A DNA stretch of 64,000 bases, taken from contig NZ_JAKKOT010000003.1 of assembly GCF_021739025.1 (NCBI RefSeq), positions 682,001 through 746,000 of the forward strand. Direction: 5' to 3'. Positions 1-64,000 of the stretch are shown one piece after another. A model generated the notes under the pieces. That model was not told the origin of the DNA. It searched no databases and saw nothing but the letters and a program-made list of their open reading frames with translations. The stretch is from Gordonia liuliyuniae. Its GTDB lineage: Bacteria; Actinomycetota; Actinomycetes; Mycobacteriales; Mycobacteriaceae. A program made the position numbers and the translations under genes. Every line of letters begins with the position of its first letter. The first letter of the stretch is position 1.

Positions 1-36
1 CGTGTGCTGACAACGACTTTCGAGGAGATCTTCACG

Positions 37-1515
37 ATGACCACCACAGATCCGCGTACCGCGGCCATCACGTTCGACGACCGACCGGACGTCTTCATCG
101 GCGGGAAATGGGTCGAGTCGACGAGTGATGAATGGATCGACGTAATCGACTCGTGGTCCGAGGGTGTGGTGGCGCGTGTGCGGTCCGCTTCGGCCGACGA
201 CGTCGCGGCCGCGGTCGGTGCTGCCCGTGCGTCTTTCGATGCTGGAGTGTGGGCGTCGACCCCGATCGAGGTGCGTGCCGACGTGATCGACGAGATCGCG
301 AACCGGCTGGACGCGCGACTCCCCGAGCTCATCCAGGTGGGCATTGCCGAGGTCGGCGTCACGGTGCCGGTCAGTGCGATGACTCAGGAGATGACGATCG
401 GGTTGTTCCGGGCGGTCGCGAACGAGGCTCGGAATGTGACGCTCGTCGACGAGCGCACACGCGCCGACGGAGGCGTCTCGCATGTGGTGAAGGAGCCGAA
501 CGGTGTCGCCGGCGTGATCATCCCGTGGAATGGGCCGATCGGAACCATCGCGTTCAAGGCGATTCCCGCTCTCGCCGCGGGATGTTCGATCGTGCTCAAG
601 ACGTCTCCGGAGGCTCCGCTGTCGCCGTCGATCTTCGCTGACGTCATTGGGGAACTCGTTGCGGAAGGCCGTATCCCCGAGGGGGTCGTCAGTGTGGTCG
701 CCGCCGATCGTGAGGTCTCGGAGGCACTGGTGGTCGATCCGCGGGTCGACCACGTCACGTTCACCGGTTCGACGGCGGTCGGCCGTCGGATCATGGCGCT
801 CGCCAGTGAGCGAGTCGCCAAGGTGTCGCTGGAGCTCGGCGGCAAATCTGCGGCCATCGTTCTCGACGACGCCGACCTCAGTTCGGTGATGCAGTCGCTG
901 CCGATGGGTGGCTGTATGCAGTCGGGTCAAGCGTGCATCGCCCTGACCCGCGTTCTGGTGTCGGAGAAGCGTCACGACGAGGTTGTTGCGGCGTACAAGG
1001 CTGCGCTGGACATGCTGCCCCTCGGCGATCCGTGGCAGGAGACGAACTTCCTCGGCCCGTTGGCGTCTGCGCGACAGCGTGACCGCGTGGAGGCCTACAT
1101 CGAGAGCGCCAAGTCCGAGGGTGCAACGATTGCGCACGGCGGGGGGCGCGGCGGTTTCGACCACGGCTACTTCGTCGAGCCGACCATCGTCGACAATGTC
1201 ACCAACGACATGAGCATCGCGCAGGAAGAGGTGTTCGGGCCGGTCATCTCGATCATCACGTACAAGGATGAGGACGACGCGGTCGCGATCGCCAACGACT
1301 CGCAGTATGGGCTGTCGGGCGCGGTGTTCTCCGCCGATGCCGAGCGTGCCTACGAGATCGCCAAGCGCATCCGCACGGGAACGGTGAACGTCAACGGCGG
1401 AGTCATCGACTTCACCATCCCGTTCGGCGGCTACAAGCAGTCCGGCGTGGGGCGCGAAGGAGGGCCCGAAGGGCTCGACGAGTTCTTCGAGACCAAGACC
1501 ATCCACCTGTCCTGA
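37..1515 (+). CDS. NAD(P)-dependent aldehyde dehydrogenase
   Basis: A 492-residue aldehyde dehydrogenase that oxidises an aldehyde to the carboxylate in the cytosol. The Rossmann region, the LELGGKS segment with the general-base Glu, and the SGQAC segment with the catalytic Cys are all present, as is the EEVFGPV motif near the C-terminus. Length is normal for the family. An in-frame GTG at position 4 would add 11 residues, but GAGGAG at 22-27 sits 9 bases before the ATG at 37, so that start is preferred. It converges on the TetR gene that follows. The substrate is unknown; the context suggests an aldehyde from the oxidative part of the local pathway. The promoter lies outside the window. Confidence 0.9.
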   Translation: MTTTDPRTAAITFDDRPDVFIGGKWVESTSDEWIDVIDSWSEGVVARVRSASADDVAAAVGAARASFDAGVWASTPIEVRADVIDEIANRLDARLPELIQVGIAEVGVTVPVSAMTQEMTIGLFRAVANEARNVTLVDERTRADGGVSHVVKEPNGVAGVIIPWNGPIGTIAFKAIPALAAGCSIVLKTSPEAPLSPSIFADVIGELVAEGRIPEGVVSVVAADREVSEALVVDPRVDHVTFTGSTAVGRRIMALASERVAKVSLELGGKSAAIVLDDADLSSVMQSLPMGGCMQSGQACIALTRVLVSEKRHDEVVAAYKAALDMLPLGDPWQETNFLGPLASARQRDRVEAYIESAKSEGATIAHGGGRGGFDHGYFVEPTIVDNVTNDMSIAQEEVFGPVISIITYKDEDDAVAIANDSQYGLSGAVFSADAERAYEIAKRIRTGTVNVNGGVIDFTIPFGGYKQSGVGREGGPEGLDEFFETKTIHLS

Positions 1516-1549
1516 TCGTCGCTCGGCTCTCGCACGGCGCGGACCGCGG

Positions 1550-2173
1550 TTACATGTGGTCGCGGATCACGCCGTGCAGGAAGCTACGCACCGTCTCTTC
1601 GAACAGCTTCTTCTGCGTCAGTTCGTTGCTTTCGAGCGCCTCCGCCAGGATCGGCTGAGACGCTGCGTCGACGTTAGGGAAGATCGTCGACTTGGTGCTC
1701 GGCTTGCGCATCGCCTCCATCAGTACCGCGCCGATCGCCAGTGTCTCCATTCCGTCGAGGATGCGAACGTGCAACTCGATCGGCACGTTCGACTCGAGCA
1801 TGAACTGCGCGGTGTCCTCGTACGTCGACACGAACAGGTCGCGTGGGAGGTGTTGCAGGAGGACGGGGGCGGCGTTGCGATGACGCAGAATCGATTGTCG
1901 GAAGTTCAGGGCGAGCGACACGAAGAACTCCGGCCAGTCCGGCCCCGGTCGGCGACGCGGGGTCGCCACCGTGGTGCCTGCGATGTATCTCGCGACCTCG
2001 GTGAAGATCTCGTTCTTGTCCGCGAAGTGGTGATAGAGCGACGGCGCGCGGACACCGAGGTGCTTGGCGAGCTTCGGCAGGCTGAAGGCGTCCAGACCCT
2101 CGGAGTCGATGATCTCGATGGATGCGTTCACCGCGGCATCGCGGCTGATCAGGGGTTTGGACGGGCGAGCCAT
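1550..2173 (-). CDS. TetR-family regulator, candidate for operator family A
   Basis: A 207-residue TetR-type repressor with an N-terminal helix-turn-helix (about residues 10-55) and a ligand-binding C-terminal domain. The recognition segment reads VRAPSLYHHFADK and is nearly the same as VKAPSLYNHFADK in the TetR protein at 23900-24508, so the two are paralogues that probably read similar DNA. It is transcribed away from the SDR-ferredoxin-P450 operon. A family A palindrome at 2232-2248 lies about 60 bases upstream of its ATG, consistent with autoregulation. That it is the family A regulator is inference; the inducer is unknown. Confidence 0.88.
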   Translation of the reverse strand: MARPSKPLISRDAAVNASIEIIDSEGLDAFSLPKLAKHLGVRAPSLYHHFADKNEIFTEVARYIAGTTVATPRRRPGPDWPEFFVSLALNFRQSILRHRNAAPVLLQHLPRDLFVSTYEDTAQFMLESNVPIELHVRILDGMETLAIGAVLMEAMRKPSTKSTIFPNVDAASQPILAEALESNELTQKKLFEETVRSFLHGVIRDHM

Positions 2174-2231
2174 TCCGCGCCTTTCGTTCGACTGGCGGAT
2201 AACCGACGTGCGTGGGTCGATCCGCGCACAT

Positions 2232-2248
2232 ACCTGTAGAGCATAGGT
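2232..2248. promoter_or_regulatory. Operator family A site 1
   Basis: Half-sites ACCTGT and ATAGGT separated by 5 bases (AGAGC). It lies between the divergent TetR gene (ending its 5' side at 2173) and the SDR operon starting at 2486. It is closer to the TetR promoter, so autoregulation is the simplest reading. Confidence 0.6.
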
Positions 2249-2315
2249 TTACCCACGGCTGTGATCGGCGCACGGGGTGTGGCGTGGCGCGTTTCGAGCT
2301 GCTGACAAATATCAC

Positions 2316-2344
2316 TTGACGTCTCATGTCGGGTGTATTAGCTT
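2316..2344 (+). promoter_or_regulatory. Putative promoter of the SDR-ferredoxin-P450 operon
   Basis: TTGACG (2316-2321), a 17-base spacer and TAGCTT (2339-2344). The stretch GCTGACAAA followed by CTTGACGTCTCATGT is repeated almost exactly at 41901-41929 in front of the aldehyde dehydrogenase at 42146, which supports a real shared promoter module. The 312-base gap 2174-2485 otherwise holds operator site 1 and no gene. Confidence 0.5.
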
Positions 2345-2485
2345 GGATGGTGAGAGTGGCACGCATCACAGCTCGATGTATCGGACGTCCACCTCGATCC
2401 GGCAGGTCACAGCCCCGGAGAGCATCCATCCGGCTCGCCGGTCTGACGTCAAGAAATCACCCGACCCTCAAGGGAGAAGAACCAT

Positions 2486-3358
2486 ATGAAACTCGAAGGT
2501 AAAGTCGCGCTCATCACCGGGGCGGGATCCGGGCTCGGTCGGCAGTCCTCGCAGTTGTTCTCGTCCGAAGGCGCGAAGGTCGCCGTCGTCGACATCGACG
2601 CCGAACGTGCTGCCGGGACTGTAGAGCTAGTCAAGGAGCAGGGCGGCGAGGCGATCGCGATCACCGCCGACGTCTCGCAGCGCGACCAGATCACCGCTGC
2701 GGTCGCCGAGACGGTCTCGACCTTCGGTAAGCTCGACATCGCCTGGGCGAATGCGGGAATCGTGTCACGCGGCGGCGTTCCGACGGTGGCGGGCGGCGAG
2801 CAGGTTCTCTTCGAAGACTTGACGGTCGACGACTGGAACGATGTCCTCGGTGTCAATCTCTCCGGGGTCATCTTCACGGCACAGGCCGCGGTGCCCGCAC
2901 TCAAAGCGAATGGCGGTGGCGTCATCCTCGCCACGTCGTCCGCCGCGTCCCTGACCGCGTATCACGACATCTCGTTCTACAGCGCGACGAAGGCCGGCGT
3001 GAACGGCATGGTCCGGGGACTCAGTCTGGATCTCGGTCCGTATGGAATCCGCGTCAACGGGATCGCCCCGACACACGGCATGTCACCGAACTTCCTCATG
3101 CCCGCCGGCTCGCCGGTCGTCGGCCAGTCGTATGAAGAGGTCTCCGGGCCGTGGGATCCGTTCGTCTCGCCGATCCCGCTCAAGCTGAACCGCCCGCCGT
3201 CACTGCTCGACAACGCGAAGGTCGCACTGTTCCTCGTCTCGGACGATTCGGCATACACGTCCGGAACTGTGCTCGGATCCGCCGATGGTGGCACGCTCTC
3301 GCGGGTCGGCATGTGGTTCGCCGAGGACCTGAACCAGCCGAATCCGAACGAACAGTGA
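2486..3358 (+). CDS. Short-chain dehydrogenase/reductase
   Basis: A 290-residue SDR oxidoreductase acting on an alcohol or ketone with NAD(P). The N-terminal TGAGSGLGR cofactor loop, the NAG motif, the active-site Ser in TSSAAS and the YSATK catalytic Tyr-Lys pair are visible. It starts at ATG 2486 behind AGGGAGAAG and is the first gene of an operon. Its stop codon overlaps the ATG of the ferredoxin by one base. An insertion before the active site (around the segment GGVPTVAGGEQ) makes it longer than the usual 250 residues. This resembles mycofactocin-associated SDRs, but that assignment is less clear here than for the SDR at 13567. Confidence 0.88.
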   Translation: MKLEGKVALITGAGSGLGRQSSQLFSSEGAKVAVVDIDAERAAGTVELVKEQGGEAIAITADVSQRDQITAAVAETVSTFGKLDIAWANAGIVSRGGVPTVAGGEQVLFEDLTVDDWNDVLGVNLSGVIFTAQAAVPALKANGGGVILATSSAASLTAYHDISFYSATKAGVNGMVRGLSLDLGPYGIRVNGIAPTHGMSPNFLMPAGSPVVGQSYEEVSGPWDPFVSPIPLKLNRPPSLLDNAKVALFLVSDDSAYTSGTVLGSADGGTLSRVGMWFAEDLNQPNPNEQ

Positions 3359-3579
3359 TGGCTGCGTCGCAGATGCTCGCCGTCGACAGATCCGCGTGTG
3401 CAGGCCACGGCATGTGCTACGGCACGGCGCCCGACTTGATCGACTGCGACGACCAGGGCGATCCGATCCTTCCCGAACGGCGTCTGTCGGACGACGAGAC
3501 AGCCGCGGCACATGACGCCGTCGCGGCGTGTCCCGAGCGTGCGCTGTCGCTCGTCGAGGCGACAGCGTCGGCCTCGTAG
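3358..3579 (+). CDS. [3Fe-4S] ferredoxin, P450 partner
   Basis: A 73-residue ferredoxin with Cys14, Cys20 and Cys58 in the pattern CxxHxxC...CP, which is typical of single-cluster 3Fe-4S ferredoxins that feed electrons to bacterial P450s. It starts at ATG 3358, overlapping the SDR stop by one base. The P450 follows 51 bases later, so pairing with that enzyme is strongly suggested by position. No dedicated ferredoxin reductase is adjacent; the FprB-type protein at 21370 is a possible partner. Confidence 0.92.
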   Translation: MAASQMLAVDRSACAGHGMCYGTAPDLIDCDDQGDPILPERRLSDDETAAAHDAVAACPERALSLVEATASAS

Positions 3580-3630
3580 GACGAAGTCGCCGGCGTCGAC
3601 CTCAATTTCGCAACCCTTCAAGGAGATGTC

Positions 3631-4860
3631 ATGACCACAGCCCAGAAAGCACCTGAAGAAGTCACCGTCGACTTCGACGTCTACGATCCCGCGCTGGCGG
3701 CCCCCGTCGACCTGTTTCAGGATCGAGCTAAAGAGCTCGCCGCCGTCGGACCGGTCGTATGGTCGCCGAAGTACGGCGGGCATTGGATCGTCACCGCGTA
3801 CGAGGAGATCCACGAGGTTCTCCGGGATGCGGACACCTACTCGAGTTATCCGAACAACCTCGTGACGAACGAGGCGTTCGGCAAGTTCCTGCCGATCGAG
3901 TTGGATCCGCCGGAGCACACTGGCTATCGCAAGGCGCTCCAGCCGTTGTTCGGCCCGGCGCGCATGAAGAAGCTCACCGACGACATTCGCGCGGTGGTCA
4001 ACGATCTGATCGACAGCTTCGCCAAGCGCGGGAGCGCAGAGTATGTGTCGGAGTTCGCTCACGAACTCCCCGCGCGGGTCTTCCTGGCGCTGATGGACTG
4101 GCCGGTGGCCGACGCTCCGCTGTTCACCGAAGCTACCGACGTCGCCTTGCTTGGCAAGCCCGGCGCGAGTGAGCAGGAGTCGCTCGAGGCACGTGCAATG
4201 GCCGCGATGCAGATGTTCGGCTACTTCCAGAACATGGTGGACGAGCGTCGCGCGAATCCGGGCGACGACATAACGTCGACGCTGATCCACACCGAGGTCG
4301 AACTCGAGGACGGTGTGCGTCTACTCAACGATGAGGAGCTCAATCGACTGTTCTTCCTCCTGCTCATTGCCGGTCTGCACACCGTCCAAGGGTCATTGGC
4401 GTGGATGATCAAGCACTTCATCGACAATCCTGAGCAGCGTCAGGAAGTCGTCGACGATCCGGAGGCGATTCCGAACGCGGTGGAGGAGATCTTGCGAATC
4501 GAGGCGCAGGTTGTTCCCGGGCGACGCGCGACACGCGACACGGTTCTCGGTGGTCAACACATAGCGGCTGGAGACCAGATGATCTTGCTGTTGTGCTCGG
4601 CGAATCGTGACAGCGAGGAGTTCGATGACCCGGCGGTCCTCGACGTGACCCGCAGCCCGAACCGGCACCTGTCCTTCGGTGGTGGCCCGCACCGCTGCAT
4701 CGGCTCGCACCTCGCGCGCATCGAGATGAAGGTGGCGATGGAGGCGATCCATGAGCGCTTGCCCGACTACCGGTTCGTTGAGTCCGATCCGCCGGTCTTC
4801 CAGGCGTCGCAGGTGCGCGGCTGCTTGCGGATGCCGATCGAATTCACACCGGAGGCCTAG
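3631..4860 (+). CDS. Cytochrome P450
   Basis: A 409-residue soluble bacterial P450 monooxygenase. The heme-binding loop SFGGGPHRCIGSHLAR carries the Cys thiolate ligand, and the K-helix ExxR is EEILR. The I-helix reads IAGLHTVQ: the acid that normally precedes the oxygen-activating Thr is replaced by His. AAGGAG lies just before the ATG. It follows the ferredoxin in the same operon and a hairpin follows it, so it is the last gene. The substrate is unknown; hydroxylation of an alkyl or cyclic carbon is the family expectation. Confidence 0.93.
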   Translation: MTTAQKAPEEVTVDFDVYDPALAAPVDLFQDRAKELAAVGPVVWSPKYGGHWIVTAYEEIHEVLRDADTYSSYPNNLVTNEAFGKFLPIELDPPEHTGYRKALQPLFGPARMKKLTDDIRAVVNDLIDSFAKRGSAEYVSEFAHELPARVFLALMDWPVADAPLFTEATDVALLGKPGASEQESLEARAMAAMQMFGYFQNMVDERRANPGDDITSTLIHTEVELEDGVRLLNDEELNRLFFLLLIAGLHTVQGSLAWMIKHFIDNPEQRQEVVDDPEAIPNAVEEILRIEAQVVPGRRATRDTVLGGQHIAAGDQMILLLCSANRDSEEFDDPAVLDVTRSPNRHLSFGGGPHRCIGSHLARIEMKVAMEAIHERLPDYRFVESDPPVFQASQVRGCLRMPIEFTPEA

Positions 4861-4873
4861 CGTCTCCTGACGC

Positions 4874-4914
4874 CACGCCGGGTCGGACGCCTGAGGGGCG
4901 CTCGACCCGGTGTG
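4874..4914 (+). terminator. Hairpin after the P450 gene
   Basis: The arms CACGCCGGGTCG and CGACCCGGTGTG form a 12-bp stem with one G-U pair about 14 bases after the P450 stop. The following sequence is not strongly T-rich, so this is a moderate terminator call. Confidence 0.5.
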
Positions 4915-4946
4915 CTCGGACCGGCCGTTTTATGCATATCGTTGCG

Positions 4947-4975
4947 CCATAAACCTATAGACGATAGGTTTATGG
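4947..4975. promoter_or_regulatory. Operator family A site 2, perfect 12-5-12 palindrome
   Basis: The left arm CCATAAACCTAT and the right arm ATAGGTTTATGG are exact reverse complements with a 5-base spacer (AGACG). This is the longest and most symmetric member of family A. It sits about 70 bases upstream of the first Rieske oxygenase, in a position to repress that operon. Confidence 0.75.
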
Positions 4976-5044
4976 GAGTCCACTCCACCTGGTGCGGCAC
5001 CAGCGCGCACCGCTGAGAAATCTGATGACGACGGGAAAGAAATC

Positions 5045-6232
5045 ATGACGACATCACTGCCTCGCCAGGATCGGATCCGGCGCGCGCTCGAACTGCTGCG
5101 AAACGAGACCACCGACAAATTCGACAACGTGATCGACTTCGCGCCTGCCGAGTTCACCGACCCGGCGCTCGCTCAGGACGAGCGTGACCACATCTTCGGC
5201 ACCGTGCCGTCGATCGTCGCCCACAGCTCGGAACTGGCGAAGCCCAACGACTTCATGACGGTCCAGATGCCGCGTAACAGCATCATCGTCGTGCGGCAGA
5301 AGGACCACAGCGTCAAGGCGTTCGTCAACCTCTGCCGGCATCGCGGTGCGCTGCTCGAAGATCGGGAGAAGGGGCGCTGCCGAATCTTCTCCTGCCCCTA
5401 TCACCGGTGGTCGTACGATCCTGACGGTTCGCTGCGGACCATCACTCGCGACACGACCTTCGGCGACGTCGACCGGTCCGAGCACGGGTTGATCGAGATT
5501 CCGGTGCAGGAGCGTCACGGATTCATCTGGGTGATCGACAATGCGAACGCCACCATCGACGTCGCGGACTGGCTCGGACCCGAGATGGACGGCATCCTCG
5601 CCGAGTACCGGCTCGAGGACTCGGTGTGCTTCAAAGCCGGGGGCTTCGACGAGCCGACCAACTGGAAGATCATGCAGGACGCGTTCCTTGACGGCTACCA
5701 CATCCAGTATGCCCATCCGAACACCGCCGGAAAGATCATCCACACCAATGTGATGGCCTTCGAGGACTTCGGTCGGCATTGCCGCTTCATCGCGCCACGT
5801 AAGTCGATCGACCGCTTCCTCGAAGAGGATCCCGGCGACGAGGCACTCGACAAGTACGTCACGGAGACCCACTTCCTGCTGCCGAACTCGACGCTGCTTC
5901 GCCAGCCGGATCATTTCCAGCTGTTGACGTTCCGGCCGCACCCGTCCGATCCGACCCAGTCACGCATGGAGCAACGTCTCATCGTGCCGAAGGTCGAGGA
6001 CAGTGGACTTGAGGAGTCGCGCTGGGAGCGGCTGTGGACCAAAAACTGGGACATCCTGCTCGCCGTCCTCCACAACGAGGACTTCCCGCTGCTGCGCGGC
6101 TCGCAGCGAGGGATGGCCAGCGCCGACGCCGGCGAGATGATGCTGGGCCGCAATGAGATCGCCAACCAGGTGTTCCGGCGCGAGACGCGCAAGCTCGTCG
6201 CGGACGGGCGCGCCGCGGTGGCAGCACAGTAG
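5045..6232 (+). CDS. Rieske non-heme iron oxygenase, alpha subunit (copy 1)
   Basis: A 395-residue Rieske oxygenase. The [2Fe-2S] ligands are Cys97/His99 and Cys117/His120 (CRH and CPYH). The catalytic domain has the mononuclear iron His219 and His224 in DGYHIQYAH, preceded by NWKIMQD, and a later acidic ligand region near LHNEDFPLL. It should hydroxylate or demethylate a substrate using electrons from a reductase, probably the one encoded at 11574-12518. A clear paralogue lies at 26867-28051. A tandem-GNAT gene follows at 15 bases. It is the first gene of the operon Rieske-GNAT-acyl-CoA dehydrogenase-ligase-crotonase. No beta subunit is present; the substrate is unknown. Confidence 0.92.
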   Translation: MTTSLPRQDRIRRALELLRNETTDKFDNVIDFAPAEFTDPALAQDERDHIFGTVPSIVAHSSELAKPNDFMTVQMPRNSIIVVRQKDHSVKAFVNLCRHRGALLEDREKGRCRIFSCPYHRWSYDPDGSLRTITRDTTFGDVDRSEHGLIEIPVQERHGFIWVIDNANATIDVADWLGPEMDGILAEYRLEDSVCFKAGGFDEPTNWKIMQDAFLDGYHIQYAHPNTAGKIIHTNVMAFEDFGRHCRFIAPRKSIDRFLEEDPGDEALDKYVTETHFLLPNSTLLRQPDHFQLLTFRPHPSDPTQSRMEQRLIVPKVEDSGLEESRWERLWTKNWDILLAVLHNEDFPLLRGSQRGMASADAGEMMLGRNEIANQVFRRETRKLVADGRAAVAAQ

Positions 6233-6247
6233 ATCCGGCGCGACCTC

Positions 6248-7195
6248 ATGATTCGCTACGAATGGCGTTCGGAACTCGGCGACGCGGACGCCGAGCAGCT
6301 GAGAGATCTGCTGGTCCGCGCCGCGACCTACGACGCGGAACCCGAGTACAACACGATCGACGCCGACGAGGTGCTCAACGACCTGGCGTCCGACACCGGG
6401 GTACGACACCTGGTCATCTGGCTGAGTGCTCGGCCGGTCACCCTGGAAGGTCCCGATGAGCCCGAGCGCGTCGCAGGCGTGATCCGCCTCGTGCCGCGGG
6501 GTGACGGGTGGGCCGACGGAACCATCGTCATCGACCCGGAACTCCGCTCGATCGGCGTCGTCACGCTCCTACTCGAACGCGAAGGCGTCGAGGCATCCGG
6601 TGCCGACGGCTGGCTCGGCAGCGGTTTCGTCGGCATCCGATCGTGGGCGCGCGGCAACCATCCGGCGTCTGGACGCATCGGTGACCGGAACCTGCTGCCG
6701 AGTACCCGACGGGTGTGGAAACTCGTGCATCCCAGCAGCGAATGCGTCGACGGCGACGACAGGCTCGCGGACGAACTCGGCGACGCCGACACCGCCGCGA
6801 TCGACGCGCTGCTCACCGACCTCGGCGTGTCTGCGGGCGAACGCGACCGCGTGGGGGAGAGTGCTGGCGGCGGCGCCGACCGTCGTCGCGTGCTCGGCAT
6901 TCGAGCGGAACCCGGACTCGCCGGGTTGCTCGAACTGGACCTCGCCCCGTTGTACGTCGACGAATTCGGCAGGTGTGCCAGCGTCACCTATCTCGGAGTC
7001 ACGGGCCGACTCGGTGACGCACAACGCCGCGACGTCCTTGCGCACCTTCTGGTGTCGGCCGGCGCACGAGCCGCGGCTGCCGGTCTCGACGGTCTCATCG
7101 CCTACGCGGCGTCGACCGACGACGTGCTCGTGGCGGTGAGCCGACGCACCGGATTCCAGCATGACCGCACCGACGTTCAATACGAGATTCGTTGA
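6248..7195 (+). CDS. Tandem GNAT-fold protein (Rieske-linked, copy 1)
   Basis: A 315-residue protein that looks like two GNAT N-acetyltransferase folds in series, comparable in layout to mycothiol synthase MshD. The first half has a strand-loop segment VAGVIRLVPRG followed by IVIDPELRSIGV, the acetyl-CoA-binding region. The second half ends in FQHDRTDVQYEIR. The protein at 26031-26870, next to the other Rieske gene, shares this layout and the ending FGHDRTD. The substrate is unknown and the acetyl-CoA loop is not canonical, so catalytic activity is uncertain. Its conserved pairing with the oxygenase suggests a role on the same intermediate or in sensing it. Confidence 0.7.
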   Translation: MIRYEWRSELGDADAEQLRDLLVRAATYDAEPEYNTIDADEVLNDLASDTGVRHLVIWLSARPVTLEGPDEPERVAGVIRLVPRGDGWADGTIVIDPELRSIGVVTLLLEREGVEASGADGWLGSGFVGIRSWARGNHPASGRIGDRNLLPSTRRVWKLVHPSSECVDGDDRLADELGDADTAAIDALLTDLGVSAGERDRVGESAGGGADRRRVLGIRAEPGLAGLLELDLAPLYVDEFGRCASVTYLGVTGRLGDAQRRDVLAHLLVSAGARAAAAGLDGLIAYAASTDDVLVAVSRRTGFQHDRTDVQYEIR

Positions 7196-7210
7196 AGGAG
7201 AAACACGTCC

Positions 7211-8371
7211 ATGAAAAGTGACCTCTTCGAGGGCGATCATCTCGCCTACGCGGACGCTGTGCGAGGATTCGTCGCCCGCGAAGTCGTGCCCCACCTGGAG
7301 GAGTGGGAGGACGCACGCGAAATCGATCGCGGGGTCTGGACCGCGGCCGGTAGGCAGGGTCTGCTCGGTCTGTCGGTCCCTGAACGCTTTGGGGGCAGCG
7401 CGGTGACCGACTACCGGTTCCGAGCCGCACTCATCAACGAGCTCGCTCGTGTCGGCGCCAGCTCGCTGCAGTCGGGCTTCTCGACCAACGACGACATAGT
7501 CCTGAACTATCTGCTGCGTCTGGCAGATGAGGAGCAGTCGGCACGGTGGCTGCGTGGTTTCACGACCGGCGAGACGATCGGCGCCATCGCGATGAGCGAG
7601 CCGGGCACCGGAAGCGACTTGCAGGGGATCATCACCAGCGCTTCCCGGGTCGACGGCGGCTGGAGCCTGTCGGGCTCCAAGACGTTCATCACCAGCGGCA
7701 TTCTCGCAGACCTGGTGATCGTGGTCGCACGGACCGACATCTCCGCGGGGTCCAAGGGCTTCACCCTGCTGGTCGTGGAGGAGGGCATGCCGGGATTCCG
7801 CCGCGGCCGCAAGCTCCGCAAGGTCGGACTCCAGGCTCAGGACACCGCAGAACTGTTCTTCGACGACGTGTTCGTGCCCGACGCGAACGTCCTGGGCGAG
7901 GTCGGCGGCGGCTTCGGATACCTGATGGAGAGCCTGCCGCTGGAGCGACTCGGGATCGCGCTCGCCGGTCAGTTCTCGGCCGAGGCCACACTCCGATGGA
8001 CGGTCGACTACGTGCGGGAGCGTCGTGCCTTCGGCAAGGCGATCGGAGACTTCCAGAACACGTCGTTCACCATCGCCGACCACATCACTCGCACCGAGGC
8101 ATGTCGCGCCTACGTCGACCGCGCGGTCGCCCAGCATAACGCGGGAACGCTGTCGGCCGAGGACGGCGCGAAGGTCAAGTTGATCGCCACCGAGAACCAG
8201 TGGGCGGTCATCGACGCCTGCGTGCAGTTGCACGGCGGGTACGGATACATGCTCGAGTACCCGGTCGGTCGCGCGTTCACCGATGCCCGGATCCAGCGGA
8301 TCTACGGAGGTACCAACGAGATCATGAAACACATCATCGGCCGTCATGAACTGGCCCGCCCGACCGTTTGA
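7211..8371 (+). CDS. Acyl-CoA dehydrogenase
   Basis: A 386-residue FAD-dependent acyl-CoA dehydrogenase introducing an alpha,beta double bond. The FAD/substrate motif AMSEPGTGSDL and the C-terminal QLHGGYGYM and IYGGTNEIMK motifs are present. The end motif has Gly rather than Glu before GTNEI, as in long-chain and isovaleryl-type enzymes where the base lies elsewhere. AAGGAG precedes the ATG. It sits between the GNAT protein and an acyl-CoA ligase in the first Rieske operon. Electrons would go to ETF, which is not in the window. Confidence 0.92.
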   Translation: MKSDLFEGDHLAYADAVRGFVAREVVPHLEEWEDAREIDRGVWTAAGRQGLLGLSVPERFGGSAVTDYRFRAALINELARVGASSLQSGFSTNDDIVLNYLLRLADEEQSARWLRGFTTGETIGAIAMSEPGTGSDLQGIITSASRVDGGWSLSGSKTFITSGILADLVIVVARTDISAGSKGFTLLVVEEGMPGFRRGRKLRKVGLQAQDTAELFFDDVFVPDANVLGEVGGGFGYLMESLPLERLGIALAGQFSAEATLRWTVDYVRERRAFGKAIGDFQNTSFTIADHITRTEACRAYVDRAVAQHNAGTLSAEDGAKVKLIATENQWAVIDACVQLHGGYGYMLEYPVGRAFTDARIQRIYGGTNEIMKHIIGRHELARPTV

Positions 8372-8437
8372 CCCGGCAGCGCTCTCTCCGCCGGCACTGC
8401 TCGAACCCAGATCGCTCGACAAGAAGGAACGCACGCC

Positions 8438-9958
8438 ATGACTGAATCCATCGGAGCAGCCCTCGACTGGTGGGGAAGAACGAAACCGGAAGCCGTTTCG
8501 CTGGTCTTCAACGACTCGGAGATCACGTACGGTGAGCTGCGGAACTGGACCGGTCGTGCGGCCCGTCACCTCGTCGAGACGGTGAAGGTGGCGCCGGGCG
8601 ACCGCGTCGGGCTTCTCGGGCCGAACTCGATCGAGTGGCCTGTCGGCGCGCTGTCGATCCTGAAGTCCGGCGGTGTCCTCGTTCCGCTGAACAGTCGATA
8701 TCAGCCCGCTGAGCTGCGGAAGATCGCCGACGAGGCCGGTCTGTCCGTGGTCGTCGTGGCTCCCGGGTTCGAAGGTCTCGCTGAAGCTACCGCCGCGATG
8801 GGAGCGGGTTTCACGATCGTGCCGTACGCGGATCTGGTCGAGTTGCGCGAGGGGGAGCCCGATAGTTTCCGCGTCGACGTCGAGGCCGACGAGCCGACGA
8901 CGATCCTGTTCACTAGCGGTTCGACAGGCCTGTCGAAGGGCGTCGTGTTGACCAACCGGACGCTGCTGGCCATCGTTCTGGAGAACACGCTGACCGAGGA
9001 GGGCTTCCGGCCGGGCACCACGACACTGCTGGTGTTGCCGCTCGCGTTCACCCCAGGGCTCGTCTACGGACTGTTGATCACCACGGTGCTCGGCGGAACG
9101 CTCGTCGTGGAACCCGAGCTCGTCCCGTCGCGAGCGGTCACGCTGCTGGAGAAGCATGCGGTGGAGGCGATCTTCGGCGTTCCACTCATCTTCGAAGCGA
9201 TCTCGCGAGCACCGGAATTCGCTGACGCCGACCTGACGTCGCTGAAGACCGCGATCGTCGGCGGCGCCGCCGTTCCGACGGACCTCCTCCAACGGTGGGC
9301 GGATAAGGGCGTTCTGCTGCGGCAGATCTACGGCATGACTGAAGCGGGCGGCGTCGCCACCGCGACTATCGCGTCCGAGGCCATGGCGTACCCGGATCGA
9401 TGCGGTACGGGCTCGATCTTCACCGAGGTGAAGGTCTTCGACTCCGACGACCGCCCCGCAGCGCCGGGCGAGACCGGTGAACTGGTGGTCCGGGGCCCGG
9501 GTGTGACGCCCGGCTATTGGAACGATCCCGAGACGACCGCGCAAGCGTTGCGCGGCGGCTGGTTGCACAGCGGTGACCTGGGCGAAGCGGACGCTGACGG
9601 GCGGGTGAAGTTCGTCGACCGGCTCAAAGACCTGATCATTTCCGGCGGTATCAACATCTCACCGGTGGAACTGGAGATCGCGATCGGTGCGGTGGACGGG
9701 GTCGTCGAGGTCGCGGTGATCGCGGCAGCCGACGATCGGTTCGGGGAGACCCCCGCTGCCATAGTGACTGTCAAAGGCGACGTAGACGCGGAGACCATCG
9801 TCGAGCACTGCTCGACGGTGCTCGCCGACTTCAAGGTGCCGCGGTATGTCGTGGTCACCCGGGACCCGTTGCCGCGGCTGCCCTCCGGCAAGATCGCCAA
9901 GACCGCGATCCGCGACGCCTACCAGGACGTGCACGTGCGATTCGAGAAGGTGCGTTGA
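8438..9958 (+). CDS. Acyl-CoA ligase (AMP-forming)
   Basis: A 506-residue ANL-superfamily ligase that activates a carboxylate to its CoA thioester through an acyl-adenylate. The P-loop FTSGSTGLSKG, the YGMTEAG motif, the HSGDLGE hinge region, DRLKDLIISGG and the C-terminal PSGKIAK lysine are all present. Its stop overlaps the start of the following crotonase gene. The pseudogene at 23035-23892 is a decayed paralogue with the same C-terminal ending pattern. The substrate may be the acid formed by the upstream oxygenases, which is inference. Confidence 0.92.
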   Translation: MTESIGAALDWWGRTKPEAVSLVFNDSEITYGELRNWTGRAARHLVETVKVAPGDRVGLLGPNSIEWPVGALSILKSGGVLVPLNSRYQPAELRKIADEAGLSVVVVAPGFEGLAEATAAMGAGFTIVPYADLVELREGEPDSFRVDVEADEPTTILFTSGSTGLSKGVVLTNRTLLAIVLENTLTEEGFRPGTTTLLVLPLAFTPGLVYGLLITTVLGGTLVVEPELVPSRAVTLLEKHAVEAIFGVPLIFEAISRAPEFADADLTSLKTAIVGGAAVPTDLLQRWADKGVLLRQIYGMTEAGGVATATIASEAMAYPDRCGTGSIFTEVKVFDSDDRPAAPGETGELVVRGPGVTPGYWNDPETTAQALRGGWLHSGDLGEADADGRVKFVDRLKDLIISGGINISPVELEIAIGAVDGVVEVAVIAAADDRFGETPAAIVTVKGDVDAETIVEHCSTVLADFKVPRYVVVTRDPLPRLPSGKIAKTAIRDAYQDVHVRFEKVR

Positions 9959-10833
9959 TCTCCGACTCCACCGCCGCGGCGAAGGCGGACGTGCTGCTCG
10001 AACGGCCCACGCTGTGGGTGCAGCGAGCCGGATCGACCGCCGTCGTCTGGCTGAATCGGCCGGACAGGTTGAACGCCTTCACCTATGCGATGCGCGATGA
10101 CATCGTCGCGGCCTTCGACGCGACCGACGCCGACGATTCGGTGCGGGCCGTCGTCCTCACCGGCACCGGGCGGGCGTTCTGTGCAGGCGCGGACCTTCAG
10201 GCGGGAGGCGACACCTTCGTTCCCGAGGAAGGGCGCGGCGACGTCCCGCCCGATTCCGGCGGCGTCGCGTCGCTGCGGATCTTCGACTCGTGCAAGCCGG
10301 TGATCGTCGCCGTCAACGGACCGTCAGCGGGCGTGGGCGTGACGATGACGCTGCCTGCCGACGTCCGCATCGCGTCTGACGACGCGAAGTTCGCGTTCGT
10401 GTTCACTCGGCGTGGACTCGTTCCCGAAGCGTGCTCGACGTGGTTCCTTCCGCGCATCGTCGGAATGGCGACCGCCCTGAGATGGGCCATGTCCGGTGCG
10501 ACGGTGTCTGCGGTCCAGGCCCTCGAGGCGGGCCTCGTCTCGGAGATCGTCCCCAAGGCGGAGGTGCTGCAACGCGCGCTGACTATCGCCGACGAGTTCA
10601 CAGACGGCACCGCTCCGGTGTCCGTGGCGCTCACGCGCGCGTTGATGTGGCAGATGTCGGCGGCCGACGACCCCCGGCGAGCTCACCAGGTCGAGTCGGT
10701 TCTGCTAGTAGAGCGCGGCCAGTCCGACGACGTCCGCGAAGGCGTTGCATCCTTCTTGGAGAAGCGACCGGCTGTGTTCGGTGACGCCGTGAGTGACCAC
10801 ATGCGCGACCTCGATTTCCGCCCGCTGACATAG
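9955..10833 (+). CDS. Enoyl-CoA hydratase/isomerase (crotonase family)
   Basis: A 292-residue crotonase-fold protein. The oxyanion-hole segment GTGRAFCAGADLQ and the active-site region RRGLVPEACSTW are visible; the Glu in VPEA is at a usual catalytic position. The likely start is TTG 9955, which overlaps the ligase stop by four bases (TTGA) and keeps translational coupling. It would hydrate or isomerise the enoyl-CoA made by the acyl-CoA dehydrogenase in the same operon. It is the last gene before a separately transcribed TetR gene. Confidence 0.88.
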   Translation: MISDSTAAAKADVLLERPTLWVQRAGSTAVVWLNRPDRLNAFTYAMRDDIVAAFDATDADDSVRAVVLTGTGRAFCAGADLQAGGDTFVPEEGRGDVPPDSGGVASLRIFDSCKPVIVAVNGPSAGVGVTMTLPADVRIASDDAKFAFVFTRRGLVPEACSTWFLPRIVGMATALRWAMSGATVSAVQALEAGLVSEIVPKAEVLQRALTIADEFTDGTAPVSVALTRALMWQMSAADDPRRAHQVESVLLVERGQSDDVREGVASFLEKRPAVFGDAVSDHMRDLDFRPLT

Positions 10834-10887
10834 AACAGTAGGCGTCTCATGTATCGTGTGGGTCGTGTGGCACGACGATAGGACCAG

Positions 10888-11550
10888 ATGATGGCGCGCA
10901 GGAAAACCGGCAATGTTCTCTCGGGGGACGCCGACGAGGCTCGCCATCAGATCATGCTCGCTGCCGAGAAGGTGTTTGCCAAATACGGTCCGGCGAAGAC
11001 GACGATGGACGACATCGGGCGCGAGGCGGGAGTCTCGCGCCCGACCGTCTATCGCTATTTCTCCGGTCGGGACGCGCTGATCTCGGCGCTCATCGAACGT
11101 CGCTCGCGGATGCTGTTCGTCAAGGCTCGCAAGTTTCTACTCGACCAGCCGACGTTCGCCGATCAACTGGTCGAAGGGCTGATCTTCCTCGTCGATCGGG
11201 GACGGCAGGATCCACTGATCAGGGTGTTGGTCTCGCCGGAGCACATGCAGCTCGCCGAGCCGCTGGTCGGCAGTTCCGGGTTGGCTGCTCGGCTGACTGC
11301 CGAGATGTGGGAGCCGGTGCTCGACCGTGCGCTCGAACGCGGCGAGATCCGGGACGACCTGGATCGACGCAAGATGGCCGAGTGGATCGCTCTGCTCCAG
11401 TTCATCCTCGTCGGCCGACTGGACTTCGACAAGCCCGGCGACCCTTCGCACCGTGAGATGCTCCGCACCTTCGTGCTGCCTGCGTTTCTGCCGTCGGCGC
11501 AGGCCGCCGGGGCACCTCAGGGCGCCGCGTCCCAACCGACCGGGGCGTAA
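10888..11550 (+). CDS. TetR-family regulator
   Basis: A 220-residue TetR regulator with the helix-turn-helix around residues 35-65 (DDIGREAGVSRPTVYRYF). The recognition helix differs from the two family-A candidates, so it likely has a different operator. It follows the crotonase by 54 bases and converges with the reductase gene. No clear palindrome of family A or C was found in the short upstream gap. A Pro/Ala/Gly-rich tail of about 20 residues ends the protein. The target is unknown. Confidence 0.85.
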   Translation: MMARRKTGNVLSGDADEARHQIMLAAEKVFAKYGPAKTTMDDIGREAGVSRPTVYRYFSGRDALISALIERRSRMLFVKARKFLLDQPTFADQLVEGLIFLVDRGRQDPLIRVLVSPEHMQLAEPLVGSSGLAARLTAEMWEPVLDRALERGEIRDDLDRRKMAEWIALLQFILVGRLDFDKPGDPSHREMLRTFVLPAFLPSAQAAGAPQGAASQPTGA

Positions 11551-11573
11551 GTCTCTCGCGTCGGCCTTGACCG

Positions 11574-12518
11574 CTACAGGTCGATGACCAGGCGCTTCGA
11601 CAGGCAGCGGGATACGCAGATCATCATGACGTCGCCTTCGGCTGCCTCATCCTCGTCGAGAACCGAGTCGCGGTGGTCGATGTCCCCGCTGAGCACCGCT
11701 ACTTCGCAGGTGCCGCAGGTCCCTTCGCGGCATGAGAAATCGGCGTCGACGCCCGCATCGAGGACCGCGTCGAGGACGGACTCGTCCGCGCCGACCTGGA
11801 CGGTCGTGCCCGACTGCGCCAGTTCGACCTCGAAGGCAGTGTTGACGGCATCGTCGGGGACCTCCTTCGCGGCGAACCGCTCGACGTGGAGCGGAACACC
11901 GAGACGATGACTGACTTCTTCCACAGCCAGGAGAAGAGGCTCGGGTCCGCAGCAGTAGGCGACGCATCCGTCGTCGACCGAGCCCAGCGCTGACTCGAGA
12001 TCGAGCAGCCCGACCTCGTCGGTGGGTGCCAGCGTCACCTGATCTGGATGTGCCCGGGCAAGGACGTCGGCGAACGCCATGCTGGCCCGGGTGCGCCCGC
12101 CGTAAAGCAGACGCCAGGACGCGCCCGAACGGACGGCCGCGCCGATCATTGGGATGAGGGGCGTGATGCCGATGCCGCCCGCGATGAACAGGTACGACGA
12201 CGCCTCCACGAACGCGAAATGGTTACGTGGCCCCTGGGTGCCGATCTCCGAGCCGACGACGAGTTCGTCGTGCACGTACGCCGAGCCGCCTCGACTGGCG
12301 GGCTCACGCAGCACCGCGATTCGCCAATGGTCGTCGGCCGGGTCGCCGCACAGTGAGTATTGGCGGGTCACACCGTTGTCTAGTTCGACGTCGATGTGGG
12401 CGCCCGGCCGCCATTCGGGCAGTGCACCGCCTGCGGAGTCCTCCAGGACGACGGAGGCGACCTGGTCGGCCACCTCGTCCTTGGCGATCACGCGCAGCGT
12501 GCGGTGGGTGGGTGGCAT
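11574..12518 (-). CDS. Oxygenase reductase (PDR type) with C-terminal 2Fe-2S domain
   Basis: A 314-residue flavin reductase of the phthalate dioxygenase reductase family. The order is a flavin domain with RQYSLCG, an NAD-binding domain with GGIGITP and YCCGPEPL, and a plant-type [2Fe-2S] domain with CREGTCGTC followed by a fourth Cys. It transfers electrons from NAD(P)H to a Rieske oxygenase. It is the only such reductase in the window, so it may serve both Rieske copies. An upstream in-frame ATG at 12551 lacks a ribosome-binding site, whereas GGAAGG precedes ATG 12518. A family A site lies at 12554-12570. Confidence 0.9.
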   Translation of the reverse strand: MPPTHRTLRVIAKDEVADQVASVVLEDSAGGALPEWRPGAHIDVELDNGVTRQYSLCGDPADDHWRIAVLREPASRGGSAYVHDELVVGSEIGTQGPRNHFAFVEASSYLFIAGGIGITPLIPMIGAAVRSGASWRLLYGGRTRASMAFADVLARAHPDQVTLAPTDEVGLLDLESALGSVDDGCVAYCCGPEPLLLAVEEVSHRLGVPLHVERFAAKEVPDDAVNTAFEVELAQSGTTVQVGADESVLDAVLDAGVDADFSCREGTCGTCEVAVLSGDIDHRDSVLDEDEAAEGDVMMICVSRCLSKRLVIDL

Positions 12519-12553
12519 GCGGAGCCTTCCAGAAAACGGTTGAGTGCCCATTA

Positions 12554-12570
12554 ATCTTATGATATTAGTT
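12554..12570. promoter_or_regulatory. Operator family A site 3
   Basis: Half-sites ATCTTA and TTAGTT with 5 bases between. It lies in the divergent gap between the reductase (minus) and the alpha/beta hydrolase operon (plus), immediately upstream of the reductase. The match is weaker than for sites 2 and 9 but keeps the spacing. Confidence 0.5.
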
Positions 12571-12665
12571 TTATGCGAGCAACTGCGCTGGCCGGATGGC
12601 GACGCGGACCGATTGGCCTACAACGACTCTCGTGGGCTGTTCGCCCGATTCAAGGTGGTTTCTGC

Positions 12666-13562
12666 ATGCCCCTCACTGATATCCCGCAGTACTTTCGAGG
12701 TGACGGCGTCGATCTCGCGGCGAGCAGATGGGCGCCCGAAGACGAACCGACGGGGACCATCGTGCTGCTGCACGGAGGCGGGCAGACACGGCATTCGTGG
12801 CAGCGCACCGGCAGACGTCTGGCACGGGAAGGCTGGTTGGTGCACGCCGTCGACCTCCGTGGGCACGGGGACAGCCAGTGGGCGCCAGACGGCGACTACA
12901 CGATCGCCGCGCACGCGCGCGACGTTCGCGCGGTGACCGCGAGTCTGCCCGAGCCGCCCGTCCTGGTCGGAGCCTCACTTGGCGGGATGGCGTCGTTGAT
13001 GGCGCAGTCTGCCGACGAGTGCCTTGCGCGGGCGCTGGTCCTCGTCGACATCACGCCCAAGGCGCGGCCCGAAGGGCTCGCTAAGATCCACGACTTCATG
13101 TCCAGTGGGATCGACGGGTTCGACTCACTCGACGACGCGTTGGCCGCCGTCGTCGCCTACAACCCGAGCCGGCGACGCTCGCCGCGAGTCGACGGGCTGC
13201 GCAAGAACCTGCGGCACCGTGACGGACGGTGGTATTGGCACTGGGATCCGCGGATCCTCGCGCAGCGCGAGAACTCTGTGGAGGCCGCGGATGAACGCGA
13301 ACGTGCAGCCAGATCGGCGGCGCGGACGATCACCATACCGACGCTGCTCGTCCACGGCGCGGAGTCGGAGGTTGTCGCCGAGGACGGAGTCGACGACCTG
13401 CTCGCCCTCATCCCCGGCGCTCAGCACGTCGAAGTGCGCGGGGCGGGCCACATGGTCGCAGGCGATGACAACGACATGCTGAGCGCCGGGATCGTCGACT
13501 TCTGCGACGGCCTGCGGTCGCGCCGGACCCGTTTACCGGAGTTTCACCCAAGAAAGGAATGA
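12666..13562 (+). CDS. Alpha/beta-fold hydrolase
   Basis: A 298-residue alpha/beta hydrolase. The HGGGQTR oxyanion region, the nucleophile elbow GASLGG and the C-terminal catalytic His in GAGHMV are visible. AAGGTGG lies 7-8 bases before ATG 12666, preferred over an in-frame upstream ATG at 12573. The stop is 4 bases before the next SDR, indicating an operon. It could cleave an ester, lactone or C-C bond. A Baeyer-Villiger ester from the monooxygenase at 31068 is one possible substrate, which is inference. Confidence 0.85.
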   Translation: MPLTDIPQYFRGDGVDLAASRWAPEDEPTGTIVLLHGGGQTRHSWQRTGRRLAREGWLVHAVDLRGHGDSQWAPDGDYTIAAHARDVRAVTASLPEPPVLVGASLGGMASLMAQSADECLARALVLVDITPKARPEGLAKIHDFMSSGIDGFDSLDDALAAVVAYNPSRRRSPRVDGLRKNLRHRDGRWYWHWDPRILAQRENSVEAADERERAARSAARTITIPTLLVHGAESEVVAEDGVDDLLALIPGAQHVEVRGAGHMVAGDDNDMLSAGIVDFCDGLRSRRTRLPEFHPRKE

Positions 13563-13566
13563 GAAC

Positions 13567-14391
13567 ATGGCTCGTTTAGACGGAAAGGTCGCCTTCATCA
13601 CGGGTATCGCCCGTGGACAGGGGCGGTCGCACGCGGTGCGGCTGGCTGAGGAGGGCGCGTCGATCATCGGCATCGACATCTGTGACCAGATCCCCACAGT
13701 CTTCTACCCGATGGCCACCCGCGAGGATCTGGCCGAGACCGAACGGCTGGTCAAGGAGGCGGGCGGCGAGATCGTCACGACGATCGGCGACGTGCGCAGA
13801 CGTGAGGACATCGAGGCCGCCCTGGCTGCGGGCATCGAGCAGTTCGGCCACATCGACACGGTCATCGCCAACGCGGGCATCATGCCGGTAATCGGACCCG
13901 GCGATCAGCGACAGGCCTGGTTCGACGCGGTCGATGTCATGCTGACCGGTGTCTGGCAGGTGCTCGACGTAGTCTCGCCCATCCTCATCGAGCAAGGACG
14001 CGGCGGCACCATCACCATCACGAGTTCGGCTGCCGGGCTGCGCAGCATCGGACTCAACACCTTCCCCGGCCAAGCCGGTTACACCGCGTCCAAGCACGGG
14101 GTGGTCGGTCTGATGCGGCTCTACTCCAAGCAACTGGCCAAGGACTTCATCCGCGTCAACACGATCCACCCGACGGGCGTCAACACGCCGATGGTCGCCA
14201 ATGCCGAGTACGGCGAGTTCATCGCCGGCCACCCGGAGGTCGCCAGCGACGACGCCTACAAGAACCCGATGCCCGTCGAGCTCGTCGAAGCCGTCGACAT
14301 CAGCAACGCCATTGTGTTCCTGGCGTCCGACGAGGCCCGCTACGTCACCGGTGTGACGATGCCGGTCGACGCGGGTTACAACAACCGGTAG
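13567..14391 (+). CDS. Mycofactocin-type SDR oxidoreductase
   Basis: A 274-residue short-chain dehydrogenase with TGIARGQGRSHAVRLA and the segment IIGIDICDQI, which are typical of the mycofactocin-coupled SDR group found in mycobacteria and Gordonia. The Tyr-Lys pair is in YTASKHG. These enzymes hold a non-exchangeable NAD that mycofactocin reoxidises (family knowledge). No mycofactocin biosynthesis genes lie in the window. It follows the hydrolase by four bases and ends at a strong hairpin. Confidence 0.9.
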   Translation: MARLDGKVAFITGIARGQGRSHAVRLAEEGASIIGIDICDQIPTVFYPMATREDLAETERLVKEAGGEIVTTIGDVRRREDIEAALAAGIEQFGHIDTVIANAGIMPVIGPGDQRQAWFDAVDVMLTGVWQVLDVVSPILIEQGRGGTITITSSAAGLRSIGLNTFPGQAGYTASKHGVVGLMRLYSKQLAKDFIRVNTIHPTGVNTPMVANAEYGEFIAGHPEVASDDAYKNPMPVELVEAVDISNAIVFLASDEARYVTGVTMPVDAGYNNR

Positions 14392-14420
14392 TCGCCGCAT
14401 CGACTCTGGCCCGAAACCTT

Positions 14421-14466
14421 CTGGCCCGACGTCTCCTGTCACTCGCTGACAGGAGACTCGGGCCAG
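14421..14466. terminator. Bidirectional hairpin between convergent genes
   Basis: CTGGCCCG plus GTCTCCTGTC pair with GACAGGAGAC plus CGGGCCAG, giving about 19 bp with one bulged base and a 7-base loop. It lies between the SDR (ending 14391) and the CoA-transferase gene (ending 14469). Confidence 0.75.
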
Positions 14467-14468
14467 TC

Positions 14469-16874
14469 TCAGTTGGCGGGTTGCAGCGCTCCAGCCGCGA
14501 CGAGGCGTTGGTACTCGTCGTCGTTCATGCCGAGTAGTCCGGTGCAGATCTCGCGGGTGTGCTCACCGGCCGTCGGCGCCTGACGTGCGGGCGGGTCGGC
14601 GATCGTGCTGAAGACTGCGGCACGGGCCGTCGCGGGGAGTGCGGTCGGCATCAGTTCGTGTGTCACCGTCGTGTACGTGCTGCGGGCGCACAAGTGCTCG
14701 TCGTTCAGCAGTTCGGGAAGCCGGAGCATCGGCCCGGCGGCCACGCCGACATTCTGGAGCTGGGTGGCGACCTCGGCGGGAGTGCGCGTTGCCGTCCACT
14801 GTGCGAGGACGTCGTCGGCTTCGCCGCGGTTCGCCAGACGTGCTGAGGCGGTCGCGAGACGTTCGTCAGTGATGAGCTCGGGCCGATCGGCGACGGTGCA
14901 GACGGCGGCCCACTGTGCGTCGGTGCGGACCGTCACCGTGCACCACTCGTCGTCGCCCGCGCACGCGAACACGCCACTCGGTGCATGACGCGGGTCGCTG
15001 TTCCCGGTCGGCACGACCGAGCCCGGGCGCAGACCCTCGGCGACGAGCGAAGCGCCGATGTGGTTGAGCGCCACATCCGATTGAGCGAGTTCGATCGATG
15101 TTCCGCGGCCGGTCTGGCGACGTGCGATCAGCGCGGCCAGCAGCGTGCTGGCACAGATGTGTCCGGCAATGTGGTCGGGGTACACAGTCGATCCGTCGCA
15201 CAGGAGTTCGCTGTCGTCCGGGTAACTCCAGAGCGCGGACACTCCCGATGCCGCGCGCACCAGCGGTCCGTATCCCATCCGGGACCGCCATGGTCCGGTG
15301 CTGCCGAACGCGCTCGCCTCGGCCACGATGATTCCCGGATTGATCTCGGCGAGCGACTCGTAGGAGAACCCCATTGCGGCGAGTGTGCCCGGTTTGAAGT
15401 TGGCGACCACGACATCGGCGTCAGCGACCAGCCGTCGGAAGACGTCCGCGCCCTCGGCCGAGCGAAGGTCCACGCCGATACTCCGCTTGTTGCGGTGGCC
15501 CCAGGCCACCGATGCGGAGAGCTTGGCTCCACGCTTGGACTGGCGCAGCCCGTCCGGGTAGTTGGCGTTCTCGATCTTGATCACGTCGGCGCCGTAGTCG
15601 GCCAGCTGCCTGCTCAGTTCGGCTCCGAAGACGATCACGCCGAGATCGAGGACGCGGATCCCCGCGAGCGGCGCGGCCGTCGCATCTGCGGCGGATACCG
15701 ACGGCTCGGGGGAGGGCTCGCCTGGAGTGCCCCACGATGGCGGGCCGTCCGCCATGGTGACGGCTGCTCGGAAACCTGCTCGCCTGCCTCCGACCCTCGC
15801 ATGCCCGGACGGGATACGCGTCGTGACGCCTGGGTACAGCTCGGCGTCGATGAGCGCGCCGGACTCGGCGAAGTGGTCGACGGCGAGCGCCTGACCGAGC
15901 GTGTAGACGGCGCCGACGGGGATGCCGCGGCGGGCTCCCTCGGCGACGAGTTCGTCCTGAGTGTGAGCGGCAAAGAGGTCCGCGATCAATGGGTGCAGAC
16001 GGTCGGCGGCGGCGAAGCGTGCGGGGATCGTGTCGTAGCGGGGATCGGCGAACTCCTCGGGCTCGCCGAGCCATTCGAACATCGCGCGCCACTGCCGTTT
16101 GGCGAGCAGGCAGATTCGGACGCGGCCGTCCGAGCATCCGAACACCGGGTAGAACTCGGCGGCTGCCGGACGGTTGCGCGGATAATCTTCCGCGCGCCCC
16201 GCCGCAGCCGAGCCCTGTGTACCGAAACCGGGGTCGAAGCCGTGGACCATCGCCTCGAACGCCGACACGTCGACGGTCTCGCCGAGTCCGGTCTCGGCAC
16301 GGCGATAGTAGGCCAGTAGTGCGGCCCACGCGGCGTGCGCCGCGACAGTTCCCTCGGCCAGACCCGCAGGCGGGAGCAGCGGAGTCTCGCCGGGAGCGCC
16401 GGAGCGCGACAGCACGCCGGACATCGCGTAGAGGACCTGCTCGTCGGCCACCCGGTGCCGGTACGGGCCGGTCAACCCGAAGGCGGTGATCGACACCCAC
16501 ACGAGGGCGGGCGTCGTCGCCCGCGCGGAGTCCGCGTCGACCCCCCATACCGAGTCGCTGCCGGGGGCGTCCGAGGTCACCACGATGTCCGCGCGGGCGA
16601 TCAAGCCGGCCACCGTGTCCGCGGCGACGGCCGGGTCGAGGGCGAGGCGCGCCTTGTTCGCACTGCGCAGTGCGTCGGCGACGCACTCATCGGACGCTGC
16701 CGGATCCGAGTCGGCACCCGACGGGGCTGCATCGGACCGGACCAGGTGGACGACGTCGGCGCCCAGATCGGCGAGGAACCGCCCGACCGACTCCGCGGAG
16801 CCGACGGTGAGGTCGAGGACGCGCACTGATTCCAGAGGAAGACCTGACTCCCCAGACTGAGACATGTGGATCAC
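14469..16874 (-). CDS. Two-domain CaiB/BaiF (class III) CoA-transferase fusion
   Basis: An 801-residue protein made of two family III CoA-transferase domains, about residues 15-390 and 405-801, each beginning with a VRVLDL-type strand. A single domain is normally about 400 residues. Domain 2 keeps an Asp in TVYPDHIAGH, the position of the catalytic Asp of formyl-CoA transferase; the matching region of domain 1 (PPAGLAEGTV) lacks it, so domain 1 may be structural. It should move CoA between acyl groups. It starts at a GTG (alternative ATG three codons later) 11 bases after the aldehyde dehydrogenase stop, and is the last gene of the operon that begins at 20297. Confidence 0.88.
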   Translation of the reverse strand: MIHMSQSGESGLPLESVRVLDLTVGSAESVGRFLADLGADVVHLVRSDAAPSGADSDPAASDECVADALRSANKARLALDPAVAADTVAGLIARADIVVTSDAPGSDSVWGVDADSARATTPALVWVSITAFGLTGPYRHRVADEQVLYAMSGVLSRSGAPGETPLLPPAGLAEGTVAAHAAWAALLAYYRRAETGLGETVDVSAFEAMVHGFDPGFGTQGSAAAGRAEDYPRNRPAAAEFYPVFGCSDGRVRICLLAKRQWRAMFEWLGEPEEFADPRYDTIPARFAAADRLHPLIADLFAAHTQDELVAEGARRGIPVGAVYTLGQALAVDHFAESGALIDAELYPGVTTRIPSGHARVGGRRAGFRAAVTMADGPPSWGTPGEPSPEPSVSAADATAAPLAGIRVLDLGVIVFGAELSRQLADYGADVIKIENANYPDGLRQSKRGAKLSASVAWGHRNKRSIGVDLRSAEGADVFRRLVADADVVVANFKPGTLAAMGFSYESLAEINPGIIVAEASAFGSTGPWRSRMGYGPLVRAASGVSALWSYPDDSELLCDGSTVYPDHIAGHICASTLLAALIARRQTGRGTSIELAQSDVALNHIGASLVAEGLRPGSVVPTGNSDPRHAPSGVFACAGDDEWCTVTVRTDAQWAAVCTVADRPELITDERLATASARLANRGEADDVLAQWTATRTPAEVATQLQNVGVAAGPMLRLPELLNDEHLCARSTYTTVTHELMPTALPATARAAVFSTIADPPARQAPTAGEHTREICTGLLGMNDDEYQRLVAAGALQPAN

Positions 16875-16885
16875 TCGCTTCGCGT

Positions 16886-18340
16886 CTACAGGTAGATGGA
16901 CTTGGTACGGAGGTACGGGGTCAGGCCTTCGGGCCCGAGCTCACGCCCGAGCCCGGACGCCTTGACCCCTCCGAACGGTGCGCCGAGATCGAGCGCATAG
17001 TGGTTGACGCCGACCGTGCCGGACTCGACCCGGTCGGCCAGCGCGATGCCGCGCTCGGTGTCCGCGGTCCACACCGTGCCGCCGAGCCCGTACTCGGAAT
17101 CGTTGGCGATGGCGACCGCCTCGTCCTCATCGGCGTACTCGGTGATCGTCAGAACGGGGCCGAAGACTTCCTCCTGCGCCAGGCGTGCGGAGTTGTCGAC
17201 GTCGGCGAACACGGTCGGGGCGACATACCAGCCGACGTCTTGGCCGGTGGGTACTCCGCCGCCCGTCGTCAACCGGTGGCCTGCGGAACGGCCGATCTCG
17301 ATGTAGTTCAGGACTCGGTCGCGTTGTGCCTGCGTCACGAGCGGACCGATCCGCGTCGCCTTGTCGAGGGGGTCGCCGAGCGTGAGGTCCGACACCGCGG
17401 AGGTCACCGCGTCGACGATCTCGTCGTAGCGTGAGCGCGGCGCGAGGATGCGCGTGCAGGCGTGACAGGTCTGTCCGTTGTTGACCAGCGAGACGGCTCC
17501 CAACTGTGCAGCGAACTGCTCGATGTCGGCGTCGTCGAGGATGATCGACGCCGATTTGCCGCCCAGCTCGAGGGTGACGGGCCGGAGCAGTCGTCCGCAC
17601 GCCTGTCCGATCGCGCGTCCGGCGCCGGTCGAACCGGTGAATGCGACCTTGTCCACGCCCGGGTGCTCCACCAAGTACGCGCCGACTTCGCGTCCGCCGG
17701 ACACGATGTTCAACACGCCGTCGGGCAGGCCTGCTGCCAGTGCGGCGTCTGCGAAGACGTACGCGTCCAATGCGGTCTCCGGTGACGGTTTGAGCACCAC
17801 CGTGCACCCGGCGGCGAGCGCTGGCGCGATCTTCATCGCGGCGAGGGATTGCGGGTAGTTCCACGGCGTGATGGCCGCGACGACACCGACCGCGTCGTGG
17901 CGGACCACGGTGCGGCTGCCGAGAGCACTCGGCCGCACGTCGTCTGCGTCGGCGGTGCGGATCAGGTCGGCGTAGTAGGCGACCATCATCGACGGCGCAT
18001 ATCCGTTGACGCCGACCGACAGGGAGATCGGCATGCCGTTCTCCCTGCTGGACAGCGCCGCCGTCGACTTCGCGCGGGCCTTGAGCTGGGCGGCGAAGGC
18101 GTCCAGGAGGTCGGCTCGGGCCGCGGCGGACATGCCGCGCCAGGCGGGCAGCGCACGCCGGGCCGCGTCGACGGCTCGGTCGACGTCGCTGGGCGACGCC
18201 GCGGCAGCGGCGCCGAGAGTCTTCTCGGTCGCGGCCTCGACGACCTCGGTACTCGCGCCGTCCGCTGGGGCCACCCAGCGGCCGTCGACGAAGAGGTCGA
18301 GTCGATCCAGTGCGGATTCGGGAATCGCCGATGCAGTCAT
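16886..18340 (-). CDS. Aldehyde dehydrogenase
   Basis: A 484-residue NAD(P)-dependent aldehyde dehydrogenase. TPWNYPQ, the Glu in LELGGKS, the Cys in NNGQTC and EEVFGPV are all present. AAGGAC precedes the ATG. It lies in the operon SnoaL-DUF35-thiolase fold-ALDH-CoA transferase. Its placement just after the aldolase-like pair suggests that it oxidises the aldehyde released by retro-aldol cleavage, as a working idea. Confidence 0.92.
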   Translation of the reverse strand: MTASAIPESALDRLDLFVDGRWVAPADGASTEVVEAATEKTLGAAAAASPSDVDRAVDAARRALPAWRGMSAAARADLLDAFAAQLKARAKSTAALSSRENGMPISLSVGVNGYAPSMMVAYYADLIRTADADDVRPSALGSRTVVRHDAVGVVAAITPWNYPQSLAAMKIAPALAAGCTVVLKPSPETALDAYVFADAALAAGLPDGVLNIVSGGREVGAYLVEHPGVDKVAFTGSTGAGRAIGQACGRLLRPVTLELGGKSASIILDDADIEQFAAQLGAVSLVNNGQTCHACTRILAPRSRYDEIVDAVTSAVSDLTLGDPLDKATRIGPLVTQAQRDRVLNYIEIGRSAGHRLTTGGGVPTGQDVGWYVAPTVFADVDNSARLAQEEVFGPVLTITEYADEDEAVAIANDSEYGLGGTVWTADTERGIALADRVESGTVGVNHYALDLGAPFGGVKASGLGRELGPEGLTPYLRTKSIYL

Positions 18341-18357
18341 GGAATGTCCTTCGAGGT

Positions 18358-19539
18358 CTAGAGCGTGTCCTGGTGGCCGAACAGGGTGGAGGAGACCAAC
18401 GGGGCCATCGGCCCGCCGATGAACAGGGAGGTGCGTGCGCCGTCGACCTGGTTGGTCGACGTGCCGCGGATCTGGCGGACGGCCTCCACGGCGAGCCCCA
18501 TCCCGTTGACGAAGCTGTCGGCGATGTTCCCTCCGCTGGTGTTGACCGGGAGTTCGCCGATACCCGCCGTCAGATTGTCTGCGGTGAGCACCTCGCCCGC
18601 TGCGGGGCCGGTGGGCGCCAGACCGTGATCGATGAGCGCGGCGACGGCCGGGCCGGAGAAGTTCTCATACACCTGGGTGACGTCGACGTCGGTCGGGCCG
18701 AGTCCGGCGGCGGCCCACAGGCGTCCGGCGACACCGGGGCGCTCGCCGCGTCCGGCGAACCCGGCGGTGGTGTAGAGGTCGTCGTTGTCGATCAGCGACG
18801 AGTATCCACCGGGTGCGCCCTGCGCGCCGGCGAGCAGGTAGGCAGCGTCTGGACGCAGTGCGCGGGCGCGTTCGGCGGACACCACGATCAGGGCGACGGC
18901 CCCGTCGTTCTCCCGCGAGCAGTCGTAGAGGTGGAACGGTTCGGTGATGAGCCGGGACTCGTCGTACGTCGCTTCGTCGAGCGGCCTGCCGTACCCCGCC
19001 GCGGTCGGGTTGTTCTGGGCGTGCCGGTAGTCGGCCAGGACCAGCGCGCGCAGTGCCTCCCGGGGGACCCCGTCGTGTTCGAGGAGCCGCTGGGTCCGCA
19101 GCGCACAGACCTGCGCGGGGGAACCGACGCCGTGCGCGAGATAGTGGGGTCCATAGAAGTAGGAGGCGTATCCGAGCCGGCCAGTGTCGGCCTGCGCCAT
19201 CGATCGGAAGACGACGACGGTGTCGGCCTGGCCGGTGGCGATGGCGACGTTCGCGTCGTTGATCGCCGCCGCGACACCGCCTCCGCCGCCGCCCCACATC
19301 ATGGTGGACCAGCGGACGTCGTCGACGCCGAGTGCGCCGCCGAGCGTCGCGCCGTCGAAGCCGCCTCCCGCGTACGAGACGAAGCCGTCGATTTCGCGTG
19401 CGCTGACGCCGGCGTCGGCGCACGCCGCGACGATCGCCTCCAAGGTCATCGGCAGTTCGCCGTACGGTGCCTCGCCGCGTTTGTAGTGGTGGTCGGCGAC
19501 GCCGACGACGGCGGACGTGCCGCGCAGTGCAATGGTCAT
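18358..19539 (-). CDS. Thiolase-fold, Ltp2-like protein (probable retro-aldolase subunit)
   Basis: A 393-residue thiolase-superfamily protein of the sterol-carrier/lipid-transfer type. The loop that carries the nucleophilic Cys in true thiolases reads WSTMMWGGGGGG here and contains no Cys, so Claisen thiolysis is unlikely. The C-terminal NTSGGNIADSF motif is kept. The next gene upstream is a DUF35 protein, three bases away. The same pairing forms the Ltp2-ChsH2 aldolase of steroid side-chain breakdown, which cleaves a beta-hydroxyacyl-CoA (established for that family). An equivalent carbon-carbon cleavage is inferred here. Confidence 0.85.
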   Translation of the reverse strand: MTIALRGTSAVVGVADHHYKRGEAPYGELPMTLEAIVAACADAGVSAREIDGFVSYAGGGFDGATLGGALGVDDVRWSTMMWGGGGGGVAAAINDANVAIATGQADTVVVFRSMAQADTGRLGYASYFYGPHYLAHGVGSPAQVCALRTQRLLEHDGVPREALRALVLADYRHAQNNPTAAGYGRPLDEATYDESRLITEPFHLYDCSRENDGAVALIVVSAERARALRPDAAYLLAGAQGAPGGYSSLIDNDDLYTTAGFAGRGERPGVAGRLWAAAGLGPTDVDVTQVYENFSGPAVAALIDHGLAPTGPAAGEVLTADNLTAGIGELPVNTSGGNIADSFVNGMGLAVEAVRQIRGTSTNQVDGARTSLFIGGPMAPLVSSTLFGHQDTL

Positions 19540-19542
19540 CGT

Positions 19543-19977
19543 CTACTTCCTGGTCTCGGACGGGTGCCACCGCAACAGCGGCCAGATCGCGTCCTTGTCG
19601 AGTTCGAAGCGCCCGTCGACCGCGTCGCCGATGCGGACGTCGTGGCCGTGTGTGTCGGGCATCAGCCCGAGGACACGTCGACCGCCCGCGTGGGGGAGCT
19701 CAACGAGCGCAGTCACGTACGGTGTGCGGTCGCCGTACTCGCGGATGAACGGGTAGTGGCTACGGGACCACGCGTAGACGATGCCGGTCGGTTCCACCGA
19801 CTCCCACCCGGGTTCGAAGGTGTGGCACTGCGCGCAGATCCACTGCGGTCCCCAGATCCACGTGCGGCATTCGGTGCACCGCTGTAGACGCAGTTCGTGC
19901 TGAAGCAGCCCGTCCCAGTACGGCTGGTCGAGCCCGTCCTCGGCGGGGCCCCACGGGTACGCCGACTCGGTGCTCAC
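19543..19977 (-). CDS. DUF35 OB-fold zinc-ribbon protein, partner of the thiolase-fold protein
   Basis: A 144-residue protein with a rubredoxin-like zinc ribbon (CTEC and CAQC around residues 34-51) followed by an OB-fold acyl-CoA-binding domain. Such proteins form complexes with Cys-less thiolase-fold partners. It starts at GTG 19977, whose GTGA overlaps the stop of the SnoaL-like gene, and it is 3 bases from the thiolase gene, so co-expression is tight. Confidence 0.9.
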   Translation of the reverse strand: MSTESAYPWGPAEDGLDQPYWDGLLQHELRLQRCTECRTWIWGPQWICAQCHTFEPGWESVEPTGIVYAWSRSHYPFIREYGDRTPYVTALVELPHAGGRRVLGLMPDTHGHDVRIGDAVDGRFELDKDAIWPLLRWHPSETRK

Positions 19978-20297
19978 GCGCCTGCCTGCGGAGCCTCGAA
20001 GTTCTCCAGGCGGGCGGCGAGCCAGCGGCCGTCACGGCGTTCCCAGAATGAGCGGAGTCCGATGGCGCGGTCGGGAAGGCGATACACGCTCGCGCCGACG
20101 CGGAGGTCGCCGTCGGCGCGGACCTCGACGATCTCGACGCTCTCGACCGCGGATCGGGGGACGTCGACGCCCTCGAAGACGGCGGGTACGTTCTCGCTGA
20201 CCATGTCGGCGATCGCCGCCTTCATGTCGCCGACCCGTACGTGGTCGACGTGTCGCTCATAGATCCGGCGGAACTCGTCGAGATCTGTCTCCGGCAT
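19974..20297 (-). CDS. SnoaL/NTF2-like protein
   Basis: A 107-residue protein with the pattern of an NTF2-like alpha+beta cone (helical N-terminus, then VESVEIVEVRADGDLRVG and FWERRDGRWLAARLE strands). The family includes isomerases, hydratases and binding proteins, so function cannot be fixed. It is the first gene of a five-gene operon. AGGAG lies upstream of the ATG and a family A operator at 20336-20352 is about 40 bases upstream. Confidence 0.78.
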   Translation of the reverse strand: MPETDLDEFRRIYERHVDHVRVGDMKAAIADMVSENVPAVFEGVDVPRSAVESVEIVEVRADGDLRVGASVYRLPDRAIGLRSFWERRDGRWLAARLENFEAPQAGA

Positions 20298-20335
20298 GCC
20301 TGCTCCTGCTCTCTTGAGTGATGCGCTGTCGATAA

Positions 20336-20352
20336 AGCTAATGACTGTAGGT
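20336..20352. promoter_or_regulatory. Operator family A site 4
   Basis: Half-sites AGCTAA and GTAGGT with 5 bases between (TGACT). It is placed upstream of the SnoaL-DUF35-Ltp2-like operon transcribed to the left. Confidence 0.5.
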
Positions 20353-20417
20353 TAAATTGGCAAGGCGTCGCGGTGTGGAACTCCGCCCGCGGCAGCGGGG
20401 GCGTACTCTAGAATTAA

Positions 20418-20434
20418 ATCTAACAAGTGTAGGT
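20418..20434. promoter_or_regulatory. Operator family A site 5
   Basis: Half-sites ATCTAA and GTAGGT with 5 bases between (CAAGT), extending to AAATCTAA and GTAGGTTT. It lies just before the ribosome-binding site of the decayed molybdopterin oxidoreductase gene, controlling the rightward transcript. Confidence 0.58.
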
Positions 20435-20449
20435 TTGGAAGGGGTGTCG

Positions 20450-21366
20450 ATGGCGGTCACAACCCGAGGTGCCCGCATCTGTCCGCTGTGCGAATCGACC
20501 TGCGGACTGCTCTTCACGCTCAACGACGGCGCGGTCGTGGACGTCGAGCCGAACCACGACGACGTCTTCAGTCGTGGGTACTGCTGTGGAAAGGGATTGG
20601 GGCTGGCCGGGGTCGAAAACGATCCCGACCGCGACCCTCGCGAGATGGCCTGTCGATGCGGTGTCGACACCGAGCTCATCGAAACAGTCGCACGTGGCTT
20701 CGCCGAGGCTGCGTCGGCGGTCGCCCATTCGCGGATCGGCACCTGTATGCAGATTCGGAACGTCGCCCGGTACAGCGCTCCGCTGAGGTCTCTCGCCGAC
20801 GACGAACTCGCCGAATGGCAGATCCTTCTCCGGCTCGCCGCCGCGGCGTCGGGCACGCCCGACGTGTCGACCGCCGACTGGGACGATCGAGTCGCACAGG
20901 TGGCGACCCGCCGGGCCGCGAAGCTGGCGGGCGTCGACGTCGAGCGTGCAGCGGAAGCCGTCTCCGGGCGTTCCGGGCCGTTGCGACTGCTCGATCTACG
21001 ACTCCGCAGCGGGCCGTACGGCGACCAGTTCGGTCTTGTCGACGGTCTGAGCCTCGCGACGCTCGAACAGCGTCCGGAGGGCATCGACTTCGGGCCACTT
21101 CGACCGCGGATCCCAGAGGTGCTGCGGACACCGAACGGGCGCATCGACCTGGTTCCCGCGATGCTCGTCGACGATATCGACCGGCTCCGTCGGAGGCCCG
21201 GCCGCGAAGGCGGACTGCTGATGATCAACCGTCGCCAGCCGCGAGGCATGAACTCGTGGCTGCACACGCCGAACACCTCGAAGCCCTCACCGATTCGCCG
21301 GTCTTCAACGGCGTGCGCGTCGAGGTCGCTCGCACCCGCCCACATCGACATTCGAACGGAGCATGA
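20450..21366 (+). pseudogene. Decayed molybdopterin oxidoreductase (formate dehydrogenase-like family)
   Basis: The start at ATG 20450 has a good GGAAGGGG site and encodes the typical N-terminal iron-sulfur segment CPLCESTCGL...CCGKG. The family is normally about 700 residues or more. Here the text jumps from NDPDR to VDTELIE (near 20640-20670), then from RIGTCMQ to NVARYSAPL (near 20750-20770), skipping most of the cofactor-binding core. After NSWLHT the reading frame shifts: the likely C-terminal ending (LTDSPVFNGVRVEVA) is in another frame and stops at 21366. At least three deletions and a frameshift make it non-functional as an oxidoreductase. A family A operator and a ribosome-binding site remain in front, so it may still be transcribed with the reductase gene behind it. 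Confidence 0.82.
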
Positions 21367-21369
21367 CAC

Positions 21370-22974
21370 ATGGCCTACGTCGTGACCCAAAACTGCTGCA
21401 ACGACGCGAGTTGTGTACCTGTGTGTCCGGTGGACTGCATCCACCCGGCGCCCGGCGAGCCCGGGTACCGGACCGCCGAGATGCTGTACATCGACCCCGA
21501 CACGTGTATCGACTGCGGTGCGTGCGCGGACGTCTGCCCCGTCGAGGCAATCAGGCCCGACGACGATCTCGAGGGGCTCGATCTGCGGTATCTCGAGGTC
21601 AACGCCGACTATTACGCGCGATCGACCGAGACGGCGGCGGATCTCCCGCAGCCGACGATGCCGGACCGGATATCGGTAACGGGGACCCGGTTGCCGTTGC
21701 GGGTCGCAGTGATCGGATCGGGCCCGTCGGCGAGCTATGCGGCCGACGAACTGCTCGCCCGCCGCGACATCGATATCGAAGTCACCATGATCGAGCGGCT
21801 GCCGTTCACGGGCGGACTCGTGCGCTACGGCGTGGCTCCGGACCACGCCAAGACCAAGATGGTGGATCGGACGTTCGCACGCACGATCCGTCGTGCTGGG
21901 GCCACGTTCTACCTCGATGTCGAAGTCGGCCGTGACGTGAGTCTGGACGAGGTCGCGGACCACCATCACGCGGTGATCGTAGCGACCGGGGCGGACGAGG
22001 ACCGCAGGCTCGGCATCGACGGCGAAGACCTGCCGGGCGTGCACAGCGCACGCGAGTTCGTCGCCTGGTACAACGGGCACCCGGACTTCGCGAACTCGTG
22101 GTTCGATCTCTCCCACGAGAGGGCCGTGGTCGTCGGCAACGGCAACGTGGCGCTCGACGTGGCCCGGATCCTCAGCGCCGAGGTCGACGACCTGCGGCGT
22201 ACCGACATTGCCGATCACGCCCTCGACGCGCTCGCCGAGAGCGCGGTGCGCGAGGTGGTCGTGCTCGGTCGACGGGGGCCGGACGCTGCCGCGTGCACGG
22301 TGCCCGAACTGCTCGGCCTCTCCGAGATGTCCGGGGCGGATGTGATTGTCGACGGCGACGTGCACGTCGACTCCGATGCAACCTACAAGACGCGCCTTCT
22401 CGCCGAGTACGCATCCGCCGTTCCGCACCGTTCGCGGCGGATCACGCTGCGATTCCACAGCGCGCCGCTCGAGATCGTCGGCGGTGACCGAGTTCGCGCG
22501 ATTCGGCTCGCGGCCCAGGACCGGGCGGTCAACGAACTGGACACGGGACTGGTACTGCGCTCGATCGGCTACCGCGGCAGACCGTTCGGCGACCTTCCGT
22601 TCGACGAGCGACGCGGCACGATCGCGAACGTCGACGGGCGGGTGTGCGAAGCGGGCTCGGAGCGGCCGGTGGTCGGACGATACGTCACCGGGTGGATCAA
22701 GCGGGGACCGAGCGGCGTGATCGGCACCAATCGACAATGCGCCCGCGAGACCGTCGCCAACCTGTTGGTCGACTACGAGTCGAACCTCCTCACCGACCCG
22801 TCGGGGTCGGCCAACATATTCGACCGCCTCGTGCGAAGTCGGCGGCCGAGCGCGATGACCGCCGACGACTGGTTCGCCGTCGACCGTCACGAGCGCGCCG
22901 CCGGACGCGGCCAGGGGCGGCCTCGCGTGAAACTTCTCGACCCGAGCGTCGTGCACGCGTGCGCACCTCGGTGA
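21370..22974 (+). CDS. fprB: Ferredoxin-fused ferredoxin/adrenodoxin reductase (FprB type)
   Basis: A 534-residue protein. The N-terminus is a bacterial-type ferredoxin domain with CNDASCVPVCPVDC and CIDCGACADVCPVEAI. It is followed by an adrenodoxin-reductase-like flavoprotein with GSGPSASYAA (FAD), VVVGNGNVALDVAR (NADP) and a C-terminal GWIKRGPSGVIGTN motif. It can pass NADPH electrons to ferredoxins and could serve the P450-ferredoxin pair at 3358-4860. It is somewhat shorter than mycobacterial FprB, with a tight join around IRLAAQDRAVNELDTG, so small losses are possible. It lies between two pseudogenes yet has no visible break. Confidence 0.82.
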   Translation: MAYVVTQNCCNDASCVPVCPVDCIHPAPGEPGYRTAEMLYIDPDTCIDCGACADVCPVEAIRPDDDLEGLDLRYLEVNADYYARSTETAADLPQPTMPDRISVTGTRLPLRVAVIGSGPSASYAADELLARRDIDIEVTMIERLPFTGGLVRYGVAPDHAKTKMVDRTFARTIRRAGATFYLDVEVGRDVSLDEVADHHHAVIVATGADEDRRLGIDGEDLPGVHSAREFVAWYNGHPDFANSWFDLSHERAVVVGNGNVALDVARILSAEVDDLRRTDIADHALDALAESAVREVVVLGRRGPDAAACTVPELLGLSEMSGADVIVDGDVHVDSDATYKTRLLAEYASAVPHRSRRITLRFHSAPLEIVGGDRVRAIRLAAQDRAVNELDTGLVLRSIGYRGRPFGDLPFDERRGTIANVDGRVCEAGSERPVVGRYVTGWIKRGPSGVIGTNRQCARETVANLLVDYESNLLTDPSGSANIFDRLVRSRRPSAMTADDWFAVDRHERAAGRGQGRPRVKLLDPSVVHACAPR

Positions 22975-23034
22975 TCCCGTGATCCCCCCGACCTGTTGCC
23001 CCCGTCCCCTGACCTGGTGAAGGAACCGAACCAT

Positions 23035-23892
23035 ATGAGCGGGACCGTAATCGACGCGCTACTCCACTTCGCACGTGTCGCACCTGACCGCGTCGCGGTC
23101 GACTTTTCGGGGGATCGCGTCACATACGCCGAACTGAACTCGTGGGCTGACGGGGTCGGCACCCTGCTCGCCGCGCACGGCGTGACGCCGGGGGGACCGC
23201 GTGAGCTCCCTCTTCCGGCAGCCCGGGTTCGATCCGGAACAAGCGCTGCGAGTTCTGGTCGAGGAGAAGGTGACTACGTTCACCGCCCGCCGATCCTGTT
23301 CGAGCAGATAGCGAAAGCTCCGGGATTCGGGGAGGCTGACCTGGAACATCTGACGACTGCTCACGTCGGCGGCGCCCGCGTGCCGCCGGATCTGTTCGAG
23401 CGGTGGAGGCCGCGCGGAGTCCTTCTGCGACAGCTCTACGGTCAGACCGAGATCGGCGGATCGGCGACCGTGACCGTCCGGGCCGAAGCCGAGGAGCATC
23501 CGGACAAGTGCGGCTGGGGAACAGTCTTCACCCGGATCCGCGTCGTCGACCCGGACGGTGTGGACTGCCCGGCGGGCGGTCTGAACATCTCGCCCGCCGA
23601 GATCGAGGCGGTCGTCGGCTCGATCGAGGGTGTCGCTGAGGTCGCCGTCTTCGGCGTGCAGGATGCGAAGTTCGGCGAGACACCCGCGGCCGTCGTTGTT
23701 GCGACTCGAGCAGACCTCACGGCCGAGGAGATCATCGCACGCTGCAACAGCCAACTCGCCGACTACAAAGTGCCTCGCTACCTCGTCCTGTCTGCGGACC
23801 CGTTGCCGCGCATGGCCAGCGGCAAGATCGACAAACGCACGATCCGCAGCGACAACGACGATCTCGTCGTCACACACGACCGCGTCCGGTAG
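23035..23892 (+). pseudogene. Decayed acyl-CoA ligase
   Basis: ATG 23035 with AAGGA upstream encodes a normal ligase N-terminus up to GVTPG. A run of six G at 23190-23195 then breaks the frame: removing one G restores GDRV and a following PGFDPEQALRVLVEEKVTTF segment. The whole P-loop region (TSGSTG) is missing. A second frame change near 23280 returns to PILFEQIAKAPGF, and a further deletion removes the hinge between VDCPAGG and LNISPAEIE. The C-terminus, including the PRMASGKIDK lysine, is intact. The remaining text resembles the ligase at 8438-9958. It cannot be an active adenylating enzyme. Confidence 0.85.
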
Positions 23893-23899
23893 CGGCGAT

Positions 23900-24508
23900 T
23901 CAGCGCCCCCATCGCGCGCGGACACCGTGCAGGAACGTGCGGACCGATTCCACGAACAGTCGGTCGTCGTCCCAATCGTTAGAGGCCAGCGACTCGACCA
24001 CGCCGACGTCGAATTGATCGGGATCGATCGGCGTCGACATGGCCGGCCTGCCCGTGGCCGCGCACATCGCCGACCCGATCGTCATGCGATGCACGGCCTC
24101 CACGATGAACATCTGATCGGTTACCGGCACCCCGTGGTCGTGCAAGACGCGGCAGTGCTGCGCGTACAGCCGCTCGAGGAGCCGTTGCGGAAAGTTCTCG
24201 ACGACAAGGGGAACCGAACGTGCGTGGGCGAGCAAAGCACCGCGGAATGCGATCGCGCCTTCGACGAGCCACCCGATCCAGTCACCGTCAACGACGTCGG
24301 CGTGTTCGGGCGTCTCGAGCACGATGGTCCGCGCAGCCTCTTCGACGATCTCGGTCTTGTCGGCGAAATGGTTGTACAACGACGGAGCCTTCACCCCGAG
24401 CCGTGACGCGATCCGCTCCAGACTCAGGGCCGCTGGACCGTCCTCGTCGACGATGTCGACCGCCGCGCGTGCGACCGTCTCACGGCGAATCAGCGGTCTG
24501 CGTCCCAC
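23900..24508 (-). CDS. TetR-family regulator, paralogue of the one at 1550-2173
   Basis: A 202-residue TetR protein with recognition segment VKAPSLYNHFADKTEI, almost the same as in the regulator at 1550-2173, and the same C-terminal ending style (VESVRTFLHGV versus EETVRSFLHGV). It follows the acyl-CoA ligase by five bases and is the last gene of the second Rieske operon, so it could feed back on the family A sites in front of that operon. Binding is inferred from paralogy and position. Confidence 0.88.
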   Translation of the reverse strand: MGRRPLIRRETVARAAVDIVDEDGPAALSLERIASRLGVKAPSLYNHFADKTEIVEEAARTIVLETPEHADVVDGDWIGWLVEGAIAFRGALLAHARSVPLVVENFPQRLLERLYAQHCRVLHDHGVPVTDQMFIVEAVHRMTIGSAMCAATGRPAMSTPIDPDQFDVGVVESLASNDWDDDRLFVESVRTFLHGVRARWGR

Positions 24509-24513
24509 AGCCT

Positions 24514-26034
24514 TCAGACCCTACGCGAGGCGATTCTGTGTCCACGCGTCGGCAGGTCGGCGTATGTGCTGCGCAGAGCGCCCTTTCGGATCTTCATGCC
24601 CGCAGTGCGCGGCAGCGGGGAGTCCAAGAACTCGACGTAACGCGGAGCCTTGTACGACGACAACTGGGACCGGCAATGGTCGACGACGTCGTCAACGGTC
24701 ACCACGGCGCCGTCGACCGAGCGGACCAGAGCTGCGGGAGTCTCGCCGAACTCGGTGTCGGCGACGCCGATGACCGCGACCTCGGCCACAGCGGGGAGTT
24801 CGGCGATGACGCGTTCCAACTCTGCGGCGTAGATGTTGATGCCGCCGGAGATGATGATGTCCTTGGTGCGGCCGACGACCCGGATGAGTCCGTCGGCGTC
24901 CCGCACGCCGATGTCGCCGGTCCGCAGGCGGCCGCCGCCGAACGTCTCCTGTGTCAATTCCGGGTTCTGCCAATAGCCTGCGGCCATGCCGGGACCGGAG
25001 ATGACGATCTCGCCGGGTTCATCCGGACCGCACGACGACCCGTCGTCGCCGACGATGTCGAACTCGTTCAGGACCCCACCGATGCCGACGCTGTCGGGAT
25101 GCGTGATCGCGACCTCGACTGTCGGCAGCGTGACATGCGACTGCGACTCGGTGAGACCGTACACCTGGCGTAGTCCGATGCCCTTGTCCCCCCACAGCCG
25201 GATGAGGTCGGCGGTGACCGGGTTCCCGCCGGTGAACGCGATCGTCAACGACGACAGATCGGCGTCGCCGAATTCCGGGTGCGCCGCCATCTGCTCGTAG
25301 AACAGGGTGGTTGCGCCGAGGTGGTTGACGTCGTGGTCGCGGATGAGTGCCAACGCGACTGACGGATCCCACTCCGGGAGGTAGACGACGCTGCCGCCGA
25401 GAACGAGAGGCCCGAGGAAACCGTTGAGCAGACCCGCACCGAACGCCATCGAACTGACGCTCAGCGCGCGGGCGTGCAGGAACGCCGGTTCGGCCAAGCA
25501 CCATTCGAAGAAGCTGCTCACCAGGGACGCGTGGGTGAACACGACGCCCTTCGGTGATCCGGTCGATCCGGACGTCGCCAGCACGGCGACCGGGTCGTCG
25601 CCGTCGACGATGACCGGCGGGAGCACCGCTGTCGTGCCCTCCCGACGGCCGACCCCACCGAGGCCGGCCGTCGGCACATCCAGGTCCGCGACACCCGACC
25701 GCAGCGCCTCCGATACGACGATGACCGTCGGCTCGGTCTGCGCGACGGCTTGCGCGAGGTCAGCGGGACCGCTGCGCTCGTTGAGCGGGCAGACGACGGC
25801 GCCGAGCTTGATCGCGCCCAGCGCCGCGACGACCCATTCGATTGTCGGGCGTCCGAGGATCGCGACACGGTCGCCCTGCGCGACGCCGTGTGTCTCGGCG
25901 AGTTCGATCCCGGCACGTGTCGACGCTGCGTCGAGTTCGCGCCAGGTCAACTGGTCGTCACCGCAGGCGACGGCGAGCTCGTCGGCTTGACGTGCGGCCC
26001 ACGCGGACAATGGGCGGAGAATGCTGGTGTTCAT
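24514..26034 (-). CDS. Acyl-CoA ligase (AMP-forming), second Rieske operon
   Basis: A 506-residue ANL-family ligase. The P-loop ATSGSTGSPKG, YGLTES, RTGDIGVRDADG, TKDIIISGG and a C-terminal Lys region TAGMKIRKG are present. Its ATG overlaps the stop of the tandem-GNAT gene (ATGA), so translation is coupled. It is only moderately like the ligase at 8438 and probably accepts a related acid. Confidence 0.9.
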   Translation of the reverse strand: MNTSILRPLSAWAARQADELAVACGDDQLTWRELDAASTRAGIELAETHGVAQGDRVAILGRPTIEWVVAALGAIKLGAVVCPLNERSGPADLAQAVAQTEPTVIVVSEALRSGVADLDVPTAGLGGVGRREGTTAVLPPVIVDGDDPVAVLATSGSTGSPKGVVFTHASLVSSFFEWCLAEPAFLHARALSVSSMAFGAGLLNGFLGPLVLGGSVVYLPEWDPSVALALIRDHDVNHLGATTLFYEQMAAHPEFGDADLSSLTIAFTGGNPVTADLIRLWGDKGIGLRQVYGLTESQSHVTLPTVEVAITHPDSVGIGGVLNEFDIVGDDGSSCGPDEPGEIVISGPGMAAGYWQNPELTQETFGGGRLRTGDIGVRDADGLIRVVGRTKDIIISGGINIYAAELERVIAELPAVAEVAVIGVADTEFGETPAALVRSVDGAVVTVDDVVDHCRSQLSSYKAPRYVEFLDSPLPRTAGMKIRKGALRSTYADLPTRGHRIASRRV

Positions 26035-26870
26035 GGCAGGGTCCTCAAGTCAGAGTCGGTGATATCGGGCTGGGCTATCGACTCCGGGCTGTCGAAGCCC
26101 AGGAGAGTGTCGGTCCGGTCATGGCCGAAGGCGGCTGACCGCAGAATGTCGATCAGCGCGTCGTCGCGGGCGTCGACGATGGCGATGACCGACGCGGCAC
26201 CCGCGACGAAGAGCTCGGTGATCGCAGCGTGGACGTCCGCGGGGGTGTGGACTCTCGAGGAGAGTCTCGTGAAGTCGACGGAGCCCACGCCGTCGACGAT
26301 TTCGTCGGTGAGAGATTCGCCGAGGACAGCCCACCGGTCGTCGTGCTCCCGGCCGTGGAGCTTCCGATCGTCCGGGCGTCGGTAGACCGACGCCGACGGC
26401 AGCACCATGTGGTGGCGTTCGCCGAGGGTGATCGCGCCGAACCGGCGAGCGAGGCGGAGTGCCGCGGGATGAGAACCGTACGCGCCGGCGACGATCCGGT
26501 CGAGGCCCTGGCGCGCATCGAAGACGTTCTCGTCGAGTGCCGCCTCGACCGCCGCGGTCGCGACACCCGTCGACCGGTACTCGGGTGCGACCACCAGGTC
26601 GAGAACTCGCGCCGCCGTCCCGGGCCTCATCGTGATGACGCCTGCCAGACGGGTTCGGTCGGCGGTGCGGACCGACCAGCGGTACAGGCCCGTGCGGACC
26701 TCGATCGTCGACGTCGCCGACGGCGTCCGGAACGTGCGCGGTCGAGCGAAGCTCATCTCCTTGTCCAGCACGCGTGCGGCGGCGAACAGCTCCCGCGCGT
26801 CCGGACGAGGCGGACCGTCGTACGAGTCGAGGGTGACCAGGGTGTCGTCGACCACTGGGTCTTCTGTCAT
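26031..26870 (-). CDS. Tandem GNAT-fold protein (Rieske-linked, copy 2)
   Basis: A 279-residue protein with two GNAT-like halves. The first half shows LAGVITMRPG, then LDLVVAPEYRSTGVATAAVE, a plausible acetyl-CoA-binding R/QxxGxG/A region. The second half ends in FGHDRTD, matching FQHDRTD in the protein at 6248-7195. The gene overlaps the Rieske stop (ATGA at 26867-26870) and the next ligase start, so it is locked between them in the operon. Function is unknown; a modifying or sensing role for the oxygenase product is inferred from repeated linkage. Confidence 0.7.
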   Translation of the reverse strand: MTEDPVVDDTLVTLDSYDGPPRPDARELFAAARVLDKEMSFARPRTFRTPSATSTIEVRTGLYRWSVRTADRTRLAGVITMRPGTAARVLDLVVAPEYRSTGVATAAVEAALDENVFDARQGLDRIVAGAYGSHPAALRLARRFGAITLGERHHMVLPSASVYRRPDDRKLHGREHDDRWAVLGESLTDEIVDGVGSVDFTRLSSRVHTPADVHAAITELFVAGAASVIAIVDARDDALIDILRSAAFGHDRTDTLLGFDSPESIAQPDITDSDLRTLP

Positions 26871-28051
26871 TGCGGCGAGCCGATCAGGTCGTCGATCAGC
26901 CGTCGGAACAGGTGGCTGGCGATCTCATTGCGGCCCAGCAGCATCGGCCCTGCATCCAGATTATTCATGGACCTCTGCGAACCGTCGAGGATCGGGAAGT
27001 CCTCATCGTGCAGGATCGCGATGAGCAGCCCCCAGTTCTTGGCCCAGCGCTTGCGCCAATGCTCGGGCTCGAGGCCGCTCGCTTCGATCGACGGCGCCAT
27101 GATGCGCATCTGCATGATGGACTGTCCCGGATCGGCGCCGACCGGTCGGAAGGTCAGCAGCTCGAAATGCGTCGCATGCTTGAGCAGCATGGTGTTCGGT
27201 GCGAGATAACAGCTCTCGATGGTGTGGGCTTCCATCGACTCGTCCCACTCGACATCGTGACCGATGAACTGGTCGAGGGTCTTGCGAGCGGTGAGGAACC
27301 AGAATGCGCGACCGAAGTCCTCCAACGCGACGGCGTTGGTGTGGAGCATCTTCCCCGCGGTGTTCGGGTGCGCGTACTTGACGTGGTAATTGTCCAGGAA
27401 GCCGTCCTGCATGATCTTCCAGTTGGTCGGGCGGCGGTAGGTGTGCGGGTCGATGCTGACGAGATCGGCGATCCCGTAGGACGCCATGATCGCGTCCATC
27501 TCGGGGCCGAGCCACTCGGCGACGTCGATGCTTGCGTTCGGGTTGTCGATGACCCAGACGAATCCGTGACGTTCTTCCACCGGTATCTCGACGAGGCCGT
27601 ACTGCGAACGGTCGAAGTCGCCGAATGTGTCGTCCAGGGTGACCGTCCGCAGCTCGCCCGCCGGGCCGTACGACCACCGGTGGTACGGACACGAGAACAG
27701 GCGGCATCTGCCGGACTCCTCGGCGACGAGTTCGGCTCCGCGGTGTCGGCACGAGTTGACCAGTGCTTTCACGCCGCCGTCGCGCTGCCGGATCAAGATC
27801 ACCTTGTTGCGCGGCAGCTCGGCGGTCACGAAGTCGTTCTGCTTGGCGATCTCGGACGAGTGGGCGGCGACGAACGGGACGGCGCCGAACACCCGGTCGC
27901 GTTCGAGTTCGGCACGCAGGGTGTCCGCGAAGTCGGGTGCACTCGAATCGGCGATCTCCGGCCAGAGGTCGGTAGTCGACGAGTCGAGGTGGCCGAGGAG
28001 CCCGCGGAGCGCGCGTGTTCGCAGGTGGTGAATGTCGATGGCAAGGGTCAT
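26867..28051 (-). CDS. Rieske non-heme iron oxygenase, alpha subunit (copy 2)
   Basis: A 394-residue paralogue of the oxygenase at 5045, with strong similarity along the whole length. Rieske ligands are in SCRHRG and SCPYHRW; the mononuclear iron His residues are in DNYHVKYAH after NWKIMQDGF, and LHDEDFPIL follows later. It is the first gene of the operon Rieske-GNAT-ligase-TetR. Two family A palindromes precede it. The reductase is likely the one at 11574. The two copies may act on different ring positions or on related substrates, which is inference. Confidence 0.92.
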   Translation of the reverse strand: MTLAIDIHHLRTRALRGLLGHLDSSTTDLWPEIADSSAPDFADTLRAELERDRVFGAVPFVAAHSSEIAKQNDFVTAELPRNKVILIRQRDGGVKALVNSCRHRGAELVAEESGRCRLFSCPYHRWSYGPAGELRTVTLDDTFGDFDRSQYGLVEIPVEERHGFVWVIDNPNASIDVAEWLGPEMDAIMASYGIADLVSIDPHTYRRPTNWKIMQDGFLDNYHVKYAHPNTAGKMLHTNAVALEDFGRAFWFLTARKTLDQFIGHDVEWDESMEAHTIESCYLAPNTMLLKHATHFELLTFRPVGADPGQSIMQMRIMAPSIEASGLEPEHWRKRWAKNWGLLIAILHDEDFPILDGSQRSMNNLDAGPMLLGRNEIASHLFRRLIDDLIGSPQ

Positions 28052-28095
28052 GGTGACCTCCTATGTCGTTCGACGCGTGTTTGCCGTCACCATTA

Positions 28096-28112
28096 GACTA
28101 ATGGCATTAGTT
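28096..28112. promoter_or_regulatory. Operator family A site 6
   Basis: Half-sites GACTAA and TTAGTT with 5 bases between, about 45 bases upstream of the second Rieske start. An overlapping perfect 7-1-7 palindrome (CCATTAG-A-CTAATGG, 28090-28104) sits in the same stretch. Confidence 0.5.
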
Positions 28113-28144
28113 TATTTGTCAATGCCTTCGATGGGCCTTGGGGA

Positions 28145-28161
28145 AGCTAATGGTCATAGGT
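28145..28161. promoter_or_regulatory. Operator family A site 7
   Basis: Half-sites AGCTAA and ATAGGT with 5 bases between (TGGTC). It lies in the same gap as site 6, about 50 bases further upstream of the second Rieske operon, suggesting paired binding. Confidence 0.55.
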
Positions 28162-28207
28162 ATGGCCGGTCGGGAGGGGAGACGGATCGGACCATTCGAA
28201 TGAAGAA

Positions 28208-28235
28208 GGGCCGACCGGAATCGTCCGGTCGGCCC
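28208..28235 (-). terminator. Terminator of the crotonase gene
   Basis: GGGCCGACCGGA and TCCGGTCGGCCC form a perfect 12-bp stem with a 4-base loop. On the minus strand it is followed by CTTCTTCATTC. It lies about 20 bases beyond the stop of the enoyl-CoA hydratase gene ending at 28257. Confidence 0.75.
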
Positions 28236-28256
28236 TCCCCGGAGCGCGCTGGGAGG

Positions 28257-29063
28257 CTACTCGGCCCGCCAGAGGGGTGAGCGCTTCTCGGCGAACGCGC
28301 GCGGCCCCTCTTTCGCGTCCTCGCTGGTGAATACCGTGATGAGCTCGGTGGTGTTCGCTGCCCACTGGTCACTCTCGGCGGGGACGGCCCCGTCGACGAT
28401 GCCGACGGCCAGTCTCTTGGAGGCCTGGACGGCGAGCGGTGCGTTGGCGGCGACCTCCTCGGCGAGCTTGATCGCTGCGTCCAGGACGTCGGCGTCGGGC
28501 ACGACGCGGTTGACGAGACCGAGGTCGGCCGCCTGGCTCGCAGACACGGCCCGGCCGGTGAGCAGTATCTCCATGCCGATCTTCTTCGGAAGCGCGGCGA
28601 CGATGCGGAATGCGCCGCCGGCCCCCGCGATTATCCCGCGCTTGACCTCTGGGAGGCCGAATGTGGCACGCTCGGCGGCGACCGCCAGGTCGCTGGCCAA
28701 GACCAGCTCGGTGCCGCCGCCCAGAGCGGTGCCGTTCACGGCCGCGATGAGCGGTGTGCTGATCGGATGGGTGACGACGCCCGCGAAGCCCCACTTGCGG
28801 CGGGACCGGTCGGTCGCGTCGATGCCCTCGCCGCGCGCGATCGCCTTGAGGTCGGCGCCTGCGCAGAAAGATTTGTCGCCCGCGCCCGTTAATACGATCG
28901 CACGAATCTCGCGGTCGTTGTCGGCCTGATCGAGGGCGTCGCCGAGTCCGTCGGCGACGGCCGAGTTCACGGCGTTGCGTGCGTCCGGTCGGTTGATGGT
29001 GATCACGGCGACGTGGCCGCGACGTTCCACGAGGACGGCGGGGGTGGAGTCTTGTTCGGTCAT
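28257..29063 (-). CDS. Enoyl-CoA hydratase (crotonase family)
   Basis: A 268-residue crotonase. DKSFCAGADLKAI forms the oxyanion hole and LPEVKRGIIAGAGG includes a Glu at a usual catalytic place. The chosen ATG 29063 has a GAGAGA site upstream; an in-frame GTG at 29108 would add 15 residues without a ribosome-binding site. It is a single-gene unit with a family A site upstream at 29116-29132 and a terminator downstream. Confidence 0.88.
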   Translation of the reverse strand: MTEQDSTPAVLVERRGHVAVITINRPDARNAVNSAVADGLGDALDQADNDREIRAIVLTGAGDKSFCAGADLKAIARGEGIDATDRSRRKWGFAGVVTHPISTPLIAAVNGTALGGGTELVLASDLAVAAERATFGLPEVKRGIIAGAGGAFRIVAALPKKIGMEILLTGRAVSASQAADLGLVNRVVPDADVLDAAIKLAEEVAANAPLAVQASKRLAVGIVDGAVPAESDQWAANTTELITVFTSEDAKEGPRAFAEKRSPLWRAE

Positions 29064-29115
29064 GGTCTCTCTATCGGTGGTCGGTCGGGTGCGCGCAGCG
29101 ACGCTCACGCCATGA

Positions 29116-29132
29116 ACCGTATATGTATAGGT
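29116..29132. promoter_or_regulatory. Operator family A site 8
   Basis: Half-sites ACCGTA and ATAGGT with 5 bases between (TATGT), located about 50 bases upstream of the crotonase ATG at 29063. It lies between that gene and the long-chain acyl-CoA synthetase gene ending at 29172. Confidence 0.58.
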
Positions 29133-29171
29133 TTATTAGCGGTGGTGTTCACCGGTCGACATACTTCGCCG

Positions 29172-31019
29172 TCAGCGCTGCGAGGACGAGTAGATCTCCT
29201 CGATGACCGCAGCGTACTTCGACGCGACCCCGCGACGCTTGAGTTTCATGGTCGGAGTGAGCTCCTCCGAATCGGGCAGCCACTCGTCGTTGAGCAGTCG
29301 GTATGCCTTGACTTGCTCAATGCGGGAGAGCTGTTCGTTCGCCGTCGCGACCGCAGCGTCGACGGCTGCGATTAGGTCGGGGTCGTCGACGATCGCCGCA
29401 GGCGAAGCGTCGGCGTACCCGTGCGTCGTGGCGAAAGTGCGGGCCGCGTCCGGGTCGAGCACCAGGAGTGCGACGTTGTACGGTCGGCGATCGCCGATCA
29501 CACACGCCTGTCCGATCAGCGGGTTTGCGCTCTTCAGTTTGCCCTCGATGTTCACCGGCGACATGTTCTTACCCGCCGCGTTGATGATCAGCTCCTTCTT
29601 GCGGTCGACGATCATCACCCAGCCGTCGTCGTCGATGGTGGCGATGTCGCCGGTGTGCAGCCAACCGTCGCCGTCGATCGCCTCGGCGGTCTTCTCCGGA
29701 TCTTTGCGATAGCCGCGCATCACGTGGGGGCCGCGCAGCAGCAGCTCGCCGTCGGAGCCGAGTTTCGCCTCCGTGCCGGGCTGCGCCAGCCCGACCTTGC
29801 CGACGCGGATGTCGGTCGGAATGTTGGTGAACCCCAGCGCACCCGTCTCCGACATGCCGAAGCCCTCCTGGAGGGGCAGGCCGAGCGACAGGAAGAACTC
29901 GTGCACCGCAGGTGCGATCGGGGCTGCGCCGGTCATCAACAGGGCGACGCGGTCGAAGCCGAGCTGGACGCGCAGCGGCGCGAAGACTGCGGCGTCGGCC
30001 TTGGCGACTCGGGCCGCGAGCTCCGCCGGCAGGGGTTCCCCTCGCTGTCCGAGTCGTACGGCGTGCTCGGCGTCGGTGATCGCGGCGAGCGTCGGCTCCC
30101 GCTGCGCGTCGGGCAGTGAGCTGAAGCGGGCGAGCAGTGCGGCCCGCAACTTTTCCCAGATGCGCGGGACGCCAAGGAACCACGATGGGTGAGCGGCCGC
30201 GACGGCAGCGAACACCTGCGATGCGTCGCCGACAGTGGTGATCGGCCAGCCGGTCACCGTCGCGAGGTAATGCGAGAACACCCGGTCAGCGGCGTGGGCG
30301 GTAGGCAGGTAGGAGATGGCTGCGCCGTCCGGCGCGAAAGGGAAGCGAAGATTACATGTATGCATCACGAACATCAGGTTCGCGTGCGTCAGCTCGACGC
30401 CTTTGGGGGCTCCGGTGGTGCCGGACGTGTAGATGAGCGTCGCGACGTCATCCTGCGACACGTCCGACCACGTTGCGGCATAGTCGAATTCCTCCGGTCG
30501 GCGTGCCCGGAGGTCGTCGAACGTGAGGACCTGTGCATCGCCAACAGACGAGGGGAGGTCAACGGGTTCAGGACCGGGGTCGGTCACGACGATGTAGCGG
30601 AGCGCGGACGGCGCGGCGTTGGCGATGACATCGAGGAACCGGCGTTGCGCGATCACCACGGAGTTCTCGGCGTTGCCGAACAGATAGCTGATCTGGTCGG
30701 GCGCCGACGTCAGATAGATGGAGAACGGCGTCGCCGCTAGGTGCAGCGCAGCCATGTCGACAATGTGGAACTCGGGACTGTTCGGGAGCATCACAGCGAC
30801 CGTGTCGCCGCGGCCGATGCCGATGCCGGCCAGGCCGCCCGCGACCTCCTCGACTGCTGCGGCGTACTCGCGCCACGAGAACTCTCGGTCCTCGCCGAAC
30901 GCGATGAGCGCGGTCTGCTCCGCACGACTGGCGACTGTCGCCTGGAACGCGGCGGGCAGTGTCGCACTGGCGACGCCGGGACCTGCCACGACGGTTTCGG
31001 TGGTCTGTGCACTGGACAT
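29172..31019 (-). CDS. Long-chain acyl-CoA synthetase (FadD15-like)
   Basis: A 615-residue AMP-forming synthetase of the long-chain type. The P-loop YTSGTTGAPKG, FGMSETG, HTGDIATIDDDG and DRKKELIINAAGKN are present. It is longer than the two 506-residue ligases and belongs to another ANL subfamily. ATG 31019 with TGAGG upstream is chosen over ATG 31031. It lies downstream of the monooxygenase gene (49-base gap) on the same strand and may be co-transcribed from the family C promoter. Confidence 0.9.
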   Translation of the reverse strand: MSSAQTTETVVAGPGVASATLPAAFQATVASRAEQTALIAFGEDREFSWREYAAAVEEVAGGLAGIGIGRGDTVAVMLPNSPEFHIVDMAALHLAATPFSIYLTSAPDQISYLFGNAENSVVIAQRRFLDVIANAAPSALRYIVVTDPGPEPVDLPSSVGDAQVLTFDDLRARRPEEFDYAATWSDVSQDDVATLIYTSGTTGAPKGVELTHANLMFVMHTCNLRFPFAPDGAAISYLPTAHAADRVFSHYLATVTGWPITTVGDASQVFAAVAAAHPSWFLGVPRIWEKLRAALLARFSSLPDAQREPTLAAITDAEHAVRLGQRGEPLPAELAARVAKADAAVFAPLRVQLGFDRVALLMTGAAPIAPAVHEFFLSLGLPLQEGFGMSETGALGFTNIPTDIRVGKVGLAQPGTEAKLGSDGELLLRGPHVMRGYRKDPEKTAEAIDGDGWLHTGDIATIDDDGWVMIVDRKKELIINAAGKNMSPVNIEGKLKSANPLIGQACVIGDRRPYNVALLVLDPDAARTFATTHGYADASPAAIVDDPDLIAAVDAAVATANEQLSRIEQVKAYRLLNDEWLPDSEELTPTMKLKRRGVASKYAAVIEEIYSSSQR

Positions 31020-31067
31020 GTGTGGCCTCATCTGGAGTTGGGGTCGACAGGAGGGAAGGGGACGAGA

Positions 31068-33077
31068 TTAGCGAGTTGACGGTTCTGAAGTGACGGGCGC
31101 AGCAGTCTTCTCGGTGACGATGTAGTCCGCCTCGTCGGGCTCGTGGACCCGGGCCCAGTAGTCGATGTAGCGCCACGGGCTGTTGGTGACGATGCGCCCG
31201 CGGTCGTTGCGGTAGTACGTGGTCGTCCCTCCGTAGTCCCAGACGGTGCGGGCCATCGCCGCGTCGAGTTCCGCGTTGTAGGCGTCGTGCACATCAGCGC
31301 GGACCTCGACACTCGCCAACTGTCGGTCGATCATCGTCGCGACGAGGGCGGTGACGTGCTGGACCTGCATCTCGGTGCCTGCGATGACCGTCCCGCCATG
31401 TCCGGTGTTCGTGTTCGGCCCGTACAGGCAGAAGAAGTTCGGGAATCCAGGGACGGTGATGCCCAGGTACGCCCGCCCGTCTCCTTCGCCCCACACCTCG
31501 TGGAGGTCACGGCCGTCGCGCCCCTTCACTTCGATCGAGCCCAACACGTCGACCGCTTTGAATCCGGTCGCGAGAACGAGGACGTCGGCGTCGTGGTCCA
31601 CGCCGTCGGCGGTCCGCACGCCGGTCACCGTGACCGTCTCGATGTTCGCGGTCACCAGCTCGACGTTGTCGCGGGTGAGGGTGGAGAACCAGCCGGCGTC
31701 GATCAGAAGACGTTTTCCGTACGGGGGATAGTCGGGCACGCTCTCGGCCAGCAGTTCCGGATGCTCGGCCAATTCGTGTTCGATGTACTCGGTCAGGTGC
31801 GCGCGCAGCCGGTCGTTGGCCTTGTTCACCGCCCGGCCGAGGTGAGGGTAGTCGGGGTCTACTTGCAGCAGCTTCCACACCTTGTCTCCCATCCGCCAGA
31901 ACAGGCGGGAGCGGTACCACGCCACGTAGAACGGGACATGCGCGTTGAGGAAGCGACTGGCGTCGTCGACGGGCTTGCCCTTCAACGGGTGTGGCATCGC
32001 CCACTGCGGGGTCCGTTGAAAGACGGTGACGTGGTCCGCGATCGTCGAGCTCGCGGGTACGAATTGCATCGCGCTGGCGCCGGTTCCGATCACCGCGACA
32101 CTCTTGCCGGTGAGGTCGATGGAGTCGTCCCAGCGTGCCGTGTGCAGTGCGGGGCCGGCAAAAGCGTCGAGGCCGGGGATGTTCGGAACACTCGGCTGGT
32201 TGAGCAGCCCGACAGCGCTGATGACTACGTCGGCGGTCAGAGTCTCGGAGGGGTGGTCGCCGTCGGCCGATCCGATGGTGACGTTCCAGCTCGACGTCGC
32301 CTCGTCGTACGACGCGACGTGCACTTTGGTCTGCAAACGCGCATGCGCGTGGACGTCGTGCCGGTCGGCGAGGTCGTTCCAGTACGCGTCCAACTCCGAT
32401 TGCGGTGCGAAGTAGGCCGACCAGTCGGGTTTGGGATCGAAGGACAGTGCGTAGAGATAGCTCGGGGTGTCGACCCCGCAGCCGGGATAGGTGTTCTCGT
32501 GCCAGGTGCCGCCGACCGAGTCGTTCTTGTCGACGATGGTGTAGTCGATTCCGGCCTGCCCCAGTCGAATCGCCATCGCGAGTCCGGAGATGCCTGCGCC
32601 GATGATGACGACGTGGAACGGTGTCGACGGCGGGACGGCGGGCTCGCTGTGTCGCGGGGCCAGGCCCATCTCCTCGGCGAGCAGTCGGCCGTACTCGGGG
32701 GCGATCGGCTCGGCGAGCATCACGGACAGGATGGACGCGATTCGTTCCGGGGCGGGCGGTTCGGCGGGGACGGTGGTCTCGCCTGCGCGCCACCCCCGGA
32801 GGATTATTCGCGCGTGGGCTCGGATCTGCGCGGCCGTAGCCTCGTCGAAGCCGCCGGAATCATGATCGCCGAGATCCTTCGGCGCGGTCGGTAGGTAGGG
32901 CTCGCTGATCCATTGATCGTCACCGGTCAGCAGCGCCAGTGACCCGAGAAGGATCGGCAGATTCGCTTGCGCGAGGGCGGCGTCGAGTTCGGCGTCGGTG
33001 AAGTCGGGGGAGGGGGCGAAAGCGCCTGCGGGCTGCGCGCCCCAATTGGGATTCGGGAAAGTGCTGGACTGCGGCAT
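31068..33077 (-). CDS. Flavin monooxygenase of the Baeyer-Villiger type, with N-terminal extension
   Basis: A 669-residue flavoprotein. An N-terminal helical extension of about 150 residues precedes the FAD motif GAGISG; the Baeyer-Villiger fingerprint appears as FAGPALHTARWDD, and the NADPH motif GTGASA follows. The extension places it with long monooxygenases such as 4-hydroxyacetophenone monooxygenase. It would insert oxygen next to a ketone to give an ester or lactone that hydrolases in the region could open. The promoter -10 (TATGGT) ends 7 bases before ATG 33077, so the mRNA is probably leaderless; ATG 33089 is therefore unlikely. Confidence 0.88.
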   Translation of the reverse strand: MPQSSTFPNPNWGAQPAGAFAPSPDFTDAELDAALAQANLPILLGSLALLTGDDQWISEPYLPTAPKDLGDHDSGGFDEATAAQIRAHARIILRGWRAGETTVPAEPPAPERIASILSVMLAEPIAPEYGRLLAEEMGLAPRHSEPAVPPSTPFHVVIIGAGISGLAMAIRLGQAGIDYTIVDKNDSVGGTWHENTYPGCGVDTPSYLYALSFDPKPDWSAYFAPQSELDAYWNDLADRHDVHAHARLQTKVHVASYDEATSSWNVTIGSADGDHPSETLTADVVISAVGLLNQPSVPNIPGLDAFAGPALHTARWDDSIDLTGKSVAVIGTGASAMQFVPASSTIADHVTVFQRTPQWAMPHPLKGKPVDDASRFLNAHVPFYVAWYRSRLFWRMGDKVWKLLQVDPDYPHLGRAVNKANDRLRAHLTEYIEHELAEHPELLAESVPDYPPYGKRLLIDAGWFSTLTRDNVELVTANIETVTVTGVRTADGVDHDADVLVLATGFKAVDVLGSIEVKGRDGRDLHEVWGEGDGRAYLGITVPGFPNFFCLYGPNTNTGHGGTVIAGTEMQVQHVTALVATMIDRQLASVEVRADVHDAYNAELDAAMARTVWDYGGTTTYYRNDRGRIVTNSPWRYIDYWARVHEPDEADYIVTEKTAAPVTSEPSTR

Positions 33078-33084
33078 ACGCCTG

Positions 33085-33114
33085 ACCATACAATGTGTTT
33101 ATACGTGGCGTCAA
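33085..33114 (-). promoter_or_regulatory. Promoter of the monooxygenase gene with family C operator 1
   Basis: On the minus strand TTGACG, an 18-base spacer and TATGGT. A family C operator (CCATAC-N5-GTTTAT, 33086-33102) overlaps the -10 box. The same GATTGAC...AACAC...TATGGTCAGG layout recurs in front of the phosphotransferase gene at 55008. Confidence 0.65.
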
Positions 33115-33143
33115 TCACACACGAAAGAATTCATACATGGTAT

Positions 33144-33160
33144 CCATACAACATGTATGG
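33144..33160. promoter_or_regulatory. Family C operator 2, perfect palindrome
   Basis: CCATAC and GTATGG are exact inverted half-sites with 5 bases between (AACAT). TATGGT at 33156-33161 would be the -10 for the acyl-CoA dehydrogenase at 33168, again with only 6 bases to the ATG. Bound repressor would cover the -10. Confidence 0.68.
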
Positions 33161-33167
33161 TGAGGCT

Positions 33168-34331
33168 ATGAATGCAAAGAGACAGCAGCCACGGTCGGTC
33201 TACGACGCCGAACACGAACAGTTCCGCGTCAGTTTTCGGCGCTTCCTCGACTCCCGGGTGGTTCCCGACTACGCGAAATGGGAAGCCGACGGCGTGATTC
33301 CGCGCGCGATGTTCGCCGAAGCGGGTTCGCACGGATTCTTGGGAATGGCGATCGACGAGGAATTCGGCGGGGGCGGCGTCGACGACTTCCGGTTCAACGC
33401 CGTGATCGCCGAAGAGATCGCCCGCGCGGGCGTGATGTCGTTCGGGATCAATCTGCACAACGACATCTGCGTCCCGTACTTTCTGCGGTACGCCGATGAC
33501 GAGCAGCGTCGCCGCTGGCTTCCCGGGCTCGCTTCGGGCGAACTGATCGCCGCCATCGCGATGACCGAACCCGGTACCGGCTCCGACCTGGCAGGCATCA
33601 CGACCACCGCGGTGCGCGACGGCGACGACTTCGTGATCAACGGCGCCAAGACGTTCATCTCCAATGGCATGAACGCCGACCTCGTGATCGTCGCCGCCCG
33701 CACCGACACGGACGGAGACCGGCACAGCGGGCTGTCGCTGATCGTCGTCGAGCGCGATACGCCGGGCTTCTCTCGTGGCCGGAACCTCGACAAGATCGGC
33801 ATGCACGCGCAAGACACGGCGGAACTCTTCTTCGCTGACGCGCGTGTTCCCGCAGTGAACCTGCTCGGCGATCCGGGATCGGGCTTCAAAGCGCTCGTCT
33901 CGAACCTCTCCCAGGAACGGATGACGATCGCGGTGGCGAGCGCCGCCGCGGCGGCGCACGCCGTCGAACTCGCTGCGGTGTACGTGAGCGAGCGGACCGC
34001 ATTCGGCAGGCCGCTGTCGGCCAATCAGAACACGCGCTTCACCCTCGCCGACTGCCATGTGCAGACCGAGGTGGTGCGCGCGTTCGTTGACGACTGTCTG
34101 CGCGAACACGTCGCAGGCGTACTGAGTCCCGACCGTGCGGCGATGGCCAAACTCGCCGCCACCGAAGCACAGGGCGTCGTGGTCGACAAGTGTCTTCAGA
34201 TGTTCGGCGGATACGGCTATATGGCGGAGTACCCGATCTCACGGGCCTACGTCGACGCCCGAGTGCAGCGGATCTACGGCGGCACCAGCGAGATCATGAA
34301 AGAGATCATCGGAAAGTCGATGGGGATCTGA
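33168..34331 (+). CDS. Acyl-CoA dehydrogenase (first of a pair)
   Basis: A 387-residue FAD-dependent dehydrogenase with AMTEPGTGSDLAG, the QERMTIAVAS segment, CLQMFGGYGYM and IYGGTSEIMKEI. Start ATG 33168 fits a leaderless transcript from the -10 at 33156-33161; an in-frame ATG at 33153 overlaps the operator. A second dehydrogenase starts right after its stop, so the two may act in sequence or assemble together. It is divergent from the monooxygenase gene and shares its regulatory gap. Confidence 0.9.
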   Translation: MNAKRQQPRSVYDAEHEQFRVSFRRFLDSRVVPDYAKWEADGVIPRAMFAEAGSHGFLGMAIDEEFGGGGVDDFRFNAVIAEEIARAGVMSFGINLHNDICVPYFLRYADDEQRRRWLPGLASGELIAAIAMTEPGTGSDLAGITTTAVRDGDDFVINGAKTFISNGMNADLVIVAARTDTDGDRHSGLSLIVVERDTPGFSRGRNLDKIGMHAQDTAELFFADARVPAVNLLGDPGSGFKALVSNLSQERMTIAVASAAAAAHAVELAAVYVSERTAFGRPLSANQNTRFTLADCHVQTEVVRAFVDDCLREHVAGVLSPDRAAMAKLAATEAQGVVVDKCLQMFGGYGYMAEYPISRAYVDARVQRIYGGTSEIMKEIIGKSMGI

Positions 34332-34332
34332 T

Positions 34333-35472
34333 ATGCGACGCACCCTATTCGACACCGAACACGACGCCTTCCGTGAGTCGGTTCGCGCCTTCCTGCTCAA
34401 AGAGGCTGTGCCACGTACTGCGGAATGGGAGGCGGCCGGCCTTGTCGACCGCTCCTTCTGGTCCGCCGCCGCAGCGCAGGGGCTGGTCGCCTTCTCCGCG
34501 CCTGAGGAGTTCGGCGGGGCGGGTCTGCGCGACTTCCGATTCAACGCGGTCCTCAACGAGGAGATCGTCCGAGTCGGCGCGGTCGGTGACGGCTTCTCGC
34601 TCACCAACGACATCGTCCTGCCGTACTACCTGGACATCGCGACGCCCGAACAGCAGGCGCGGTGGATCCCGGGGATCACGGCCGGACGGACCGTCATTGC
34701 CATCGCGATGTCCGAGCCAGGGACAGGCTCCGATCTGCGCGCGATCGCCACGACTGCGACCCGCGAGTCCGGTGGGTGGCGACTGAACGGCTCGAAGACC
34801 TTCATCACCAGCGGAATCCAGGCCGACCTCGTGATCGTCGCCGCGCGCATCCCCGAGTCGGACGGCGGGGGACTCGGGCTGTTCGTCGTCGCCGACGGCC
34901 AGGACGGATTCGTCAAGGGCCGCAAGCTCGAGAAGATCGGCAGGCGCGCACAGGACACCGCCGAACTGTTCTTCGCCGACGTCTTCGTGCCCGACGACGA
35001 CGTGCTGGGCGACCCGGGCCGCGGGCTGCACTACATGATGGGGAACCTCGCACAGGAGCGGCTGTCGATGGCGGTGGTCGCGGTTGCGAGCGCGGAGCAC
35101 GCGGTCGACACCGCGATCGCCTACGCGACCGAGCGGAAGGCGTTCGGCAAGCCGATCGGCAGCTTCCAGGCCAACCGGTTCCGTTTCGCTGAACTGTCGA
35201 CCAAGACGTCGATCGCGCGGACGTACGTCGACCGCTGCATCGAGGCGACCAATGCCGGAGAGCTCACCGCGGCGGAGGCCGCGGGTGCCAAGTTCTGGAC
35301 CACGGAACTCGAATTCGAGGCCCTCGACGCCTGCCTGCAGATCCATGGCGGATACGGATACATGGAAGAGTTCGAGGTGGCCCGCCGTTGGCGGGACGCA
35401 CGGGTGCAGCGCATCTACGGCGGGACCAACGAGATCATGCGGGAGATCGTCGGGCGTTCGCTCGGCCTCTGA
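34333..35472 (+). CDS. Acyl-CoA dehydrogenase (second of a pair)
   Basis: A 379-residue acyl-CoA dehydrogenase with AMSEPGTGSDLRA, QERLSMAVVA, CLQIHGGYGYM and IYGGTNEIMREI. It starts one base after the previous stop, so the two are coupled. Both are full-length with the same motifs, unlike mycobacterial heteromeric pairs in which each subunit carries only part of the FAD site; two homotetramers are therefore as likely as a mixed enzyme. It converges on the racemase gene. Confidence 0.9.
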   Translation: MRRTLFDTEHDAFRESVRAFLLKEAVPRTAEWEAAGLVDRSFWSAAAAQGLVAFSAPEEFGGAGLRDFRFNAVLNEEIVRVGAVGDGFSLTNDIVLPYYLDIATPEQQARWIPGITAGRTVIAIAMSEPGTGSDLRAIATTATRESGGWRLNGSKTFITSGIQADLVIVAARIPESDGGGLGLFVVADGQDGFVKGRKLEKIGRRAQDTAELFFADVFVPDDDVLGDPGRGLHYMMGNLAQERLSMAVVAVASAEHAVDTAIAYATERKAFGKPIGSFQANRFRFAELSTKTSIARTYVDRCIEATNAGELTAAEAAGAKFWTTELEFEALDACLQIHGGYGYMEEFEVARRWRDARVQRIYGGTNEIMREIVGRSLGL

Positions 35473-35478
35473 GTTCGC

Positions 35479-36636
35479 TCAGCTGCCGGACACGACCCCG
35501 GCCGCGATCAGGTCGGCGACCTCGTCGTCGTTGAATCCGTTGTCAGACAGCACCTGCGTGCTGTCTGCGCCGGGGGAGCGACGGCGGGTCGGATACGTCG
35601 GCGGAGTGCCGTCGAACCGTGGCGCGGGAGCAGGCTGCACGACACCGTCGACGTCGACGAACGTTCCCCGCGCCCGGTGATGAGGGTGCTCGACGGCCTC
35701 GGCGAGCGGTAGGACCGGCGCGTAGCAGGTGTTCCGCCCCTCGAACGCGGCGTCCAACTCCGCGCGTGTTCGGGCTCCGACGGCCTCTGCGAGGAGGCGC
35801 CGAAACTCACCCCACCGAGTCCGGTCGAACTGGTTGTTCCTGACCTCGTCCGGCAGATCGAGGACATCGCACAGCTCGACCCAGAACGGGGCCTCGATTG
35901 CACCGATGCTCACCCAGTGGCCGTCCCTGGTCAGGTAGGTGTCATAGAAGAACGCGCCGGTGTCGAGCAAGTGAGTGCCCCGATCGTCCGAGAACTCACC
36001 CTCGGCACGGTACGAGTGCCACATGGCCATGAGTGCGGACACACCGTCGATCATCGCGGCGTCGAGCACGCGGCCGCCGCTGCCGCCACGTGCGGCGAGG
36101 ATGCCCGACACCATGCCGAAACCGAGCAGCATTCCGCCGCCGCCGAAGTCGCCGACCAGGTTGAGCGGTGGAACCGGCGGCTGGCCCTCCCGGCCGATCG
36201 CATGGAGCGCGCCGGCAAGAGCGATGTAGTTGATGTCATGACCGGGCATCGACGCCATCGGGCCGGTCTGGCCCCATCCAGTCATCCGCCCATACACCAG
36301 GTCGGGGTTGGCCGCCATGCAGTCGTCCGGGCCGATGCCGAGCCGTTCGGCCACGCCGGGCCGGAACGTCTCGATGAGGCCGTCGGCGCCCGCACACAGG
36401 CGGCGAACCACCTGAGCGCCGTCTGCGGACTTCAGGTCGACGGCGATATGGCGTCTGCTTCGGAACATGATGTCGTGACCGGAGACCGCCCACGGGTTGC
36501 CCCCGGGGCGATCCACGCAGATGACTTCTGCGCCGAGGTCGGCGAGCATCATCGCGGCGAACGGGCCCGGGCCGATACCCGCGAGTTCGATGATCCGGAC
36601 GCCGCCGAGCGGCGGCATCGCCGGCGCCGGTGTCAC
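35479..36636 (-). CDS. mcr: Alpha-methylacyl-CoA racemase (family III CoA-transferase fold)
   Basis: A 385-residue protein with the residues known for the mycobacterial racemase: His in MPGHDINY, Asp in NLVGDFGGGG and Glu in SIGAIEAPFW. It inverts the 2-methyl stereocentre of branched acyl-CoA esters so that beta-oxidation can continue. GTG 36636 overlaps the stop of the DUF2236 gene (GTGA), so they are translationally coupled. Its presence suggests a methyl-branched or isoprenoid-like substrate. Confidence 0.88.
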   Translation of the reverse strand: MTPAPAMPPLGGVRIIELAGIGPGPFAAMMLADLGAEVICVDRPGGNPWAVSGHDIMFRSRRHIAVDLKSADGAQVVRRLCAGADGLIETFRPGVAERLGIGPDDCMAANPDLVYGRMTGWGQTGPMASMPGHDINYIALAGALHAIGREGQPPVPPLNLVGDFGGGGMLLGFGMVSGILAARGGSGGRVLDAAMIDGVSALMAMWHSYRAEGEFSDDRGTHLLDTGAFFYDTYLTRDGHWVSIGAIEAPFWVELCDVLDLPDEVRNNQFDRTRWGEFRRLLAEAVGARTRAELDAAFEGRNTCYAPVLPLAEAVEHPHHRARGTFVDVDGVVQPAPAPRFDGTPPTYPTRRRSPGADSTQVLSDNGFNDDEVADLIAAGVVSGS

Positions 36637-37940
36637 GATCGCGTCACCACCGGCATGCCTCCCTTGTTCGCGGCGATGTCGGCGCCGACCTCTTCGGGGT
36701 TGGCCACTTCGTGGGCCGTTTCGCCGTTCGGCACGGCGATGGCGTCGTTGAAGTTGTGCAGGAGCGTGAACGCGGCCTTCTCGTCGTCGTGGGGCAGTGC
36801 CCGCTGTACGCGGTCGGCGACACGGATGAGGGGGCGGGCCGCCGGCAGAATGTGTCGCCACGGCGTCTTCTCCGCGCCGAGAGCGTCCATCACGTCGGTC
36901 GGCAGCCATTCGCGCAGCAGTCCATAGGCGAGCTTGAGTCGTCGCTCGTTCGTCATGACCTTGGCGATCGGTCCGGGCAGGACCTCGACGTCGCCCGGAG
37001 GGTGCTCGATGCTGAACTTGATCACCGATTCGACGACGTCGCGGCAGAGCTCGTCCGGCGGCAGCTCCAGCATGGTGTGCAGATCGGTCTTGCGGCGCGC
37101 ATCCTCGTAGTCGGTGTGCAGGATTTCCGGCGGCACACCGATCACATAGCCCACGTACCGGGCCAGTGCGAAGATGTCGTCGAGTTCGCGATCGGAGAAT
37201 CGGATACCCGACGCCTGCACGGCGTCGGTGAACTTGACGCCGAACTGGCCTGACTGCGTGACCATCGAATCCATGTTGTTGATCGGGATGCCCCACCCGG
37301 CCCAGTCCCAGGCGTCGGAGTGGCTGAGGCTGTGGCGTACTGCGGCGTGGATCATCCGGACCTTGGCGGTGAGACGGAAGCCCTCTTCGAAACGCTGCAT
37401 GCCGCCCGGCGTGTAGGCGGCGACCACGTAACGGAAACTCTCGACCAGTCGCGTGCCGACCTTGTCTGCCTTGCGGAGGCGGCCGCTGAACAAGACCGGT
37501 CGCGTCGCGCTGTACATCGAGAAGCCGCCCGCAATGGTCGACCACGCGAGGATCGGCTGCACGATCATGCCCGCGCGCCAGAACGCGACGGCTCCGCGGT
37601 AGAGCTGGTCGAAGTCGACCCAGTCGGGCACGGTCTCCATCTGCTCGAACAACGCTGCGACGGCGGGGGTCACATCGTCCAACGCGTCGAGGCCGTGTTC
37701 GATGGCGGTGTCGAAAGTCCGCCAGTTCATCGAGTTGCTCTTGTCCTTGAAGTCGAGCATCGCACGGTACGCGTAGTCGTCGCCGAGAAGCGCGTGATCG
37801 GTGATCTTCTCGACCATCGGGCGGCCGTACATGGCGATCGCCCTGTCGACATTGTTCATCCGGCCGAGTTCGAAGCCTCTCGGCAGCCCCTCGGGTACGT
37901 CGAGATCGCCGTGGAAGGTCAGTGGTTCGGTGATGGTCAT
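36633..37940 (-). CDS. DUF2236 / MpaB-Lcp-like oxygenase family protein
   Basis: A 435-residue member of the DUF2236 family, related to latex-clearing protein Lcp. The segment RLTAKVRMIHAAVRHS matches the family's conserved heme-pocket pattern with an invariant His. Members are b-type heme enzymes, and Lcp cleaves polyisoprene (family knowledge). No Tat or Sec signal is visible at the N-terminus, so it is probably cytosolic, unlike Lcp. AGGAGG precedes ATG 37940. It is the first gene of a two-gene operon with the racemase and divergent from the nitroreductase gene, with two family C operators in the gap. Confidence 0.82.
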   Translation of the reverse strand: MTITEPLTFHGDLDVPEGLPRGFELGRMNNVDRAIAMYGRPMVEKITDHALLGDDYAYRAMLDFKDKSNSMNWRTFDTAIEHGLDALDDVTPAVAALFEQMETVPDWVDFDQLYRGAVAFWRAGMIVQPILAWSTIAGGFSMYSATRPVLFSGRLRKADKVGTRLVESFRYVVAAYTPGGMQRFEEGFRLTAKVRMIHAAVRHSLSHSDAWDWAGWGIPINNMDSMVTQSGQFGVKFTDAVQASGIRFSDRELDDIFALARYVGYVIGVPPEILHTDYEDARRKTDLHTMLELPPDELCRDVVESVIKFSIEHPPGDVEVLPGPIAKVMTNERRLKLAYGLLREWLPTDVMDALGAEKTPWRHILPAARPLIRVADRVQRALPHDDEKAAFTLLHNFNDAIAVPNGETAHEVANPEEVGADIAANKGGMPVVTRS

Positions 37941-38004
37941 GAGCGGGTTCCTCCTGTGCTCGATCGAGATTCTGTGACGGGCATTACAGCCAGGGTAGAC
38001 CGAG

Positions 38005-38034
38005 CCGAACACTATGTCTACACTCAGTGTCTGG
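38005..38034. promoter_or_regulatory. Family C operators 3 and 4 (overlapping) in a divergent gap
   Basis: CCGAAC-N5-GTCTAC (38005-38021) and CTACAC-N5-GTCTGG (38018-38034) overlap by four bases. They lie between the DUF2236-racemase operon (minus) and the nitroreductase-hydrolase genes (plus), so one protein assembly could control both sides. Confidence 0.58.
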
Positions 38035-38076
38035 CCAGATGTTCGGCGATTTGTCTTTTCAGTGACAGGAGACCCC

Positions 38077-38769
38077 ATGACTTCCGATTCCGACGATGCC
38101 GCGACCGCCACGCTCGAACGGTTGCTCTCCACCAGGTGGAGCTGCCGGGCCTTCGGTCCTGACCCGGTGCCGCGCACGGAGATCGAGCGCGTGCTCGACA
38201 TCGCCCGCCGGACGCCGTCGTGGTGCAACACCCAGCCGTGGCATGTGCACATCGCGTCCGGTCGGCGGACGCACGAACTGCGCGCTGCACTCGCCGCTGC
38301 GCTCGCCGACGGACCGGCGGAGAACGCTGATCTCCCGTTTCCGTCCTCCTATGAGGGCGTGTATCGCGACCGCAGGCGCGCTAGTGGGTGGCAGCTGTAC
38401 GAGAGCCTCGGGATCGAGAAGGGCGATCGCGCCGCCTCGGCACAGCAGACGCTGCGGAACTTCGACTTCTTCGACGCTCCCCACGTCGCGATCGTGACCA
38501 CCGATCGCGACCTGGGCACCTATGGTGCGGTGGACTGCGGGCTTTTCGTCAACAACTTCCTGCTCGCCGCCCACAGCCGGGGGATCGCGAGCATTCCGCA
38601 GGCGGCGCTCGCCGCCCAGGCTCCCGTGCTGCGGGAGTTCTTCGATCTGCCCGACGACCGGCTCGTCGTCGTCGGGATCTCGTTCGGATACGCCGATGAC
38701 GATCACGCTGCCAACGGCTACCGGACCGACCGCCAGAGCATCGCCGACGTCGCGACGTTCGTCGGATGA
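38077..38769 (+). CDS. Nitroreductase-family flavoprotein
   Basis: A 230-residue FMN-binding nitroreductase-fold protein; STRWSCRAF and RRTPSWCNTQPWH form the N-terminal FMN site and GIASIPQAAL the later loop. Members reduce quinones, nitro groups, enones or other electrophiles with NAD(P)H. AGGAG lies before ATG 38077. An alpha/beta hydrolase gene follows. The physiological substrate in this pathway is unknown; an enone or quinone intermediate is possible. Confidence 0.85.
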   Translation: MTSDSDDAATATLERLLSTRWSCRAFGPDPVPRTEIERVLDIARRTPSWCNTQPWHVHIASGRRTHELRAALAAALADGPAENADLPFPSSYEGVYRDRRRASGWQLYESLGIEKGDRAASAQQTLRNFDFFDAPHVAIVTTDRDLGTYGAVDCGLFVNNFLLAAHSRGIASIPQAALAAQAPVLREFFDLPDDRLVVVGISFGYADDDHAANGYRTDRQSIADVATFVG

Positions 38770-38836
38770 CGAGCGCTCGCCCGGTAGGCGCAGCGTCAGA
38801 TTGTCACCACCGCCGGATTGATATGAGGGAGAACTC

Positions 38837-39649
38837 ATGACCGCTCGACTGATTGCCGTCTCGACCGGCGTCGGCATCAACATCCGTGACGTGGGGGACG
38901 GGCCGCCCGTCCTGTTCGTGCACGGGTGGAGCCTGTCCGGCGAAGTGTGGGACCGTCAGCTGCGGATCGTCGCCGAAGCCGGCTACCGCGCGATCGCGAT
39001 GGACCAGCGCGGCCACGGCGCGTCGGATGCACCGATGTCCGGATACTCGATCACCGATCTGACAGCGGACGCGATCGGGGTGCTCGACGCGCTCGGCATC
39101 TCTTCGGCGGTCATCGTCGGATGGTCGTTGGGCGGCATGGTCGCGCTGCGAGCCGCGCACGAGCATCCCGACCGCGTCGACGCTGTCGTCATGGTGGCAT
39201 CCAATGGTGTCGCCGCTTCCCGCACGGAGTCCTTCCCCTTCGGGGTGCCCGCGGCGGGGCCACTCGAACAGATCCTCTCCGCTGAGCATGACAATCGGAT
39301 TCTATTGCGGCGCAGTGCAGTCGGCGACCCGTTCAAGAATCCTCCGGAGCCTGCGGTCTTGGACTGGCTTCATCGCATCTCCCTGCAGACGCCGAGTTGG
39401 GCGGGGCGTGCGGCCATGCGGACTCTGATGTGCACCGATCAGACCCATGTGCTCGATGGACTGGCGGTCCCCGTCACTGCTCTCATCGGCACTGCCGATC
39501 CGGCGCTGTCCGTTCGCGGTGCGCGATGGGTCGCCGACCAGGCCGGCGGACAGCTCGTCGAATTCGACTGCGGGCACTACCCGATGCTCGAATGTGCCGA
39601 CGAGTTCGACGACGCACTACTGGCGGTGTTGGCGGGACCTTCGGCCTGA
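38837..39649 (+). CDS. Alpha/beta-fold hydrolase
   Basis: A 270-residue hydrolase with FVHGWSLSG, the nucleophile elbow GWSLGGM, an acid in GTADPALS and the catalytic His in CGHYPML. The layout resembles small esterases, lactonases and non-heme haloperoxidases. AGGGAGAA precedes the ATG. It lies 67 bases after the nitroreductase and 59 bases before the tandem TetR gene. Ester or lactone hydrolysis after Baeyer-Villiger oxidation is a reasonable but unproven role. Confidence 0.85.
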   Translation: MTARLIAVSTGVGINIRDVGDGPPVLFVHGWSLSGEVWDRQLRIVAEAGYRAIAMDQRGHGASDAPMSGYSITDLTADAIGVLDALGISSAVIVGWSLGGMVALRAAHEHPDRVDAVVMVASNGVAASRTESFPFGVPAAGPLEQILSAEHDNRILLRRSAVGDPFKNPPEPAVLDWLHRISLQTPSWAGRAAMRTLMCTDQTHVLDGLAVPVTALIGTADPALSVRGARWVADQAGGQLVEFDCGHYPMLECADEFDDALLAVLAGPSA

Positions 39650-39670
39650 TTAAAAATGAGACCGCCAGCC

Positions 39671-39687
39671 TAAGACGCAGTGTCTTA
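39671..39687. promoter_or_regulatory. Family C operator 5 (putative autoregulatory site)
   Basis: TAAGAC and GTCTTA are exact inverted half-sites with 5 bases between (GCAGT). It lies 21 bases before the ATG of the tandem TetR gene, which makes that protein the best candidate for the family C regulator. Confidence 0.62.
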
Positions 39688-39708
39688 ACATCGTGTACGA
39701 TCGGACGA

Positions 39709-41022
39709 ATGACTCAGAGGTCCTTTGCCCGGCGTCGGCCACGTGAGTTCGACGGTACGAGCCAGGCCGAGCAGGCCGTCTTCGATGCGACTGAGCGTCT
39801 GCTCCTGGATACCTCGCTGCAGGACCTGACGGTCGCCCAGATACTGCCGGCCGCCGGGCTCTCCCGAGCCAACTTCTACCACTACTTCGCCAGCAAGCAC
39901 GACGTTCTCGTCGCACTCGTCGGGCGAATGTTCGACGAGTCGTACAGCGACGACGCACCGTGGTCGAGCGCGCCCGGGCGTGACCGCGCCCGGCAAATGG
40001 GGTCGTCGCTCGCGAGCACACTCGACATGTGGTCTCAGCACGGTGCCGTCATCGGTGCCGTCATCGAGCACATGCACAGTCAGCCCGCCGTCGGCTCCGC
40101 GTGGCAGAAGATGTTCTCCCGTTTCGTGGACACGGTGGCCGAACAGATCCGTTACGAGCGGGACTCGGGTCGCGCACCCGACGGAGCGCCCGCCGATATG
40201 CTCGCGTCGTTGCTGGTCGGCGCGACCGAGCGCACGTTCTACGTCAGCACTCGAGAGCTGGACCCGCGACTGTCCGATATCGACGACATCGCGGCCTCGC
40301 TGCGGGCGCTCAACGAGGCGGCCATTTACGGTGGCCGGGCCGCGACGGACGTCGACGGCGCCGACCCGGCAGCGCCTGCGGTTCCAGTCCGACTCCCGAC
40401 GCCCGCCCCGGTCGAAGACGGACTGGAATCCGAGACACCGCGAGCTATCCTGCAGGCCATGCGTGAACTCCTCGTGGACCGAACGCTCGCGGAGCTGAGC
40501 GTGGCGAAGGTGCTGGCGAAGGCCGGGACGTCCCGCGCGTCGTTCTACTTCTACTTCCGCAGCAAAGAGGACGCGTTCGTGTCGCTGTTCCGGCAGGCCG
40601 CGGTCGGCATCGTCGCCGGTCTTCAGGGCTTGGCAGACATCGATCGCTCCGATCCCGCCGAACTGATCGGGCAGGTGGGGCAGTGGCTCAACCTGGAGGG
40701 CTTCACCGGGCCGATCATCCGAAACGCCGTTCACGAGTGGCCGCGACTGCCGGAACTGCGGTCGGAGTACCTGACCGCGATGAACGCGATGGAGTCGACA
40801 CTTGAGGCGATCATCGAGACCGACCGCGCGCGCGGGCTCGCACCCGCGGGTCCGCCTGCACCGCAGTTCGCGGCGACGGTGCTCTGGGCGATCGAACGGG
40901 CGGTCGCGGGGGCGCTTGCGGGCGAAGAACGCCTCGACGATCTCCCTGCGGTGACCGAGATGGTCGGCTCCGTTCTGTACGCGGCGATCTACGGCCGACG
41001 GGTGGAAGTTGGCGACGCCTGA
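39709..41022 (+). CDS. Tandem TetR regulator (two TetR units in one chain)
   Basis: A 437-residue protein that contains two complete TetR-type halves. The first helix-turn-helix is around residues 20-65 (AQILPAAGLSRANFYHYF); the second, around residues 250-295, reads AKVLAKAGTSRASFYFYF. Each is followed by a helical ligand-domain-like segment. Ordinary TetR proteins are about 200 residues and dimerise to read a palindrome; here one chain could do this. ATG 39709 is chosen because the upstream open frame overlaps the hydrolase gene, and a palindrome sits just before this ATG. Target assignment is inference. Confidence 0.88.
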   Translation: MTQRSFARRRPREFDGTSQAEQAVFDATERLLLDTSLQDLTVAQILPAAGLSRANFYHYFASKHDVLVALVGRMFDESYSDDAPWSSAPGRDRARQMGSSLASTLDMWSQHGAVIGAVIEHMHSQPAVGSAWQKMFSRFVDTVAEQIRYERDSGRAPDGAPADMLASLLVGATERTFYVSTRELDPRLSDIDDIAASLRALNEAAIYGGRAATDVDGADPAAPAVPVRLPTPAPVEDGLESETPRAILQAMRELLVDRTLAELSVAKVLAKAGTSRASFYFYFRSKEDAFVSLFRQAAVGIVAGLQGLADIDRSDPAELIGQVGQWLNLEGFTGPIIRNAVHEWPRLPELRSEYLTAMNAMESTLEAIIETDRARGLAPAGPPAPQFAATVLWAIERAVAGALAGEERLDDLPAVTEMVGSVLYAAIYGRRVEVGDA

Positions 41023-41037
41023 CGGCCGGCTCGACCG

Positions 41038-41850
41038 TCAGCGGCCGGTAAACACCGGCGGCCGTCGTTGCGTGAACGCCGCGACGCCCTCCCGGAAGTC
41101 GGCGGCGTCGACGAGGGAAGTCTGTCCCGCGACTTCGGTCTCGAAGGCCGCGTCGAGTCGACCGAGCAGCGCCGTGTTCAGACTACGTTTGGTCGCGGCG
41201 AACGCGGCCGTCGGTCCGGCGGCGAGTGCTTCCGCTAGCGCGGAGGCGTGCGCGTCCAGTTCGTCGTCGGGCACCACCTCGTCGACCATGCCCCACAGTC
41301 GGGCGGTGGCCGCGTCGACCTTGGTGCCGAGCATCGCCATACGGGTCGCCCGACCGATGCCGATCCGTGCGCCGATCAACAGCGACGCGCCGCCGTCGAG
41401 CGTCAGTCCGACCTTGGCGAAGGCGAGCGAGAACCACGCGGACTCGGCAGCGACGACCTGATCGCAGGCCATCGCCAACGCGCAGCCGAGCCCGACCGCC
41501 GAACCATTCACCGCAGCGATTACCGGCTTGTCCATGGTGCGAAGTGCGCGGACTGTCGGGTTGTACCGCATTCGGAGTTCTTCTTCGGTTCGCGGGGCGA
41601 GTCTCGTGCCGGAGTCGAGGTCGTCCAACGAGATGTCGGCGCCCGCGGAGAACATGCGGCCACGGCCGGTCAACACGACGCACCGCACCGCGTCGTCGTG
41701 AGCGGCGTCGTCGACTGCCGCCCGGAGAGATTCCTGTAACTGCAGGTCAAAAGCGTTGAGTGCGGCTGGTCGATTCAAGATCAGCTGGCGGACGGCGCCG
41801 GTCTGCGCAATGTCGAGCACGTCGCTCTGCGACGAATATTCGGTAATCAC
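41038..41850 (-). CDS. Enoyl-CoA hydratase/isomerase (crotonase family)
   Basis: A 270-residue crotonase with GRMFSAGADISL (oxyanion hole) and AKVGLTLDGGAS. The second region has Asp rather than Glu at one usual acid position, so isomerase or another crotonase activity is as likely as hydration. The start is GTG 41850. A family C palindrome lies at 41866-41882, with TATGGA as a minus-strand -10 fourteen bases before the start. It converges on the tandem TetR gene. Confidence 0.85.
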   Translation of the reverse strand: MITEYSSQSDVLDIAQTGAVRQLILNRPAALNAFDLQLQESLRAAVDDAAHDDAVRCVVLTGRGRMFSAGADISLDDLDSGTRLAPRTEEELRMRYNPTVRALRTMDKPVIAAVNGSAVGLGCALAMACDQVVAAESAWFSLAFAKVGLTLDGGASLLIGARIGIGRATRMAMLGTKVDAATARLWGMVDEVVPDDELDAHASALAEALAAGPTAAFAATKRSLNTALLGRLDAAFETEVAGQTSLVDAADFREGVAAFTQRRPPVFTGR

Positions 41851-41865
41851 GACTACGACGGTAGT

Positions 41866-41882
41866 CCATACAACATGTCTGT
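41866..41882. promoter_or_regulatory. Family C operator 6
   Basis: CCATAC and GTCTGT with 5 bases between (AACAT), overlapping the putative -10 of the crotonase gene transcribed to the left. Confidence 0.58.
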
Positions 41883-41915
41883 ACTTGATGTATATCCACT
41901 GCTGACAAAAGACGC

Positions 41916-41948
41916 TTGACGTCTCATGTAAACCTATCTACTGTAGGT
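41916..41948 (+). promoter_or_regulatory. Promoter with overlapping family A operator site 9
   Basis: TTGACG (41916-41921), a 17-base spacer and TACTGT (41939-41944). The family A site ACCTAT-N5-GTAGGT (41932-41948) covers the -10. The upstream module from GCTGACAAA to CTCATGT is shared with the promoter at 2316-2344. It drives the aldehyde dehydrogenase at 42146 and possibly the mce genes behind it. Confidence 0.65.
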
Positions 41949-42015
41949 GAGCGTGGTGCTGTGGATCACAGTTAGACAGGCAGTGAGGCGATCCCTCTTG
42001 GAGCCACGTCAGTGA

Positions 42016-42045
42016 TTGACATCACGTCTGAACACTATGTATGCT
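42016..42045 (+). promoter_or_regulatory. Second promoter with overlapping family C operator 7
   Basis: TTGACA (42016-42021), an 18-base spacer and TATGCT (42040-42045). The family C site CTGAAC-N5-GTATGC (42028-42044) overlaps the -10. It lies about 70 bases downstream of the family A promoter and serves the same gene, leaving a leader of about 95 bases. Confidence 0.62.
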
Positions 42046-42145
42046 CATCCCGTTCAGTAGAGCGGAATCGCAGATCTAGCCCACCGACTGCGGAGAGCCG
42101 AATTCCGAGAACTCTGCCCCGTACGCCCGATGTCAGGAGTCCCCG

Positions 42146-43534
42146 ATGAGCGTTACCGATTTCACCGCGACCAGTGCGTCGCCGGTCAAAGAAGCTGCCG
42201 ACATCGCCCGCCGAGCCTTTCGCGACGGCCGGACCCGTTCGTACGCCTGGCGACAGGCTCAGTTGAACGGCCTTCTCCGCTTCGTCGACGAGTGTGAGAA
42301 CGACATCGTCGCGGCGATTGAATCGGACCTCGGCCGCAGCGAGATGGCGACATTCATGGCTGACGTCGGACCGGTCCGACACGAGATTCGACACACCCTC
42401 GACAAGCTGAACGGCTGGATGAAGCCGACGTCGGTGCCGCTGAGCGCTGCGACCGCGCCGGGTAGGGCATTCACCGTCCCTGAACCCAAAGGCGTCGTGC
42501 TCGTCCTCGGGACCTGGAACTTCCCACTACTTCTCACCCTCCAACCGTTGGTGAGTGCTCTGGCGGCCGGCAACACCGCGGTCGTCAAACCGTCCGACCT
42601 CGCCGATGCGACAGGACGCGTCATCGCCGAGAAACTGCCGCGCTACGTCGACAGCGACGCAGTCCGGGTGGTGCTCGGTGACGGAATGGTGAATCGCGAG
42701 CTCTTGAAACTGCCGTTCGACCACACCTTCTTCACCGGTTCCACCAAGGTCGGAAAGGCCGTCATGGCGGCCAGTGCCGAACACCTGACACCGGTGACCC
42801 TGGAATTGGGCGGCAAGAGTCCGGCGATCGTCGCGTCCGACGCCGACATCGATGTCGCGGCCCGACGGATCGCGTGGGCCAAGTCGATCAACGCAGGACA
42901 GACGTGCATCGCACCCGACTACGTCCTCGTCGAAGAGTCTGTGCGGCCCCGGCTCGTCGCGCGACTCCTGGAGGAACTGCCCACTCACGCGGCCGCCGAC
43001 ACCACGCACATCGTCAATCGGCATCACCTCGACCGGCTCACCGGCCTGCTGCGCACGCATGGCGGCGAGACGTACGGCGGCGAGGCGAATCCTGAAACGC
43101 TCGCGCTGACGCCTGCGCTCGTCACCGACCCCGACCTCGACTCCGAACTCATGCGCGAGGAGATCTTCGGCCCGATCCTGCCGCTGATCAGCGTGCCGTC
43201 GATCGCCGACGCAATCGAGTTCGTCACCGACCGTCCGAAGCCGCTCGCCCTCTACCTGTTCACCGAGTCCCGGTCGGTCGAGGACGCGGTCATCGGACAG
43301 ACGTCGTCCGGGGCAGTCGGCGTCAACCACCTGCTCTACCAACTGCTGGTGCCAGAACTGCCGTTCGGCGGTGTCGGCGACTCCGGCCTCGGCCGCTACC
43401 ACGGCAAGCACGGCTTCGACACGTTCAGTCACCACAAAGCGGTCCTGCGCAAGCCGACTCGGCTGGACGTCGCCGCCACCTACCCGCCCTACGGGGCGGT
43501 GATGCGCAGAGTGCTCCGAAAAGTGATGGGCTGA
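42146..43534 (+). CDS. Class 3-type aldehyde dehydrogenase
   Basis: A 462-residue aldehyde dehydrogenase of the shorter, class-3 type. GTWNFPLLL, LELGGKSPAIV (base Glu), INAGQTCIAPD (catalytic Cys) and EEIFGPILP are present. The family often oxidises fatty or aromatic aldehydes. AGGAG lies before ATG 42146. Two promoters with different operators precede it, and the mce operon starts 142 bases after it on the same strand. Confidence 0.92.
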   Translation: MSVTDFTATSASPVKEAADIARRAFRDGRTRSYAWRQAQLNGLLRFVDECENDIVAAIESDLGRSEMATFMADVGPVRHEIRHTLDKLNGWMKPTSVPLSAATAPGRAFTVPEPKGVVLVLGTWNFPLLLTLQPLVSALAAGNTAVVKPSDLADATGRVIAEKLPRYVDSDAVRVVLGDGMVNRELLKLPFDHTFFTGSTKVGKAVMAASAEHLTPVTLELGGKSPAIVASDADIDVAARRIAWAKSINAGQTCIAPDYVLVEESVRPRLVARLLEELPTHAAADTTHIVNRHHLDRLTGLLRTHGGETYGGEANPETLALTPALVTDPDLDSELMREEIFGPILPLISVPSIADAIEFVTDRPKPLALYLFTESRSVEDAVIGQTSSGAVGVNHLLYQLLVPELPFGGVGDSGLGRYHGKHGFDTFSHHKAVLRKPTRLDVAATYPPYGAVMRRVLRKVMG

Positions 43535-43676
43535 CTCGCTCGGTCCGCACGACCCCCCGATTCTGCAGAGGATGCCGCCGACCTCGCGTCGCCGGTGAGG
43601 AACCCGGGCGCGCTGACGCCTGAAAACGAAGAAGCTTCCGGATCTACTCGATCTCGGAACCACGAGAGAGGTGACG

Positions 43677-44561
43677 ATGAGCGCAACGACGCTCCAGCCT
43701 GATGGTCTGCGCAGCTCGCGAAGTCGTAGTCGTGCCCAGGCCCTGGCTGCAGGGTTCGGCAAGTTCTTGTCCGGCTTCGTCGGTCGGGTCAGCGCGAGTA
43801 TCGACACGATCGGCCGGTCCGCCGGTCTGGCCGGTGAGATGGTCCGCTTCACGGTCACCGACTCGCTGTCGCTCAGACTCGCAGGCAGCGAAGTGATCGA
43901 TCAGATCTGGAAGCTGTTCAAGGTCACCGCACTGCCTGCCCTGTTGATGGCGGTGCCGATCGGTGCTGAGGTGTCGGTTCAGGTCGGCGGCGTCATGGAC
44001 CAGGTCGGAGCGAACTCGCTCGCGGGCGCGGCAAGCGGCCTCGGTGTGGTGAGTCAGGGAGCCCCGATGGCCGCCGGTCTCTTGATGAGCGGCGCGGCGG
44101 CCTCCGCGATCGCGTCCGATCTCGGCTCTCGGTCGATTCGCGAGGAGATCGAGGCCATGCGGGTGATGGGTGTCAATCCGGTTCAGCGACTCATCGTTCC
44201 GCGGTTCCTCGCGATGCTGGCGATCGCGCCCGCTCTGTGCGTCATGATCATCGCGTCAGGCGTGGGAGCCGGTCTGGCGATCTCCGCAAACGTGAACGAC
44301 GTGGTGCCTGCGAGCTTCTGGCAGTCGTTCGGCGCCTTCGCGACTCCGGTGGATCTGGGCTTCTCGGTGTTCAAGGCGGTGCTGTTCGCATTCATCGTCG
44401 TCGTCATTGCGAGTCTGCGAGGACTTGAGGCGAAAGGCGGACCGAAGGGTGTGGCCAACGCGGTCAACGCCTCCGTCGTGCTCAGTGTCTTCTGCATCTT
44501 CATGTCCAACCTCGCGGTGAGCCAGGTGCAGACGATGTTCTTCCCGGCAAGGTTGGCGTGA
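43677..44561 (+). CDS. yrbEA: YrbE/MlaE-type permease A of the Mce importer
   Basis: A 294-residue integral membrane protein with several hydrophobic helices and the MlaE/YrbE permease motif region REEIEAMRVMGVNPVQRLIVPR. It forms the transmembrane channel of an ABC-type lipid importer with YrbEB, driven by the Mkl ATPase. GAGAGAGG lies before ATG 43677; GTG 43671 overlaps that site and is not preferred. The 142-base gap before it (43535-43676) shows no gene and no clear terminator, so read-through from the aldehyde dehydrogenase is possible. Confidence 0.92.
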   Translation: MSATTLQPDGLRSSRSRSRAQALAAGFGKFLSGFVGRVSASIDTIGRSAGLAGEMVRFTVTDSLSLRLAGSEVIDQIWKLFKVTALPALLMAVPIGAEVSVQVGGVMDQVGANSLAGAASGLGVVSQGAPMAAGLLMSGAAASAIASDLGSRSIREEIEAMRVMGVNPVQRLIVPRFLAMLAIAPALCVMIIASGVGAGLAISANVNDVVPASFWQSFGAFATPVDLGFSVFKAVLFAFIVVVIASLRGLEAKGGPKGVANAVNASVVLSVFCIFMSNLAVSQVQTMFFPARLA

Positions 44562-44565
44562 GCAC

Positions 44566-45447
44566 ATGACACAGCACGAGATTCCCACTCATAGCGTCGC
44601 GCGCCCCGGAGGCGTGTTCCTCCGGATGGGACGGGCCGTACGCGGCAAGTTCGCCGACGCAGCCGCCGAACTTGGCCAGATCGCCGTCTTCGTCTGGAAG
44701 ACGATCGTCCTGCTGCCGACCACGATTCGCCATTACCGCAAGCAGACCTTGAAGACCATGAACGACATGGCGTGGGGCAGCGGCTCGATCATCGTCGACG
44801 GCGGTGTGGTCAGCCTGCTGTTCTTCCTCGGCATCGCCGTCGGAGCCGTGGTCGCGATCATGGCGTTCATGGCCTTCGACCTCCTGGGGTTCGGCCCGCT
44901 GACCGGCATCATCGGATCGTTCGGCAACATCCGCGTGGTTGCTCCGATCATCACCGGCATCGGGTTCGCTGCACAGGCCGGCTGCCGGATGACGGCTGAG
45001 ATCGGCGCCATGCGCATCTCCGAGGAGATCGACGCGACGGAGACCATGGGCCTGCGCGCCATCCCGTTCGTCGTCGGCACGCGCCTCGTCGGCGGCATGC
45101 TGGTGGTGCTCCCGAGCTACGTGATGGCTCTGGTGGTCAGCTTCGTCACCGGCGGCATCATCGTCAAGACCTTCCACGACCAACCAGCCGGGACCTACGA
45201 CCACTACTTCAGTCAGTTCGTCACCTGGCAGGACTTGTTGGCGTCGATCGCTAAAGCCCTCATCTTCTGCGCCATCGTCACGATGATCCACTGCTATTAC
45301 GGCTACTTCGCGAGTGGCGGTCCCGCAGGAGTCGGTTCGGCCTCCGGACGCGCCATCCGAGCGTCCCTCGTGGCGATCGTTGTCCTCAACTTCCTCATGA
45401 CCATCGTCATCTGGGGTCTCAATCCGCCGCTTCCGTTTAGGGGTTGA
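44566..45447 (+). CDS. yrbEB: YrbE/MlaE-type permease B of the Mce importer
   Basis: A 293-residue partner permease with the matching motif SEEIDATETMGLRAIPFVVGTR and multiple transmembrane segments. It begins four bases after YrbEA and ends just before MceA, the standard order of mce operons. The two permeases should form a heterodimer in the inner membrane. Confidence 0.93.
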   Translation: MTQHEIPTHSVARPGGVFLRMGRAVRGKFADAAAELGQIAVFVWKTIVLLPTTIRHYRKQTLKTMNDMAWGSGSIIVDGGVVSLLFFLGIAVGAVVAIMAFMAFDLLGFGPLTGIIGSFGNIRVVAPIITGIGFAAQAGCRMTAEIGAMRISEEIDATETMGLRAIPFVVGTRLVGGMLVVLPSYVMALVVSFVTGGIIVKTFHDQPAGTYDHYFSQFVTWQDLLASIAKALIFCAIVTMIHCYYGYFASGGPAGVGSASGRAIRASLVAIVVLNFLMTIVIWGLNPPLPFRG

Positions 45448-45448
45448 C

Positions 45449-46579
45449 ATGGCCAAAACAACGCATCAAGACTTCGTTCGAGGAAGCGGAGGCGATCAGG
45501 CCCGGACCCTGGTGACCGCGGGTGTCGCTTCCGTCATCGTCATCGTGCTCGCAGTCGTGACTACGGCTCTCGTGTACCCGAAGGCGACTGCCCCGTCCGG
45601 GACAGAGGTGCACCTGGTGTTGCCTGCCAGCGGTCCGGGATTGAAGGAGAAGAGCAAGGTGCTTCTCCGGGGCGCTGAAGTGGGTGTCGTCACGAAGATC
45701 GACTCCACCGATCCGTACTCCGTACACGTCGACATCGCGCTCGACGAGGCGGCCGCCGCGAGCCTCACCGACAACTTCGACATCGACTTCCGGCCCGCCA
45801 ACTACTTCGGTACGACTGCTGTCAACCTCATCGCCAAGCCAGGTGGGGGAGCGATCAGCGACGGTGAGACGATAGCCCGTGACGCCGCGCCCGACTACAC
45901 CATGTCGACCATGCTCGAGCACGGATCGATCGTGGTGGACGGCAGTCTGACCAGGGACGTCATCAGCAGCCTGGACAAGGTGACCAAATACGCGTCCGGT
46001 CTCTCGCCGCTGATCGAGACGATGATCGTGGTGAGCGACAACGTGGCCCGCACTCAGAAGCACCTGCCCAGCACGCTGCTCGACAAGTTGAACGACATCA
46101 CCGCAGTCTTCCCGGAAACCAACATCGAGGCTCTCGGTGCGCTCGACGCGATCACCAACAGTCGGTTCAACCGGATGCCGGACGGATCACGAGGTGTCGA
46201 CAAGGATTACCACGACCTGATGGACCGATCCTTGACCGTGGCCGCCGACGGATTGTTCGGTGCCATCGGCACGCTGCTCGGCTCCCACGCGGCCGAGCTC
46301 ACTCCCGCCGTCACATCGGTGAAGTACCTGGTCGACGAGATTCCGGGTGTGATGGGAGACGCGTCGAACATGACGAAGCTGCAGAAGGCAATAGAGGGTC
46401 TGGAGCGCAGCTTCAAGGGCTCGAAGGGGCAGCAGACGCTCCAGCTGCACATTCTCCTGGACTCTGTTCCGGGGCTCGCGCAGACCATGAACAGCATGGG
46501 AAGCAGGACTGGGTCGGCGTCGCGTCCCGACATCACGACCGAGCCGAGCGATCGGCCGACGAAGAAGAAGGAGAACTGA
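45449..46579 (+). CDS. mceA: MceA substrate-binding protein
   Basis: A 376-residue Mce protein: an N-terminal membrane anchor (about residues 22-45), an MCE/MlaD beta-barrel domain with LLRGAEVGVVTKI, and a helical C-terminal domain. MceA-F form a hexameric tunnel across the periplasm that carries lipids or sterols to the permease. It is shorter than MceA of M. tuberculosis, with a polar tail (DRPTKKKEN). It starts one base after the YrbEB stop. Confidence 0.92.
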   Translation: MAKTTHQDFVRGSGGDQARTLVTAGVASVIVIVLAVVTTALVYPKATAPSGTEVHLVLPASGPGLKEKSKVLLRGAEVGVVTKIDSTDPYSVHVDIALDEAAAASLTDNFDIDFRPANYFGTTAVNLIAKPGGGAISDGETIARDAAPDYTMSTMLEHGSIVVDGSLTRDVISSLDKVTKYASGLSPLIETMIVVSDNVARTQKHLPSTLLDKLNDITAVFPETNIEALGALDAITNSRFNRMPDGSRGVDKDYHDLMDRSLTVAADGLFGAIGTLLGSHAAELTPAVTSVKYLVDEIPGVMGDASNMTKLQKAIEGLERSFKGSKGQQTLQLHILLDSVPGLAQTMNSMGSRTGSASRPDITTEPSDRPTKKKEN

Positions 46580-46581
46580 CT

Positions 46582-47598
46582 GTGGCTTCACCACGAGTAC
46601 AGACTCTGATCTCCGGCTCCAAAGTGGCAGTCGTGGCGGTCGTCGCCATCCTGCTGTTCATCCTGGTGATCAACGCGATGCGCAATCCAGTGGAGGAGAG
46701 CACCCGTTCCTACTCCGCGGACTTCACCGACGCATCGGGACTGCACGAGAACGGCGACGTTCGATACAAGGGCAAACGCGTCGGCAAGGTGACGAAAGTC
46801 GAGCTCACCGAGGGGGACTCGCCCGACAAACCGCTCGCACACGTCGAGTTCACTCTCGCCGACGATCACACGATCACCGACAAGACCACGCTTGCCATCA
46901 AGTACCAGAACCTGACCGGCGTGCGGTATGTGGACGTGCGCGGTGACGACGAGTCCGGTCCGCGCATCAGTCACGTGCCAGTGACCAAGACCATCCCGTC
47001 GTTCGACATCACCGAACTGTTCAACGGCCTGCAGCCGGTGCTGTCCACGATGCAGACCAAGGACATCAACGAGTTCAGCCAGAACGCGATCGCCCTGCTG
47101 CAGGGCGACGGAACAGGACTCGGTCCGATGCTCGACAGCACGCAGAAACTGACGAAGTACGCCAAGAGCCGTCAGCAACTCCTGTCGACACTCACCGCCA
47201 ATCTGGCGCGGATCTCCGACGTGATGGGTGGTCGGAACGAGAACGTCATGTCGTTCCTGCGTGCGGTCGATCTGCCGATCACGGCTGCGACCACCGTCCT
47301 GGACGAGTTCGCGATCACCGCGTCCGCTGGGCCTGCGTTGTTCGAGCCCATCGAAAGGCTGCTCACCGCACTCAACGTGCGCGAAGACACCGACATGCCG
47401 CAACGCATCAAGGCGATCTTCAAGAACTCCACCCAACTGCTCGGAGTGTTCAAACTGATGCCCAACGCGTTAGAAGGCCTGAAGAGCACCGACGGATTCC
47501 AGGAGCCCTACCCGAAGTGCTCGAACGGGACGGCCGAGATCCCGCTCGGGGCCAAATACTTCTTCGATGACAGGCAGGTGACCCTGTGCAAGCCGTGA
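46582..47598 (+). CDS. mceB: MceB substrate-binding protein
   Basis: A 338-residue Mce protein starting at GTG 46582. It has an N-terminal membrane segment (VAVVAVVAILLFILVINAM), the MCE domain with VRYKGKRVGKVTKVEL and LTGVRYVDV, and a helical tail ending with a Cys-containing segment. It is in the expected second position. Confidence 0.92.
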   Translation: MASPRVQTLISGSKVAVVAVVAILLFILVINAMRNPVEESTRSYSADFTDASGLHENGDVRYKGKRVGKVTKVELTEGDSPDKPLAHVEFTLADDHTITDKTTLAIKYQNLTGVRYVDVRGDDESGPRISHVPVTKTIPSFDITELFNGLQPVLSTMQTKDINEFSQNAIALLQGDGTGLGPMLDSTQKLTKYAKSRQQLLSTLTANLARISDVMGGRNENVMSFLRAVDLPITAATTVLDEFAITASAGPALFEPIERLLTALNVREDTDMPQRIKAIFKNSTQLLGVFKLMPNALEGLKSTDGFQEPYPKCSNGTAEIPLGAKYFFDDRQVTLCKP

Positions 47599-48602
47599 CC
47601 GCATTCCGCAAGCTGCGGAAGCCCCGCAAGAAGAAGTCGCACCGGGACGCCAACCACAAGTTGCTCGGTGTGGGCGTCATCGTCGTCGTCATCCTCGTGC
47701 TCGCCGGCATCTTCGTCCTCTACGTTCACCCACCGGGCAAGAAGGCCATCACGTTCGAGGTGACCGACGCCGCGTCGATCCACGCGGGCGAGGACGTCCG
47801 GGTCGCCGGGATCGTCGTCGGCAAGGTCTCCGAGGTGACCATGCAGGCCGACTCGGTGCGGGTAGAAGCGAGGATCGATGAGTCGACTTTCGTCGGCGAT
47901 CAGGCCACGGTCGACGTGCGCATGCTGACCCCGGTCGGCGGATACGCCATCACCCTCACTCCGCGGGGGACCAGTGAGCTGTCGGACACCATCCCGCAGT
48001 CACGGGTGACTGTGCCGTATTCGATCGGCGATGTGATCCAAGCGGTGCCGAACACCACAGATGGTGTCGAGACTCCTACGTGGAATTCCAACATCCAACA
48101 GGTGGCCGATGCGCTCGGCAAGAACGACACGTCGCTTCGGTCGATTGTGGACGGCCTCGATTCGGTCACCGGAGTCTTCGCGAAGCAACGAGACCAAGTC
48201 CACCAGGTCGCCGAACTGGCCTCGCGGTACCTGAACACCTTCAACTCGAACAAGAGTTTCGTGTTCAGTCTGATCAAAAAGCTCGACTCGGTGGTGACGA
48301 CCTACCACGTGAACTCAGCGGGCTTCCAGTATGCGTACAAGCTCTTCTCGAGCGTGCTGTACAAGGCGGGGCCGACCTTCCGTACCTATCTGGTCAACAG
48401 CCAGGCGTACGAGCCCCAGATCCGTTCGATCATGGAGACGATTCGCACGATGGAGAAGGAACTCGTGCCGACCATCGACGGGCTCATCGGAATGCGCGAC
48501 ACCCTGAAATCGTCGCTGACACCCGGCAGCCTGCGCCAGATGAGTAACGGTCAGCTGATGCTCGAGAACCTGTGCATCCCGCTCCCGGGGAAGGAATGCT
48601 GA
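47595..48602 (+). CDS. mceC: MceC substrate-binding protein
   Basis: A 335-residue Mce protein. GTG 47595 overlaps the MceB stop as GTGA, the same coupling seen at mceD/mceE; an in-frame GTG at 47586 is an alternative. A basic N-terminus is followed by one membrane helix (GVIVVVILVLAGIFVLYV) and an MCE domain with VRVAGIVVGKVSEV, then a helical region. Confidence 0.9.
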   Translation: MTAFRKLRKPRKKKSHRDANHKLLGVGVIVVVILVLAGIFVLYVHPPGKKAITFEVTDAASIHAGEDVRVAGIVVGKVSEVTMQADSVRVEARIDESTFVGDQATVDVRMLTPVGGYAITLTPRGTSELSDTIPQSRVTVPYSIGDVIQAVPNTTDGVETPTWNSNIQQVADALGKNDTSLRSIVDGLDSVTGVFAKQRDQVHQVAELASRYLNTFNSNKSFVFSLIKKLDSVVTTYHVNSAGFQYAYKLFSSVLYKAGPTFRTYLVNSQAYEPQIRSIMETIRTMEKELVPTIDGLIGMRDTLKSSLTPGSLRQMSNGQLMLENLCIPLPGKEC

Positions 48603-48603
48603 C

Positions 48604-49755
48604 ATGACGGACACGAACGAAGTCGTGAACGAGGCCGACGTCGTCGACGAACACGCGAGGGCCGCAAGCGATTCGCGGAAGAGGCGACGCCTGTTCGTCG
48701 CCCTGGCCGTCACCATGGCAGTGGCCGTCGGGGTCGCGGCGACCGGTGTCGGGTTCAGCTCTGCCGAAGCCGCAACCCACGGGACAGCCGGCGGTGACGG
48801 ATTCTGTGCCGAGTTCACCGATGCGATCGGACTCTATGAAGGGAACCCGGTCACGCAGATGGGCTTGAAAGTGGGCACGGTGAAGGAGATCACGGCGCAT
48901 GGCCCCAAAGTGAAGGTCGAGTTCTCCCTGGACTCCGGGCGCGCTTACCCGGCGGACGTGAAGGCCGTCACCCGATCCAAGTCGTTGCTCGCCGACCGCG
49001 GCCTCGAACTGGTGGGCAACTACAAGAACGGGCCGACCCTCGAACCCGGGCATTGCATCTCCATGGACAGCAGCTATACGCCTAAGTCGATCAGCGAGGT
49101 TGCGGGTTCGGCCTCGGACTTCCTCAAAGGGCTCTCTAACGACGGCGGCCTCGACCTTCAACGTGCACTGGACGGGGCCGACCGTGCGCTGGAGGGTACC
49201 GGCGCCACGGCGAACTCCATGTTCCGTAACGCCGCTCTGGCATCGCGAGATCCAGACGGCTTCACCGCCGACATCGGTTCGTCGATTGCCGACATGGCTC
49301 CGCTGACCGATGAGGCGGTGAAACACTGGGAGCAGATCATGTCGCTCGCGGACCAGGGCGAAGCCGTCTCCAAGCTCGGTGCCAGCCTCTTCTGGGACGT
49401 GGCCAGATTCTGTCGCGGCATCGGCTGGACGATCGCGCTCCTCTACGACGTGTGGAAGAACTACGGCCCGGAGCTGGAGAAGATCGTCCTCGACGTGGGT
49501 ACGCCGGTCATCGAAGCGGTCGCAGGCAACGCACCCACGTGGGGTAAGAGCCTGAGCAGCCTGACGCCGGCGATCGGTGACGCCATGCAAGCGCAGACCT
49601 CGGCGTCCGGAGCACTGTCGGTTCCGTACAAGACTCCGTCGGTGAAGGTCACACCCGAACAGTGCAAGGCAATGGGCGGCGCGTGCAAGCGCGGCTCCAA
49701 TGAGACGACGTCGGTCAACCCGATCGACCTGGTCCTGAAGGCGGGGGCGAAGTGA
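48604..49755 (+). CDS. mceD: MceD substrate-binding protein
   Basis: A 383-residue Mce protein. The first 30 residues are charged; a membrane helix is at about residues 36-52 and the MCE domain includes QMGLKVGTVKEITAHG. The C-terminal part is helical. It ends with the GTGA overlap into mceE. Confidence 0.9.
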   Translation: MTDTNEVVNEADVVDEHARAASDSRKRRRLFVALAVTMAVAVGVAATGVGFSSAEAATHGTAGGDGFCAEFTDAIGLYEGNPVTQMGLKVGTVKEITAHGPKVKVEFSLDSGRAYPADVKAVTRSKSLLADRGLELVGNYKNGPTLEPGHCISMDSSYTPKSISEVAGSASDFLKGLSNDGGLDLQRALDGADRALEGTGATANSMFRNAALASRDPDGFTADIGSSIADMAPLTDEAVKHWEQIMSLADQGEAVSKLGASLFWDVARFCRGIGWTIALLYDVWKNYGPELEKIVLDVGTPVIEAVAGNAPTWGKSLSSLTPAIGDAMQAQTSASGALSVPYKTPSVKVTPEQCKAMGGACKRGSNETTSVNPIDLVLKAGAK

Positions 49756-50753
49756 AGACCAAGTATTCGTGGGCGCTCGTCGTCCTCGTCGCGGCGGTCA
49801 CCATGGTGCTGTCAGGCTGTTCGCTAAGCCCCAACCGGATGCCTTCGGTGAAGGCCGGCGTGAGTTCGGACTACGAGGTGACCTTGAAGTTCGCCAGCGT
49901 GTTGAACCTGCCGACTGGCGCCGACGTGATGATGAACGGGCTGCAGGTCGGGCGAGTGAAGGAACTGAACGAGTCCAAGGACGGCGTTGACGTAGTCGTC
50001 GGGCTCACCGAGTCTCGACCGGTACCGGCCGACTCCACGGCGATCATCCGCCAGAACACGCCGCTGGGCGACACGTACCTCGGGTTCACGCCGCCCCAGA
50101 ACCCGACCGATCGCGAGAACCTGCACGACGGCTCGGTGATCCCGATGTCGCGAACCACGTCACCTCCGACCCTCGAGGACACGATCGCGGTGCTGGCCTA
50201 CTTCGTGAACGGTGGGAGCGTCCAGAAAGTCCAGGACACGATGGTCACCCTGAACCAGACGCTGCCGGACGTCAAGGACGTCCGACGGTTGGCGACCACC
50301 GTGTCGACGGACCTTCAAGACCTCGGTGACAACGTCGGGGAGATCGACCGTCTGCTCAACGGACTCAACGGTGTCGCGAAGTCCTTCCCCGCGAGCGCCA
50401 CGGAGATCGAGCACGTGTTCGGCGACGAGGGCATCGACTATTTCCATACGGTGGCGCACTCGCTGGTCCGGCACATCGCGACACTGCTCCCGTCTGTGGG
50501 CTCGGTGTTCACCGGCGGTCTGTGGGTCGTCCCGCTGCTCACCTCGATGGCTGAAGCGGCTGAGAACGCGGCGCCGATCTGGCCCGCAGGCGACGGCGTG
50601 ATCGCCAGTACGAACGATTTTGTCAACGACACGCTGAAACCGTTCTTGAAGAATCCGCGAGTCGCCGTGAGTTCGGTGAAGGCGAAGGGGAGCGACAAGC
50701 AACTCCTCGCGGACTCCGCCTCGATCCTGCGAATCCTGGGAGTGGTCCGATGA
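49752..50753 (+). CDS. mceE: MceE lipoprotein
   Basis: A 333-residue Mce protein with a signal peptide and lipobox LSGC; the lipidated residue would be Cys23. This is the usual lipoprotein position (LprK type) in mce operons. The MCE domain has MNGLQVGRVKEL and NTPLGDTYLGF. GTG 49752 overlaps the MceD stop; its own stop overlaps mceF as ATGA. Confidence 0.93.
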   Translation: MKTKYSWALVVLVAAVTMVLSGCSLSPNRMPSVKAGVSSDYEVTLKFASVLNLPTGADVMMNGLQVGRVKELNESKDGVDVVVGLTESRPVPADSTAIIRQNTPLGDTYLGFTPPQNPTDRENLHDGSVIPMSRTTSPPTLEDTIAVLAYFVNGGSVQKVQDTMVTLNQTLPDVKDVRRLATTVSTDLQDLGDNVGEIDRLLNGLNGVAKSFPASATEIEHVFGDEGIDYFHTVAHSLVRHIATLLPSVGSVFTGGLWVVPLLTSMAEAAENAAPIWPAGDGVIASTNDFVNDTLKPFLKNPRVAVSSVKAKGSDKQLLADSASILRILGVVR

Positions 50754-51706
50754 TCACGAAGACACGCCTGTCCGTCCTCGGCATGGTGGCGATCCTGGTC
50801 CTGTCGGTGCTCTACCTCTTCAATGTGGGGCTGCACATCAAGACCATCGGTGCCAAGTACGCCAGTGTCACGTTGCAGGACACTAACGGGATTCTTGTCG
50901 GCTCGCGGGTCCTGTTGCGCGGCATCGAGATCGGCCATGTCACCGAGATATCGCAGACGCCACAGGGCGCGAAGGTGACGTGGGACTACACGGACTCGCA
51001 CAAGATTCCGGTCGAAAGTAGCTACCGAGTGGACAACCTCTCGGCACTGGGCGAAGCGTATGTGGCGGTGTTGCCGACGACGGAGTCGGGACCGTATCTG
51101 ACGGACAACGCGAACATCGACGGGGACAGGGTTCGGGAGGCGTCCACGTTCAAGGACCTCTCGCAGCAGGTCACCGAGGTGCTCACTCAAGTCGATCCGA
51201 AGCAGGTCAAGAACGTCTTCTACCAGCTCAACGCGGGGCTTCCGGATGACATTGAGGTTCTGGGTGACCTGAACAAGGTGGGCAAGCTGCTGACCAACGA
51301 GATGCTTCGGAACGAGGACTCACTGCGGACCCTGTTGTCGACCATGCAGCCGCTGTTGATGCGTTCGTCGCGACTTCCGGGCGACATGGCGAGGCTCGCT
51401 CCGAACATCCGGGACTTCGGCAAGATGTTCGCCTACCTGGAAGACGGTGTGAAGGACGCGATTGACTGGTCGGGGCCGATGTTCACCGGTATCAACGAGG
51501 GCGCGACTCCTCTCGTCGCCATGCTGCAGGAGTTCCTGGACCGGAACTCGGGCGAACTGAAGATCATCGGTGAGAACTTGTTGCCGGTGACGTCGGCCGG
51601 CGCAGCGGCAATGCGGACGGTGGATACGGGGGAGTTCCTCGACACGTTGATCGCCGCAACGAACAAGGGCGGATTGACAGTCCAGATTCCAGCAGGGGGG
51701 CGGTAG
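50750..51706 (+). CDS. mceF: MceF substrate-binding protein
   Basis: A 318-residue Mce protein, the last of the six. It has an N-terminal membrane helix (LGMVAILVLSVLYLFNVGL), an MCE domain with VLLRGIEIGHVTEI and LGEAYVAVLP, and a helical C-terminus. It is followed by a 138-base gap and then a Mce-associated protein. Confidence 0.92.
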   Translation: MITKTRLSVLGMVAILVLSVLYLFNVGLHIKTIGAKYASVTLQDTNGILVGSRVLLRGIEIGHVTEISQTPQGAKVTWDYTDSHKIPVESSYRVDNLSALGEAYVAVLPTTESGPYLTDNANIDGDRVREASTFKDLSQQVTEVLTQVDPKQVKNVFYQLNAGLPDDIEVLGDLNKVGKLLTNEMLRNEDSLRTLLSTMQPLLMRSSRLPGDMARLAPNIRDFGKMFAYLEDGVKDAIDWSGPMFTGINEGATPLVAMLQEFLDRNSGELKIIGENLLPVTSAGAAAMRTVDTGEFLDTLIAATNKGGLTVQIPAGGR

Positions 51707-51778
51707 TGGATCGCTGTTCTCGCATCCTGCGGACGAACGACGACAGCCGACGACGACAACTTCCGACGGTGCCCGTGC

Positions 51779-51814
51779 CACACGGGGCCGGTAGGACACA
51801 CGGGGCCGGTAGAC
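51779..51814 (+). repeat. Two-copy 18-bp direct repeat
   Basis: CACACGGGGCCGGTAG occurs twice with an 18-base period in the gap between mceF and the Mce-associated gene. No hairpin or promoter explains it; it may be a small slippage duplication. Confidence 0.6.
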
Positions 51815-51844
51815 AGCCCGAATCCAATCGTTAGGAGATCCATC

Positions 51845-52786
51845 ATGAGTGGACCCGCATTCACCCCGCATCGTGCCGACGAGCGCACCTCATCATCAGA
51901 CGACGCCGACTTCACCGCTTCGCCCCTCTCGGAGGAGGCCGTCGACATCGCATCGCCGAAGACTGCGACGGCGAAGGTCGATACGACGGCGAAGAAGTCC
52001 GCTCCATTAGACGACGCGGCCGGTAAACCGGCGCGGGAGTCGAAGGCGAAGGCGAAGGCGAAGGCGAAGGCGAAGGCGAAGGCGAAGGCGGAGTCGGAGT
52101 CGGAGTCGGAGTCGGAGCCAACGGCCGACGAGAAGCCGAAGCGTCGATCTATCGGCGGTGTCTTCGCCAACCGCACGATCACCATGAAGTCGCTCCTGTC
52201 GGTACTCGCGGCACTGGTCGTCGTGGTCGTGTTGGCCGCGCTGATTTGGATGGTGGTCGCCAAGTCGTCCGAGATCGACGACATGAAGGCCGCAAGCGCA
52301 GACAAGGCGCATGCCGAGCAAGTCGCACTCGACTACTCGACCGGTGCCGCCGAGATGAGTTACGAAGACACTCAGGGATGGCTCAAGCGGTTGACGGCGA
52401 ACACCACGCCCGAGTTGGGCACGAGGCTCCGCAACGCGGCGGGACAGATGGAGCAGTTGCTGCGCCCGTTGCAATGGTCGTCGACCTCGTCGCCGATCTC
52501 CGCGAAGGTCACGTCGGTCGACGGTGACGTGTACAAGGTAGACGCGTTCGTCGGAATCGTGACCAAGAACGTACAGACCCCCGCTGACGGGGTCGAGACC
52601 ACGGCGACCTACAAGTTGACCGTCGACAAGGACCAGGACTGGAAGATCACGCAGATCACCAGCAACGGAACGAACCTCGATGCGAGTGGAGCCGCGCCGG
52701 AGGGCGACGCTCCCGCTGCACCGTCACAGCCGGCCGCGCCGGGCCAGCAGGGCGGGGCGAATGTGCCCGCGGTTCCCGGTAACTGA
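51845..52786 (+). CDS. Mce-associated membrane protein (Mas)
   Basis: A 313-residue protein with the layout of Mce-associated proteins. It has a long disordered charged N-terminus, a single membrane helix near residues 120-140 (LLSVLAALVVVVVLAALIWM), an extracytoplasmic NTF2-like domain with a YEDTQGWLKRLTA segment, and a Pro/Ala/Gly-rich tail. It should help assemble or stabilise the Mce tunnel. The N-terminal region carries eight Lys-Ala then four Ser-Glu type dipeptides, encoded by perfect hexamer repeats. Confidence 0.88.
   Translation: MSGPAFTPHRADERTSSSDDADFTASPLSEEAVDIASPKTATAKVDTTAKKSAPLDDAAGKPARESKAKAKAKAKAKAKAKAESESESESEPTADEKPKRRSIGGVFANRTITMKSLLSVLAALVVVVVLAALIWMVVAKSSEIDDMKAASADKAHAEQVALDYSTGAAEMSYEDTQGWLKRLTANTTPELGTRLRNAAGQMEQLLRPLQWSSTSSPISAKVTSVDGDVYKVDAFVGIVTKNVQTPADGVETTATYKLTVDKDQDWKITQITSNGTNLDASGAAPEGDAPAAPSQPAAPGQQGGANVPAVPGN
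52043..52114 (+). repeat. In-frame hexanucleotide repeat tract
   Basis: Eight perfect copies of AAGGCG (Lys-Ala) at 52043-52090, followed directly by four of GAGTCG (Glu-Ser) at 52091-52114. The unit keeps the frame, so copy number can change without breaking the Mas protein. Confidence 0.9.
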
Positions 52787-52813
52787 CCACGTGCCGAGCG
52801 TGAGGAGTAGATC

Positions 52814-53866
52814 ATGGGTGTAGAAGTCAGTGTCGCGAATCTGACGAAGTCGTTCGGGTCGCAGAACATCTGGAGAGACGTCAGTCTGACGCTCCCCAAG
52901 GGCGAGGTCAGTGCTCTGCTGGGCCCGTCGGGTACGGGTAAGTCGGTGTTCTTGAAGACGCTCATCGGTCTGCTGCACCCCGAGCAGGGGTCGGTGGTCA
53001 TCGACGGCACCGATATCACGCAGTGTTCGGCCAAGGAACTCTATGAGATCCGTAAGCTGTTCGGCGTCCTGTTCCAGGACGGTGCGTTGTTCGGTTCGAT
53101 GAGCCTGTACGACAACATCGCGTTCCCGCTTCGTGAGCACACGAAGAAGAAGGAAGACGAGATCCGCAAGATCGTCCTGGACAAGGTCGAGTTGGTCGGT
53201 CTGACCGGTGCCGAGGACAAGCTGCCCGGTGAGATCTCCGGTGGTATGCGCAAGCGCGCCGGCCTGGCCCGCGCCCTCGTGCTCGATCCGGAGATCATCC
53301 TGTGCGATGAGCCGGACTCGGGTCTGGACCCGGTGCGTACCGCCTACATCTCGCAGTTGTTGATCGACATCAACGCCGAGATCGACGCGACGATCATGGT
53401 GGTCACGCACAACATCAACATCGCTCGTACGATCCCGGACAACATCGGGATGCTGTTCCGTAAGGAACTGGTGATGTTCGGTCCGCGCGAGCAGCTGTTG
53501 ACGTCGCAGCAGCCGGTGGTCAAGCAGTTCTTGTCCGGTGACCGTTTCGGTCCGATCGGCATGTCCGAGGAGAAGGACGAGGCGGCTGCGGCTGCGGAGG
53601 CGGCGATGCAGGCCGCGGGCATCTCCGGCGGCGGCACCAAGGACGACTTCTCCGAGATCATCCCGCAGGTCCAGCCCAACCCGGGCATGCCGGTCCGCAA
53701 GGCCGCGATCCGACATCGGCAGAACGTCCTCGAGATGCTGCACACGATGCCGCCGAAAGCGCAGGACGCGATCCGGGCGAGTATCGCTGCGGAGGACGCC
53801 GGTGCTGCGGAGCAAGACGCTGCCATCGCGTCGGTCATGGAGACGGCACCGCTCCCGCGCGTGTGA
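52814..53866 (+). CDS. mkl: Mkl/MceG-type ABC transporter ATPase
   Basis: A 350-residue ABC ATPase energising the Mce importer. Walker A GPSGTGKS, signature ISGGMRKRAGLARAL, Walker B IILCDEPDSGLD and the switch His in VVTHN are present. A C-terminal extension of about 100 residues beyond the ATPase core is typical of Mkl proteins and includes a helical Ala-rich part. In M. tuberculosis the corresponding gene is unlinked to mce loci; here it closes the operon, 27 bases after the Mas gene, and a strong terminator follows. Confidence 0.94.
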   Translation: MGVEVSVANLTKSFGSQNIWRDVSLTLPKGEVSALLGPSGTGKSVFLKTLIGLLHPEQGSVVIDGTDITQCSAKELYEIRKLFGVLFQDGALFGSMSLYDNIAFPLREHTKKKEDEIRKIVLDKVELVGLTGAEDKLPGEISGGMRKRAGLARALVLDPEIILCDEPDSGLDPVRTAYISQLLIDINAEIDATIMVVTHNINIARTIPDNIGMLFRKELVMFGPREQLLTSQQPVVKQFLSGDRFGPIGMSEEKDEAAAAAEAAMQAAGISGGGTKDDFSEIIPQVQPNPGMPVRKAAIRHRQNVLEMLHTMPPKAQDAIRASIAAEDAGAAEQDAAIASVMETAPLPRV

Positions 53867-53877
53867 CGGTCAGTTAG

Positions 53878-53920
53878 AAGGCCTGCGGCCCAAACCGATT
53901 CGGTTCGGGCCGCAGGCCTT
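53878..53920. terminator. Strong bidirectional terminator after mkl
   Basis: The 14-base arms AAGGCCTGCGGCCC and its exact complement, with an inner AACCG/CGGTT stem, close the mce operon. It lies 11 bases after the mkl stop and before the convergent phosphotransferase gene ending at 53941. TTCTTATG follows. Confidence 0.85.
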
Positions 53921-53940
53921 CTTATGTCTGGCAGCGAGCA

Positions 53941-55008
53941 TTACTGCCGAGGCATGCCGAGCAGTTCGAACGGATCGAGGTCTTCGATCTGAGCAGCGTA
54001 ACGGCGAGTCATCGCGGTGACGACCTCGGCGGGCTGCATGACGGTCGGAACACACATCCAGAAGAACCCGTGCAGGCTGTGGCGGCGGTACTCCTCCCAC
54101 ACCTCGTCGTCGGTGAGTCGAGGTCCACCTGCGGCCGAGAGTGCGTCGCGGTAATGCGCGAGCAGCTCGCGCTCGTTATCGCGGCGGTCGTCGGGCTCCA
54201 GCGCCGAGCCGATGAAATACGCGACGTCGTGGGCCCACGGTGCCAGGCACGCTGTCTGCCAATCGAGGTACGCGGTGCGGCCACCGGGGGTGCGATACAG
54301 CTGTCCGGTGTGAGCGTCTCCGTGGTTGATGACGTGGGTCGACGCGTCGTCGTACTCCCACAGCTTGGAGAACGCCGCACGGACGTAATCGCCGTCTCGC
54401 ATATGCGCGGGGAGGTCGGGGACCTCGTCGCGTTCGACCAACGGCCCGAACATCTCGGGGCTGAGCATGACCTGGAACGCTTGCCGTGCGGCTTCGACGC
54501 CGACCGGCAGCCAATCGAAGCGACCGGGCTTCGTCCCCCACGTCGCTCCGTGCAGAGTGGCGAGCAACTCGAGCGTCTCGCTCGCAGCGTCGATACCCCA
54601 GGTGTCCACACCATTGCAGAACTCCGCTCCGCGCTGAGTGAGGTCTTCCATGATGACGATTCCTTGGTCATGCTCGCTCGCCGCATAGAAGCCGCGTGGA
54701 TGTTCCACAGCCAGTTCGGGTGACAAGTCGCGGAAGAACGCACCTTCGAGCTCGTATGCGCTACCGAGCCCGAACGCGCGACTACGTTCGTCGAAACCGC
54801 CCTTGATGCATACCTGGGTGGGGAGCCCCTGAGGGTCGCCGTCGAATGCCAGGCGGGCGAAGACTTTGGTGGCCGAGCCCCAGATGATCCGCTCGATCTC
54901 GAGTTCGGTGACCTTGATGCCGGGGCGACTCTGGGCGAGCGCATCGGTGATCCAGTCGGCAGTCAGTTCGTCGATATCACGAGCCAGAAGTTCGGATGAA
55001 GTGTTCAT
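53941..55008 (-). CDS. APH-like phosphotransferase family protein
   Basis: A 355-residue member of the aminoglycoside phosphotransferase-like kinase family. The catalytic loop is HGDAHTGQLYRT and the metal site is LDWQTA. Homologues are common in actinobacterial catabolic clusters and need not act on antibiotics. ATG 55008 lies 6 bases after the -10 TATGGT, so the transcript is probably leaderless; ATG starts further upstream fall in the promoter. It belongs to the family C regulon by its promoter, despite lying beyond the mce operon. Phosphorylation of a hydroxylated intermediate is one possibility. Confidence 0.85.
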   Translation of the reverse strand: MNTSSELLARDIDELTADWITDALAQSRPGIKVTELEIERIIWGSATKVFARLAFDGDPQGLPTQVCIKGGFDERSRAFGLGSAYELEGAFFRDLSPELAVEHPRGFYAASEHDQGIVIMEDLTQRGAEFCNGVDTWGIDAASETLELLATLHGATWGTKPGRFDWLPVGVEAARQAFQVMLSPEMFGPLVERDEVPDLPAHMRDGDYVRAAFSKLWEYDDASTHVINHGDAHTGQLYRTPGGRTAYLDWQTACLAPWAHDVAYFIGSALEPDDRRDNERELLAHYRDALSAAGGPRLTDDEVWEEYRRHSLHGFFWMCVPTVMQPAEVVTAMTRRYAAQIEDLDPFELLGMPRQ

Positions 55009-55014
55009 CACCTG

Positions 55015-55044
55015 ACCATACATAGTGTCTGAATATGGTGTCAA
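55015..55044 (-). promoter_or_regulatory. Promoter of the phosphotransferase gene with family C operator 8
   Basis: On the minus strand TTGACA, an 18-base spacer and TATGGT; the operator CCATAC-N5-GTCTGA (55016-55032) overlaps the -10. The arrangement closely matches the monooxygenase promoter at 33085-33114. The rest of the gap, 55045-55217, shows no gene. Confidence 0.66.
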
Positions 55045-55217
55045 TCACATTGTGTGTCGTTCGATGGGTGCGATGCGCGGCCGAACGGGCCGGTGGTCGA
55101 CCGCACCACATGGCGGAGTTCGCCATGTGGTCAGCCGTCGACTAAAGGCTGTTGCCGTGGGCCGCATCGGCACCCGTGAGCGTGTCGGACATGCGGACCG
55201 TTGGAGTGGGACGAGAG

Positions 55218-56342
55218 TCAGTCGTCGAGGCCTGCGGTGAGGTCCTCGATCGCACCCCGTTCGCGAAGCTGCTGGCCAGCGGTACGGCGCGGGCGGGCCG
55301 GGATCTTCTCGGGCTGCGCACGTCGACGGTCGGGCCGCTTGGTCTGCCGCTCCGTGGGAACCGCAGCAGCATCGGCGGGAGCCGGGTTCGGACGCGCGGC
55401 TGACCGCGGTGCGGGAGCCTCCGCGGGATTCGTCCGGCGCGGTCGACGGACGGGTTCGCGCTGGGCTGCGCCGCGGTCGGAGCTCGATGCGGGTTCGGCT
55501 GCGGGCCGCGGGCGGGGCCTGCGGGTAGGCGTCGGCGGCGCCTTCGTCGACGGCGCATTCGCCGCAGACTGATCGGCGGGAGCCTTCTTCGGAGGTGCCG
55601 CCGCAGCGGTGCGCTTCGAGTCGCCACCCGTGGATGTCGGGGCAGGCGACTTCTTGGCCGGCGACTTGGGGGACTGCGACTTGGGGGACTGCGACTTGGG
55701 GGACTGCGACTTGGAAGACGTGGCGCCTTGGGGCTGTGAGCCCTGAGTCTTGGGCCTCTGAGTCTTGGCCTTCTGAGTCTTCGACTTCTGGGGCTCGGAC
55801 TTCTGAGTCTTGGACTTCTGGGGCTTGGACTTCTGGGTCTCGCGAATCGGTTTGCGTGCCGCAGTCTTCGCGCCGAATCCACCGAAGCCGCCGAACGGAC
55901 GTTTGGACGGTGGGCCGGTGAGGAACAGACGTGCGAGCACGACGGCGAGGCTCAGCACAAACGCGATCAGCATCCACGGAAAGCTCGTGGCGATCGGCAG
56001 CACGATCTTCAGAATCAGGGTCTTCTTGTCCGATGCTGCGTCGCCTGCTTCGAGGTACAGCGTGATGAGGCCGGTGACGAACGCGATCAGCGGTGGCTGC
56101 ACCGCCGCGGTGAACATCGCGCGACGTCGCACCGCGAGCGCCGCGAGAACACAACCGATGATGAAGACGATCTTGAAGACGCGGCCGAGCTCACCGGACG
56201 GAGCGGAGTCGATGAGCGCGCCGAAGAACGTGACGACCGTCGCCAGAAGGACCGCGCCCCACCAGGGCAGTCCGCGCACGGTCGGTACGACGGACTGCTG
56301 GTCGGCGGGCAGGGCGGAGCCGCTCGGGGATCGGGAAAACAC
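55218..56342 (-). CDS. DUF6542 membrane protein with basic repeat tail
   Basis: A 374-residue protein. The N-terminal half has about four membrane helices and matches DUF6542 (GLPWWGAVLLATVVTFFGAL, then RRRAMFTAAVQPPLIAF). The C-terminal 220 residues are disordered and very basic, with repeats such as SQSPK (three in a row) and TQKSK/PQKSK, then Pro/Ala/Arg-rich sequence. The function of DUF6542 is not known to me. The GTG start at 56342 lacks a clear ribosome-binding site, so the exact start is uncertain. The tail should lie in the cytosol and could bind nucleic acid or polyanions. Confidence 0.75.
   Translation of the reverse strand: MFSRSPSGSALPADQQSVVPTVRGLPWWGAVLLATVVTFFGALIDSAPSGELGRVFKIVFIIGCVLAALAVRRRAMFTAAVQPPLIAFVTGLITLYLEAGDAASDKKTLILKIVLPIATSFPWMLIAFVLSLAVVLARLFLTGPPSKRPFGGFGGFGAKTAARKPIRETQKSKPQKSKTQKSEPQKSKTQKAKTQRPKTQGSQPQGATSSKSQSPKSQSPKSQSPKSPAKKSPAPTSTGGDSKRTAAAAPPKKAPADQSAANAPSTKAPPTPTRRPRPRPAAEPASSSDRGAAQREPVRRPRRTNPAEAPAPRSAARPNPAPADAAAVPTERQTKRPDRRRAQPEKIPARPRRTAGQQLRERGAIEDLTAGLDD
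55661..55714 (-). repeat. 15-bp tandem repeat in the DUF6542 gene
   Basis: The unit GCGACTTGGGGGACT (plus-strand orientation) occurs three times exactly and once in part with a 15-base period, coding for SQSPK repeats. A more diverged set of related repeats (TQKSK type) lies at about 55745-55840. Confidence 0.85.
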
Positions 56343-56405
56343 ACTTAGACGGTACCGGTTACCGGGGCCGAGCCGGTTTATCCCCGCCCGCGAGTTCCCA
56401 GCGCA

Positions 56406-57464
56406 TCACAGATTCGGTGATGCGGATCTCACCGTGGCGTCCACGGGCCTGGGCGATCTGTCCGTACTGTTCGTCCGACCGGTCGACACGGCGAGTGCCT
56501 CCATCTCGGCGAGTTTTCGTGCCGTCACCCCGAGCCGGGAGTCGATGGCTCCGACCGCCGAGTTGTAGCTCTCGACGGTGCGCCGCAGCGCCGAGCCGAC
56601 CTTCTCCAGATGTCCCAGAACCTGATCGATCCGTTGGTAGAGCTGTTGGCCGAGCATCTGGATCTGTTCCGCGTCCTCGGCGATCGCGTGCTGGCGCCAC
56701 CCGAGCGCCACGGTGCGCAGTAGCGCGATCAGAGTTCCCGGGGTGGCCAGGACGACGTCGCGCGCGAACGCGTAGTCGAGCAGATCCGGATCGTGGGCCA
56801 TGGCCGCGTCGAGTACGCCGTCGCCGGGAAGGAACAGGACGACGAACTCGGGAGTGCTCGTCTGCGCAGCCCAGTACGCCTTCGCCGACAACGAATTGAT
56901 GTGTGCGCGGACGGCCTGAGCATGCCGGGCCATCTTGTCGCGGGCAGCATCCGCAGTCAGGCCTGGTGACGTCGAATCGAGGTACGCCTGCAGCGGCGCC
57001 TTCGCGTCGACGACGATCGTCCGCCCGCCGGCCAAGTGCACCACCAAGTCGGGACGGACCACGCGGTCCGGCGTTCGGCCGTGGACCTGGGTCGCGAAGT
57101 CGCAGTGCCGGGACATGCCCGACAGTTCGACGACCCGCTCCAGCTGGATCTCGCCCCACCGGCCGCGGATCTGTGGTGCTTGCAGCGCGCCTGCCAGTTT
57201 CGCGGTCTGCTCGTGCAATCGGTGCGACGTCAGCTGCATGCCGCGTACCTGTTCGCTGAGCCCGGCGAACGCGTGCACTCGGTTGTGTTCGGATCGGCGC
57301 AGTTCCTCCGACAGGTGTCCCAGCGTGTCGCGCAGCGGCGCGACGAGCGCGTCGGGAGGCATCGTCGATGGCTGGTCGCGGATCGCACGACTGTGGCCGA
57401 ACCAGCCGAGGAGCACCCCGACGACGAGGCAGACGGGTCCGATGACGGCTGCGATCGTAGTCAT
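56406..57464 (-). CDS. rmuC: DNA recombination protein RmuC
   Basis: A 352-residue RmuC family protein. It has an N-terminal membrane anchor (VIGPVCLVVGVLLGWFG), a coiled helical stretch, and the nuclease-like core with GRWGEIQLERVVELSGM and PDLVVHLAGGRTIVVDAKAPL. RmuC limits inversions at repeats in E. coli. It is followed by a short gap and the DUF6542 gene on the same strand; ogt and alkA lie behind it with a 75-base gap. Confidence 0.92.
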   Translation of the reverse strand: MTTIAAVIGPVCLVVGVLLGWFGHSRAIRDQPSTMPPDALVAPLRDTLGHLSEELRRSEHNRVHAFAGLSEQVRGMQLTSHRLHEQTAKLAGALQAPQIRGRWGEIQLERVVELSGMSRHCDFATQVHGRTPDRVVRPDLVVHLAGGRTIVVDAKAPLQAYLDSTSPGLTADAARDKMARHAQAVRAHINSLSAKAYWAAQTSTPEFVVLFLPGDGVLDAAMAHDPDLLDYAFARDVVLATPGTLIALLRTVALGWRQHAIAEDAEQIQMLGQQLYQRIDQVLGHLEKVGSALRRTVESYNSAVGAIDSRLGVTARKLAEMEALAVSTGRTNSTDRSPRPVDATVRSASPNL

Positions 57465-57539
57465 ATCGCCATCATGGACCCGCCCTCCGACAATTCCGTG
57501 CAGGAACCAGTTCTGGCGAGCTGATTCCGGCGGTCACCG

Positions 57540-58088
57540 TCAGGTGGCCGCGGCAGCCTCCCGGTCGAGCAGGGACCGCTTCACGTCGAGGCCGTACCGG
57601 AAGCCGCCGAGCGTCCCGTCCGTCCGGACCACACGGTGGCACGGGACGAACAGAGCGGCGGCGTTCCGCGCGCAGCATGACGCCGCGCCCCGGACCGCGG
57701 CGGCGTTGCCCGCGAGTTCAGCGAGCCGTGTGTAGGTGACCGGCCCGCCGGCGGGAACCTCCCGCAACGCCGCCCATGCGGCGGTCAGGAACGGTCCGGA
57801 CGTTTGTTGCACGGGAATCTGCGAGGGTGCGGCGAGGTCTCCTGCGTAGTACGCGTCTACCGCGGCGATGACGTCGCCGCCGTCGACCTCGGTGATCTCG
57901 TCGGTCCGCAGGGGCGGCGCGATGAGGACTCGCAGATAGTCGGGATCGTCGGTCCATCCGGACGCGAAGACGGTGCCTGCGTCGTCGAACACGGCGGTGA
58001 AGCGCCCGTCGGGAGTATCGACTCCGGACCAGTGCAACGTTGCGGCCGGCGTGGTCCTTGCGGCTGTCGTGGCGGTTTCGATTGTCAT
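57540..58088 (-). CDS. ogt: O6-methylguanine-DNA methyltransferase
   Basis: A 182-residue suicide methyltransferase. The acceptor Cys is in VPCHRVV and the helix-turn-helix with Arg finger precedes it (GGPVTYTRLAELAG...). It removes alkyl groups from guanine O6. ATG 58088 overlaps the alkA stop (ATGA), so translation is coupled. The order alkA-ogt matches Rv1317c-Rv1316c of M. tuberculosis, part of an adaptive alkylation response. Confidence 0.93.
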   Translation of the reverse strand: MTIETATTAARTTPAATLHWSGVDTPDGRFTAVFDDAGTVFASGWTDDPDYLRVLIAPPLRTDEITEVDGGDVIAAVDAYYAGDLAAPSQIPVQQTSGPFLTAAWAALREVPAGGPVTYTRLAELAGNAAAVRGAASCCARNAAALFVPCHRVVRTDGTLGGFRYGLDVKRSLLDREAAAAT

Positions 58089-59590
58089 GGCGTGGTTCCC
58101 CTCGGTAGTGGTCGTGGTGCGACGGGATCGTCGACCAGGTGAGCGAGCCGGTGCCGCCACAGATGCATCGACGCGTACGACCGCCACGGCCGCCATGATC
58201 GCGTGTCGTCCGGGCGCGCGCCGAGGTCGGCGAGAGCACGATCGATCACGAGATCGCGGCGGGTGAGGACGTCCGGATCGCCGGTCAGACGCATCACGAC
58301 CTGGTCTGCGGTCCAGTCGCCGATGCCGGACAGCCGCATCAGGTCCGCTCGTAAGTTGGACGCATCGACCCCCGGGTGCAGTTCCATCTGTTGTGCACAG
58401 GCTGCGGCGGCGGTGATCGATCGGATCGACCGGGCGGGGCCGGTCAACACTGCTGGGCCGTGTTCGGCGATGGCTGCGGCGGTCGGGAACAGCCGGTTCG
58501 GGCGGCCCGCCTCGTCCGGCCATCCGGTGGGTTCACCCAGCTCGGCGACGAGTCGTGCGATGCGTGTGCGCGCGGCCTTCACGCTCACCTGCTGACCCAT
58601 CATCACGCGGATGAGGGTCTCGACGCCGTCGACACTGCCCGGGATGCGAATGCCGGGGTGAGCGGTCACCAGCGGGCGAAGTCTGCGGTCACGGCTCAGT
58701 GCTTCGTCGACGGCGACGGGGTCGGCGTCGAGGTCGAGGAGGCGTCGAACACGGTTGACGCCCGCACCGAGGTCACGCATGTCCAGATGCTCGAACGCCG
58801 CGGAGACGTGGTCTGAGGCGATGGTGATGCGCACCGAGGCGGCGCAGTGTGGCAGACGCAGTGTGCGCTCGAATGTCGTCGAGTCCCAGTGCTCGAGCCC
58901 GTCGACGGCGTGTGCCGCCAGACCGTAGAGCGTCCATGCGGTGTCGTACGGCTGTCGGAACGGGAGGCGGAGGGTGATCCGGTCGCCTGTGCTCGGGTCG
59001 CCGGTGCGGCCGCGGGACGCGCGCAGGCCGCTCGGCGTCGCGTCGTAGAGTTCCCGGATCGTGTCGTTGAACTGGCGGATGCTCGAGAAGCCCGCGGCGA
59101 ACGCGACGTCGCCGATCGGCAGGTTCGTTCCGGTCAGGAGCATGCGCGCCGACGTCGCGCGATGTGTCCGCGCCAGAGCGAGCGTTCCGGCTCCGAGCTC
59201 GGCGGACAGCACTCGGCTGATGTGACGTTCGGTGTACCCGAGGGCGGCCGCGAGTCCGCCGACTCCGTCGCGGTCGACGACGCCGTCGGCAATCAGACGC
59301 ATCGCTCGACCCACGAGGTCTGCCCGGACGTTCCACAGCGGCGATCCGGGGGTCGCGTCGGGCAGGCATCGACGGCAGGCGCGGAAGCCGCGGGCCGCCG
59401 CCGCCGCGGCCGTCAGCTCGAAGCGGACATTCCCCGGCTTCGGCGTCCGTGCGGGACACGATGGCCGACAATAGATTCCGGTCGTCAGCACCGTCGTCAC
59501 GAATTGTCCGTCGAACCGAGTGTCGCGGGCAGCGAGTGCGCGGTAACAGCCGTCGAAGTCGAGCGGAGCGGTAGCGAGCGTCGTGGTCAC
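58085..59590 (-). CDS. alkA: Ada-AlkA fusion: methylphosphotriester sensor and 3-methyladenine glycosylase
   Basis: A 501-residue fusion. The N-terminal Ada zinc domain has Cys41 and Cys45 (IYCRPSCPA) and CRRC around residues 75-80; an AraC-type helix-turn-helix domain follows (DVAFAAGFSSIRQFND); the C-terminal half is an HhH-GPD glycosylase with MMGQQVSVKAA and LSGIGDWTADQVVMR. Methyl transfer to the sensor Cys would turn it into an activator of the alkA-ogt pair. This fused form is the mycobacterial arrangement. Confidence 0.93.
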   Translation of the reverse strand: MTTTLATAPLDFDGCYRALAARDTRFDGQFVTTVLTTGIYCRPSCPARTPKPGNVRFELTAAAAAARGFRACRRCLPDATPGSPLWNVRADLVGRAMRLIADGVVDRDGVGGLAAALGYTERHISRVLSAELGAGTLALARTHRATSARMLLTGTNLPIGDVAFAAGFSSIRQFNDTIRELYDATPSGLRASRGRTGDPSTGDRITLRLPFRQPYDTAWTLYGLAAHAVDGLEHWDSTTFERTLRLPHCAASVRITIASDHVSAAFEHLDMRDLGAGVNRVRRLLDLDADPVAVDEALSRDRRLRPLVTAHPGIRIPGSVDGVETLIRVMMGQQVSVKAARTRIARLVAELGEPTGWPDEAGRPNRLFPTAAAIAEHGPAVLTGPARSIRSITAAAACAQQMELHPGVDASNLRADLMRLSGIGDWTADQVVMRLTGDPDVLTRRDLVIDRALADLGARPDDTRSWRPWRSYASMHLWRHRLAHLVDDPVAPRPLPRGTTP

Positions 59591-59690
59591 ACCTGTAACG
59601 CTGTCATCTGATCGAGGCGTCGTCTAGCGGGAATCAGACACGGCGGTGCGCCGTACGCCTTTTGTCGTATCCCTGTGTGACGATGAGGGC

Positions 59691-60902
59691 GTGAACGAGC
59701 CTAACCAGCCTGCCGACGACGCTGAGCCTGCCGGCGACGCCGAGCCCGTTGACGTCGCCGAGCGCACGGTTCAAGTGCGCAACCACCCGACTCGCGGTCG
59801 AGTTTTTCTGGCCGGTCTGCGGTCGACGTCGATCGTCTGCCTTCAGATGATCCTCGTCTTGGCGTTCCTGTATGTCCTGATGATCGTGCTCGCCAAGTTC
59901 TGGGTCGTGCTGTTGCCGGTGGTCCTCGCGATCATCGTCTGCACTGTCCTGTGGCCGCCGGTCCGCTGGTTGCGTGCACGGCGGGTGCCGCCCGCTGCGG
60001 CCGTCATCGTGGTCGTGCTATTGGCGCTCGGCGTGGTCGGGGGTGTCATCGGTCTCATCGTTCCGTCGATCGTCGATCAGGCGCCGGACCTGGCGAACAA
60101 GGCGGTGGACGGTATCCAGAAGGTTCAGGACTGGGCACAGGGGCCGCCGTTGAACATCGGCGATGAGCAGATCAGTTCCTTCGTCGATGAGATCACCGCG
60201 AAATTGCAGCAGAGCGCGACCGCCATCGCCTCGGGCGTGTTCAGCGGAGTCGGTGTTGCGACCTCGGTTCTCGTCACCTTGTTCGCAACGATCGTCCTCG
60301 TCTTCTTCTTCTTGAAGGACGGCCCGCGTTTCATTCCGTGGCTCAACCGCACGATGGGCGTCGCTCCGGAGCGGTCGCACCTCGGTGAAGTGCTGCTGCA
60401 GATGTGGAACACGTTGGGCGGCTTCATCAGAACTCAGGCGATCGTGAGTTTCGTCGACGCGGCGTTGATCGGCGCCGGGCTGCTGATCTTGAATGTCCCG
60501 CTCGCGGGAGTGCTGATCGTGATCACGTTCCTGGGCGGATTCATCCCGATCGTCGGGGCGTTCGTCGCGGGCGCGCTTGCTGTGCTGATCGCACTGGTGT
60601 CGGCGAGTGTGACGAAGGCGCTGATCGTTCTCGGGATCATTCTTGTGGTGCAGCAGCTCGAAGGCAATGTGCTGCAGCCGTGGCTGCAGGCCAAATCGAT
60701 GAATCTACACGCGGTGATCGTTCTGCTCTCGGTGACGCTCGGCGGCACGCTGTACGGGATCACCGGCGCCTTCCTGGCGGTTCCCGCCGTGTCGTGTCTG
60801 GCCGTCGCGCTCCGGTACATCGTGGACCAGATAGGCACGGCCGCGGGGGAGAAGGTGGCCGAGGAGGACGCCGCGGCGGCGAGGGCCGCAGGCGACGGAT
60901 AG
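59691..60902 (+). CDS. AI-2E/PerM family transporter
   Basis: A 403-residue membrane protein of the AI-2E exporter superfamily, with multiple helices and the conserved C-terminal region LQPWLQAKSMNLHAVIVLLSV. The charged N-terminus is cytosolic. GTG 59691 with GAGGG upstream is preferred; an in-frame ATG at 59646 would add 15 residues. The family includes Na+/H+ antiporters and exporters; the substrate cannot be told. It is divergent from alkA and followed 11 bases later by ychF. Confidence 0.85.
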   Translation: MNEPNQPADDAEPAGDAEPVDVAERTVQVRNHPTRGRVFLAGLRSTSIVCLQMILVLAFLYVLMIVLAKFWVVLLPVVLAIIVCTVLWPPVRWLRARRVPPAAAVIVVVLLALGVVGGVIGLIVPSIVDQAPDLANKAVDGIQKVQDWAQGPPLNIGDEQISSFVDEITAKLQQSATAIASGVFSGVGVATSVLVTLFATIVLVFFFLKDGPRFIPWLNRTMGVAPERSHLGEVLLQMWNTLGGFIRTQAIVSFVDAALIGAGLLILNVPLAGVLIVITFLGGFIPIVGAFVAGALAVLIALVSASVTKALIVLGIILVVQQLEGNVLQPWLQAKSMNLHAVIVLLSVTLGGTLYGITGAFLAVPAVSCLAVALRYIVDQIGTAAGEKVAEEDAAAARAAGDG

Positions 60903-60913
60903 ACTCGACACCC

Positions 60914-62005
60914 GTGAGTCTTACCCTCGGAATCGTCGGCCTGCCCAACGTCGGAAAGTCGACCCTGTTCAACGCGCTGACGCGCAATGACGTGCTGGCC
61001 GCCAACTACCCATTCGCGACGATCGAACCGAACGTGGGCGTCGTCGAGCTGCCCGATTCTCGTCTCGATCGGCTGTCGGAGATCTTCGGCAGTGAGCGGA
61101 TCCTGCCCGCGACGGTCAGCTTCGTCGACATCGCGGGCATCGTGAAGGGTGCCTCCGAAGGTGAGGGCATGGGCAACCAGTTCCTCGCGAACATCCGTGA
61201 GGCCGACGCGATCTGTCAGGTGGTTAGGGTGTTCGCCGACGACGACGTCGTGCATGTCGACGGCCGCGTCGACCCGCGCGCCGACATCGAGGTGATCGAG
61301 ACCGAGTTGATTCTCGCGGACATGCAAACGCTCGAGAAGGCGTTGCCGCGTCTGGAGAAGGACGCCCGCAAGAACAAGGATCTCGCGGCCCTGGTCGATG
61401 CGGCGAAGAAGGCGCAGGAGATCCTCGACAGCGGCAAGACGTTGTTCTCGGCGAAGGACTCGTTCGACCTGTCGTCGGTCCGCGAACTGCATCTGCTGAC
61501 GGCGAAGCCGTTCCTGTACGTGTTCAACGCCGACGAGAGCGTCCTCACCGACGAGGGACGTAAGGACGAGTTGCGCGCTGCGGTCGCGCCCGCGGACGCC
61601 GTCTTCCTCGATGCGAAGGTGGAGAGCGAACTGCTCGAACTCGATGACGAGGATGCTATGGAGCTTCTCGAGTCGATCGGTCAGGACGAGGCGGGTCTGC
61701 ATCAGCTCGCTCGCGCCGGTTTCCACACGCTCGGTCTGCAGACGTACCTCACGGCGGGCCCGAAGGAGTCGCGTGCGTGGACTATCCGGCGAGGCGACAC
61801 CGCGCCCAAGGCTGCCGGTGTCATTCACACGGACTTCGAGAAAGGCTTCATCAAGGCCGAGATCGTCTCCTTCGATGATCTCGACGCGGCCGGTTCCATG
61901 AACGATGCCAAGGCTGCGGGCAAGGTCCGCATGGAGGGCAAGGACTACGTCATGGCCGACGGCGACGTGGTCGAATTCCGCAGCGGAGTGCCATCTAAGA
62001 AGTAA
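60914..62005 (+). CDS. ychF: YchF/OLA1 ribosome-binding ATPase
   Basis: A 363-residue Obg-superfamily P-loop protein. GLPNVGKST is the P-loop, DIAGIVKGASEGEGMGN the switch region with the YchF signature, NADE the base-recognition motif, and a C-terminal TGS domain (TIRRGDTAPKAAGVIHTDF). Length is normal. It starts at GTG 60914. The integrase gene starts nine bases after its stop and leaves the reading frame intact. Confidence 0.95.
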   Translation: MSLTLGIVGLPNVGKSTLFNALTRNDVLAANYPFATIEPNVGVVELPDSRLDRLSEIFGSERILPATVSFVDIAGIVKGASEGEGMGNQFLANIREADAICQVVRVFADDDVVHVDGRVDPRADIEVIETELILADMQTLEKALPRLEKDARKNKDLAALVDAAKKAQEILDSGKTLFSAKDSFDLSSVRELHLLTAKPFLYVFNADESVLTDEGRKDELRAAVAPADAVFLDAKVESELLELDDEDAMELLESIGQDEAGLHQLARAGFHTLGLQTYLTAGPKESRAWTIRRGDTAPKAAGVIHTDFEKGFIKAEIVSFDDLDAAGSMNDAKAAGKVRMEGKDYVMADGDVVEFRSGVPSKK

Positions 62006-62014
62006 GATGGTGGC

Positions 62015-63658
62015 GTGACGCCTACCAGCGGAAATGCCGAAGTTCCGACTCGATGTGTGATCTATCTGAGGATCTCGCAGGACCGCGAGGCTGACGGTTT
62101 GGCGATCGAACGTCAGCGCGAGGACTGCGAGAACCTCGCCCGGTTTCGCCGCTGGGGCGTCGTGGAGACGTATGTCGATGTGTCGAAGTCGGCGACCGAC
62201 AAGACCAAGGCACGGCCGGGCTACGACCGCATGGTGGCTGACTGGGAGTCCGGCGCGTTTGACGCGATTGTCTGCTGGGATCTGGACAGGCTCACCCGCC
62301 AGCCTCGACAACTCGAAGACTGGATCGACCGCGCCGAAGAGCGCGGCCTCGCCTTGGTGACCGCGAACGGTGACGCTGACTTGTCCACCGACGGCGGACG
62401 TATGTATGCGCGGATTAAAGCGGCGGTGGCGCGAGCCGAGATGGAGCGTAAGAGTGCGCGTCAGAAGGCTGCGCACCAGCAACGGGCCAGGCAAGGGCGA
62501 CCACCCAAGGGGGTCCGCCCGCTCGGATACGACATAGCTGGCGACCAAATTCCCGCTGAAGCGCACGCTGTCGCCGCCATGTATACGGCGTTTCTTGGGG
62601 AGAAGGGCACGTTGCGTGGAATCGCCCGAGCTTTGTCGGGCGATTCCGACGAGCACCACTTTGCTGTGCCGCAGCTCCCGCGGCACAGCTACACCCTCAA
62701 TCAGGAGCGTAATTCTCTGCGCCGTGAGGCGAATCGCAAGCTGCCGAATGAGAAGCGGCAGGCTCTGCGCCCAGCCCCGTGCGCGCCGGACGCGCCCTGG
62801 CCAGAATCCTCAGTGCTTGAGATCCTTCGAAACCCGCGCTACTGCGGATACAGCGTCTACACGCAGAAGAAGGACCGCCGGAAGGCTGTGGCTGACAACG
62901 CTGAGAAGCAGCGCAGGCTCGACAGCGGCACCGCCACCGACGAGGACCGCAAGCGCTCGCGTCGTCGCTCGTGGCGCGACCAGCTCGTCCTCGATGACGA
63001 CGGTCAGCCGATTATGGGACAATGGAATCCGATCGTCGACGTTACGACGTGGCAGGCTGTCCAGGCCAAGCTTGACGACGCTCGTCGCGTGACAAACAAC
63101 GTCGGTACCGCACGTAGGCATATTGGCTCCGGGCTCTACCTCTGCGGTGTCTGCAACCTTCCGCTGCGTGGCAGCTCCCGCGGCTACCGGTGCCGCACCG
63201 ACGGGCACGTCAACCGCACCGGTGTCGCGATTGACGATTACGTGACCAAAATCGTCGTCGCACGCCTGTCAGAGCCGGATGCGTTTACCACTGTTACCGC
63301 CGCTACCTCACCCCAGCTGACCAGCGTGCTCGCCGCTTTAGATGTCCAGCATGCACGGATTGCGCGTGCCGAGCGAGATTATGCCGCCGAAGCGATCGAG
63401 GCCGTCGACCTCAAACGCGTCCGCAACGCTGCGCGCGCCGAAATAGAAGACCTTGAGCGTCAGTCGCTTGCACTGTCGCGCGGTGCCGTCAGCGTCCCGC
63501 TGTTGGGCACCGAGGATCCCACTGGGGCCTTTCTCGGCGCAGACCTGGCCGGTCAGCGATTGGTGATCGAGGCGCTGCTGACGGTGACTGTTAGGCCGGC
63601 GCCTCGCGGGCGTAAGGGTTTCGACCATGCGACAGTCGGTATCGCATGGAAGCGCTGA
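62015..63658 (+). CDS. Large serine recombinase (integrase)
   Basis: A 547-residue site-specific recombinase. The N-terminal catalytic domain has the nucleophile Ser in YLRISQD and the DLDRLTR and RMYARIKAAVARAEMERKSAR segments; the recombinase domain shows ILRNPRYCGYSVY; a zinc-ribbon-like part has LYLCGVCNLPLRG...YRCR. A coiled helical end follows. Such enzymes insert phages or genomic islands between attP and attB. It lies directly behind ychF at the edge of foreign-looking DNA. The attachment sites are not identified. Confidence 0.92.
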   Translation: MTPTSGNAEVPTRCVIYLRISQDREADGLAIERQREDCENLARFRRWGVVETYVDVSKSATDKTKARPGYDRMVADWESGAFDAIVCWDLDRLTRQPRQLEDWIDRAEERGLALVTANGDADLSTDGGRMYARIKAAVARAEMERKSARQKAAHQQRARQGRPPKGVRPLGYDIAGDQIPAEAHAVAAMYTAFLGEKGTLRGIARALSGDSDEHHFAVPQLPRHSYTLNQERNSLRREANRKLPNEKRQALRPAPCAPDAPWPESSVLEILRNPRYCGYSVYTQKKDRRKAVADNAEKQRRLDSGTATDEDRKRSRRRSWRDQLVLDDDGQPIMGQWNPIVDVTTWQAVQAKLDDARRVTNNVGTARRHIGSGLYLCGVCNLPLRGSSRGYRCRTDGHVNRTGVAIDDYVTKIVVARLSEPDAFTTVTAATSPQLTSVLAALDVQHARIARAERDYAAEAIEAVDLKRVRNAARAEIEDLERQSLALSRGAVSVPLLGTEDPTGAFLGADLAGQRLVIEALLTVTVRPAPRGRKGFDHATVGIAWKR

Positions 63659-63702
63659 GCCACTTGCGTGTGCGAGAACGGTTTTGCACCGCATACACTC
63701 AG

Positions 63703-63733
63703 CGGGTTCGGGGTTCGAGTCCCTTATGGCGGA
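63703..63733 (+). other. tRNA 3'-end-like fragment (T-arm)
   Basis: The stretch GGGGTTCGAGTCCC has the look of a tRNA T-stem and loop, followed by TTATGGCGGA that could be an acceptor 3' strand. No matching 5' acceptor strand, D-arm or anticodon arm is found 40-75 bases upstream, so it is not an intact tRNA. It may be a displaced tRNA end left by an integration event. The gap 63659-63766 has nothing else recognisable. Confidence 0.3.
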
Positions 63734-63766
63734 CAACACGGCCGTGTCGGCCACCTCGGCTCGCTG

Positions 63767-64000
63767 CTAGTGGAACTCCCAGCCCTGAGCCTCGATGTAG
63801 CCCATGAAGGTCACACACGGTACTCCGAGATCGCTGCAAACGTCCGGGATACGGGGCTTGGTCAAGTTCCCGGAGGCCGTCTCCTCGCTGACCACGGTGC
63901 CCTTGGTGACCAGCGCGAGCGCGATCACGAACGGATCGGCCCCGCTCCGTTTGCCGCCCTGCCGGACGAGGTTCGGGTAGAGGCTGAGAACCTGCCGCGC
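63767..64000 (-). CDS. DUF4411 (PIN-like) protein, C-terminal part, cut by the window end
   Basis: An open frame of 77 codons runs in from the right edge and stops at 63767. It reads GADPFVIALALVTKGTVVSEE, then KPRIPDVCSDLGVPCVTFMGY and ends GWEFH, which matches the C-terminal pattern of DUF4411 proteins, a PIN-nuclease-like family often found beside a helix-turn-helix/peptidase partner in toxin-antitoxin-like pairs on mobile DNA. The N-terminus and any partner lie outside the window. Confidence 0.7.
   Translation of the reverse strand, partial: ARQVLSLYPNLVRQGGKRSGADPFVIALALVTKGTVVSEETASGNLTKPRIPDVCSDLGVPCVTFMGYIEAQGWEFH

Follow-up and report, generated by a model that had tools for sequence, protein, structure and literature searches.

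An operator-like palindrome family and its probable TetR-family regulators in a catabolic island of Gordonia liuliyuniae

A family of palindromes, of the approximate form TAAAnCTAw-N5-wTAGnTTTA, was found before some ten gene sets of a catabolic island of this soil bacterium in the window, that is, the whole stretch of 64,000 nucleotides that was analysed (C5:682001-746000 of the 4.04-Mb genome). At the sensitivity of a profile search the family is confined to the island; it is conserved at the corresponding loci of relatives, it co-occurs with the gene for one TetR-family protein (TetR1), and a subtype of it lies near the gene for a second one (TetR2). We consider it quite likely that the sites are the operators of a local regulon, with TetR1 as the general repressor and TetR2 acting mainly on its own site, which is distinguished by A/A at positions +/-7. 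The genes and operons of the island that bear on this reading are the following:

1550..2173, minus strand: TetR1, with TetR_N and TetR_C_1 above the Pfam cut-offs
2486..3358, plus strand: short-chain dehydrogenase (SDR) of the SDR-P450 unit, assigned by Pfam
3631..4860, plus strand: cytochrome P450 of the SDR-P450 unit
5045..10833, plus strand: Rieske1 operon (Rieske oxygenase, GNAT-like protein, acyl-CoA dehydrogenase, CoA ligase, enoyl-CoA hydratase)
11574..12551, minus strand: ferredoxin reductase, the probable electron donor for the oxygenases
12573..14391, plus strand: alpha/beta hydrolase and mycofactocin-coupled SDR (13567-14391)
14469..20298, minus strand: aldolase operon (SCP2-type thiolase/aldolase, ALDH, type III CoA-transferase and two small proteins)
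20449-22974: Fe4S4/ferredoxin-reductase genes, behind site 20418
23900..24508, minus strand: TetR2, last gene of the Rieske2 operon
24514..28051, minus strand: Rieske2 operon (Rieske oxygenase, GNAT protein, CoA ligase, then TetR2)
28257..29108, minus strand: enoyl-CoA hydratase/crotonase
42146..53866, plus strand: ALDH and YrbE-YrbE-MceA-F operon, with an Mce-associated-type protein and an MlaF-like ATPase

The SDR at 13567-14391 was assigned to the mycofactocin-coupled type by TIGR03971 (351 bits, cut-off 300). The aldolase operon also encodes a SnoaL/NTF2-like small protein and a DUF35-like protein, both assigned by eye, and the genes of the Rieske2-TetR2 operon are separated by gaps of -4, -4 and 5. 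In the Mce operon a 136-bp gap follows the ALDH gene and a 138-bp gap follows the sixth Mce gene; judging from gene order, the ALDH and Mce genes (42146..53866) probably form one transcription unit. Pfam scans covered YrbE-A, YrbE-B, MceA and the ATPase, and the five other Mce-type genes were named by position. Other TetR genes inside the island are located at 10888-11550 and 39397-41022. Searches of the island proteins against NCBIfam and solved structures yielded broad classes and no named substrate, and the genes themselves suggest that the substrate is hydrophobic, and cyclic or branched.

The initial annotation had listed nine palindromes with 6-5-6 spacing in gaps before operons of this island, and all nine were present. 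Two further sites were located to the left of the window:

2232..2248: operator-like site 59 bp from the TetR1 ATG, with the divergent SDR on its other side; above all controls
4953..4969: operator-like site before the Rieske1 operon; the best of the sites, with a symmetry that spans 29 bases
12554..12570: operator-like site with the reductase gene on one side and the hydrolase-SDR genes on the other, reading away from each other; above all controls
20336..20352: operator-like site before the aldolase operon; above all controls
20418..20434: operator-like site, followed after about 15 bp by the ATG of the Fe4S4/ferredoxin-reductase genes (20449-22974); above all controls
28096..28112: operator-like site of the A/A subtype that heads the Rieske2-TetR2 operon and is a candidate target of TetR2
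28145..28161: weak site, to be treated as doubtful, in the gap shared with 28096
29116..29132: operator-like site before the crotonase gene 28257..29108; above all controls
41932..41948: operator-like site between a crotonase gene (41038-41850, minus strand) and an ALDH gene (42146-43534, plus strand); above all controls
C5:681940: site 61 bases beyond the left edge of the window, upstream of the first aldehyde dehydrogenase gene
C5:680340: site 1661 bases beyond the left edge of the window, with a thiolase gene starting 46 bp after it; untrained, found by the matrix

The position of the sites in gaps before genes was borne out, with a caveat for site 12554, which takes up the 21 bp separating two divergent genes whose annotated starts may lie too far upstream. 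This site and 28096 each have 5 of the 12 consensus positions changed. The predicted regulon is wider than had been claimed, as it takes in the thiolase and aldehyde dehydrogenase genes beyond the left edge of the window and probably also the Mce operon. Another match, 6091 bases beyond that edge, was weak (score 12.2; 9.7 with the matrix built from relatives' sites), lay inside an open frame and was not counted. A second common sequence, TTGACGTCTCATGT, present at 2316 and 41916, was considered as a second operator and may be a -35 region.

The palindrome given above is longer than the 17-bp ACCTAT-N5-ATAGGT first described. As written, the shorter pattern was weakly non-random in the window, where it produced 10 matches with up to three mismatches against 3.5 expected, a count that 1 of 100 shuffles reached; the resulting list was without 12554 and 28096 and added 20248, 35248 and 39705. 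Over the whole genome, at up to two mismatches, it matched 15 places (five in the island) against 13 for the reversed control pattern, and all three places with zero or one mismatch were in the island. The 17-bp consensus at face value was set aside on these counts, and the extended palindrome was used instead. The pattern AANCTW-N7-WAGNTT, with at most one mismatch, matched the window 8 times against 0.27 expected (0 of 100 shuffles reached 8), and all eight matches belonged to the nine first-listed sites, with 2232 missed. When inner spacings from 1 to 15 were tried, 7 alone was enriched, with 4 matches in the island, 37 at 35 loci of relatives and 0 in the control from the same genome, while every other spacing gave at most one match. 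In an alignment with flanks, all ten training sites had TAG at +4 to +6 on one arm, and in 103 sites from relatives the strongest positions were +/-4, +/-5 and +/-6, plus an AT-rich stretch at +/-8 to +/-11.

A leave-one-out comparison was performed for 11 sites (the nine in the window and the two to its left), with about 360 kb of the same genome as control, from which C1 and C2 (under 2 kb) were left out. Ten of the 11 scored above all 359,496 control positions; for the window sites only, the count was eight of nine, the exception being 28145, which was outscored by six control positions and which reached 8.4 with the relatives' matrix against a control maximum of 7.9. That matrix, built from 103 sites of relatives that were initially gathered using the window's own matrix, placed 10 window-region sites at the top ranks. 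The expectation that a genome-wide scan would concentrate in the island held, as a ten-site profile compared with the whole genome (E <= 10) gave 11 matches, which were the ten sites used for training, with one of these matched on each strand. This search missed the untrained site at 680340. The return of training sites alone shows specificity, and no discovery of new sites.

Conservation was assessed at 35 loci (L060-L094) around TetR1 orthologues from Gordonia, Aldersonia, Rhodococcus, Nocardia, Mycolicibacterium/Mycobacterium and Aeromicrobium; 19 loci that matched TetR1 just in or near the helix-turn-helix (L095-L113) were left out. Sites scoring at least 16 (n = 112) were spread over 32 of the 35 loci, with none in L066, L079 and L092; 100 of them fell no more than 450 bp upstream of an island-gene homologue, and none was inside one. 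At a score of at least 12 these loci contained 130 matches versus 12 in the reversed sequence, and at least 16 was reached by 111 matches versus a maximum of 9 among 60 column-permuted matrices. The homologues most often preceded by a site were those of Rieske1 (13 loci), the reductase (12 loci), the SDR-P450 unit (12 loci) and the DUF35-aldolase operon (8 loci), and a site (score of at least 16) preceded TetR1 in seven of the 35 loci. In two Nocardia loci a site, a CoA ligase, YrbE (77-78% identical to that of the window) and Mce genes were arranged on a single strand; together with the ALDH-YrbE-Mce order behind 41932, this arrangement makes it probable that the Mce operon joins the regulon.

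TetR1 scored 41.5 bits for TetR_N (cut-off 24) and 25 bits for the C-terminal ligand domain TetR_C_1 (cut-off 21), and its AlphaFold model (pLDDT 86.8, ten helices) displayed an all-helical fold. It shares 94% identity with a protein of Gordonia humi, 88% with proteins of G. zhenghanii and G. hydrophobica, and 75% with a homologue listed for Rhodococcus jostii, and orthologues (E <= 1e-40) were present in 41 of the 301 family genomes. A profile named R2, for which 18 sites of relatives were each entered in both orientations (36 sequences), was used to compare genomes that have TetR1 with genomes of the same genus that lack it. The positives were 20 of the 40 TetR1-positive genomes besides that of the window, and the negatives were 19 of 20 named TetR1-negative genomes, G282 being left out. 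At E <= 10, R2 matched 16 of the 20 TetR1-positive genomes and none of the 19 TetR1-negative ones, the training sites having come partly from tested species (at least G172, G192, G129 and G019); the four positives with no match were G276, G068, G081 and G224. Of 43 distinct places matched, 40 were within 55 kb of TetR1 on the same contig. Over the 301 genomes, a threshold of E <= 0.1 gave matches in two genomes and was too strict for use. On the basis of this co-occurrence, TetR1 is predicted to be the probable general repressor of the island operons.

TetR2 scored 41.7 bits for TetR_N (cut-off 24), with no C-terminal Pfam match at E <= 0.001. The earlier observation that the two proteins have nearly the same recognition helix was confirmed, as 8 of 10 residues are identical over GV-x-APSLY-x-HF, at 35% identity overall. 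TetR2 was found in seven of the 301 genomes, all of which also carry TetR1; most motif-bearing genomes are without TetR2, so that TetR1 explains the motif without it. The sites adjacent to TetR2 in the seven genomes, hand-picked as those heading or flanking the gene and drawn from related sequences that are not independent, had A/A at +/-7 in six cases and A/G in the seventh, versus 1 of the 112 sites at TetR1 loci, and all seven resembled AAATAAACTAwnGnCrTTAGTCTA. At the loci of the six other TetR2 genomes, A/A occurred in 5 of 20 sites, one in each of five loci and only next to TetR2. In G266 and G272, where TetR2 is more than 1 Mb from TetR1, the A/A site was the sole site within 20 kb. In three genomes (that of the window, G172 and G259) the TetR2-adjacent site precedes the Rieske2 operon, whereas in the other four it lies 3' of TetR2, and this varying placement indicates that the subtype tracks TetR2 and not one particular gene. 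TetR2 seems to read a variant operator with A/A at +/-7.

It could also be that both TetR proteins bind every site interchangeably and respond to a single inducer, which we hold to be rather unlikely. The 35% identity with near-identical recognition helices would agree with shared binding, as would the family site that heads the operon of TetR2 and the many sites whose two halves are of mixed type; however, TetR2 is much rarer than TetR1 (seven versus 41 genomes), the A/A bases mark six of seven TetR2-adjacent sites but almost none at the TetR1 loci, and the ligand domains have diverged. The reading of the initial annotation gained partial support from the confinement of the motif to the island, its recurrence in relatives and its co-occurrence with TetR1; the single regulon with one inducer that it proposed is probably too simple, because TetR2 is rare and has a site subtype of its own.

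The island is predicted to share with the KstR and KstR2 regulons of Mycobacterium and Rhodococcus autoregulated TetR-family repressors and palindromes before the operons of a large actinobacterial catabolic cluster, and differs from them in its gene set. The KstR2 operator in the available part of its description is AnCAAGnnCTTGnT (PMC3068626). Compared with this sequence, each of the 11 sites had 3-5 mismatches of 10, and the one single-mismatch place in the window (0.35 expected) was off the sites. The KstR operator, which we take to be TnnAACnnGTTnnA, differed from each of the 11 sites by 2-4 mismatches of 8. The motif is therefore unlike both, in agreement with the earlier claim, and operator mismatch excludes identity with KstR2 and likewise, with the operator taken as above, with KstR. 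According to the available part of its description, KstR3 of Mycolicibacterium neoaurum is a TetR-family repressor located in the HBC operon, which encodes an aldolase and a DUF35 protein, and four clustered genes went up when it was deleted (PMC10398937). TetR1 resembles it as a predicted repressor of an operon of this kind; in contrast to KstR3, which sits in its operon, TetR1 is outside the aldolase operon and its predicted regulon comprises about ten promoters. Regulon size is the one ground on which the two are set apart.

The nearest solved structures to TetR1 were class D tetracycline repressors, although the tetracycline repressor equivalog NF010319 (cut-off 265) gave 83.6 bits for TetR1 and 76.4 bits for TetR2. 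TetR contacts tetracycline through His64, Asn82, His100 and Glu147; the corresponding positions in TetR1 are Val69, Leu87, Leu105 and Met152 and are not conserved (the aligned chain is altered at position 100), a replacement that suggests a hydrophobic ligand. In the same alignment TetR positions 39, 42 and 44 are kept, position 40 has Ser for Thr, Arg28 is changed to Pro and Gln38 to Ala. The tetO operator has TAG arms, and Arg28 of TetR contacts +/-2. The sites have invariant TAG half-sites at the spacing of tetO, whereas the island operator is nearly free at +/-2 and TetR1 has Pro at the Arg28 position.

The nearest described neighbours include motif X and Rv0767c, as far as the available parts of the sources go (PMC6593523, PMC10312376, PMC4482099). 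Motif X is described there as a palindrome before P450, aldehyde dehydrogenase, SDR and TetR genes in phytosterol-induced operons of Mycobacterium sp. VKM Ac-1817D, an autoregulatory site included (PMC6593523). A TetR-linked palindrome before P450, SDR and ALDH operons is what the island has as well, and if TetR1 were the counterpart of Rv0767c and the family were motif X the regulon would be partly known already; we regard this as very improbable. The genome has an Rv0768 equivalog at C5:800507 (895 bits, cut-off 775), outside the island, with an SDR, a TetR other than TetR1 and a P450 as neighbours, in a gene order that presumably matches Rv0766c-Rv0769 of Mtb. The TetR of this stretch aligns to TetR1 over just 18 residues, and the stretch has no operator-like site (best score 6.9), so that, given the presumed Mtb order, locus and protein as found here exclude TetR1 as the Rv0767c counterpart. 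The ChIP sites of Rv0767c, in the part of the source available, are enriched in GAC/GTC and depleted in TAA/TTA, a trimer preference opposite to that of the island motif (PMC10312376). That the palindromes are AT-rich promoter elements or chance palindromes and not operators is hardly credible: all of them precede genes, where AT content is higher, and single sites such as 28145 fall inside the control range, but the strict spacing, the permuted-matrix control, the 19 TetR1-negative genomes without a match and the invariant positions in relatives speak against it.

With TetR1 as the general repressor, the preferred scheme is as follows. TetR1, a distant relative of the tetracycline repressor, would probably bind TAAAnCTAw-N5-wTAGnTTTA as a dimer, control its own gene and repress most operons of the 45-kb island, namely those for the two Rieske oxygenases, the reductase, the P450, the SCP2/DUF35-type aldolase operon, CoA ligases and dehydrogenases, and probably the Mce importer. 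It would be released by an intermediate of an imported, probably hydrophobic compound, which may enter via Mce, be opened by the Rieske and P450 oxygenases and then be shortened as CoA esters with an Ltp2-type aldolase, with one mycofactocin-coupled dehydrogenase taking part. The main target of TetR2, the rarer paralogue, would be the site of the A/A subtype that heads the Rieske2 operon to which it belongs. Binding, repression, the class of the ligand and the co-transcription of the Mce genes are what we infer here from sites, gene order and protein alignments.

No description of the regulon was found in searches of open-licence literature; the type of switch is well known, whereas this particular circuit, with its signal, appears to be new to the literature. 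More tentatively, Gordonia, Rhodococcus, Nocardia and Mycolicibacterium may possess a nested circuit, in which a general repressor, TetR(D)-like and conserved, would be joined by a rarer duplicate with an operator preference shifted at +/-7 from C/T-rich to A/A, and the two would gate an Mce importer and a duplicated Rieske pathway for a hydrophobic substrate. For a catabolic island that is conserved among relatives, the analysis yields an operator code, a candidate regulator and a set of predicted target operons, the Mce importer included. As the substrates of Mce importers are rarely known, TetR1 or its ligand domain would be a direct handle on the substrate of the island, and TetR1 and TetR2 with their matched operator subtypes would offer a natural test of how a duplicated repressor shifts its DNA target.

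Two identical copies of a 14-mer, TTGACGTCTCATGT, were found in the window, one (2316-2329) upstream of the short-chain dehydrogenase (SDR) gene and the other (41916-41929) upstream of the aldehyde dehydrogenase (ALDH)-Mce genes. A TACTGT hexamer lies 17 bases past the 41916 copy, within the predicted operator, a TetR-type palindrome, an arrangement in which TTGACGTCTCATGT may serve as a -35 region, with the operator site lying over the corresponding -10. At the end of the Mce operon, the six Mce genes are followed by an MlaF-like ATPase gene and a Mce-associated-type gene (51845-53866); an ATPase linked to an actinobacterial mce operon is unusual.

The single long frame at 39397-41022 contains two TetR-type domain pairs (two TetR_N and two EthR_C stretches), and its predicted product is apparently a double TetR protein. 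Between 20449 and 23892, a molybdopterin Fe4S4-type frame of 342 aa and a 298-aa frame covering just the C-terminal part of a CoA ligase both seem short for their families, and may be remnants or reduced genes. An 801-aa frame (14469-16874) carries two CoA-transferase family III stretches, and is possibly a fused or duplicated transferase; long homologues were also present in several relatives.
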